Assembly: GCF_000003605.2 (NCBI RefSeq) | Contig: NW_003106598.1 | Span: 599,069-652,151, forward strand | Length of the DNA: 53,083 bases | Direction: 5' to 3' | DNA from: Saccoglossus kowalevskii | Taxonomy: Eukaryota; Hemichordata; Enteropneusta; Harrimaniidae | Shown: positions 1 to 53,083 of the stretch, one piece after another | Position numbering within the stretch: position 1 is the stretch's first letter | How the letters are laid out: every line of letters begins with the position of its first letter | Program-made: the position numbers and the translations under genes | Notes under the pieces: generated by a model | The model's input: the letters and a program-made list of their open reading frames with translations, nothing else | Databases searched by the model: none | What the model was told of the DNA's origin: nothing

Positions 1-516
1 CACTAGCGTTATTATCCTGAACATTATGAACGTCATATTGCCTCTCTGAGTATGTGTGACCACAACTTCGCATGTTTCATCAAATCCATCGAACTTTTTT
101 GAAAAAACACACACAATAGTTGATTGTTCTAATAACTCGTTCGTGCAATGCGAGCATCTACGTTGTCCCGTTATGTCAAGTTTCAGAGCGAATGATGACA
201 GCCACGTGCACACCCCTTGCTCAAAACACGAACAGTATAGTACGTTATAATGCGAAGTATATGAAATGATGCCACATCTTCTGTTCTCGAAAGCATCCTT
301 TGCACATCACCTGACCTCAATCTCTAATGATAAGGTCGGAGACTCAAGTTATCATTGTTTCAGCGATAATAGATTGGTGATCCTGTGCGGAGACTGGATC
401 AATTCTAATATTCAACATCATGTTAAATTACGTTGGGACGTCTTTGTAGATTCATCAAACTTAACTTCGTGAAAAAAAAAAAATATCAGTAAATGTATTT
501 TATTGGATTGTTTAAA
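1..516. other. Intergenic left edge, no supported gene
   Basis: This is downstream of gene 1. Two short open frames on the plus strand (56-250 and 266-472) have no domain, splice context or composition that supports coding. The only item of note is the probable polyadenylation signal of gene 1 near 499-504. Confidence 0.5.
499..504 (-). promoter_or_regulatory. Candidate polyadenylation signal AATAAA for gene 1
   Basis: On the minus strand an AATAAA hexamer begins 13 bases past the TAA stop of gene 1 (stop at 519-517). No competing gene is seen nearby. If used, the 3' untranslated region would be only about 30-40 bases. This is a sequence match only. Confidence 0.4.
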
Positions 517-3500
517 TTAGAACTCCTTGTTCATAACAGAGTACACAAAAAGTTCCGCCATCGAGTTCAATAACCTTCTGTATGCACTGCCGAATTCAAC
601 CGATGTTTTTTTCTTCAAATACCACGCTAGCGTGAATGAAAGCCCAATGAGAAGGCCGACGATTACTATCACGGCCATTGCGATGGATACCAAGGACATT
701 ATATCTAAAGAAAAACGAAAAATACAAACAACTGTCTGACCGTGAGAGTTTGCGTTTTCAGCGTGCGTTGTTATCGTCGCGCAGGTGACGACCTCGCCGC
801 TTTAAAGTATTTCCAATCAACTAAAAATATAATTGCTTATGTATAAAATATTTGTACCTTGAGAAGAGGTTGATGCTTCTTGGCTTGGTAGCGTGCTGTT
901 TTCTACAAAAATAAAAGAGAATGATATGTTAGATAAGAGTTGAAATAATTTCAGACGTTGTTCAGCATCGTACTTATTGTTGTAGTCTAAACTACGCATG
1001 CGTGTGCGAGACTCGCATCACATGAATGCGTACCCCGATATGCATTTACAAACGCATTTACGCACAATGTTTGTAAATCCCAAATACATGACTGTCGCGA
1101 TGTGTCCGCGTAATTCATGGTTTTTACGTTGACTTTTGTTATCACAATCTTGTATACCGGTTGGCAAAAATGTAAACATATGACGTCAAAGAGCGACGGC
1201 CTACATCACTTCCAAAGCATCAGAAGAGCTATGTTGTATGATTGGCATAATTGCGAAATCACGACACAACACTCGGCGTCGATTGGTTCCTGAGTAAAAT
1301 TCCTTACCTGTTGCTGGAGAAACCGTAATTTCTGTAAGAAAACATATTATAAGCATTACACATTTTACGAATACTTCATATGTGTGCAATACATCGTGTC
1401 TTTAATCGAGACGCTTCTATGACGTCCATTGATGAAGATTTATTTTTTGGATGTTTTACTATATTCTAAATGTCGAACGACTACACAATATAACACACTT
1501 GTCGATTTGAATGTGATAATGCCTTTGACAGTATACGTCATCTTTACGACACAAATGGAGGCGGTCCACGATTATTAAGAATGGCTTATTAGTTAAAGGC
1601 CGGTGGTCGTCGCGCAGCGCATGTTCGAATTTCATGAAAACAATGTATTCTACGCACGTTTTGTTCGTTGCTACGATTCCCATATCGATTAGAGCCCGGC
1701 GCGACAACCTCCCCTCTTTAATATTATAAACAGGGAGCCGATGAAGGAGTAGAAACAAAGCACGACGTTTTGGGCCAATGATGCCGGTCACCGTAGAACC
1801 TCGTTCGGGAACATTTATTCAAATGTATGCGCATACATCATGCGTGTCACATATATGCCGTCTCGGTATTGCTCACGCACTCTTACACGAATTGATTATT
1901 CCGCTCTATTATATAATGAACATATACCTTCGCATGAAACTCCATCGTTCGTGAAATAATATCCATCTTGGCAGGTACACTCAAATGTTCCTAAATGGTT
2001 TATACACAAATCGAAACACCCTCCGTTTTGTATTACACATTCATCAATATCTAATCGTAGATAAAAAAAATGTATATTTAATCAATGACGCTCACAAAGT
2101 ATTTTCTGCCTTAATATTTACTAGCAGCTGACAACAGCAATATTACATGCGATGAGCTGCTGTCACGCTGTTATTGGCAAGAATGCTTTCAGTTCGAATG
2201 ACGCGCGCTGAAAACCATGGAAAGGGGATCGTCCTCCGTGACAAGGTATATTATATGGCATTAGCAACGTCCTCCGTAAACTCCTAAACACGCGACAAAT
2301 GTATCGTGATGTTACGATGAAACAACGCGGAGGAAGTTCTTCTGACGATGCGAAATTTATCAATCACTGTCGTATTCAAATTATAGTTTTTTGACATGCG
2401 AAACTTATTCATGTATACCTATAAAACCCATCACAATACTTCAACATGGTTGTGACTTCTGTGGTTGGTAAATGAACCCCTATACCATTTGCTAGTTGAA
2501 TCCCCACCCACAAATGTAAAGTCCATCGAAAGTTGTACACCGACATATGAGAACTGAAGTATAAACGCGACTGGGGTGGCAGTCGGTTTTTATAATCTAG
2601 GACATACAGGTTCACTTATTCTAGTCGTTTTGGTGCCTGGAATACCAAATTAACTAAATTAATTATTCCAAGAATACAACAATGCTAATGAAGGAGAGAG
2701 TTGAAATGATAGGACGGCAAGAGGTAGTGGGTTGTGTGCAATGCACATTCCTACATGATGTTTCCCAGGCCTAGTCTTAGGTATTGATCATAACAATATA
2801 ATAATATATTTATGTCGCCGGCCTTTAATACGTAGCCGTAAAAAAGGTTACTTGTCTATACTAAACAAATATAAGTTAAATGATGTATTTACCGCATGAA
2901 TGGTCATCTTCCCAGAGTATGAATCCATCAACACAGGAACAGTTGTAGCTACCTTCTGTGTTCGTACAGTTATGACTGCACCCACCGTTATCGATGGAAC
3001 ATTCATCTAGATCTAAAATCAGTAGTAAACAAACTATTCCCTTCTATTCCAATTATTGTCTTATTATTAAAAGTTATTTCATATATTGTACTGTATATAA
3101 TAATGATACGACATTGTCATGTACTGATGTTTGTTGCTATGGAAGTTAATTGATGCGATGAAATTGTATGTTGTCCAATTAGTTTGGGTATCGTACATTT
3201 GAGTAGCACAGAACAAATCTTAAATATCACCAAATAAAGTTATTTGTTGGGTCTTAGTGAACCCAGTATACAGTGTTTCTTTCTGTATATACGCGTGGGC
3301 AGAATAATACAAATATTGACTCTGTCGCGGTCGTTATACAGATTTCAGATTCAATAATTTACTCTCTTCGGGTTGACAAATCTGTTGGTCGGGGCCAACT
3401 TTTGTATATTATTGTATTGTATATTGCCCTGGGACTTACCGACACATAAATGTGAAAACCGTCGGTTCGGGTGAGGTTGGTATCCAGCGTAACATTCGCA

Positions 3501-4345
3501 CTCCGCACCGCCAATTGTATTAATACACACCTGTGAACATCCTGATGTTCCGTGCAAGCATTCATCAACATCTAAATAAAAATAAACAGTGTATAGTTGA
3601 CAGTTATATATATAGGCACATATCAGGAAGATTTAACATCAATCACCGATGAGATTCCCAATCACAACTGGCAACGCTCAGCTGTCTATATATATATTTG
3701 TATTGACGTACTCACTGTTTTAGTGTACTGTAGTTATTATTTTGTGTAAAATAGTAAAGTTAATGATAATTACCATTACAATGCAAACCATCGTTATCCA
3801 ATGCGTATCCCGAATTACAGCTACACACTGAGTCATTGGCGACATCAACACAAAGGTGTTCACATCCGTATGTATCACATGACGTATGCACCTAATGAAT
3901 TACAACGATATCATATCATATCATATCATATCATATCATATCATATCATATCATGTCATGTCATGTCATGTCATGTCATGTCATGTCATGTCATGTCATG
4001 TCATATCATGTCATGTCATGTCATATCATGTATAATATCATTTGTTAAGTAATGTCATGTCCTGTTCACATAATCATATCTCGTATCATTTGTTATGTCA
4101 TGTTATGTCGTGTCTTGTCATATCATTTCTTATCCCATGTAATTGTGTTGCATATACTGCCATGTCCTGTCGCGTGTCTTGCCATATCATATATTACATT
4201 ATATAATCAATGATACCCTGATCAATGATATGTGATATATGGTATCGAATCGTAGCTACTAATATCATATAGTGCAATTACTTACGAGGTTTAACACAGC
4301 CACCACAACTACCGCTGTTTTCAACATAATCTCAAAGACATCCAT
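517..4345 (-). CDS. Gene 1: small type I membrane protein with four EGF-like domains (269 aa)
   Basis: Eight coding exons on the minus strand: 4345-4286, 3891-3774, 3571-3440, 3012-2893, 2050-1928, 1331-1308, 902-858, 704-517 (810 bases, exact frame). Residues 1-20 are a signal peptide ([20 protein letters not shown]); an in-frame TGA lies three codons before the ATG. Residues ~21-59 are a non-calcium EGF. Three calcium-binding EGFs follow (~60-184), each opening with D-(V/L/I)-D-E-C created across a phase-1 junction, with six cysteines and an aromatic at the usual position. A 24-base exon gives an eight-residue link, then a Ser/Thr/Gln stalk with an N-S-T sequon (~193-207). A helix at ~211-234 ([18 protein letters not shown]...) is followed by WYLKKK and a ~35-residue tail. 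Intron 1 is phase 0; all others are phase 1. EGFs of this kind bind calcium and mediate extracellular contacts; the partner is unknown. It is much shorter than fibrillin- or Notch-type proteins and I assign no orthologue. Confidence 0.87.
747..806. mobile_element. Truncated MITE end (TTAAAG family)
   Basis: This piece lies in the intron between the stalk and membrane exons of gene 1. It ends GACGACCTCGCCGCTTTAAA, and its reverse complement matches one end and adjoining interior (CGATAACAAC..CACGCT) of the complete copy at 52763-52927. The other terminus is missing, so it is a remnant. Confidence 0.55.
1593..1721. mobile_element. MITE, TTAAAG...GGTCGTCGCGC family, copy in gene 1 intron
   Basis: It opens with TTAAAGGCCGGTGGTCGTCG and closes with a near-perfect inverted copy (reverse complement TTAAAGAGGGGAGGTTGTCG). 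It is about 129 bases, non-coding, between EGF4 and the 24-base exon of gene 1. Its interior (TTCGAATTTCATG and CAATGTATT) matches the element at 41919-42053 in reverse orientation, so the two belong to one family. TTAA at both tips suggests a piggyBac-like TTAA target, which is an inference. Confidence 0.7.
3909..4036. repeat. Pentanucleotide microsatellite TCATA/TCATG in gene 1 intron 1
   Basis: About nine TCATA units are followed by a block of TCATG units with two TCATA interruptions. It lies immediately upstream (in the gene 1 sense) of the exon 2 acceptor, within about 20 bases. Degenerate related sequence continues to about 4200. Confidence 0.9.
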
Positions 4346-7300
4346 TATTGCTCAGTGATTTCAAATTGTGAATTGAAAGTTGAGCCCCAAGGTGTAGTAG
4401 TTCTCAGCGTAATGAATTGGGGTCGAAAGGCACGACCGCACTTGTCTGGTCTTGCTGTGATCTAGGGTAATGTACATGTATTAGTGGGCCGTCAAATTCA
4501 AGTGAGTTACGAGTTTGTTTATATAATGCGTATAACAACCAATTCAACCCACATTTAAATGCGCAAACCAGTTGTTATTATAAATACACACGAAGCCCGT
4601 CCATGAAAGCAATATAAGCACTGTTAATATCTCATCGTAGAAAAATAATATTGGTCTTCGCATGGTGAGAATAGCGCGTCTTTTACGCATTGCGAACACA
4701 AGTAAACTAAGCAGGACACCTACACCTTCGCGTCCCCCAGATAAGTGCAGACAATCGCCAACGAGGGATTGGCGTTTAGTATATATACGGCTGACTAGTG
4801 ATTACCGACTGTGTTATCGCAAATACCGTACTGCTGGTAACAGAGAAGGTACTTTAACCCAGCAGATATACGAGAGACTATCTCGAACCGGAACATAACT
4901 CTTAAGCTGCGATTATATATCATTAAGGCACAATATTGTAACTATATGTAGTGGAAGATATGTAGATACTAACCCGATTGATCACGCCGTTTAATGGTCA
5001 TGACATGGCGCTGGACACTAGCGGGTATTGTACGCCATCACCGCTGGTACTGACACTGTGGACCATCCCAAACTGTCTTTTATAATGATACACCTTTTTA
5101 ATGGTGACACGCTGTCTGAACACAATAAAAACCACACTGTTTCTAAGCCTTCCTGTTGACAAAAGAATATCCGCGTTTTTGTTGCACAGTTCCATATCTT
5201 CACAGTGGGTGTTTTCCTTCATCTGTAGACAGTTCAACATATAAGAGCATATTCATTTCATTTTCGTCTCCAATGTAAGTTGAGTCACGATATCACGCTT
5301 TATAACACGATTTTCACAACACAATTCGTTTCCGTTCTCTTGATTGTCGATGGTGTTTCATCGTACTAAAACAGGTAATAATGCAATACTGTGTAATACA
5401 AATCCATGATCTTATTGATTCATGCAAGCAGATTAAACTTTTATTATCATAATTGACAATCACAAAATATTCTAAATGCTTAATGGGTTTTTGGAGGATA
5501 GTCAAACACTACGATAACGAGTTCCCGTTTTGACTTTGTGAAGTTCGTTCGTTTTTATGAGGTAAAATACAGTATTTTTTACCTAGCCAAATCATATTTA
5601 TTTAAGTTATTGTTCATACATGAGTTGTTGAACACACTACATAGTTTGTAATTTCATTCAGCGTCTTTCAGTCACAATTGAAGACAAATAAAACGCAAAA
5701 ATATATAGAAATGTGAACATCTCGACATTGTAAAATTCCTTCGTTTTTATGTAGTTTTTATCATGCCAAATCATATTTATTAAAGTTCTTGTTTATACAG
5801 GTAATTTTATTCAGCTTCTTCAATTTCAGTCATAATTCAAAGCAAATAAATAAAAGACATAAATATAGAGAATATGGCAAATTACCCTCTTCCGTTACAA
5901 CCTTGTGTAAACGGTAATTATGAAAAATGTCATTGGTGTGCATACGGAAAATATTTCGTTATGAATTATTTTTAATATATTTATGAATTTTCTTGTCAAA
6001 ATTAGTTGATTTCAGCTCCCCCCCAAAAAACGAAAAAATATTACAATGTCAAAAACGGAAAGTCTTTATCGTAGTGTTTTCTAAAATATTACTTGAATTA
6101 TTATTATGAATTACATTCATTTGAATATTTCTGATAGTTGGCGCATGTATTTAAAACATAATTTCAGATTATCCCAAGCTCAATGTATCCAAATGTCACG
6201 GTCTGCATTGTCTCCAAAATTTCCATTGTCATCACCTAAATTGTCATAATATGTTGCTAATGCTTCCCGAAACCGTGAATATGGTGATAGCTCTAAAAAA
6301 AACAACTTTATTTTCTAATCACTATGGGGTAACTGACAGTACTCGCTGCTAATGAACGGCGATCGGTTATAACCTTTCGAAGCTGCATGACAAATACATG
6401 CAATAAATATGATGCAAAATTCGTGCATGATTTCACAATATTTGATATATTTACTATTTATTATATATTTATTTAAATAACAAACTCTACTCTACGAGAA
6501 TTAGTACAACCATAATCTTTGCTTTTCCCACTTGGTAATTTCAAACGTATATCATAAATGTGACAATAAAAACGCATTATTTATTAAACTTAAACGAAGT
6601 CAATATTTGTGTACATACACCGCAAGTTTATTTAATCACAATACATATGTCTGTCTCAAAACAAATATTTGAATCTTTCACCAGAAGAGGGCGGTCTTAC
6701 ATCAATTGCCTCACTTCCGGCTCTTTTTATTTTGGTCTTATTCAGTTGGGACAACCTTAAAATGACCGTCGAAAAAAACGATTAGAGCATTTTGATTATC
6801 GCGCATATGAGGTATTTGTATAAGTTGGTCTTGTCGTTTCAAGAGTTCAATAATAAATAAATAAAATGAATGGCCGTTGGTGGCGCGCTTGAAGGCTGCG
6901 AATATCCCAATCCACTATAAACTGATTCACATCGACAGAATCGACGTTCCGGAGAATTATTCTAACAGCAGTTTTCCTAGTTAAAAATGTGAATATAATT
7001 TTGATGAATATTTGCGTGGATTGTCAACTGCTTAACAACAACAACATATGGGCGTTATATAATCCTCACAAAACTGATTAATTGTTGTTTTTCAGGTTCA
7101 GTGCGTCAATTCATTAAAAAACAACAATTATGTTGGAAATATAGGTATTCGGTCAATAACTCCTCAAAATAGATTCAGAAAATACTTGAAGTGAGCCCTC
7201 ACCCGCCGCATTTCAGAAATCAAATAACACATTTGATTGGCTATGATGATTGATATCGCTGATAGATCTTAGACGCGCTCTCGCCTTCGACGAGATATCG

Positions 7301-7941
7301 GTGACAATTTGTATAGATGGACCAAAGAACATGTAAAACACCCCGCTGAGCGTACGTGCATGTGTGGGTTGGTCGTAAAGGAGGAGGGGAGGTGGCATTA
7401 CGTAATATAAATCTGTATGTCAATGAACTCATTATAAAGTATATGCGTGAAATGGGACATCCTAATCGTGTGTAGAAAGTAGTAGACCGGAATTCTGATC
7501 ATCAAATCCCAGAGTGGTCAGTCACATATTACGGCTTTTCAAATTATCTTTGAGAGTATAATTGACCTAAAACTGCTGAGGCATGGAGTAGGTTTTCGAG
7601 ACTGCCATTAAACCACTTTTTTCTGGAAAAAAGCTTGCCCAACAAAACAACGTCATCATTCCGTATGAATATCTATAAATAACGAAAAATAAGTCGATGA
7701 CTTCCTCCTGTTGACATGAGATCGCGTTCAAGCCACGCACACACACAGAGCCGGGATAGTCCTCGTCACAATACGGTCTGTCGCACTATTGATTGCGCCT
7801 CGATGAAATTGACGACAAAAGAGAACCATCCCACATTGAGCGTAAATCGAATGGGTCGGAATTTGTTTCCAATATACAACTTTCCATCACGTAGATAGGT
7901 GTGAAAGCTAACCATTGCCACACAACCAGTGTCCCACCTCT
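4346..7941. other. Intergenic between gene 1 and gene 2, no supported gene
   Basis: This is the putative 5' flank of gene 1 and 3' flank of gene 2. Short open frames at 4662-4898 (+) and 4998-5240 (-) have no recognisable domain. A diverged tandem duplication of about 190 bases is visible, with AAATCATATTTATT preceded by TTCGTTTTTATG and followed by a GTTTATACA-like string, near 5540-5640 and 5740-5800. The rest is AT-rich and unassigned. Confidence 0.45.
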
Positions 7942-9924
7942 TCACGAACTCTTCTGGTATTTCTTTGATATGTAGATAGCACCAGCAATTGTCCCGCCTA
8001 ATAGGACTAGTGACCCGATCGTGGCCCCTAACACTGTCAATACAACTCCCACATCTAAAAATAACAAACATTATTAACTCTTTTAATTTTTGGCAAAACA
8101 TGAGACCACATCGTGGATTGATCGCGAGCCGACTAGATATTTTGGTTCATGTTACGACTCATATCGTGACAATATTTCAAGTATACATTTCATCAGACGT
8201 GACGTGTTTAACCGATATACCAATCAGCTTCATTACTTCCACTATCAATGATGTGTCGAGTTTGTAGAGTCAAAATGCTACACTATGTTACACGTTTGCT
8301 TAATAAATGTAACGCAATAATTATGTATGAATATGTGATAAATGCCGATAGTTTACCTTGCGACGATCGCATTGAATGTAGTTCTGATGAATTGCTTACT
8401 GTCCTTGGTGTAGATATATTCGTAATGCTGTCGTTGTAATCTATTGAGAAAAATCAATAAATAAATTTACATATTAAACTTAAATGTCATTCATTCGTTC
8501 ATTCAATCATTCGTGTGTATGTGTGTTCTTGAATTCATCTGTTCATTCGTGAACCCAATACCCTAATAGTGCCCTCATCATCATGTATGCACCTTATACT
8601 CCCGTTCCCGATGACGTCTCCAGTGGAATCCAGTAACCCGCTATTCACTCTGTCTCCCACCGTTCTCCAGACTTATTCCTAATCCAATATCGACCATAAT
8701 TTCCATCGTATCATTCTTGAACCTACAATCTAACCTATTTCCGCTCAGTGTTCCTCGCATTATATTTGATCCTAATATACGCCCTGAACTTTTTTCATTT
8801 TTGGAAAAGACATGAGAGCTTCAAATATTTGTGTACGTTTTAAAATGAGTATGATCTCTTTACCTTCGGTTGACAAATCGCTGCCCATGGTTATTGGGTT
8901 CTGCGTAGTACACTCCCTTGGACAGAAAACCCTTACAGCATAGTTCCTACATGGTGATACGTTGTCTGTATGAAAGCATATTAATCCATGTGGAAGTTGA
9001 CACGTGACTGTTTGTCCAGTCTGATCATAGGACAGAAACGGAGGAATCGCCGTCTGGCACTCTAAGGACGACGGCGAAGAGCATATACTGAAATTAGCTC
9101 GAAGGTCGTCGACTAGTTCAAATTCACCAGTGGTCAAATCGACGATACCTCCAAATTCATCGTCCATCCAGTCAGTCCATTCACCGCACGAGGAAGCTGT
9201 TCGTTTTATAATAACATATATTGTACAAAAATTAAATATTTTGTATTGCCATGTCGTGCATAGGAACGTACACCCAGTGTCAACAAATGCCATTTTTTTG
9301 TATAAGTATAGCAATGTATGCGCGACAACTTTAAAAAAAAAAAAAAGAACTACGACATGAAGGTACGCGAACGCAGGCCATCGAGTCAATATACACTATC
9401 TATATTACATTCAGTATTAAACTAGATAAAAGAAGCAGCAGCATAGAACGTTATTGAAAACAAATCCGTCAGGTGTCAGTCGGGACTAACAACCATCAAA
9501 TGCCAGAATATATTACTACGTGACGCATGTAAAGAAAACTGTAGCATAGTTCCAAAAGAAAAAAAAAACAGGAGTAACAATACATATTGATCAATTTCTC
9601 AGTTCTTCCCAGCCCTGGTCCAGCACTGGTCATATATACCGTAGTATACAGCTACAACGAACAAATTCTTGTTCAGTCGCCCAGCCATTATCAACACAAC
9701 TATCAATTTAGTAATAACACTAATACTCTGTCATAATAGTTCGTTATTTGAAATCGGTCTTCGATTTGACCAACACACTTGTAAATTTCAAAGATATATT
9801 AAAAAAATAACGAATGTGATTGTTTATGGAAAGATAACAAAAATACCTTCACCCGAAACCCACCATAAACTGATCCGACAAAGACAAGTCTCCACACGAC
9901 GAAATAAGTCCGATACTTGTACAT
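7942..9924 (-). CDS. Gene 2: small membrane-anchored single WxxW-domain protein (196 aa)
   Basis: Exons on the minus strand: 9924-9864, 9196-8864, 8440-8357, 8054-7942 (591 bases, exact frame, all introns phase 1). Residues 1-20 look like a signal peptide (MYKYRTYFVVWRLVFVGSVY). One 333-base exon encodes ~21-131 with the WxxW (mucin-2/CILP) signature: C-G-E-W-T-D-W-M-D-D, then G-E-F-E-L-V-D-D-L-R, P-S-S-L-E-C, Q-T-V-T-C, H-G-L-I-C-F and Y-A-V-R-V-F-C. The stalk (~132-159) is Ser/Thr/Asn-rich with N-D-S, N-I-S and N-S-S sequons. A helix (~161-186) precedes the tail YISKKYQKSS and TGA. WxxW modules normally sit in large secreted mucins or CILP; a lone module on a membrane stub is unusual. The first exon is the weak part: its donor is TG|GTGGGT, and its frame is open upstream to another ATG at 10017. 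A start inside the intron-like stretch before 9196 is a less likely alternative. Molecular role unknown. Confidence 0.8.
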
Positions 9925-12900
9925 AGCTAGCAAACTTGACAAGTTGAAATCTTTTGAGACTTGCGCTGCGCCTGAAGCATTCAGCTCTGTGTTATGAGGG
10001 TTGTTGGTACAAAACACAAATCTAGCACGTAGAACTATGCTTCAGAAATAAATAATAGTAGCTCGCCACAAAGGTGCTTATGACCAATGGGGTCTATTAA
10101 AAAGTTATGAAGGACATTAACAGTATAAGGGCATACCAGAGGTAATCTCCTAGCCCACGGGGTCTAGTAAGAAGGATAATTGTTAACGCTGGTTTTGTTT
10201 GTCGTAAAAATCACAGGCAGTATGATATGGCCAATTTGAAAGGCTTATTTTGGGAAGCGGTAGTAACTCAAGTAGTAGCCCTGGGGATATGAAAGTATGC
10301 CAATTTGATACTTTTATGGACTCTCTGAACAGGAATAAAATAGGGGGAATGGCTCTGTCGAACGACGCCGTACGTGTGTCTATGAATGTTGATGTAGTAG
10401 AAACAAGTAGAGACAAGTGCGTTCCAATCATTATCGGTGTTCAATGGCCGCCCTCCTGCTCATGCACTTGTTGGTGTACCTATCACCTTTTTGAATTCCA
10501 GATTAGTCTGATAGATTGATTTGCATATAAATTTATTGTTAATCCTGGGAATTCAGGAAAATATATGGGGAATGTTCTCTAAAAATGCAGACATTTTTTG
10601 ATGAGGTATAACGTATAGCTGTTCCACGTGTTTTTGTTTTTCCACTGATTATTATATCACAAATGACATTTTCTCACCGTCGTATTACTGCTAGTCGCTA
10701 ATATTTATATGAAACAGTTGTTCGCAATGATGATCGATTTACCGGGACTTGCAAGATTAAACCGGGGGAGGAGGTGACTTGATCGAGGTATGACTCAGCT
10801 CATCGTATGAGGATGGGTGAACCGTGACGCTCGACAAGTATATTGCATTAGTAAGCGCATGCGTGCGTGTTCTGTGTACATATTTAAAGTATTAAACAAA
10901 ATATTACAATTGACGCAAACACGATTGAAAAGAACTCTGTTTGACAGTCAATTCCGACACCGGGTGATGTATCATTTCAACAGCTTGCTACCTCTCTTTG
11001 AGAGTATCCGACCATCGTTATGTCGCTCTAACTGGCAATTGCTGAGGGCGTGGTTGCTTCAACGACGTGTGTTTTGACAACTTTTAAAATCTTGTTTCAC
11101 GCGTGAGTGATTTAGGACTAGTACCTTTGTATGACTGAATAGACGTGCACACTGCCTTCCAACCAAGCAGATTGTAAACAGTCGTACTTTCACCTACCCA
11201 TGCATATGAGGTCAATTGGCATTAATCATATTGTGAATGCCGTACGTAGTAACAACATAACCCACGTCATGAACTTAATGTGTGCAAGTATATTAGTTGC
11301 ATACTAGTCTTAATCCGTTCATATTTCTCGTTTTCTCGACATAATTTAACGCTGTTGACGGAATCTAAGTAACACTGTATAGTGGGGGAAGTAAGGGTGG
11401 ATTGATTGCTGGTTTGGTGATTGAATCATCTTACGAGGCTACTCAGTTCAAACGCATAGCGACGATTGAGTCTCAGAAAAGATACGCGTGCAGAACAGCA
11501 CGACAATGTACGTAGTTACTGTCACGTGGCTGATTTCAATGCATTCTCACAGGTAGTATTTCTGTGCTGAAACTAAATAATTTTATTCCTGGAGTGAAAA
11601 TGCATGTGCCGTTTTTTTTTACATCCAGTGACATTCGCAGCGACGTATTTATGATTTTATGTATTCCATATTCGACTTCACTCTCTGACTGTGCTTTTAC
11701 ATCCGTCAAACCGGTCGAAACATCCTGAAAAAACATCAAACAGAAATGCCATTATCTGATGATATTTATACCTGCCAACTTGTATGCACGTCTTGATGCA
11801 CATTTTAAGGTCTATTTCAACCGATGTTCAGACATTTACACCAGTAGTTCTTTGATTTCTCCTAGCATCACAAGCAATGTGTTTGGTGGCAAACAGCAAC
11901 CTCAATCAAGAATGAAGTGAAGTAAATTGAAATATAATCGGTATGTGTCATACAAACATAAGGATAAATAAGTTAAAGTACAGTTCTGAAGTTCAAGTGT
12001 GACACAGTTTATTCAACTATTCAAAAACAGAACTGAAGATAACAACTTAACGTGCCTAGAATCATTTGTGATTTTACTATATGGTTTGGATACATTCAAC
12101 ACATTTTCACGCAGGTAACGTTATTGAACCCCACTGTTTCGCACATTTTTAAACGACCACTACGTGTTCTATTTTCATTTTGAGTAACAATTATATAAAA
12201 GTATAATCACCCAAAAATGTTCCCGTCAATATTTTTTTTGTTAAACATATACCCATTACGCGAGAGTATCTAAAATTATAATTTTATAATTTAAAAAACA
12301 ATCAGCCCTGGAACAATGAAATTTCGATAAACCTAATTAACGGAGTGCCACCATTTTAAACCTTTGAGTGGAAGGTATGAAAATGAAGACTCACCGGTCC
12401 TCACTGTCCAGTACGGTAACGTATGTAAGGGTTGGTGGACATTACAGAGAAAACAACACATTCATAAAAATATAACATATCCCATGTTTTGTTGATCGCA
12501 TTAACATGATACACAGAAACACCGACAAATAATAAACATAAAAGAGACCACACAATCTTATTAATAATACAAGTTTATTCAGATTCCCATTATACTAGAT
12601 ACTAGTACCTTTTATAAAATTCACATCGATCGTGTTTTTTTAAGTTAAGATATCACGGCCCAGTTACGCTACATGGGCAAATTGACTATTATATTAAAAT
12701 CAGGGATTAACAAAAACTTGTGTCAACGAAAAGATGGCCGCGCGCTGGTGGCGGCAATGTTGTTGACAGCCGCCGATTGAGGGCACTGTTCTAATAATAA
12801 CGTGACTACACACCGATCAACTGTTCCTATAATAGAAGCTGCTTAGTGTTGAGAATTTAAGCTTAATATCAGGATAGAATAGTAAAAAAAATCATTTTTT

Positions 12901-13948
12901 TTTTCAATCTTTTTTTTTTCACCCCATTTTTCAAGAAAAAATATTATTTCATGTGTTCATATATTTTATTTTACTTTATCATTTATTTGCTAGTTGCTTT
13001 GTTTAGATTTCTGTTACCTTGTGGTGATAGTTACAGTAACATAAAATAAGATAAATGTAATAAAGATATATAAAAGAAAAAGAAAATATATGAATTATAT
13101 GAAATAAACCAGCTACAAGCACACACAAATCAGATTTTAATCAGGTTGGATATTTTTAGCATGTTTTAATACATTGATTTAGCATAAATAATATTTAGTG
13201 TTGTTTCTGTCGAAACACAAATATTTTATGAGATGTTGCTATACGGCTATCGTAAAACAATATAAAACAATATTAAACCTGTTCGGAGCATGTAACGGTA
13301 AACAGTGACAGTCGTTTTAGTAAAATGAATACTTGCCAGATTTTACATGTTAGGTGCCTGTGAATTTGACAGCTGCATAGATGCGAAGTGAAAGTGACAT
13401 TTTTTTATAAATATGTAGGCCCAAGCCCAATAAATCAACGATCCGCTAAAAACGCATTATCGAAAGTAACACGTCGTTGTTAAATTGTTTGTTGACACTG
13501 AAAACACATAAACACATGAGTATTGTAGTTTCTATTTGGAACGAATTCTAAGCTGTGTACGTACTGTATAGTAAACTTAATCGAATTTGTTCATTTATAT
13601 GCAGAATCAAACAACAACATTTACAAAAAATACATTCTCTAATTCATTCCTATTGCAAATTTAAAAACTGTGTAGGCATTTATAGCAAACCTAAGTTCGT
13701 TTCTTGTGAATAGATATTTTTATATTTAATTGTGCCGGTGAAATATCATCTCCACAGAGAAACACACAAATGATTTTGATTTTAAATGCACACATAATGC
13801 GGTTTCCTCAAATAAATATCATATGAACAGTACGACTGGTTTTCTGTCGCAATATATGACGCAGCATAAATTGTTTTGCTTGCGTTGGGAAATGTAATCC
13901 CTTCGTCGGCTCATATAGTTTGATTCCCGATCGAACGTCTTGAATACA
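9925..13948. other. Intergenic between gene 2 and gene 3
   Basis: About 4 kb with no supported gene. One exon-like open stretch on the minus strand at 11551-11724 is listed separately. Open frames at 10183-10519 on both strands overlap each other and lack domains. 12830-13100 is A/T-rich with homopolymers. I see no tRNA or rRNA signature. Confidence 0.4.
11551..11724 (-). CDS. Candidate orphan exon (58 codons), unproven
   Basis: On the minus strand a strong pyrimidine tract plus acceptor (TGTTTGATGTTTTTTCAG) precedes a 174-base open stretch ending at CCT|GTGAGA. The frame is phase 0 at both ends, unlike the phase-1 cassettes of the six assembled genes. The translated segment has one cysteine and no recognised domain. 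No partner exons were found, so this may be chance or part of a gene I could not assemble. Confidence 0.18.
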
Positions 13949-16900
13949 TTACATCTCACTGCTAGTAGCGGCATTGCTGAACTCTGTTGTCTCGACGAGC
14001 GCGAGAGTATCGTTGCCCCTAGAGGGCGCCACTTGCGATCTCTTTGATGCCTTTGTTGATGTTGGCGATGGCTCACCGGGACTGATCTTTGACAATTTTT
14101 GTAGCCTTAGATGCAGGTACACTTGTACCAGGGAGATGACGATGATGATGAAAAGAGCACAGCCAAGCAATCCAATCAAAGTATTTACAAGTTCATCATC
14201 TATTAAAATAAATAAATAAACAAACAAATAAATAAATGGAAGGACAGAGGAAAGAGCGAATGAATGAATGAATGAATGAATGAATGAATGAATGAATGAA
14301 TGAATGAGCGTAAAACGACCAAATAAATGAATAATTAATTAGTAAAAAAAAAATGCTTAGCGCCAGTCACGTGTATGTGTTTGGTAGATATAACGACTGA
14401 AAACCAGGTAAAGGAAGTCCCATTGACGTACCCTGAATAACAATGGTTGTGAAGTTTCCAGGTGTGGGGGTGATTGGTGGACCATCGTACAGACCTGAAA
14501 TCAAGAAGGCAAATATATAGATTAAAGGCGTTATGTAACATTTTAGATTCAACAATTTAAAAGACTCGTTTTGATGGATGCATTTGCGAAGATAACAATA
14601 ACCACGTTCAGTTGGTACCACTGCTGCGACAATAATCATGTGATGAGTAATCTGGGCCACACGGAATCTAGGTAATCTGGAACTACTTGTGTATTATACT
14701 TGTTTCAACGCCACTTATCTACTTATGCACAGTCAGTGTATGAATGTCATACCATAATATCTTGCACCACAGTCGGAGCAGTCGGTTCCGTAGTAACAGA
14801 AGGCTTCAAAAGAAGCAAGTCCGCCATCTTGACACATTCCATCATTCGATAAAACACAGGTGTTGTCACAAAGTCTCTCTGAAATAAAATTCGAATGTCG
14901 TATTATACTAATCAAACATATCCAAATATTTGTTTGATCATTTTATTTTAGAGAATAGTCAAACAAAAACAAATGTTTGTGGTGAATAAACTTGAAATAT
15001 ATTCAGGCACTGTGTATAGGAGTCACAGCTTTGTAACACCACATCAAGTTTTAAGTAAATTTTAAAACTCCCACATGGTTGATATGCAAATTAGTTAATT
15101 AATATTCACCGAGTTATCATGGATGACACCTGGAACGTATAAAACGTTGTTTAACAGCAAGTAAGTACCGAGGTCAATCTTTAGAATTAAAAATATCATA
15201 TTATAAACGTGTTCTCAAACATAACATAACTTTGGAGCTTATTAATATACGCTTATTTTCAGTGAGATTCAAGACATATTTTTACATTTAGGTTATGTTG
15301 ACCTGCTTTCCATTCTTCAATTTATTCAACGAATTGACGTGATACGCGCCGAGTTATTTTTTAATCATTGGATCAATGCTTTTTCGAACTTGACGAACAA
15401 ATCTTGCAAAGATGTCAAGATTCGCCAATTAAAGCATGATGGAAGGATCCATTGTGCAAAGTTTTACTTGTCTGGTGTAGTATTTGTGAGGGCGTAAACC
15501 GTTACCGGGGTGAAGGGGGCTAACATAAATTGTATATGACGTCGACCAATCAACCAATCTACGAATCATCGACAGAGTCTCTGTATGAATTGTCTGTGAC
15601 CCGTTCTGTGGTAAATAAGACGACGATGCGTTCGCCGAATTCGAATACGCGGTGCGCGACTACCACTGCCCTTCAATTTCGAAAAAAGGTGACCATTGTT
15701 TAGCGACAGTTACGCGTCCCTGTATCGACTCTTCCAACGTGTCAGAGTAAGAACGAGTCCCGAGGCAAAACTGATGATATCCACCCATGTATCTAACCCT
15801 CTCGTAACAATCCTTTGTTTCCATCCCCAGACAAATAATTCTTTTAGTTGTATGGGCTCCAGCTGACCCCTGCCACAAATATATAAGCATTCCATTTAGC
15901 CGGGTAACGACTCGCTATTTCTCGTGACGTAGAATTAAAACATTGGTTTTGCCTTCATCTCGTATCGCTTTTCGACACTTGACTGGTGACATTTCATCTG
16001 ACGCAATAAAGCCAACTGTAAGCCGAATTACTATGCATGCATTGATAGTCAACGTTCAATGCCACAAATTAAAACAAGAAGATTCCGTACGTACCGTCTC
16101 CATAGAAGAGCCTGGCTCCACAGTCTTCGCAGTCAGTTCCGAAAAAACAGTAGCTAGTGTTGGCGCCTGGTCCACCATCGTCACACACTCCATCTCTGAT
16201 GAAATCCCCGCAGTTGTTTTTACAATAAGCTTCGGGAAAGAAATATGGAAAGGTAAATTGATTATGTTCGTCAAACAGTTTTGTATTCACTTTTTTTTTC
16301 TGTGAACCTTCTCGTTGAATGAACTATATGTGAAAACAGCGCGTTTTAAACTAAGAAAAATACCCCTTTCTAAGACAATAAATTGTCACACATTTCCCAT
16401 GTGTGTACTCTTTCAAAATCAGCCTGCATAAGAGGTGAGTAAACTGTACAACCAGAGTGGGTCATTCTTCTAGAACGTACGTGTTTAACTTTTGATCAAA
16501 ATGTAGGAAATTATAATATTCAAATTATTGAGACTTACGGAGGGATGTGTTAAAGTTGTCCCGAGGACCACACTCTAAGCAGTCCGTGCCATAGGCACAC
16601 AGTGGATCGTCCCCCTGGTCCTCGCATTCGAGCGTTTCGGTGAACATGCAAGTATTCCAGCACGCATCTGTAAATCAATAATTCGTCTTGTTACCTAGCA
16701 ATTATCTGACTGATCGTTCGATGGTGTAAATTGTTAGCTTTTGGAATGAACAATGCGCATGCGCATGGAAGTAAGGGGAATATATTTTAATCAGTGAACT
16801 CACAACGTCAACTACAACTTACAATGGCATAAATGGACGGAATTGATTTGGTGTAATTAGATAAGTTTAATATATGTGACAAAGCACTAAGTGCATTCCT

Positions 16901-19900
16901 TCTATCGCAAAGTGTGCTTTAAAATATACATCATAAACGCTTTGGTCTTTCTACAGCTCGTGACAAATCGTATCCAACAGAATTCTTAAATCGAAATAAA
17001 AAAAAACTATTCGAGTAAAATTGTGTTGGCGTTTTCAGGGCAGGATAGTGTCAGAGATCTAATTTCTTTCATGATCTGTGGCCAAACTAACTGATTTTTA
17101 TCATTATTTACAGAGTCCACGGTGCTCAACAGAAGGTGTATAAAGTACGCAATACTATGCACTGTGACTGGCCATACTTACAATAAAGATGCTTACATTA
17201 CACACGTTTAGGGCCCTAGTTTTTTTTTCTTTTGAAAATTAAAGCTTTTGTTTTTAAGCGCATGATCTTCATTTTGTCTGTATCAAAGATATGTAGGCAA
17301 TATCTCAATTTGTTGGTTGGTTACTTTGGGGTAATTTTGTTATTTTTAATTATTCACAAATAAAAATTGCGAATAATATTTGGCAAATTTTCTAAAAAAT
17401 ACGGTGCTATATTACATAACAGAAATTTGTTTACTATTACCATGATGATTCTTTATTCTAATTTTAGAACATAATAACTCGAAAGGAACATAATTATGCG
17501 ATTTATGATAAACTTAATTTAATTTAATTCAATTCAATTCAATTCAAGAGGAAATGCCGATTGTGCGCTGTTCGCTCTAGATGTAAGTTCGCGATGTGTT
17601 CTCCTTATTGAACTGTCTACCACATCACAAAAAAACCGCCCACCTGTACGCTCCAGCGTGGCTTCTATTAGACAACCGGTCTTTCCTAAAAGAATGCCTA
17701 ATAACCGAAATTATTGCATGCCGAGCTTCATAAGTTTTGCAATCCGTCATCGTACTACCGGGCTGGGAACATTAAACCCAATCCGCCGGGTACGCTGCGT
17801 GCGTCCAATTAACTGAGTTGGGTTGCGCGTTCTCAGCGTGGAATATGCAAAGAAAAAGTGTCACAGATTCAAAACAATGAATATTTTATAGTTCTGATTC
17901 CCGCTGATAACATCGTTTTGGAGAACGAGAGAGTTGAGATTGTGTATAACATTCCAACGCATCAGTTAGAAGAAGGAACTCAAGTAAATTAATTGATTGT
18001 GTGTCGTAGTAAGGAGTTAACATTATTATAATCAATACCGTGAAAGTTGCTTGAAGGCATCAAATATGCGTGTAAATTGGTCAGTAATCTAGCAAATCGA
18101 TCACGAGGGAAACCCCAAATAGTTTTAAAATCAAAGTTATTCCGCCTAATCGTGTTATTGTCGCCGCGGAATGTGCCGTTAAGCCTACATATTAAACCGC
18201 GGTGAACAGACTCAATATTCTGGTGGTTCGCAGTAAATACTAGACACTTACATCCTGGAAAGGGTTCGCGTGGTCCGCAATCCGTGCAATCGGTTCCGTA
18301 TTTACATTCGTAGCCCGGGGCGTCAAATCCTCCATCGTAACACTGACTGTCGCCAGCGTAATCGCATATATCAGTACACAGCACTACAAAAAATATAGTC
18401 GCATATATTAGTACACAGCCATTACAAACAAAAACATAACAATACCAGTCAATATATTTGCGGGATTCTACGTCACATGCACTTTACCAAATACTCCATT
18501 TTTAAAATGCACCGTAACAGTTTGAAACCATTGTAGTTATTTGATATGGGCAAACCTAAAAAAAAATATTTTAATTCGTCAGGAGTCACTTTTCGGGCGA
18601 ATCCATGGTAATGTAGCGGGATTCAAAGCACTGGAGAATTAAATTCAATACAAAAAGACGAATCCGGCAAAAGTTGAAAATTGCGACCAGTAAGTGCACC
18701 ACCATAAGTGGAACTAGTAAGTGAAGCATTGTGTTCGACGGTTCTTTTGAGCACCATGTGAACTGTTGCCAGAGTTGGTATTATCTTCCACAGAATAATG
18801 TTATAAATGGTATTGTTATATGTTATAGCAACCAAGGGAAACACTACATATACGTACTATCAACGTCGGTATCCCTGGCACCACAGTCAGTACAATCAGT
18901 ACCATAATCACATTTAGCCGTCGTTGCATTGGTCACCCCATCATCGCACTCGGAATCTCCACTGTATTCACACTCATCTGTGCAAATCACTACAACGAGA
19001 ATGACATTACTTTACTTATTTTACTTTATTTTTTTTACGTTACGTCACGTTACGTTACGTTACAATATTGTAGGGTCTACGAACAACCCACAGTACAATT
19101 AACACAATATCAGGGAACATTCCAAATTATTTTACTTTGTTTTGCTTTACGTTACGTCACGTTATGTCACGTTACGTTGCGTTGCGTTACAGTATTGTAG
19201 GTCAACGATTTGATAACTTAACCCACAGTACAATTAACACAACATCACGGAACATTCCAAATTATTTAACTTTATTTTGCTTTTCGTTACGTTACGTTAC
19301 AATATTGTATTGTCTACGATTTGATAACTTAACCCACAGTACAATAAACACAACATCACGGAACATTCCAAATTATTCGCGGGGGTGTCCAATTAAGACG
19401 CCCAGCTATGTATTTCGATAACAACAGTTATGCGCGATTTGTCAAAATGTGACAAAGGGAAGTCTTTTTGTTACACCTCATGCTGAGTTGAATTAGTCTT
19501 TGACTGGTACATTTCGAGTGTCAACAAAACACTGGCAACCGTGTGACTTCTATGTTCTGTATTTGTCGTCGATACAAGTACTTTGACACCATACATGTTA
19601 GCATGGCCACGGGATCAACAGTGTCATCGTCGACGCTAATTTTGAGAACTACCTCTATTTAGGTTCCAATCCCGCAACAAATAAGTCGAATTATTTTACT
19701 CTGTCTTTCGCTTTCGTTTTAAATATTGAAGTCAGTATATCGATCGATGCGCCATTACGTAGACCACTAGCAGGTATTCAGTGCTCTCTAATTGTCGCAT
19801 ACCTTCCGATGTTTGACTTACACATTCGCGACAAATCAACCCAGAAAAATCCACGCCAGATTATAATCCAAATACTTTAAATTTAACTCGATTGCTGTGT

Positions 19901-20408
19901 GACATTCGGATACCGGTTTCCTACATTTTAAACTTCAACTTGACATAATCGTTTGCACTCATATCATCATTACATCAATTCTATTCGGGGCTGAAATCTG
20001 TACCGCTCACTAACAGAGACACTGTCCTTCAGATTAAGTATGTTATAATGGTCAACACACAGGTGACATACACTCCCTATGTTTGTTCAATCTAACGTGT
20101 TTAAACCGTTCAGTTGAAAAAAAAGAGTCAACTGTTTGAAATAAAAGACTCGTGCCAAGGTTATGTCATTATGATTGTACACAGTATTAGGTACACTCTA
20201 TATGTCACAATGCTGTTTAAATGTACGAAGTTTCTAATTGTATTTCAATTACGGCCGGTGAAGAAATGAAATTCAGGTCTCCAACAGGTGACGCAAGAGT
20301 ATGAAAAAGAATCGTGAAAAAAAAATCAGGCTTACCTGTCGATTTCGCTAAAGTGCAGAGCATCAGGGAGATCAGTGCAATGTTATAAATCAATCTCGTG
20401 GGTTCCAT
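13949..20408 (-). CDS. Gene 3: type I membrane protein with five C6-GTDC modules (346 aa)
   Basis: Eight coding exons on the minus strand: 20408-20336, 18989-18858, 18383-18252, 16667-16539, 16229-16095, 14878-14753, 14494-14432, 14199-13949 (1041 bases, exact frame, every intron phase 1). Residues 1-24 are a signal peptide (MEPTRLIYNIALISLMLCTL...). Modules occupy 25-68, 69-112, 113-155, 156-200 and 201-242, each one exon with six cysteines, G-T-D-C and C-G-(A/P)-R. Module 1 has the sequon N-A-T; module 3 has a short third loop (8 instead of 11 residues) and E replacing D in the usual D-C-G; module 4 has an 8-residue second loop. A Pro/Thr linker with N-F-T (243-263) precedes the helix (~267-291, LIGLLGCALFIIIVISLV). 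The ~55-residue tail is Ser/Thr/Pro- and Lys-rich, longer than in genes 5 and 6, with no motif I recognise. Modules 1, 3, 4 and 5 match modules 1-4 of genes 5 and 6; module 2 is extra. Ligand and role unknown. Confidence 0.9.
14205..14307. repeat. Tetranucleotide microsatellites next to gene 3 last exon
   Basis: An (AAAT/AAAC)n stretch (about 14205-14237) is followed by (TGAA)n (about 14258-14307). It lies in the last intron, directly before the acceptor of the membrane exon, so in the gene sense it supplies a TTTA-rich pyrimidine-like tract. Confidence 0.85.
15663..15890 (-). other. Coding-like open stretch inside gene 3 intron
   Basis: On the minus strand an open frame of 76 codons lies in the intron between modules 4 and 5 of gene 3; an overlapping frame is also open for 61 codons. 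Composition is mixed rather than low-complexity, with several Tyr, Gly, Arg and Trp. There is no GT/AG pair with the phase needed for inclusion in gene 3, and no domain recognised. It may be a transposon or processed-gene fragment, or chance. Confidence 0.2.
19022..19378. repeat. Tandem repeat, three diverged copies, GTTAC-rich
   Basis: Three copies of a unit of about 111-135 bases lie in intron 1 of gene 3. Each has a (GTTAC)n-like block, then AATATTGTA, CCCACAGTACAATTAACACA and GGAACATTCCAAATTATT. The CAGTAC anchor falls near 19091, 19226 and 19337. The open frame that runs through it on the plus strand is itself repetitive and not a gene. Confidence 0.8.
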
Positions 20409-23400
20409 ACTGCAGCACTTTGTTATCTGAGTACTGACTCAAATCCTCTACACCCACTAGGTTTGCGACTAGACCTTCTATTTGTACTTGACTCCCACAG
20501 TGACGTAGTGGCCGATTAGTGTGTAGGGCTCATCTAGTTGTACATATTGGTGCGATATTTGTGTGTTGCCTCCACGTTTTCTCATAACCAAGGCAATACA
20601 GAACAACAACGGAGCTTTGTTTCAATATCCTTCTTATTCTCATCTCAAAGAATCGAACAGGCGCATAGCTTCCAGTCTCAGTCATCCGTGATTATTGTGG
20701 AATTAGGACCCGGGCGAGCAGTTTCACTATGGTAATATCCATTGCTGCACACGTTGAATGCAGACTCGTTCTTTCACTTATATCTCCCGATCAGAACGAT
20801 TTTTGCCCCCAAACTGCGATGAATCTCTTTATCATATCTGAGAGAACATGTGAACATAGCTACACATGTAGTGATTATGATATTATATTACGCATGTACC
20901 GTACCAAAGTTCTCATTTCAAGTTGTTAGCATAATGATGCTACAAACCACTTGCGATTGGTATGTGATCCATTTACATTCCATCCCAAGCTGTATTGTAT
21001 ACTCTCGACTTAACATTCGAGTTGACAGAAACGGCAAGGTAGACACTTATGTGGTACAAAATACACAACGTGTATCAAACTTTTGAATAGTTCTCACGAC
21101 AACAACAACATGTTGTTATACACTGTGAATCGCAGTGCCGATGATATACTAGTAAATGTAAAACAAGTTCGTAGATGTGCCTTTAAGGATTTAGGAATTT
21201 CATAAACGCGATAACCCGGAGACTGTAAACGAGGAATTAAATATCTATGTCGCCCACCTATTGTAAAATATTCATGAGGCATTTATAATTTGTTGATATG
21301 AAACTTTAAAATATGTGATGATATGAACACATAACCGATACACTACACAAATATGTGTAGTACATTACATGGTTGGAACCAGTAGCGGGAGTTATAAATG
21401 TAATACCATTATGACAGCAAACATATGTCACTTTCTATAGCTCAGTTCAGAAAGACCAGACAGTTGCTGTTAATTGTGTTTTTGTTGTTGTTTTTTACTT
21501 ATTTTTTTATGTGTGACGAATTTTGTCTTCCATAGGGGTTAATAAATATTATTAATATTTGAACGTTTGCATCAAATACTTAGCACAACGTGTGACTTTT
21601 GTAATTACATACAACCAATCTTAAGATGATTTAACACAACACTATAGCATAGCTACGGTGATATATCGAGGCGAAGTCATCAACACAATGTAATATAGTG
21701 GACAGAAAATTTGGAATTTGGGCTACAATGATCTCACCCGCGTAACATTACTTCCTGTCCACCTAGGTTCAAAATATGCACAATAAGACGGAGAATGCTT
21801 TCAATTCGGCAGCAGTGTACCAGTACTCAAACATTTCTGTAAATCCTTGAATGATGTAATCTTTAATTTTCTTGTGTTGATTTGTTCAAATACAGGTACG
21901 ACTTCCGCGACTGTTGATGCGATATGACAGCCTTGATAGGCCTGACAATACCTATATACTATAATCCCATGCAGCGAGGTATGATCACACACCGCTGTAG
22001 AAATGTATGTGTACTTATTAATATAACCGAGTTGTTTTCTATGGCGGTGTTGACACAGTGAAAATGGGAGCCCCTCCCACTAACACAGTCGTAGAACAAG
22101 ATCGCTACAACGTAATGTATATTTCAAGGTCGTATCTATAATACATACAACTATTTGCCTAGCATTGTCATATTTCTCATACTGTATCAAAACATTATCT
22201 GAGGTGTCGGGCATTCATAGTTCGCTATCGGTGTGGATATGCACGGAAAAACTACCAATGTTGGTTACATGGATTGGAATAAAGATGGCACGCATGAGTT
22301 ATCAAACTTGTATAAAGAGAGAGACAGAAATCAGTGGCTTCACTCGGGAGAATGAAATGAGCATGACCACTTTGACAATTTAAAAACGAGCCCACCAACA
22401 ATGAGCGTAAGTAACCGATACGCTAATTGTTATTTCGACCAATCCGCTGAACTTGGAAAAGGATAATAGAGACACCTACATGATTAAACTGTAGGAGTTA
22501 CTCGCCATGCATCGAGGTTTGTATCCTTTCAGCCTGGTCGACATTTTTTACCAATAATTAATTAACATATGAGTCATAGTATCCTTGAAATTGTTGTCAA
22601 GTTTCCGCCTCCGGGAGATGCCATAATACTCGTGAATTGTAACAATATAGATCGACGACAATGGGAGAAGCAGGTGTTCACTGCTTTGTCTTTTAGGCGA
22701 TAGTGGACAAGAGTGTCGTTCTTATATTCTTTTAATAAAAAAATCCACAAGGAAATGAAATACTGAAAGGAAAGTTGAAAAACCCAACCAGAAATTGTTG
22801 AACACAAGTGATATAGGGATATTTAGTCTAAGAAAACAAAACAAATGATTAACTTCGACTCGCATACTAGTGGAATTGAAACCGCTCAGATACATAAAAT
22901 AACGATATTTTGATTGAACCCCTTGTCGTTTCTTATTATTTTTTCGATACCTGAGAACACATAATATATATATGCACAATTTCATTACGAATAAAGGCCG
23001 TTCTACACGAGAAATTCATTAGCTAACGCATCAAGCAACACAATAGGTAACTCGACGGCAATGACGGTTAAAACGAGACAACTAATTGTGACGATTGGCG
23101 ACCAGTTGACGATCCATCTTGGCGACGCGATAAAGGCGGGGCTTCGCATGGGTCAACAGGTGTATTGCTTGGTTCGTTGACTCAAGAATTTTCCGGTTTC
23201 TATGATATAATCGCGTCAGGTAACATCGTCCAAAAACCGCAATGTCGAGTTTTCCGGCAACTTGTCTCCCGTCACCACAGTTAGTGCACCTGTTATTATT
23301 ACCGCGTTGTGTTATGCAATGCACGGTGCGTTGTTTTAAGATTCCCCCTTTGTAAAATTATCTATGTGCGCTACGTACTGACACTAAACATGCACTACAC

Positions 23401-24197
23401 ATGAACAGCAAGAAAAAAAAAGTTATACGGCTCTCCATACACAGTAAATGATAAAACATTCAACCCTATAGCAAGACAAAGTTGTACAAGCGGTGTGTCA
23501 TTGGCGTGTTTAATAAGCAATCTTGACTGAAACGTACACGAGAAGCGGGGTTCCTAAATAAGCGAGCTTGGGACAAAAAAAACGCAACGTGTGTGTATTG
23601 GGCTATGATTTCACGATACGCTAAGCGACACGGTTATGACAAACTATTGTGACAACTAACAGTGCTATACTTAGACTAAAAAACTGTGCAACTACTGGTC
23701 TTAATTGTTGCATGCGCCGTTATCTCTTCGATGGCAACTATTGTGTAACTGTACAGGGTGCTTCTATCAACGCCAATCCAACGCCGAGATTAGCTGATTC
23801 TTAAGAACACCGCACTTGTTGTTGTATGCAAATCGATTTGATTCTGAAATTAAACAAACAAAACAGTTACGTAACTTAAATCAAGCAATAACAACCATTT
23901 TATACGCCCGTTATTGTTTTCTGTCATCGTCAATCTATTATAAATGCGCAAGTTAAAACAAAAATTTAGAATATAAAAGTAATAAATGACATGTGGTCGC
24001 ATTGTCGTCTATATTACATCACTAACATCGATATAACATCAATATACGGCGTATGCCCAGGGTAAGTGTGTGGAATCGTTATATACCATATACGGGGTAG
24101 TTACGAGGGGTTGTTTTATGCCACATACGGGGTATGCTTTGAGTACTTATTTTTATTGCTAACTTACCATCGCTTACTCCCCAATTTTGATCAGAGA
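20409..24197. other. Intergenic between gene 3 and gene 4
   Basis: No supported gene. Open frames here are short, overlap one another and lack domains. 22995-23330 is unusually GC-rich for its surroundings and ends in a GGCCGTTCTACACGAG-like string, listed separately as a possible element. 21475-21560 is T-rich. Confidence 0.4.
22995..23330. mobile_element. Possible DNA-transposon-derived segment
   Basis: The segment opens AAGGCCGTTCTACACGAGAA and continues into GC-rich sequence with an 80-codon open frame on the minus strand (23082-23324). The GGCCGTTCTACACG terminus resembles ends of MITE-type elements in invertebrate genomes, from memory. I could not find a matching inverted terminus, so the boundaries and class are uncertain. 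Confidence 0.25.
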
Positions 24198-27100
24198 TTA
24201 AGTTCTGTTTTGTTTTTTGTCCAGAACTCTTCTTAGTGTCGAGTAATTCTTGTAAATCCATACAGCAGAGACAGTAAGGAGGGTCCCGATAACAAACGTT
24301 GTTAAGCTTATAAGAACCACCAATGTTCTGGTTGAACCTTTGCGGAAAAATGAACATAGAGAAATCTGTGATTACTAATTTAACCACCGATGTAGCTGGA
24401 CTTTGTGTTTGCCTCATCGCATTGTCAGTGCATATTGCAATCCAGTTCGCAAGAGGGCGCTGATATTGCCAAATGATAACGGTGATGCGAAGACGCGTTA
24501 TTCTAAAGCATATACATATATTTGACATCAGTACCGATTATTTGAATTAGAATTGTTTTTTTATTAGAATTGTACATAACAATCTAATTTAAATTAACAG
24601 GTTATATACCCACGTTTTTCACAAATTGGGTTTGGAAATTATGTTACATAATTTCCAAACATACATGATGTATAGTAATGACGCCACGATGTAATCAAAC
24701 TGTCGGGGAACGTACGCTTAGCTACGAACACAAACATATCTCCCACACAACGACTGTTACAAACGAGTACGTTTTACGCAGTTTCAATTAAAAACACAAA
24801 GGGACATATCTCTATATATCCGTAGTCGTGTGTGTGTGTGTGTGTGCGTGTGTATTTTGACATCGAAATAATTTGCCTGAGGTTACACGTATATATCGCA
24901 AGTGAGACTATTTCTAACAAATAATAAAATGAACAAGATATTCTCAAATAAAAATACCTATTTTTATATATAAGCTGTGTGGAACGAAGGTATGTCGCGG
25001 TAAACTGAGGAAAACTGGCCAATAATGTTATACTATTTATGAGATCTCAATTCAATGCATTTGAGATTATACAATTTAAAAGCATGGCATCATTGCCATT
25101 AACAGTTTGGTTTGATTTTTAATTCAGACTAAAATTTGGTAAATGATATTCTTTCAATATGCGCTAGAAAAGGTGTCCCTGGTTGTGATATGTTAATAAA
25201 TGCAATTGTACGGCACAAAAATGAATACTAGTAATACCAACAATTGATGTTTATTCTCCGTTTCTGAAACGACTTGCATACTGGATTGGTATAACTAGGA
25301 TCGCATAATAATAATGATGATGAGTGATAGTTCACAAACCTTGTCTTTCTATTACGAATGTCCGTGGGCCTTTCTTATGCTCTCCATCGCCAGGGCTGAA
25401 TCCATACGAGTAGGATAGGTATACATTGTCGACGTTTCCGCCACCGTTCCAACCACCGGTTCCACCACCGTTTCCACCACCGCCACTTCCCCAATAGTCG
25501 TAGCTCGAATAGGAATACGAACTGTAGTCACCGGAGCCCGACCCAGACCCAGATCCAGATCCATAATCAATGGAACCAGAGCCTGAGTCGTATCCAGTTG
25601 AATTTCCCATAGTGTCTACAAAATGGGAAAGGTGTTATATTTGTCAAGAAGTGGGAAATCATAGATGTCTCGTGAAGCATTCATTGTTCGTTTCAAGCAC
25701 AGCTAAAACCGCAAGGAATAGCGACGGTAATAATAGAATGTTTCACAATGTGGCTTGCCCAACTTGAACAAAACAACTCGTCATCGCAAGGGTAACACGT
25801 TTAAGACTAAACACGGTGTACATTTAATGTATTAGTGTACAGAATAAAGCGTTGAATTACCTGTTACAAGTCCTCTTTTCTCCAGCCGTGTGGGCAACTT
25901 CAACTTGCTTAGGTTCTTCAGAAATGTGTGACCATTTTTTCTAGTACGCCCAAAAAGCGGAGCACCTATATGTATAGGTGAACAATACGGTTGTATTTCA
26001 GTCACGTGTGATATTATCAACTACTTCATATATAGTTCAAGTAATACTACAACATCAATCAATTAGTTAATTAGTTTTCTGATAGGATCGCAACATTTAC
26101 ACGCGCGTGTGGTGATCACCTCGAATTTGGACGAAGCATTCTCGTTACCAAATTGTACATTTCTGAACAAAGTCGTTATATTTACGGTTTTACAATTTAG
26201 ATGGTATGCTCAATACAATCATTATCATTATAAAGTGTGAAATGTTTTTACTTCAATGATGGTGTACGTTAAATACGTAAATAAAGTATACCATTTGACA
26301 TTTTTGGCAGATTGCTTGCCATGGTAGGTTCATCAGTAGTTGAAAATGGTTTCTATCTCGTAAAACAACAATTCTGGCTATGAAAACAGAATTTTAATTT
26401 ATGCGCGTGATTCGAATAACTTGAAAAGCTTTACAGATTCCCAAGACAGTATCAGTCACCAGACATGTCTGTCTTTACACTGTGGCAATGTACAGTGCTT
26501 GGTGTAATCATGGTACTCATATAGGCATCGTCACTACAACTCGTTACAACTTTCTACTTTCTACGCTCGATTACATTGACGCTGTGATTATGGGAGTGGA
26601 TCATCGGTGTTCTAAGTTCGTTGAAGCAAAACATTTTTTTTACACGGAATACCCATTATGGGGCGAAGCGAAAGTTGAAGCACCGCAATCATCGCGCTGT
26701 GTTGTGTTCGATATAGGTCCTATGCGAAAGCACAATGCACGAGGTCTAGCTGGNNNNNNNNNNNNNNNNNNNNNNNNNNNNNNNNNNNNNNNNNNNNNNN
26801 NNNNNNNNNNNNNNNNNNNNNNNNNNNNNNNNNNNNNNNNNNNNNNNNNNNNNNNNNNNNNNNNNNNNNNNNNNNNNNNNNNNNNNNNNNNNNNNNNNNN
26901 NNNNNNNNNNNNNNNNNNNNNNNNNNNNNNNNNNNNNNNNNNNNNNNNNNNNNNNNNNNNNNNNNNNNNNNNNNNNNNNNNNNNNNNNNNNNNNNNNNNN
27001 NNNNNNNNNNNNNNNNNNNNNNNNNNNNNNNNNNNNNNNNNNNNNNNNNNNNNNNNNNNNNNNNNNNNNNNNNNNNNNNNNNNNNNNNNNNNNNNNNNNN

Positions 27101-29240
27101 NNNNNNNNNNNNNNNNNNNNNNNNNNNNNNNNNNNNNNNNNNNNNNNNNNNNNNNNNNNNNNNNNNNNNNNNNNNNNNNNNNNNNNNNNNNNNNNNNNNN
27201 NNNNNNNNNNNNNNNNNNNNNNNNNNNNNNNNNNNNNNNNNNNNNNNNNNNNNNNNNNNNNNNNNNNNNNNNNNNNNNNNNNNNNNNNNNNNNNNNNNNN
27301 NNNNNNNNNNNNNNNNNNNNNNNNNNNNNNNNNNNNNNNNNNNNNNNNNNNNNNNNNNNNNNNNNNNNNNNNNNNNNNTTACAAATTAAATTGCATTAAA
27401 GGATTAGTACGGACTCATTATTAACGTGATATACTGAGTATAATAAATTCTAGACCTAGTTAACACACAGATGCAATACCACATATTCGTAATTTAACAT
27501 AAAGCAGCGCAAAAATATAATTTTAAATCAAACAAATAATGTAGAAGTTTTACTTGTGCACGTCGTAATTTAATGGAACCAGTTATCGGCGTGTTTTATA
27601 TGCGTGTATGTGAACACCGACAACGGCGAAGGAAAATTGTTGAATGGCTACAAAGGAACGCTCTCATAATATACTGTAAAACACGTCTTTTTAGCTAGCA
27701 GGTTATTTTAGCTAATTTAGCTTATCCGCAATTTCGCTTAATTAAGATGTCCCTATTCTATATATTTAGCTAAATTAAGATTCAGTTAATTTATGCATTG
27801 ATGCAAATTCGCTAAAATGGGATGTAGCTATTTCAAAGTGTTTACAGTATATGTATATCGAAAGACGCCAGATATAATGTGAACGTTCGATACCATGGCC
27901 AGGTTTACATGTCATTTCAACTACAGCAGTTTCGGGAGGAATGTATGCCAAATCTTATTTCAGAGTCACGATAATTACTGTATTGCGGTTTTATATTGCC
28001 ATATTTTTACATATCCTTAACACAATGCTGCAACTTACATACATGTTCATCCACCATAATTAAGACAAAGCGTTTTTTGTTGTACATTCAACCAAACACG
28101 GTCCGCATAACATAACATATACATTTTGAAATGTTTTTGTTTTTTAAATACGGGTAATAACCCTTTAATACGATACGTTACCACTTGGCCCGTGATTGAA
28201 CACAAACCTGTTGAATACGTACGACTCGAAATGCAAGGATGTATAACATATTTTGAAAAATGTAAAATTCGTCAACATAATATTTAAGTGAAATTTCATG
28301 AGTAAATTTGTTCCGAATCTACTGAAGCTACACGAAATACGTCTGTGTGTTTGGTAAACAAACATATCCCCGCACAGAGCAGGCCTAGAGCTTTTATTCA
28401 TGAGCCTGGCATCAGAGGCTTACTTGCGCTTTGACACATGACTTAAGATGTTCATAAACGCCACAAAAAGTATGTACGATACGACATATTATTTTTTAAT
28501 CATTTTTGTTACGGTGTCGTGGTCCATTCTAGATATTAAGATACGTAACAGATATATACCCAGTTCAGTTAGTCAGTCAAATATTGCAGAAACCCCTACC
28601 CTATGGAGGCCTTCATCGATTGGCCTTATATACACGTCTCAATTAACGTCACCATTATTGAAATGAATGTCATCAAACATTGAAACCAATGTAGAAACGT
28701 GTTCACTAGAAAAGGTGAATGGATTACCGGGCGTGTTGTCACGGTCACATTGTCGCATCTCACAAAACCATGCACCTTACTACAAATTTCTCTTGGTGTT
28801 TCAAAAGAATATAAAAACGTAACTTAAAAGTTACCGAAAAGACATAACATCGCTCAAATTAGATTTGTATTGTAGGATCTCGTGGCAGGTAGGTTTGTAC
28901 ATTTCTATTAATTTTGAAGAAGGTACGTCACTTGGGATGTCACTGTAAATACTGTCTTTAGAGATTTCTATTCACCGATAATGAAAATTTTATTTATTAC
29001 CAAACAACTGTGAAAACGTCAAATTCAAATCAGGTGTCCGCCATTTGATAGAAAGGACATTATTAGTTTGTCTTTATATTTGTTAGTTGGATCGGATGGC
29101 AATAACACACATTTACACTTGGAAGACTTGTTTAGAATATGTATTTCATATCATTCCTTACCTGCCGTGAAAGAGCCAACTGTTGCCATTATGATCGTGA
29201 TGGTGAGTAGTCCAAGCAAGAATTTGACAGCATGAGCCAT
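24198..29240 (-). CDS. Gene 4: Ser-Gly/Tyr/Gly-rich type I membrane protein (199 aa)
   Basis: Exons on the minus strand: 29240-29162, 25965-25861, 25615-25340, 24337-24198 (600 bases, exact frame, all introns phase 1). Residues 1-26 form a clear signal peptide (MAHAVKFLLGLLTITIIMAT...). Residues 27-61 are strongly basic, with R-T-R-K and L-E-K-R-G. Residues 62-153 are low complexity: repeated Ser-Gly with nearby Asp, a Tyr/Ser run around D-Y-S-S-Y, a Gly/Asn/Trp block, then a charged stretch. A helix (~159-181, LVVLISLTTFVIGTLLTVSAV) precedes the basic tail ending K-Q-N-R-T. Ser-Gly repeats beside acidic residues are the usual acceptor context for glycosaminoglycan chains, and Asp/Tyr runs for tyrosine sulfation, so a small membrane proteoglycan is my inference. 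Intron 1 contains the N run, so an undetected exon there is possible, but none is needed to keep the frame. Confidence 0.8.
24826..24854. repeat. Dinucleotide microsatellite (TG)n
   Basis: A short TG/CG-interrupted dinucleotide run in the last intron of gene 4. Confidence 0.85.
26754..27378. other. Assembly gap (run of N)
   Basis: About 625 unknown bases within intron 1 of gene 4. The open frame that appears to run through it is an artefact of reading N as coding. Confidence 0.99.
27672..27849. mobile_element. MITE, ACTGTAAAACACG family, copy 1
   Basis: It starts TACTGTAAAACACGTCTTTT and ends AGTGTTTACAGTA, an inverted match. The interior carries repeated TTAGCTAA-type strings. About 178 bases, in gene 4 intron 1. 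A second copy lies at 44221-44396. Confidence 0.65.
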
Positions 29241-30680
29241 TTTTCACAATGTTGTGAAGCCAACGCTGTTGTTGAAATTATGCGGGTATTGTACGCGGTA
29301 ATAAGACAGATTACAGCGGAATAAAATGACTCATGGGACGTTGTGTTTAAGCGGCGTGGATAATACATGTGGACTGTGTGTGCGTGCTCGTTACGATGAG
29401 GTGCGGCGGGGGCATGTCGTAAACACTGAGTGGTTGGCCAGTCACTCGTGTTGTTACCGCATTCTTCGCGGAGATACCACAGTCTCTACCAGGCGCCATA
29501 GTTTCTCTGGTCACAGACTATAATCGGGCTGATGTATACCTCAAATTAGAGCTGGAGCTTCATTGTATTGACAGATTGTGTCGTCGGCAGGTGTAGATCG
29601 CATGCGTCATCTTACCATAGTGACATCGGACTGAATGAAAACCATTCCAATAACGCATGGCACCACCGTCGACGTCCACCTTCTCGTTTCAATCAGCCAG
29701 CTTGTTTTCAACCTTCGCCCGATGTTTTCATCAATGCGTACTCGTACGCACCAGTTTGGCAAAGTAGAAGACCACCCAGATCAGTTGTAGCGTTGTACCT
29801 TGGTTGCGACACTGACTCACACCAAGAGCCGTTACCATAACGAAGGTGACGCACAAGAAAAGACATAAACAAACCCGCACCTGACTAGAATACAAGATGG
29901 ATTCTAAATGGCTTATATAACCCAAAATGAATACGGAGCTTTACAGATACATCTTGTTGGTTATTGGACATCACACAGACAAACAGGACTTAAAATACAT
30001 ACGTTGTTTAGTAATGCATTGACACTCAGATAACAAGATTCCCATGCTGACGATTGTGTAGGCAATGGATTATTTCCGATGTCAGAATTCACTTGTTAAC
30101 AGATCATTTTTGTCCATTTTCACACTGATCTATACTTTTATAAATAGTAAACTTTTATGCTGAATTACTTAGTAGCTAGAACATCCATAATATGGACATT
30201 TATTTCTTTCGTCGATGGCGTAGTATGTTCCCTGGTAACGTGACCAAACTGTCATATTCTGTAACTCGCAGTAATTTAGAAATTGTAGTGTTATAATTAT
30301 ATTCCTATCTTAGATCGTCATCTAAGTTCTTTCTTTGGAAGGGTGCGTCATTTGTTTTCACGTTGCGCCCGATCGTCACCGACACCAGCCATGGTTGTCT
30401 ATTACACCCCTGCTATTTTGATGCAAAAAATAAATTATGCTATATCGTAAAAGAGTTGTCAAAATTTAATACAAACTCGAGTACGCATGCTATTTGAATT
30501 ATTTGTATGTATACGTAATTCCGGGCACTAATCATTATTTCAACTAACGGCTACTGCCATGTTTGTTGCCAAGACAGCGCTCATCAAACACAAATATTTA
30601 AATATGCTCATAAATAATAAATGCTTTCAACATTATCTTATGTACATAAAGTTTTCTCCCAACAAATAGCGCCCTCTCAC

Positions 30681-30723
30681 AAGAAACAGCTGTTAATATA
30701 ATTAACAAAATCACGGAATACAT
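30681..30723 (-). CDS. Candidate signal-peptide exon, unassigned
   Basis: On the minus strand ATG at 30723 opens a hydrophobic stretch (MYSVILLIILTAVS) and reaches TCTT|GTGAGAG, a good donor in phase 1, the phase used by every assembled signal exon except gene 1. It lies 1.4 kb upstream of the first exon of gene 4 on the same strand. It could be an alternative first exon for gene 4 (joining would give Cys at the junction) or chance. Confidence 0.25.
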
Positions 30724-31979
30724 TGGGTAGGAAATTGAATTGATGATTAAACTTTGGTAAGAACAAATTGGTGAGAAATATTTGGTAAGCAATATTTTCA
30801 AGATAAGGGTACCCATGTCGTAAATGTTAGGCAAAACGTCTTTGTGAAAGAAATAATAGCATATACTTTGAGATAGATGAAGTCACAAAAGAATCAATAT
30901 TTATATTCATACTCAATATATCAGTTTTTCGTTTTATAGTTCATAATAAATAATAATGTTGCCTATATTTTAACAGACATGTTCTGAGTTCTCTGTTTTC
31001 AGGCGATAATGCGGTCGATACCATACGGGGAAGGGGTGTTAGACTTTCGGCATTCACGATAATTATGTAGTTCTAGGCACAAATTTTACCAAACTTGACT
31101 TAACGTGTTTATTTTTTCATTGCAGACACCCACTGCACTCTTTGATAGTTTGGAAACTGTCGCTATGTTATTCACATACTATATAATGACAAATAATAAC
31201 GCCTGAGACATTGGTGTCCGTCCATCCCCGTAATCTCTGATTGAAAACATCGACGAATGTATATTTCAAACTTGTGAATAATTAGAGCAATTATTCCAAG
31301 AGCGGTTGTCGTACCCCCCTACACTATATATTTCGTAATCGACACTGATACCATAATAAATAGCTCTACTTTACCTGTATACGAGGATATTATAGACATA
31401 TTTATCGTTGATAGATGGCCGGTCTTTAACGTAGATGGCGATATGTACAGTAACGATGTTCTGACCAAGTCATGTAGAAAAATAGCAAAACGAATTCACA
31501 TCATTAGGTTTAATTTTACATATATAGTATATACCCCAATGCAATGCATAACTTACACAATCATGCACTAGTACTAGTATCTTGTATTGCAATATATGAC
31601 AAAAGAGATATAAACGAAAATATAATTGTTTGGATTTGTTAATGTTGTGGCAAGGTTTGTTTTTTAATTCGTCTTAAACTACTGGAAGACATTCGCCACG
31701 AACCCACAAACCTCCGCCATAGATGAAAAATGCCCAATTGGTCTATTGTATATGTTTATCGTACTCACATAGCTTATTATATCTTTTCGAAAGGACAGGC
31801 TAAATTGAGTTTTCAATAGATTTGTTCTCAATGATGACGCTATCTGGCAATGGTGAAAAAGACGTTAAAAATAGTTCCACAGCATCTGGATTCAGATTTC
31901 TTCTGAAATATAATGGATTGTTTTTTGTGTTTTTTGAAACCCTACCCTTAAAAACACAAAAATTATTTTCATTAACTTT

Positions 31980-32545
31980 TTTGTTATTTGGCAACGAACA
32001 TTCATTGAATAAAACCCGTTTTCACGGCAACCAGATCTCAAGCCGAATCAACTCCATACCGATGGTTCCCCCGAGCTATGGAAAGTTGACCATTCCCGAA
32101 ATTGTTGTTTCCATGGCAACCATTTCTGAATATCTACCAAAATCTTCATAGATTGATCCACAACTCCTCCTGCAACTTTCATGAGAATCCGTCCACAAAG
32201 TTTTGAGTTAAAAATTACAATTTTTTTCCGAAATTGCCGTGTACTTCAACAGCAACAATGTCATGGTGGATTACGGAACTTGAAATCAACAAGACCAATT
32301 CGTTTCCAGGCGCCAGTAAAGATTACAATTTGTCGTGTTACCTGGTCACATGTGATTGCAATAATGAGGATGTCTCTACTAACTCGGGTTTCGGTACGTT
32401 GGGGTTACCATGGCAATAAGACAGAGGTGTACCGCCAGTGCTCCTATATCCGTACCATTTACTCTCGAAATATTACAAAATGCGAAATGGATACCCATTT
32501 CAAAGGATTTTGCGAAAATGTACAACCTTTAAAGAGTGCATAAAT
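31980..32545 (+). pseudogene. Coding-like degenerate fragment
   Basis: Two overlapping plus-strand frames (ending 32151; 32181-32543) alternate in protein-like composition, with cysteines, N-x-T/S sites and aromatic residues (W-G-Y-H-G-N-K-T, Y-R-Q-C-S-Y-I-R). The frame that looks coding switches near 32400, as in a frameshifted relic. I cannot place it in a family with confidence; a receptor-type extracellular domain is only a guess. No splice structure was found. Confidence 0.25.
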
Positions 32546-34954
32546 GTGTTTGTCGCGTTTGTTTAGTACAACCAGTTTCTTCATCGAGGATTTCTAAAAG
32601 GTCAAATAAAATTTGTGTTTTATGTTTCTCCAGAAACAGCAATTTGTTGTGCTTAACTATGCTTTATGTGGCTTAGTAATTCCACACCCCCTTCATAGAC
32701 TGTCGACTGAAAAGGAGAATCTGTAGAGATTATGTTTCTTCTTGTGAACTTACAACTTGAAATTGTACGCAACGGAACGAGAAAATGACATTTGTTTTGT
32801 GTATGCAGCGAAAGCAACGTCTCCAGTTTCCAATAAATCAACGTGTTCACCAACAGTCACAACGACATTGTACAGAATTCGTGATATACCACGCCCAATG
32901 GTGTATACATATATATATATATATAATGAGAGCACATCAATATCTTCTTTGAACAATCTTTTAGATTTGAACTGTCTATGTGGTGTTCACTCCACGTATT
33001 TTCATTTGATACACAAATTTAGGGACAATTTGGCCCAGTATGACATGAAAATACGGAAGAAATAACTCTTTCATAAAATACATGTTGTCATCTATAATTG
33101 AGTGTTAATACTTGACGATAAAACGTAATTTCCTCTCCATTTCAAATACCCGTCATACCAAATACTGACGAGTTTACGCTAAGACATCACATCTTTACCT
33201 TACAGGTGCGATTAGCGGTATGTCCGAGCGGTTATTCAATCAGCTTTTGCTATATACAACAAACTGAAGTAGATGTCAAATACCGTACATTTGCACAAAG
33301 TATTCATAATTGAATTAATCGCATCCTAACTGAAATCAGAAAAAAATAGTTTACTTTACATATATGCTATCCGTTTATCACTGTACATACCTGACATCAG
33401 TGCCATTGCGACGGCAGTCGTTTATATGATAATCAGCGTTGATCGTGGTAAAAGTGCTACATTATTTGCTTTTGGTCGAAGCAACCGGGTACGTGATTGA
33501 CTCAGCTAGCCCGTCCTTGTGAGAGGAAAAGACGTTCTATACATTTTTAAACATTACCAAGCCAGAGCCACATTGGTCACATGATCTAAGACCGACCAAT
33601 ATTAAAAAACCAATACAGTGATTTTAATCTCAGTTGTAACATTCCATGAGATGTTCCGATCCATGCCACGGTTACATACGTGTGCAGCTCAAAAGACAAA
33701 CACTAATCTACTGGAACATTGGCGACTTTTGAGGTTTTAATCCAATCATTTGCAGTGTAAAGAATCGCCAACTAGTAACGAGAAATACGTATATCTGTGC
33801 GAAAACGACCGATAAATGGATTACACACACCGCATTTTGTTCTGGCTCAAAATAAAGATGCTATATAGTTACAGTATAGCGTGTGTACAAGCTTAGCTAT
33901 TGACAATAAACTGAGTTTTAATTGACATCATTTGGTTTGTCTACATACAGATTATTTAATTGTTAACTGACATGCAGACAACCCACCCCGTTGCTATGAA
34001 AACAGCTTGTATCCTTTTAAAAGTTGACCTCATTTGTACACATGTAGCTGACCAATCAGATTGCGTAGATTCGAGTAGCGGTAGAAAACTTATTTAGTAA
34101 AGATAATTTACCATTTACTCTTTACTTAGAGCCACTGCGAAGCTACTTGCAAGATTGTGTCTGATTGGCTACCCGACCCGAACACCTAACAATCAGACCA
34201 ATCAAAGAGAAGCTTGTTTTTGTTTTTTATACAGAAGCACAGACACGCGTGTTTACCGGAATAATGCGCAATTCACTAGAAAACAAAACATGTTCGTTTC
34301 CCATAGCATTCGCCAATTCAGTGGTAAGAGTACGAGTACGTATTTTTTATTTTAGAAGTTACGGCAACGATTTTCAAGTCTGTCTATAGTCTATACCACC
34401 ACTGGATTACAACCAACGATTTTTCATAGAGACAAGATGTGTGAATGCATGGTCACTCTGATGAATCATGGAGCTAAAAAAAGAATGAACTTAGTAGGTT
34501 ATGTGTGGTGGAATGCAACATGTAGCTTACTATGATACCTATCTGAATCAGGTGCGATTTTACATTTCATTTTCCCATTATCATTCTATTTACAAAGGAA
34601 GTATGCTTTGAGAACATATAACCCACGATGGGGCTGCAGGAAAATAACCAAAAAATTGCTAGACGCGCAGTATTACTTCGTTAAAGGTACGGCAACTTGT
34701 ACTTCAACAGCAGTTAACGGCCTCTGTGGGGTTGAGGTCCGAGTAAACATCGGAGGCCCGCATGAGTTCAACCCCAAACAGGTCGTTAACTACCGTCAGC
34801 GCGTTCGCGTAGTCGTCCTTTAACCCTCAGTTAACAAAACAACTCTAAACATTAGTGTCCCAATGGTGTGTTCATATACCTAACAAAACAGGTGGATTAC
34901 TTCCATTTTTCGAAAGTTCGACCTCGTTCAAAGTGTGAAAGTTCGCGATGTTCT

Positions 34955-35345
34955 ATTTATTTTGTTTACCTTGTGTTGCCTTGGTGATTTAAACTTGAGT
35001 TCAATGTAGCAGAAGTGAATTAATAATTCAAGCGGTGTTAGTGAGTGAGTCAATTATGTATTCATATTGGCCAAGTGAATAATTGTAATTAGTTCTCGCT
35101 AGTCTAGTATCACTATGGTGATAGAAATGTTTTCAGCGTGAAATATTATTTACTTTCAGCGACAATTGCAAGTGTGGATGCTGTTCTGCCCCAATGGCGC
35201 TTACTACCGCGTGATATCATATCATATATGGTGATTTCATTACATAGTCGTTACAAATTCTGTGTAAGGATTTGCCACGTGAACTTAAATGGCGTAACAC
35301 GCCATGACATGCCATCCACTGTATAATTTTCGATGGATGATTTTC
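34955..35345 (+). repeat. Inverted repeat, left arm
   Basis: This arm pairs in inverted orientation with 36895-37300. Shared anchors include CTAATTACAATTATT on the opposite strand, TTCTCGCTAGTCTA, GACAATTGCAAGTGTGGATG and GATATCATATCATATATG. Both arms keep an open frame of about 60 codons (here 35138-35326, plus) with a shared T-I-A-S-V-D-A-V-L-P-Q-W-R core. The arms are diverged, with substitutions and small indels. Confidence 0.8.
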
Positions 35346-36297
35346 ATAACGTGATTCTGGTAATTTATCAGCGGCCTTTTTGCAAAGTGACGTCATCCCG
35401 TTTGTGAACATGCTTTGTATACAAAATGGCGGCCTTGTATGAATGGCATACTTAGAGCGTCTGGTAGTCTAGAAATTGCACACACGTATAAATCTACACT
35501 TAGCCAAAGTATAATTTATATTTTATGATATTTGTAGTTTTACTGCCCCAATTTGTTTATACATTACGTAAGTGAATTTATCATTATGCATTATAGTCTC
35601 TTGCTATATTCCAGAGAAAATCACAACATACCCAAGTCCATAATCAGAAACAAATTTACAGATCCAAGAGCACACAACTAATGACTGACAAATAATGACA
35701 CTGCGTGCATAGTCCAAGCAGTAAGAAGAAAAAATGGATGGACTCTATAAGGAAGTACATAATGTAATATGGTAACTCCATATTAGATTTTGCAAAGGAT
35801 TGTGGGACAGAAAAATGAACTGTAGAGGTCGTTTTTTTTGGGGGGGGGGACTCGCATCTTCCCATAGAGCCCTATGTTAAAATCAGTTTTTCACCTCTCC
35901 TGCTTTCAAGCAACGCGTTAGTTTTTTTAAATGTATGGACGGATGTTTGACTTTCCGGTAATGTTAACCATAAGCTCATTATATATGCAAAAAGACATAT
36001 TGAATGTTAAGGCTAGTCGTTCTCTACAAAACTCTTCGTTTGATATTTTGATGGAAAGAAGAAAGTGTATGCATATGTACTACAGACTGTGGCATAGCGA
36101 ATGAATTCGGGAATACATACCTTATAGATACGAGAGAGGTATGCATGGATATCGTTTCTAAAGTATGGGAAATTCATATGGCGAAGTTTAATTAAATAAC
36201 TTCCTATATTCAGATACGACACATATGTCGTTGCATACTTTATAAGTGTGTAATTATTATTACAAAACTAATACAACGAACAAATTTATGCTGAACG

Positions 36298-36592
36298 TTA
36301 AAGAGTGGTAGTCGTCGTGCCACGCATGCGCGAAATATATGGGTCTCATATAAACAAAGATGGCGAATTTGCCTGTTGCGCAGATAAACAAGTACAAACT
36401 GAGACGTTACCGAGCTTTAATTAGGTATTTTTAGGTGCTTGGAAGGTATCGAAGGAGTAACCGGCGGCAATTAGTGCAAGTGCAAACCTAACACTTGTTA
36501 TTTCATTAGAAGAGCGCACTGGATTGTGGGAAAATCAATGTTTATCAACACAAATGTCGCACATGCGCAGCGGGACGACCACCGCCATTTAA
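36298..36592. mobile_element. MITE, TTAAAG family, between the inverted-repeat arms
   Basis: It begins TTAAAGAGTGGTAGTCGTCG and ends with the inverted counterpart (reverse complement TTAAATGGCGGTGGTCGTCC). About 295 bases, non-coding, the longest copy in the window. It lies inside the spacer between the inverted-repeat arms. Confidence 0.65.
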
Positions 36593-36894
36593 CTTTTCCA
36601 CCTGTTTAATCTAATACATTATAAATTACGCTGAAACATTCACACAATTTACTCTAGTACTGTGTGACCCTTAAAGTAATGTTGTCTCACCTACAACAGT
36701 TGAATAGTTATTTTTGAGTCACGGTGACACTTGTTGGTTACTTGGTTAACAAATTCCTCTTCTGACAGGGCGAATAGCAGAAAGATGTCGTCTTGTGTTG
36801 TAAGCAGTGGACACACCCGTCGCCATTTTGTATACAAGTTCCTAAGCGTGTACGCATGCAATGTGACGCGACATTGCGACAATAAAATTCCCTG

Positions 36895-37300
36895 ATATAT
36901 TCAAGTTCCAACAAAATTAGGTTACACCATGTGCAGTTGATGGCGTAATTCTATTTGAGATCACGTGATCAATCATTGCACAGAATCTGTAACGACTATG
37001 TGATGAAATCAACATATATGATATGATATCTAGCGGTGGTAAGCGCCATTGGGGCAGAACAGCATCCACACTTGCAATTGTCACTGAAAGTAAATATAAT
37101 TTCACGCTGAAAATAATCCGTTCACCATAGTGATATTAGACTAGCGAGAACTAATTACAATTATTCTCCTTGACCAGTATGAATACATCATTGACTGAGT
37201 CACTCACATCGCTTGAATTAATGATTCATTTCTGCCACATTGAGCATGTTCACAGTTTTCCTTGAACTCTAGTCCAAATCACTAAGTCACCCCAAGACAC
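36895..37300 (-). repeat. Inverted repeat, right arm
   Basis: This is the reverse-complement partner of 34955-35345; the spacer between arms is about 1.55 kb. The equivalent open frame is at 37105-36917 on the minus strand. A TTTACTTTCAG string precedes GACAATTGCAAGTG in both arms, resembling a splice acceptor. It may be a transposon-derived fold-back pair or two inserted copies of one repeat. Confidence 0.8.
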
Positions 37301-37420
37301 ACAAAATAAGTATAACTTCGTAAAAGCTAGAATTTCAATAAATGTTTTACTAAACTGAAATAATATAAGCGCCTCATCATGACGTTAATGTTAATTACAG
37401 TTTTTTTGGGTTAACTATTC

Positions 37421-37552
37421 TATATACAACGTTAAGCAAAGGAAAGATGTGTTTGTATCACATCTATATACAACGTTAAGCAAAGGAAAGATGTGTTTGT
37501 ATCACATCTATATACAACGTTAAGCAAAGGAAAGATGTGTTTGTATCACATT
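37421..37552. repeat. 44-base minisatellite, three copies
   Basis: The unit starting TATATACAACGTTAAGCAAA repeats at 37421, 37465 and 37509, near-identical. It lies about 500 bases upstream of the gene 5 start codon. Confidence 0.95.
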
Positions 37553-38061
37553 CGAACATTGATTTGTTTTGTCAGCGAGTGTTGGCGGCTGGGTTATTAT
37601 TGACCACGCCGTTCGTTGGTGTTGATTGACGTGATATCTTATACGCTATATATGACAGCTGACATTGTTCGAGATTGTTTGAAAACTTGTGGGCATTTTT
37701 TTTAAATTGATAAGACAGAGTTTTAAGAACCTCTACTCGTGGATCAGTGGTCACTTTTTGCGCGTGATCAAGTTGGTATCCATGACAACGTGCGGATGTG
37801 TGCGTGGAATGCTTTATCACCGCCAATCTCAATAGACTTCTTAATTAGAGGTGGGGTGGAAGATACCGTCCATACTAATGGCAACGTGACTCTGCCACAG
37901 GTGTGTTGTTCATTACAATAATCATGTACATTTTAATTAGATATGCCCGGTATAAGATTATTGAAACCAGACATATCTATCAGTAAACCGGCGGGTATTG
38001 CTTGATGACTATACACACACAAATTGACACCCAGTTACGGAACCACACTTCTAGTAAGATC

Positions 38062-41000
38062 ATGGCAAACACATCATCGACAACGCTACTTATAATTACT
38101 TTACTCACTTTCTTTCCAGTTCCAGGAGTTTTCGGAGAGGGTGAGTAAAACAAAATTTAAAAATCTTTTAATCAATATTCCTATACCTGTTTTCGTCGAC
38201 ACAATGCAATGAAAATGATTATTCTTAGACACATGTTTTGCCTGTCTCTACTATCACGTGTGATACCCAAATTGTAACGGTATTCATGTTTTGTTATGCA
38301 TATTTCAGTCAAAGCTGTCGTACTCTCGATTTTGTTTCGCTGTATAAACTTGTTTTCCTGTTATTTAGCATTGGTATGATTCGGTAATTGCGTTCAAGTT
38401 GTTTACAATTGAAACCAACACTGTTGTGGATATAATTCTGTTTATATAGTTTATTGATTTAGTTTTTAATTATATTGTATATACTTGTCTATAAATGTTG
38501 TTAAATTCAGTTTCATTAAAATCGCATTCAAAATTTGCTCAAACCACTACAGTTTTATAAAACTTAACCGACGCGTATTTCTATCAAACTTTTCCATACA
38601 AAAAAAATGAAAGTGCCTTTATTTTACTCAGCTCTTTCTCGCACTCGATTTAATTTCAGATTTATGTACGGACGATTGTGATACTTCTTTTAATGTCTAC
38701 TGTGAAGACGGTGCGACCAATGCCACGTCAGCTACGTGTGAATACGGGACAGACTGTTATGACTGCGGTCTCCGTGAAGCTGAGCCAGAACGTAAGTGTG
38801 TATACCTGCTCAACTTCGTGCAGTAGTGCGTGTAGAAATTCTCAGGGTGTATAATTACCATCATGCTCTGCGATATCCGTAAAAGGGTTTTCGGGTCGCG
38901 GGCGCATATGCACATGTGGCAACTAAAATAAATCCCTTGTTAAACGGTATCAATCTAACTATTCTAATAATGTCCCACAGATACTTTCAGTGTTTCAGGG
39001 TTTCAGTGTTTTGATAACTTGATTAAACAAAATTAACTCTGTCAACTACTAAGTATATGAGACCAGCTGTTATATTTTACCGTTTTTTGACGAATTATTA
39101 ATGCCGAATGTGTATCCATAATTATAATTTCAGCGAATGTGTCCACTTTCTGTCGATTTTAGTTGGATCCAAGTGAATGACATCACTGTGAGTTTCGTCG
39201 GTCGTACTGACGTTTAAAAACACGTATGAGACTGTCTCAGGTTATTGCGTTTTATATTACGTAATCAGAAAATTTGGCGCGATACACAATGATCTTCGTG
39301 TTTTTTTTTAAAGTAATTTCATGACGTGTCAGGCGTATAGATGCACACAGGTGCTATCATCGTGTTTATGCGTGCATGTCGCTATGTGTAGGTGTACCTG
39401 TCATCGTGATTGAGTGTAGACGTCATCGTAAGCATGTGTATATGGCATAATGAATAGGAGTACATGTCACATTTAAATTGTAAACGGTGATACACACCAT
39501 GTAAGGATAAATATTATAAGGCAGTTCCCGGAAAACGTCAAAATAAATGTAATTTACAATGGGCGTACTCTGCGTACATGACGTGGAAAAACACAAGAAT
39601 ACGCCGGAAACCGTTCACGTAATGATCGGTTACCCAGCTGTATATGTTGTTTCAGTTTCAACGTAAATTGGCGTATATTTTTGCATTTACGTTTCTTCCG
39701 TCCAACTTAATCAACGGTTATTTAAAAGTATACGTTATAAACGTTGAACGGAAATCTGCGGTTTTTCAGAAATTACCGTTTATTTACGTTGGACTGAATG
39801 GACGACAAACGTAGCATTTCCGGCTGACGGTTAAGCGACGGATATGCCGCACCCATAGTCCGACGGTTCCGCGACGGTTACGCGGCGGATTTACTGCATA
39901 ACCGCCATGTAATCGTTGTGTAACCGTACCGAAAACACGCGATTTCATGCCGTGCATGTATATGTGTACATGTCATCATGTATATGTGTACATGTCATCA
40001 TGATTTGCTGCACCTGTGATGTGTACCTGTCACTGTGTGTGAGTATAAGCACATGGCATTGCGTGTCATCGCCTGCGTTACTGGCGAATCTCGACCGGGA
40101 TCTAGGCAAGGGACTTTACGGGTTGATGAAGAGGTTTAACTTCTGGCTTCATGTTAAACTTTCACTTTAGTTCTTACATTTCATGTGATTATTTGGTTAT
40201 TATTTCTTTACAAATAATGAAATACATTATGTTGTATGTATCAATTCCATCGAAAATTAAATTTACTACAAAATATAATATAAATATATTGTGAATTAAG
40301 AATATGTATGTGTATTTAAATATCTGCTGCACTGGGATGTATCCAAAGTGTACATATTGATGGTGAATATAAGATTCCGATATTCTGACACTTCAGCATT
40401 GCTTAGATATACTAGTATTATAAATTAGACTGGAAATACATAATAATTGCTGAAATATTTTATTGCTTTTAATGAATAAAAATTGATATAATTGTGTTGT
40501 GTTGTTTCAAAACAATATGATCTTCACGCTATTATAATTCTGTAAAATATTTATTTTGTATTTCCTTCTCATAGTGTCGTGTTGGAATACATGTATATAT
40601 ACGGACGATGGGTCATGTGATGACAGTGGCGCCGATTCTGATTATAGTGAATGCGCCTACGGTACTGACTGCTTTGACTGTGGTCCGCGGCCTGATGTCG
40701 AACAACGTAAGTTGTATAAAAGTTAAATTTTCAGCTTTGCGAGATCTCGCGTGATTTGGACAAATGACGCGGTTGCAGATACTGTACAATTTAAAAGAGG
40801 TACATGTATTCTAGAGCGGTTATCTATTTAGCATTACATCATTATTGGTAGTAAGCAGTCGTGATGGCAGCACTCCTTGTATTGACCAGAACTCCAAACA
40901 GTTTGATACGTGCTACTTAAAGTGCCTGTGAAATGGCTGCTATTTTAACGCCAAAAATTAGCCATTGATATATAAATATCACTAATTTTTATGTTTCTAA

Positions 41001-43812
41001 GCATGAATTATTTTTTTAAGTGAAAAAATGAGTTTTAAACTCAGTCTACGGCAACTTTATTTTTGTGTATTTTAAAACGAGGCTCCTCATTAGCTTCTCA
41101 TTTGCATACATAAATTCCTCTTGTGACGTCAGAAGGGGAAGTCGCATGGCAGCTTGCATTGTCGATACGTGTAAATAAGGCAAATTTCTTGTACAGTTTT
41201 CTCATTTTTGACTAAATTGTCACTTATGTACTTGTTCGTCGAGGAAGAATGGACCATAATGAACACATAGTATCAATTTTTGTTGCATGGGGTTGAGTTA
41301 GATGCGAAATATGTCCGTTCTGGTGTAGCTGGTCACCGTGATCGTCTCCGACACCGGCGCACGTTTGTACACTGTCGCTGGACAAAATAGAATTTGACGT
41401 CGGAATTATCTCGTTATCCCGCACAAGACCGAACAAAGATGCGACTTTGACTGTTGCGCAGACGTCACTAAGCTTCAATTACGTATTACAAGGCAGTTTT
41501 GCACACGACTCGCACATTCGAATATGTTCGAACTAAACTCCCGACTGGTTATTAATAAAGTTTCTTCGGTAAACGTCTTTTCGCTTCATGCAGTAGTATC
41601 TCTGCCATCCCACGGACAGACTTCAATTTTGTTATTTGTTCAAATGCAAAATTATATGTAGTTTTAGATTCTGCATTATATTTTGAGAACAAACACGTTA
41701 TTTGTTTTGCAGCGTCGTGCTTCGATACATGTTCATACGCAAATGACGATTCATGTGACGACGGTGGTCCGAATGCTGATTATGCGGTCTGTTTTTATGG
41801 TACTGACTGCGAAGACTGTGGCACCAGAGACCATGTGTTTCAACGTAAGTTTACGAATAATTAAAAGTAACTTTAAAATTGGCCTGCTAACTGGGAGCTA
41901 GTGCTGAGTTGGAGATAGTTAAAGGGTGGTTGTCGTCGCGCCGAGTCCTGTTCGATATGGGACTTATATCGACGTATACAACGCGTGTAAAATACATTGT
42001 TTATTTACATGAAATTCGAACACGCACTGCGCGACGACCACCGCGCTTCAAACATTCATTAATAATTGCTCGAATATACTAGTAGTCAACACGACTTCCC
42101 TATTACTTGCACCCTCTAGTGGCGAACCACGAATTGATTTGTTCTGCAGTCGTCAGTAAATATGTTTCAAAGTTTTGCTCTAAATAATTAACGAATGATA
42201 AAACATCAAACACAATTTTTGTTTCAAACGACATTGTTGTCACTCGTGTACGTCATTATTACGTCACGGAATTGCTTCGCAGTAACAATTTGTAAATGTT
42301 CGTTGAATATTCAGGACAATTTTGTCACAGATCCCGGCGATTTGGCAAGTTGATTGTTTTTCCCATGTCATCAAGTATCAAGTTATATTCAACACAGATG
42401 TCATTCAAATTGTTTCAATGATTTTATACGTCAAACTAGTATTCATGAACGCAAAAAGAAACAATTCCGAATACTGCCCCTTTTTATATCTTCAGAAAAA
42501 AAAAGACCCAGTATGTAGCACGTACACTTTCATTGCATTCTACGAACAGTCACAAGATATCATAACGGTATTACGAAAATCGTTACAGAATTTATAATAT
42601 TGTTGTTATTCCCACGTCGTCAACAGCTACTTTGTGTACGGAGACGTGTGTAGGGAGTGATAATGGATTATGTGAAGATGGTGGACTATTTAGCTTCTCA
42701 GCCGAGTGTTTCCTGGGAACAGACTGTACTGATTGTGGGATACGAGGAGGTGAGTATATATGACATGACGTGACATGACACACATAATACAACATGTTTA
42801 TCGTTGCCTCATTAAATTATATATGTTAGCGTTGATTTTCAAAACTTGTATGATTGGACACTGAACGTTGTATTGTACTTTGTGTGTTTGTTTTGTTTGT
42901 TTGATTGTTAAATCATACAATGACCATTTTTCAGTGCTACCGAAATTACCAACGTCACTGGGTCTGGATCCAACAATGGGAACACCAACGTCGACCTTGT
43001 CTGATAATACAACGATGCTGGCTGATGGTGAGTGGGCTTTAAGTCAAAGCCGTAGTTTTTGTCGGTATTTATAGTCGAATAACTAGATTTGTAGTATTTT
43101 CTGGTAGATAAACAAAGCTCATTTGCAAATGGTTGCCAAGATCTCACCAAGAGCGAGAATCGCGCGATTTGCTCTTCCAACAAAGCCGTCACCGCGTCTA
43201 CTGTTCTTTTGACCTATGTAACCATGATATTTAGAAAAGTGGACGCAAGGGTGGTAAAATGGCACACTATTTGGGGACAAAACAACTCGAAGTCGCGTGG
43301 CTCTCTCGCCAGCAACGAGATTTCGACGGCCGTTTACGAATGAAGTCGTCATTACAAAGGATTGAGGAAACCATTGGAAAACAGTTCACGCCACTATTTA
43401 TTAGCTACCGAGTTACGAATAGCTCAGGTACAGTCAGAATCAGGAAATATAGCGTGTACGAAATGTTGAATCATTGATTTTCGATTCACTGACAAGCTGC
43501 TGTATTATGCCAAGTTATACGACGGGGCGACTCATGTAACACAATGAGTGGTTTAGGTCTCTTTAATGTCACAATAACGACTTTGGTATCACACGGTTCC
43601 GTACTATGTGAGTCCGGTACGTTCAGGTATTCCAACACTAACTGAAAACTGCATTAATTTGTATTTCAGATGAAGATTTGCCCATGGTGACCATCGGAGT
43701 TAGTGTTGGATGTGGTTCCCTCATACTTGTATTAATGGTGGTAATCGTGGTCCTCTGCGTCAAGCGGCACAACAATTTTACTAATGGTGTCCTACCAACG
43801 CGCTTGGAATAA
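38062..43812 (+). CDS. Gene 5: type I membrane protein with four C6-GTDC modules (277 aa)
   Basis: Seven coding exons: 38062-38140, 38660-38791, 40575-40706, 41713-41844, 42627-42749, 42935-43027, 43670-43812 (834 bases, exact frame, all introns phase 1). Residues 1-26 are a signal peptide (MANTSSTTLLIITLLTFFPV...). Modules at 27-70, 71-114, 115-158 and 159-199 each have six cysteines and an intact G-T-D-C. Module 1 carries N-A-T; module 2 opens S-C-W-N-T-C; module 4 ends I-R-G and has a shortened exon (123 bases). A Pro/Thr/Ser linker with N-T-T (200-230) leads to the helix (~236-260, VTIGVSVGCGSLILVLMVVI) and a 17-residue tail beginning V-K-R-H-N-N. Acceptors and donors (GTAAGT or GTGAGT) are strong throughout. 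It is the closest relative of gene 6, module for module, and converges with it. An extracellular recognition or adhesion role is inferred from layout only. Confidence 0.92.
39680..39820. repeat. Imperfect hairpin repeat in gene 5 intron 2
   Basis: TTACGTTTCTTCCGTCCAAC near 39690 is loosely inverted by GTTGGACTGAATGGACGACA near 39799, within a CG-richer segment (39550-39930) that also repeats (C/G)GACGGTT(A/C) strings. It is probably part of a DNA-element remnant; class unknown. Confidence 0.4.
41919..42053. mobile_element. MITE, TTAAAG family, copy in gene 5 intron
   Basis: It starts TTAAAGGGTGGTTGTCGTCG and ends with the inverted match GCGACGACCACCGCGCTTCAAA, about 135 bases. It lies between module exons 3 and 4 of gene 5. 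Its interior matches the 1593-1721 element when reversed. Confidence 0.75.
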
Positions 43813-43813
43813 A
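43808..43813 (+). promoter_or_regulatory. AATAAA overlapping the gene 5 stop codon
   Basis: The last codons GAA TAA followed by A create AATAAA over the stop. If it is the functional polyadenylation signal, the 3' untranslated region would be almost absent. Another T/A-rich region lies near 44035-44050, so this is only a candidate. Confidence 0.3.
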
Positions 43814-45383
43814 GAAATACATTTTTGTTTGAAATATTCGCATTTTGTGCACAAGAATTTGTTACGATTCTGAAACATTCTAAGTACACCGTTCATATAA
43901 CGCGCCCTCTGCCGACGTAGCGCTCTTGTCACATGACGCCGGTCAACATGAGTGTAAGCAATTTCGTTGAAATTGACAATTTTGATTGTCGTGTATTCAG
44001 TTGTCATATAGAATATAACAAAACTTTCAAAAATTGTATTATTTATTTATGAAAACAGTATCGACGCCCTAAATGGCTTCTCGTACACAAATGACGTCAC
44101 AGAGACACTATGTCGCTAGATGGAAGGTGTATTTCAAGTTTGCTTTTGTGGAAAATAGTGTTTTCGGGATAACAACAATTCTACTCACAGTAGTTTTGTT
44201 CATACGATTAAATGCTGGTTTACTGTAAAACACGCTGTATGCCGTTTTAGCGATGATTTAAATCAAAGCATGAAATAACAGAATCTTAAGTAATTTAGTT
44301 AAAGCGCCAACAATATCAAATTAGCGACATAGCGAAAATATTGATTAACTAAATTAGCTAAAATAACATGCAAAATAAAAAGACATGTTTTACATTGATT
44401 TTAAATTAAATTAAATTTAATTTGTTTATGATTTCTACAATGAAAATGATATTTTAGTCATATTGAAATTTACAGATTCATGTATACTTATTTGTATGCA
44501 CCCACTGAATGGATACTTTAGAGTTACTTGGGTTGCACTGTTCAGGTTATGTGTATCTGCGCGTTAACTGAAAATTGAAACTGACAAACTTTTCACTAAT
44601 ATCTCCAGATTAGAGACATGTACTTTATTGCATCAACAAAGTCATATAATAATATCATATCTGTTCAAACTTTCTCGTTTTCAAAACCCCGAAGGACAAA
44701 TATATACTTCAATATTATGTTGAAGATTCCCGTCCCGTAAAAGTTTGTAAACTTCTAATCTGTACATGTCCGTTTAATTTTGCGAAAGGAGATATTAAAT
44801 TAATCACTTTAATGTCTGTAATTACTTGTGTATATATCTTATACTTGCTTTATGTTTTCATTACGTCATCAATCATTTTAATTCTATTGTGTTAATATCT
44901 GTGTACGTCGAGCATGGGTCTACAGTGTGTAATACATATATTAATATTATTAGTATCCGTGGTAAAACAAACAGTGATGCGTAAAATAAAAAAAAATTTG
45001 CACAATTAATGCTCATTCAGCATTGCTTTACTTCTTTGTTAATCACGTGTTTTTACGGGTCTCGTGTGTTATTCTGTAAGTAGCGCCTGCTAGCGACAAG
45101 ATGCTTTCAAGAATAAGCTATGACGTAGATGAGGTAGTGAAAGCTGAGCCAATCGAAGCGACAACTCTGATTACATATACGTTCCTCCGATTTAGAATCG
45201 TGAAAATCTTGTAAAATATGAATCGACTGACCCGCTACTTCACAAAATTGGTAGAGGGCATGGTATAAAGTTTGATTCAAGTTACTCTTTTCTAACATGT
45301 TTTTAACATTGCATGTTGACATCAATGGCGTCATCCATTCAAGTATTCAATTGTGTTATGAAAACTGCCCGGAAAACTGAATT
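43813..45383. other. Convergent intergenic region between genes 5 and 6
   Basis: This 1.57 kb separates the stop codons of two convergent paralogs. It contains a MITE (44221-44396) and otherwise AT-rich sequence with no gene. Both 3' untranslated regions must end here. Confidence 0.6.
44221..44396. mobile_element. MITE, ACTGTAAAACACG family, copy 2
   Basis: It starts TACTGTAAAACACGCTGTAT and ends AGACATGTTTTACATTG, the inverted counterpart with two changes. Interior TTAGTTAA and TTAGCTAAAATAAC strings are shared with the copy at 27672-27849. Confidence 0.65.
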
Positions 45384-47205
45384 CTATTTCTCCAGGTCCC
45401 CAACAGTGTTTTTCAACTTGTGGTGTTTTATAAGGATCACTGCCGTGATCACAGCCATGGTGGCTACAACAGCTACGCCACCAGCGGCACTGACTCCGAT
45501 AACCACTGGTGACACGCCATCATCGTCGTCGTCTGAGGAATCGTCTGAAAAATAATCGAGATATGCTAGCTATTTTGTATGTATTAAATACAATGCTACT
45601 GGTTCGCCAAGAAAACAAGCAATGTAACGAGTCATGGAACTCGTTGATAATAGAAGGCATGAAGCCAACGTTTTGAGGGATATACATTCCATTTTTTATT
45701 TTAGCAGGAACCATGGATGACGATGGATGACCGACTCTTTTAACACTGCGGGTTGAAGGAATGTGCGACACTAGAGTGAGAGTGCACTAGGGTGCTGATT
45801 TTTCGCAATATACCGGACTAGATATTCGACCACTTTTAATCACGTAATTCAATTAGACAATGGTGAGACTCCATGTAGTCGATTAAACCAATAACAGTGT
45901 TGAACTCTACACCAAGTCTCATCGAGGGCAAGCAAATGTTTGTCTCTTCATTCTCAGGATCGTGATCTTTCTTCACAATACACGTCACCGTAAATCATGT
46001 AAATTACAGCGTGCGTAATGGACATGAATTAATAATAAAATAATTATTACCTGTCTCTTCTTCAGTCGGCGTTTCCGTGGAATACATAGGTGCGGGATAT
46101 AATTCCAGTGAAACTGAAGATAATATACAAATATATAAAATACAAATTGATGAATATATTAAAACGAATTACTAACATGTCACGGTTCAACAATACATGA
46201 ATACAAGTAATGGAATATGTTTCAGTCCCTATGAAAAAATGAAACGGAATTAACAATATACTTGGTGTATATTTAAAAACAAATTGGACAATATCGTGAA
46301 TGGATCACTATGTATTTGGGGGCCGGGAGCGGAAAGCAGGATATGAAGTTAACGTATTCCCTGCATACTACCTTTCCTACCACCCGATGCATATTATTGT
46401 AACACATTATTTCATACTCGACTGTCGTACAATAAAGTTGCATGGTTTATACCTCCCCGCACTCCACAGTCCGTGCAATCCGTCCCCAGAAAGCAGTCGA
46501 ATGAGTTGCTGAATATCCCTCCATCTTCACACGCACTGTTATTAGCCCACTCACAGGTGTCTGTGCATAAAGTTGCTGTAAAAGGTCAAAACATTTTTTC
46601 ATACATTATGTTACATGGAAATATACGCAGGGAGCTCTAAATGCATATTTTAAGCTCAAGACGATTGTGCATTTTTAATACTTGAGTACGTATGTACCTC
46701 ATATTAAAAATTGTCGTGGAAGATCTGCCTTTTACCTCAATGCTATAACAAAGTAAATTCGCATGGAGCACGTTTAAGTGCATGGTCCAGCATTATTTTT
46801 CAGGGGCGGATCTAGAATTCTGGAATAGGCGATAAGTTGGCCTAAGGCCAAGTTCGCGAGCGCCGATGGCGCGAAGCCCTGTTGGTTGTTAAAAATAGGA
46901 GGCGGCCCCCTCGGCCCCATCTAAATCCGCCAATGTTATTACTATGCACCATACATACAGGTTAATCACCTAAAATACAATACTATCCTTCTAGTATGAG
47001 ACAGTCAATGTGATCAGTCTCATGACTGGAAACTTTGCGTTTTGGCCCACTAACAGCCACTCGGGAACGATATTTCGCGATATCGGTCTCATGCGACGGA
47101 GGCCAATACACGTTGCTGTATAATAAACTCTCAAATTTGTAACATTAGATTCGGAACCAAATATACACTATAGTTATAATTTAATTAATTAATTAATTAA
47201 TTAAT

Positions 47206-47268
<63 letters not shown>

Positions 47269-50200
47269 TTCTAGATACCAACAGGTTTCCCCAATTACAA
47301 GCACTCATAAAATACAAATACAAAAATATTTACAAAAATATTATACAATAAAAAGAAACACCCAAAGATCAACTTATGGCATTTAAAACAGATGTCTTGA
47401 AAGAAGATAGACTCGTAAAAATGTCCACTGAACCAGCAATACTATAAATACAATTTCAAAAGACAAGACAACGAGGGATAAAAGAATACTTTCTGAGATT
47501 ACTGTGACAAAAGTAATTTGAAGGGATAAACGGAGCGGAGGGCTGGGTTTGTCAATTTATTTGTCATTTTTTTGCGGACTGAAGGGAGTGGGGTGGTACA
47601 TGTGTTTTGCTCCGTATACTTAAAGATGTGAAGGTCGTCGTGTAAACAACAATGAATGGATGTGTAGAGAATGTCAACTTACGTTCAAATACGTGATATC
47701 TAACACCACAATCGGAGCAATCAGTGCCGTAAAAACAGAATGCTTCGTCGGAATCCGGTCCACCATCATCACACGATCCGTCGTCTGTATAGTCACAAGT
47801 CTCGAAACAGGTTGCTAGAATATATAGAAATATATATTAAAAGGAAGTGGTCGTCTTGACGCTCGACGACAACCACCCAATAAGTCTTTCGTCGATTTTA
47901 AGTATTGACGTTTCAGAACGGTGATCGGATTACTTCGAGCTATGGTGACACTTAATTGAATCACACTCACCTTGCCCGGCATCTTCACGAGGACCGCAGT
48001 CTGAACAGTCAGTGCCGTAGGAACATTCACTAAAGTTAGCGTTGGGACCAGAATCGTCACATGACCCATCGTTTATATAAGTACAAGTATTCCAACAGGA
48101 CACTGTAAAAACAGTTATGTAAAAAACGGACATTGCTGAGAAAATTGATTAGCCAGGCGACTAATTAAGTTATTCATTGTAAATTGAGCAATATGTCAGT
48201 TAAACAACCGATTCAAGATAAACTCAACAACAACCAACTAAAGAATGTAACATTCCTTGGGATTCGAACCACCTGACTGATTAGGAGATTCAGTTGTTGT
48301 ATTTAGTTCACTTTAAAACGACGTAATTCTAGGGTACGCACGTGGAAATTATATTGTTAATTCATGTCATTTAAAATACCCTAAATTTATCCATTTTGAA
48401 ATAAACATGGCAGTATTGTCGACCAATATGTTGACTTAAAAAACGTTTAGACTCATCAAAATAAATTGAGAAAATGATGGTTATATATTTACTGTTAACG
48501 GTAGCCACTTTGTCGGCTACTAGATACCTTGCTTCCTATCATGGCGTAAATAATTTGCCATTTCTCAATTGTTTAGCTGGTCATCACATATATATATCTT
48601 GATTAATGGTGTACACTCTGGTATTAGAGTTTCATAAATCTAGATTTTAAAAAGTGATAAGAAATGCTGTGTCGCGTCGCTTCAACTTAGTGTTCTTTGA
48701 AACTGGTTTAAAAAGTGCAGTAAATTATGTTCTCGAAGTACTGTTGTACCGTAACAGGCAACATAATATTGTTGCTTATTACCAATGACGTGGTTGTACA
48801 AAATAAATCAATTTATGTCTAACTTTTCAGAAACAAATATTTTAAGAAGTTTCCTTTAGTCGCCGTAGATTTATTTGAGAAGACGGACTTCATGTAGAGG
48901 TGCCGTTCCCTGCAAATCTTAGTTGGGTAGTTTTTATGGACGTTTACAATTACTGCAAGAAAATAAGTTCCATAAAAAGTGTTAACTTCACTGCATAAAA
49001 CTGGGTTAATTTCTTTCTAATGCCGCAATGCACTTAAAAATCGCTCTTCAAAATGTTATGTCATTATAAGACATGCCAAGACATGCAATATATTATTTAC
49101 TACTCAGGTAATTTGTCGGTCGATGTTTATGAAGAATCACCATAAAAATGGTTTGTGACGAGTGCGTGGATATGAATTAAAAAAAAAAGTTCTATAATGT
49201 AGATAAGATAGCAACGATTGGTCTTCATATATGTAGAATTGTGTAAGAATTGTTTACGTCAGTACACAGGGGGCGAATTCACGCTAAACAGTGAAACCAC
49301 ACAACATGCACCTACTCATACAGTGATATATCAGTAATCAACAGTCGTTGACAACACAGTACACCTATACTTACGATCGGGACCATATTCACGAGCACCG
49401 CAGTCAGTACAGTCAGTGCCATATTCACACGTGGATGACGTAGCGTTGTCACCACCGTCATCGCAATCACCGTTAACAGCGTCCTCACAGGCATCGGTGC
49501 ACATGTCTGAAACAAAAACACCGTGTATGAAACGATATTATTGTTATGATATTACTACTGTATTTAACTTTATTTATTGTTTTTTTTATTTTTTTAATAA
49601 ATTCAAGGTGATATGGTATATTATTAAATAGGTAGGACACTAGATTTAGAGAGACGTCAAAGGGTGTGTCGTCGTCTGAGGGTCCGCTAACTGATAAATT
49701 GTGGCCGTAATTTAGTAGCAATATGATTGTGTTTCTCTACTTACGAAGAGCATGGTGTACGTGATTGACACCGTGTGAACCATGTGATGTAATATTACCG
49801 GGGGCGCCGATCTTGCGCCGATGGGTATAAAAGGTGTTATAAAACAGAAAAATGTTAAATTAAGCTTCTCATAAAACCGTTACAAAGTATCCAAGTAGTA
49901 TTAGTGAAATCTGCCTATAACGACGCCCGGGGCAAGATGTCTGTTGACGTCATCGTTTACAATAGATAAAAAACAACCGCCATACAAACGGACGCTTTGT
50001 GCCGTATGTCTATTAGGAGTGTGTGCATTCAGACGTGAATTGTTGTAACTACCGAGACCTGACACCGTAAATGTGATGCAATATATACTTTTCAATTCGG
50101 CGGTGTGCATTGTTCATTTTGTTATGGGATGTACGTATTATTCATCACAACAACAACGTCGATATTGAATACAGGGTAAGATAATTGGATAATTCATAGG

Positions 50201-52114
50201 TCTGGCTGAAATTGTTTTGTGAAGGCGTCTAATTATAAGTTAGACAGGCTGATGTTATGTTATCTACGAAATACGTCATCCCAATAGAGTGGCACACGCA
50301 CGCGCTGTTGGTGTGCGAGTCACGTCTGCCGTCTCTATGTACCGTACGTAGTGCTGTGTTTTAATCTCACCCTGAAACATGTCAATAAACAGAATCATTT
50401 CAACAAACAAATAAATAGTAGTTGTTGGGAATCGTATAGTGGTGACGATCTGTGCAGGGTGTGGATTATTATTTTTTTGTTTAGGTAATCCCGACGGATA
50501 GACAATAATCGTAAACATATATTGATGCATACCTGGGTGATGGTGTGGAAAATATCCAAATACACAATTACAATAAACTTGATAAAGTCATAGTTGAATC
50601 TCCGGAGTCTCGGTAAAATAGTTTTATGCACAATGCGAAAATAGATGCGCAGTAAGGTTCGTATAAAGCCTAGCTGGCTGGAAAGCCTACTATTTTTGTC
50701 AACATTATTATGATTATTGTTCTTCTCCGCTCTTTGATCCAACTGTAACTAAACATGTGGGTAATGAATAAAGAGATTTGGATCTAGTCATGTCAGTGAT
50801 TATAAGTAAGTGTAATTATTCTCAGAGAGCTGTTGCTAATTACGTCACTAGTAACTATTAACCTGTTTATCGCAAAGTGGTTCCTCGTCCTGTAAGAAGC
50901 TGTAAGCAAATTAATACGAATGCAGCTATATGTTATTTTTATATTGCATTTTGACAATTACTATTGTTGATGCCAAGTAAATAATTAATAAATCAATCAA
51001 AAATAACAGAATTTTACAGCAAAAAAATCAGTCGCATTATTTTTTGTTTGTTTTTTGAATTTGTAAGTAGGTGTATTGTAAATGCATGTGATATTTTTGG
51101 CATGCGCAATCATTCAAGTTCTTCCCACAGTATTCTGAGTATGTGAAGTGACAAAATATCTTGAAACGGAAGATCATAAAAGGGAGCATTATAATAGTCA
51201 GACATAGTTGATACAAGTTTGAGTAGCAACCAATACAAACTCGAAAGCCCTTTGAACATCACAATTCACTTTTAAATATCCTATTGTTTTTATTCTAAAT
51301 TAGATCGTGGCTACAGTTGGCAAATCTTTCTCAGAAAACAGAGAATTCACTCGCATTCGACTGTTTTCAACGAATATATATTAACAAAAATATAATGTTT
51401 TACCAAAGATAATCTCTGAAAATAGTGATTTGGAGATACCATAACGAGGTGAACAAATTTGTAGATGAATTGTATTCAATTCTGATACAGTCGGTAATTA
51501 TATATTCGACCAGAGAGACTATTGACAGTCTAATTATGTAAATACAATTCTATATATTTCTAAAATGTATAACTTTAGGAGTAAGGTTGGGGTAAGTCTC
51601 TAAACATCAATTACGCATGGTCTTAACGTAGCGTAATACTGATCCTTCACGGGAACAGATACCAACAGCAAACACGGCGACATCCTTTGGGACGTGATTG
51701 CGTGAGTGTGTAGCCGTTCAAACTAGTTCATAAATACCGAGCCCGACAGCGTTACAACAATTAGTTGACAGTGCATAGCATAGTAATCTCACGAAAGTGT
51801 ACGGTAAATTGACAGCTTCGATAGAACTTTCCCTGAACAGAAATGGAACATATTTATATCTTCGCAACTCACCTTCTCACACATGGGAGCGCTTCCTCTG
51901 ACATAAAAAACGACCCGGTATGCGTAGCATTCAATGATTTCATACCATAATATTCTATTGTAATAGTATTGTCTCGGATGATCATACTAATATTAATAAC
52001 AGAATATTGTATTTCCACAATATTTTGTTTAGAATACTCACCGAGCGGCATAATCCCTGTGGTGGATATTGATAACGCGATGAGGACAACCAAAGTTGAT
52101 AAAAGTATATTCAT
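45384..52114 (-). CDS. Gene 6: type I membrane protein with four C6-GTDC modules (271 aa)
   Basis: Seven coding exons on the minus strand: 52114-52042, 49506-49375, 48102-47971, 47814-47683, 46575-46453, 46113-46051, 45544-45384 (816 bases, exact frame, all introns phase 1). Residues 1-24 are a signal peptide (MNILLSTLVVLIALSISTTG...). Modules at 25-68, 69-112, 113-156 and 157-197 have exon sizes 132, 132, 132 and 123, identical to gene 5. Module 1 carries N-A-T, module 2 opens S-C-W-N-T-C and carries N-F-S, and module 3 ends Y-H-V-F-E where gene 5 has D-H-V-F-Q. An acidic/Thr linker (198-218) and an S-S-D-D-D-D-D stretch precede the helix (~231-256). The tail of about 15 residues begins K-H-H-K. 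The membrane exon shares V-I-G-V-S-A-A-G-G with V-T-I-G-V-S-V-G-C-G of gene 5. The long first intron (2.5 kb) has no further module. Confidence 0.92.
46801..46935. mobile_element. hAT-like MITE (CAGGGGCGGA termini)
   Basis: It starts CAGGGGCGGATCTAGAATTC and ends TCTAAATCCGCCAATG, which is the inverted terminus. About 135 bases, in a gene 6 intron between modules 3 and 4. Flanking TTATT strings could be a degraded 8-base target duplication. CAGGGGCGGA-type termini are typical of hAT-derived elements, from memory. Confidence 0.6.
47179..47570 (-). mobile_element. Probable non-LTR retrotransposon 3' end with (AATA)n tail
   Basis: Read on the minus strand, the segment runs to ...GGGGAAACCTGTTGGTATCT then AG(AATA)n, ending in (AATT)n near 47180. 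A GGGGAAACCxxTTGGTATCTAG tail followed by tetranucleotide repeats is characteristic of CR1/L2-type LINE 3' ends. No reverse-transcriptase frame is present, so this is a 5'-truncated copy in a gene 6 intron. Confidence 0.6.
47838..47880. mobile_element. Internally deleted TTAAAG-family remnant
   Basis: AAGGAAGTGGTCGTCTTGAC is followed almost directly by CTCGACGACAACCACCCAAT, so two inverted termini are joined with the interior missing. It lies in the intron between modules 2 and 3 of gene 6. Confidence 0.5.
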
Positions 52115-53083
52115 GATAGTTAGTATATCCGGTGTTTTTAAACTTGAATCCTACCAGTTTACCAGTGATATATTCTCGCCAATTGTCACTCACTCCTAAT
52201 TCCTACACAAACACGGAATTGGTTTTAGAAACAATCCAATAGTATCCGAGTATTTGTTGGTAAAACTTAATCTGCCTGAAAACAAGTGCGGCCAATCAGC
52301 ATTGCGACAACTGGAGTCAGTTCGATGATAAGGCCACATATACATAGAAATATGTTTTACGTCACTTTGAAATTTAGAAAAAGCGGCGGACAGATTAATT
52401 ATCTATTCCAAAATATTGACCTTGTAGTTTACAGATCTTTTGGGTTCTGCGTCCATTGTATTAAAACTCGCGAAATATCTTTCGTTTTTCTTAATCTCGA
52501 ATCTTTTACGAAAACGTCGGAGTAATCTTTTATAGTACTAAACATGGGTGCAAACACTAAAATGTGACGCACTGTAAACATAACAAGTTTTCATCGTATC
52601 TTTGTAGATAATTTGAATGGGGATTTATTTTTAGTCTTATTTCTGACTCTTGGATTGTCGCATCGCCTTGAGTGATTATTCCCGATAATTCCAGTATAAC
52701 AGAGGAAATAACGGGATGTGGTATCACTTTTGCAGCATATGCTTGCCTCCACTTATATATACTTAAAGCGGGAGGGTCGTCACCTGCGCACGCGCGAGAA
52801 TTTAGTCCCAAGCGACGATAACAACACACGCTAAAAATGCAAAGGCCCATGGGTAGACGCTCGTTTGTAAACAATTACACGCTGTGGCCATCTGACGCAT
52901 GCGCAGGTGACGACTCCCTCGCTTTAAGCAGCAAACGGTGAACAAGTCTAGTACTGGCAAACAAACAATTGGTCAGCAACTTTGGTTGGTACTTGTAAAA
53001 TCACGAGATTAAAATGTCGCTAAACAGATAATAGGAGTCTTGATCCTAAATGATCTCACATTTGCAAGAAAAACGCCAGTAGT
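52115..53083. other. 5' flank of gene 6 and right window edge
   Basis: No supported gene. Open frames at 52286-52525 (+) and 52557-52874 (-) lack domains; the second mostly overlaps the MITE at 52763-52927. Confidence 0.5.
52763..52927. mobile_element. MITE, TTAAAG family, complete copy
   Basis: It begins TTAAAGCGGGAGGGTCGTCACCTG and ends with the near-perfect inverted copy (reverse complement TTAAAGCGAGGGAGTCGTCACC). About 165 bases, with TTAA at each tip. It is the intact source-like relative of the remnant at 747-806. Confidence 0.75.

Follow-up and report, generated by a model that had tools for sequence, protein, structure and literature searches.

An unnamed six-cysteine module of predicted acorn-worm surface proteins and its counterparts in bacteria

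The LDL-receptor class A, EGF-like and similar small Cys-rich calcium modules are disulphide-rich beads, which in the surface proteins of animals are often encoded by class 1-1 exons. The LIN-12/Notch repeat (LNR, PF00066) binds one Ca2+ ion and its six cysteines pair as 1-5, 2-4 and 3-6. On a larger scale, the expanded invertebrate families of SRCR-type surface receptors, as outlined in PMC10855680, form large Cys-rich sets; the family described here is likewise large and Cys-rich but is built from a domain different from the named SRCR domain.

That domain, C6-GTDC, is encoded in a 53,083-nucleotide stretch of the Saccoglossus kowalevskii genome, hereafter the window. Like the LNR, it spans about 35 residues, contains six cysteines, is acidic and is predicted to be extracellular; unlike the LNR, it occurs in bacterial proteins. 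It would also resemble the LDL-receptor class A and EGF-like modules as a small disulphide-rich bead, but Pfam matched neither of these to the module or to the three spliced proteins, and the Cys spacing and signature differ.

Thirteen module exons in three gene models

The module follows the consensus C-x3-C-x7/8-C-x8/11-C-x2-GTDC-x2-CGxR over 34–38 residues. From the first Cys to the final Arg, 11 of the 13 window copies measure 37 residues, with single copies of 34 and 38, and the gap between the third and fourth Cys is 11 residues in 12 copies and 8 in one. All 13, four on the plus and nine on the minus strand, keep the six cysteines, G-T-D-C and C-G-x-R. Searched in six-frame translation with a profile of the module, the window returned 13 matches at E ≤ 4.1e-13 and the next at E 0.91; the profile was built including these copies, so their high scores arise by construction and the informative part is that there is no fourteenth. 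Twenty first-order Markov versions of the window gave zero profile matches at E ≤ 0.01. Each copy occupies its own exon, flanked by AG and GT and of class 1-1 in all 13 cases. A sequence-only reading of this DNA had claimed thirteen copies in three genes between 14753 and 49506. All copies lie where it placed them, these limits coincide exactly with the outer module-exon boundaries derived here, and the three genes are borne out by three complete gene models (Table 1).

Models A, B and C encode proteins of 277, 271 and 346 residues, respectively, each with a predicted signal peptide, four or five modules, a stalk, one transmembrane helix and a short tail, in which no signalling motif was recognised. 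The 19 introns are all GT-AG and phase 1, and each model contains one stop codon, at its end. The exon 1 chosen for gene A is the sole candidate identified by script in 33501–38660 that combines an ATG with a hydrophobic core and a donor site in phase 1, and that of gene C is the sole signal-peptide candidate found in the same manner in 18989–24000. The transmembrane helices are hydropathy calls by a script run without a control set; one alternative hydrophobic frame lies further downstream of the chosen exon in gene A, and two further such frames lie within the stretch scanned in gene B. The spliced models are consistent with a type I single-pass topology, as predicted from hydropathy with the orientation inferred, and A, B and C are probable cell-surface proteins built from C6-GTDC modules.

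Table 1. Features of gene models A, B and C in the window.
Gene	Feature	Position	Strand	Basis
A	Exon 1, start codon and signal peptide MANTSSTTLLIITLLTFFPVPGVFGE, phase-1 donor	38062..38140	+	prediction
A	C6-GTDC module 1	38660..38791	+	profile match, splice sites, frame
A	C6-GTDC module 2	40575..40706	+	profile match, splice sites, frame
A	C6-GTDC module 3	41713..41844	+	profile match, splice sites, frame
A	C6-GTDC module 4	42627..42749	+	profile match, splice sites, frame
A	Ser/Thr/Pro-rich stalk exon	42935..43027	+	splice sites, frame
A	Predicted transmembrane helix, tail of ~17 residues, stop	43670..43812	+	hydropathy 3.10, splice site, frame
B	Exon 1, signal peptide MNILLSTLVVLIALSISTTGIMPL	52042..52114	-	prediction; better of two candidates
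B	C6-GTDC module 1	49375..49506	-	profile match, splice sites, frame
B	C6-GTDC module 2	47971..48102	-	profile match, splice sites, frame
B	C6-GTDC module 3	47683..47814	-	profile match, splice sites, frame
B	C6-GTDC module 4	46453..46575	-	profile match, splice sites, frame
B	Stalk exon	46051..46113	-	splice sites, frame
B	Predicted transmembrane helix, tail of ~14 residues, stop	45384..45544	-	hydropathy 2.47, splice site, frame
C	Exon 1, signal peptide MEPTRLIYNIALISLMLCTLAKST	20336..20408	-	prediction
C	C6-GTDC module 1	18858..18989	-	profile match, splice sites, frame
C	C6-GTDC module 2	18252..18383	-	profile match, splice sites, frame
C	C6-GTDC module 3, short loop 3, 34 residues	16539..16667	-	profile match, splice sites, frame
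C	C6-GTDC module 4, long loop 2, 38 residues	16095..16229	-	profile match, splice sites, frame
C	C6-GTDC module 5	14753..14878	-	profile match, splice sites, frame
C	Stalk exon	14432..14494	-	splice sites, frame
C	Predicted transmembrane helix, tail of 50-60 residues, stop	13949..14199	-	hydropathy 2.88, splice site, frame

Comparison with named domains

The module is without a name in the Pfam and NCBIfam copies that we searched. Pfam scans of the 13 window members at E ≤ 10 returned two families with one member each (best E 1.4), and scans of 83 members from the whole genome at E ≤ 1 returned none over the cut-off. Pfam was also run on the translated window stretches 1–20000 (minus strand), 37001–44000 (plus) and 44001–53083 (minus). 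NCBIfam gave zero matches to the module. Searches of PDB sequences produced nothing convincing, with a best E of 0.27 from one alignment of the module (A1) and no match from another (A3), and a description of the module was not found in the literature with motif strings and one keyword set. The domain had been put forward as one without a name, with a significant profile match to a known family as the result that would overturn this; no such match was found in Pfam or NCBIfam, and as far as these libraries go the claim stands.

The near-misses in Pfam are mostly zinc-binding families, namely zf-CCCH in 3 of the 83 members (best E 0.076, the best of that scan), zf_CCCH_4 in two, and two others in one each, while the best match of a 4-module protein was again zf_CCCH_4 (E 0.0078). 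On an alternative reading, the cysteines would coordinate zinc in the manner of zinc ribbons or CCCH fingers and the proteins would not be extracellular. However, the two near-misses with listed scores fall far under the curated cut-offs (16.7 bits versus 29 for the 4-module protein), and the predicted signal peptide and transmembrane helix of A, B and C, together with bacterial carriers that look exported (see below), place the modules where disulphides are expected. Zinc-finger assignments were therefore rejected as near-misses under the Pfam cut-offs, and we regard the zinc reading as highly improbable.

The LNR offers a closer comparison. It shares with the module six cysteines, a C-x3-C start, a central D-G-x-C-D and a G-x-D-C near the end, and genuine LNRs encoded in the same genome contain strings similar to the module by eye, so that the module might be a diverged LNR with the same calcium-binding disulphide fold and one Cys moved. 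However, the fourth Cys of the LNR, which follows the third after three residues, is missing from the module, which has an extra Cys in DC-x-D-C-G-x-R, and PF00066 is absent from every module scan (13 members at E ≤ 10 and 83 at E ≤ 1). Against a thin LNR profile of three rows, hhalign gave probabilities of 2.5% with A3 (E 0.019) and 3.3% with A1 (E 0.013), over 14–18 columns only, and when LNR columns were shuffled with the invariant Cys columns fixed, 14 of 100 shuffles scored as well as the real profile. On this profile evidence membership of the LNR family finds no support, and we consider a diverged LNR unlikely. The sequence-only reading had suggested calcium binding like that of the LNR; a relation to the LNR is left unsupported by these results, yet the reading was right that the spacing differs (a third-to-fourth Cys gap of 11 or 8 versus x3 in the genome's own LNRs), and the acidity is borne out, at a mean net acidity of ~7 per module. 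Asp-12 is kept in 8 of the 13 window copies and Asp-16 in 7 (A3 numbering), and this incomplete conservation speaks against a strict metal site.

The family in the acorn-worm genome

The mitochondrial code and gene order of this genome indicate an acorn worm of the Saccoglossus type. Of 19 ATA codons in COX1 and COX2, 10 align by eye with Ile in the mammalian proteins, 5 with Val, 2 with Leu and 2 with Met, which speaks against code table 5 (ATA = Met); a priapulid origin was rejected because code and order fit Saccoglossus. Across the genome, 83 candidate module places were found on 17 contigs at E ≤ 1, 64 of them at E ≤ 0.001. They are clustered, the window's contig carrying 19 and contig C3290 17, and the module genes include tandem and inverted duplicates. 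Two generalisations drawn from the window had to be narrowed at this scale. The cysteines, GTDC and CGxR are invariant in the 13 window copies, but GTDC varies genome-wide (GSDC, GDDC, GEDC and ATDC), and the rule of one exon for each module, true of the window, probably fails for the genome as a whole, as three loci outside the window carry 2–4 modules in a single open frame. When exon phases were counted automatically for 32 loci, 24 of the 40 exon entries fell in class 1-1, the others being unresolved or different; this count is crude, and claims about phase are thus limited to the checked window genes.

Over four modules, genes A and B differ with a dN of 0.21 at saturated dS, and a younger pair elsewhere, the tandem paralogues L114 and L115, with a dN of 0.03 and a dS of 0.14; dN is well below dS. 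In the latter pair, in-frame conservation stands out at the module, stalk and transmembrane exons, in a comparison that also lists other-frame matches over this DNA and, in the flank, a weaker one; the signal-peptide candidate of L114, from the same scan as used for A, B and C, is weak. We take the 13 exons, from these sequence comparisons, to encode a selectively constrained module of 34–38 residues. The clustering of 64–83 copies, the tandem and inverted duplicates and the predicted surface topology would also suit an innate-immune receptor set of the acorn worm under diversifying selection, like other expanded invertebrate receptor sets. However, the modules are under purifying selection in both gene pairs compared and the tails carry no recognised signalling motif, which leaves the immune reading possible but doubtful.

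Bacterial counterparts and origin

A search of bacteria with the pattern G[TS]DCxDCGxR, followed by tblastn starting from the animal alignment, confirmed 152 module stretches. The GTDCxDCGxR end is conserved in the bacterial rows largely because the search pattern demands it, and the tblastn confirmation likewise favours similar sequences. Outside the pattern, the first four cysteines and Asp-17 are identical in every row of A3, across all 70 bacterial and all 13 window copies. This alignment uses 70 of 79 bacterial loci; the nine omitted, which are partial matches, duplicates or near-duplicates and L099, also keep these five residues, although in L099 CDPR replaces CGPR and a second module is without the first two cysteines. 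With a bacterial 37-mer (L038) as query, 66 animal copies were retrieved at E ≤ 0.001 in the 572-Mb genome, among them 11 of the 13 window copies, with a best identity of 78%. Thus, Cys spacing and signature are the same on both sides, and sequence search retrieves copies in both directions.

A simple Cys/Asp/Gly-rich repeat could arise by convergence, since the module is short, and Pfam reports no other domain common to the animal genes and ten bacterial carriers scanned. Against this stand the best bacterial–animal identity of 29/37, the shared spacing and final G-x-R, and the retrieval of so many animal copies by one bacterial module. These data indicate homology between the animal modules and those of bacteria, with convergence quite improbable; the module would then have crossed between domains of life or be very old.

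The striking distribution of the module, as judged from these searches, is found in bacteria, in myxobacteria and some other bacteria. In one phylum (that of genome G001), 44 of 282 sampled genomes, centre genome included, carry the module at E ≤ 0.001 and 43 of 282 at 1e-6. In evenly drawn samples of three other phyla (those of G002, G003 and G004) only the centre genome, present by construction, has it at E ≤ 1e-6 (1/199, 1/198 and 1/200, respectively), a limit stricter than the 0.001 used in the first phylum. Mobile or viral spread was rejected: 16 viral stretches fit the pattern and none was confirmed, phages gave no match, and plasmids gave one weak match (E 0.5, with 51% of the query aligned at 37.5% identity), taken as chance. 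The sequence-only reading had proposed similar strings in predicted proteins of marine protists and had not foreseen the occurrence in bacteria.

By a generous script run without a control set, all 72 complete bacterial frames show a hydrophobic segment close to a possible start, and a lipobox-like motif is present in 49 of them; the bacterial carriers are probably exported proteins, many of them possible lipoproteins. Three frames of 63–72 residues (L062, L103 and L056) hold little beyond an export signal and a single module, an argument for independent folding of the module. In ten hand-picked carriers, Pfam matches over the cut-off include papain-like protease, C-type lectin, VWA, GSDH and Stig1. 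DUF4215, Stig1 and Cu-binding_MopE are short Cys-rich or metal-binding repeats present in some of the same exported proteins, but they have Pfam models of their own, none of which is reported over C6-GTDC itself.

The reading that we favour, with some confidence, is that C6-GTDC is an unnamed, disulphide-rich and possibly calcium-binding extracellular binding module of predicted single-pass proteins, shared with bacteria. Each module would fold independently as a bead, stabilised by three disulphides and perhaps also by a metal, most likely Ca2+, bound via conserved Asp residues, as the Asp residues and net acidity suggest. A row of beads on a stalk would present a binding surface outside the cell, perhaps for adhesion or for recognising a carbohydrate or microbial partner, and the family may have grown via phase 1-1 exons and tandem duplication. 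More tentatively, and with the odds somewhat against it, this uncharacterised domain may have moved between bacteria, above all the Myxococcota group, and eukaryotes of the sea. It would have reached the acorn-worm lineage as an open frame with several modules, which later broke up into phase 1-1 exons of one module each and multiplied to about 80 surface-protein modules; a module of 37 residues offers too little sequence for a firm tree of such a history.

The sequence comparisons point to a homologous extracellular module that is present in many bacterial genomes, is expanded in an animal and has no match in the Pfam and NCBIfam copies searched; one profile would be enough to annotate all its occurrences. 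Its patchy distribution makes transfer between domains of life directly testable, and, if it is a binding module, it would be a ready test case for bacterial versus animal use at the surface.

Thirteen modules in three window genes

A six-frame scan of the window for the GTDC..CG signature returned 13 occurrences, and these lie where the sequence-only reading had placed its 13 copies of the C6-GTDC module, a 34–38-residue unit encoded by one exon per copy. The invariance it had claimed for the six cysteines, GTDC and CGxR is borne out by alignment in 13/13 copies. Cysteine spacing is 3-7-11-5-2 in 11 of the 13, the others having a short loop 3 (8) and a long loop 2 (8). A profile of 83 rows, which include the window modules themselves, recovered all 13 at E ≤ 4.1e-13 and no fourteenth in the window, the next-best match reaching E 0.91; none of 20 versions of the window drawn from a first-order Markov model gave a match at E ≤ 0.01.

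The modules belong to genes A, B and C, with four, four and five copies, respectively. The spliced models have 19 introns, every one of them GT-AG and in phase 1; a stop codon occurs once per model, at its end. Modules are conserved between A and B, while in the tandem paralogues L114 and L115, two module loci on contig C3290, the modules, the stalk exon and the transmembrane exon are all conserved; in these comparisons the same DNA also gives matches in other frames, and a weaker match lies in the flanks. The inverted pair A and B is old, with a dN of 0.21 and saturated dS over four modules; L114 and L115 are younger, with a dN of 0.03 and a dS of 0.14.

Hydropathy places a transmembrane exon behind each of A, B and C, with one competing hydrophobic frame in the scanned stretch for A and two for B. 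Start codons that combine a hydrophobic core with a phase-1 donor give two signal-peptide candidates for B, a single one each for A, C and L115, and a single weak one for L114. The signal peptides, transmembrane helices and topology of A, B and C are predictions.

Positions of the gene models and of other features in the window
Feature	Position	Strand	Description
Gene A, spliced model	38062-43812	+	277 aa, complete
Gene B, spliced model	45384-52114	-	271 aa, complete
Gene C, spliced model	13949-20408	-	346 aa, complete
Neighbouring gene(s)	517-9395	-	Mucin2_WxxW and several EGF_CA/FXa_inhibition-type domains
Hydrophobic stretch	517-801	-	followed by KKK
Gly/Ser/Tyr-rich frame	25332-25634	-	100 aa
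Run of N	26754-27378		625 N, lying between C and A; a gap in the assembly or masked sequence
Frame pair, first	35108-35326	+	48/73 positions identical to the second
Frame pair, second	36917-37135	-	opposite orientation, ~1.6 kb from the first

The neighbouring gene(s) possibly encode another single-pass surface protein and the Gly/Ser/Tyr-rich frame may be an exon of a low-complexity protein; the frame pair is perhaps the inverted repeat of a transposable element.

Known families and the rest of the genome

The module has no match over cut-off in Pfam and none in NCBIfam, and the earlier description of it as unnamed stands. The full A, B and C proteins likewise gave nothing above the Pfam cut-off, the best sub-threshold match being that of gene A with Mid2, which at 13.4 bits (E 0.067) falls short of the cut-off of 23.2. 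Of two module alignments searched against the PDB, A3 found nothing at E ≤ 10, and A1 found three weak matches, the best at E 0.27. The proposed relation to the LIN-12/Notch repeat (PF00066) is not supported: hhalign returned probabilities of 2.5% (E 0.019) and 3.3% (E 0.013), and 14 of 100 shuffles reached the observed score. The motif strings occur in no paper searched, and keywords found nothing on such a family among the matches listed.

Across the acorn-worm genome (572 Mb in 4830 contigs, window included) the module query found 83 places at E ≤ 1, 64 of them at E ≤ 0.001, on 17 contigs, the window's contig holding 19 and C3290 17; these counts are lower bounds, although some of the weakest places, at E up to 0.93, may be chance matches. 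In the loci read, most modules are alone in their frame. Single open frames hold four modules on C594, three on C223 and two plus two on C2350, one of these modules being degenerate; these loci, L015, L021 and L027 (three, four and two plus two modules), contrast with the one-module exons of the window.

The mitochondrial contig uses TGA for Trp, AAA for Lys and, in one case, AGA for Ser; COX1, ND1 and COX2 contain no AGG. Aligned by eye, ATA stands opposite Ile in 10/19 cases and Met in 2/19. COX1 lies inverted next to ND1. The tRNA-Lys predicted by ARAGORN has the anticodon TTT. One published account gives AUA as Ile, AAA as Lys, AGA as Ser, AGG missing, tRNA-Lys UUU and an inverted COX1 for Saccoglossus kowalevskii (PMC3121625), and another gives ATA as Ile in echinoderms and hemichordates and AAA as Lys in Saccoglossus (PMC2697986). 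Mitochondrial code and gene order thus point to a Saccoglossus-type acorn worm, without fixing the species.

The module in bacteria

Scanning GTDB contigs for G[TS]DCxDCGxR gave 255 stretches, and tblastn showed 152 of these to encode a relative; the set retained comprises 79 loci. Groups named in the record titles are Myxococcota or Deltaproteobacteria, Phycisphaerae, Flavobacteriales and Hyphomonadaceae, among others. Because the search pattern fixes the module end in bacterial rows, only columns outside it are independent evidence. There, the first four cysteines and Asp-17 are identical in all 70 bacterial rows of A3 and all 13 window rows, and are also kept in the matched modules of the nine loci omitted from A3, the first cysteine of L044 lying just upstream of the matched stretch. 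Another omitted locus, L099, deviates elsewhere: it reads CDPR in place of CGPR, and its second module lacks the first two cysteines. A lone bacterial module, L038, found 66 animal copies at E ≤ 0.001 (best 78% identical), including 11/13 window modules. Direct comparison of 39 distinct 37-residue animal modules, from 32 loci, with 105 bacterial modules showed 22–29 of 37 residues identical to the nearest.

Ten carrier genomes have 1–12 copies each. In the phylum of Lujinxingia (NCBI lineage Deltaproteobacteria, Bradymonadales), 44/282 sampled genomes carry the module at E ≤ 0.001, centre genome counted; we take this sample as the Myxococcota of GTDB because the genome of L035, titled Myxococcales, is also in it. 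In the phyla sampled around Phycisphaerae, Flavobacteriales and Hyphomonadaceae carriers, no genome beyond the centre one matched at E ≤ 1e-6 (1/199, 1/198 and 1/200).

The 72 complete bacterial frames were examined with a simple, generous script without a control set. In all 72 a run of hydrophobic residues lies close to a possible start, and 49 have a lipobox-like motif. In 17 (for example L035, L041 and L100) the module is the last part of the protein, its final Arg being the protein's last residue, like a C-terminal tag. Pfam domains over cut-off in ten hand-picked carriers include papain-like protease, C-type lectin, VWA, GSDH, Stig1, DUF4215, Cu-binding_MopE, DUF418 and a T9SS-associated domain; L051 has a metalloprotease match below cut-off and L103 no match. 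In Flavobacteriales, L056 and L062 are two adjoining small frames, each with a hydrophobic N-terminus (lipoprotein-like by eye) and one module. In the Hyphomonadaceae loci L045 and L108 a membrane protein carries the module close to its end. Pfam matches of L045 are DUF418 and HGSNAT_cat, and the N-terminus of L108 is similar to that of L045.

Proposed function of the module family

The animal proteins would present a row of small disulphide-rich beads after the signal peptide, followed by a stalk, a transmembrane helix and a short tail, an architecture that would mark them as surface proteins for adhesion or recognition. A single module probably folds independently, because some bacterial frames reach only 63–72 aa (L062, L103, L056). 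Calcium binding is suggested because the module is strongly acidic, with about 7 net negative charges, and has conserved Asp; of these, Asp-12 is kept in only 8/13 and Asp-16 in only 7/13 window copies. The module family is real, unnamed and of a known general kind, that of small extracellular cysteine-rich beads, and its bacterial half is unexpected.
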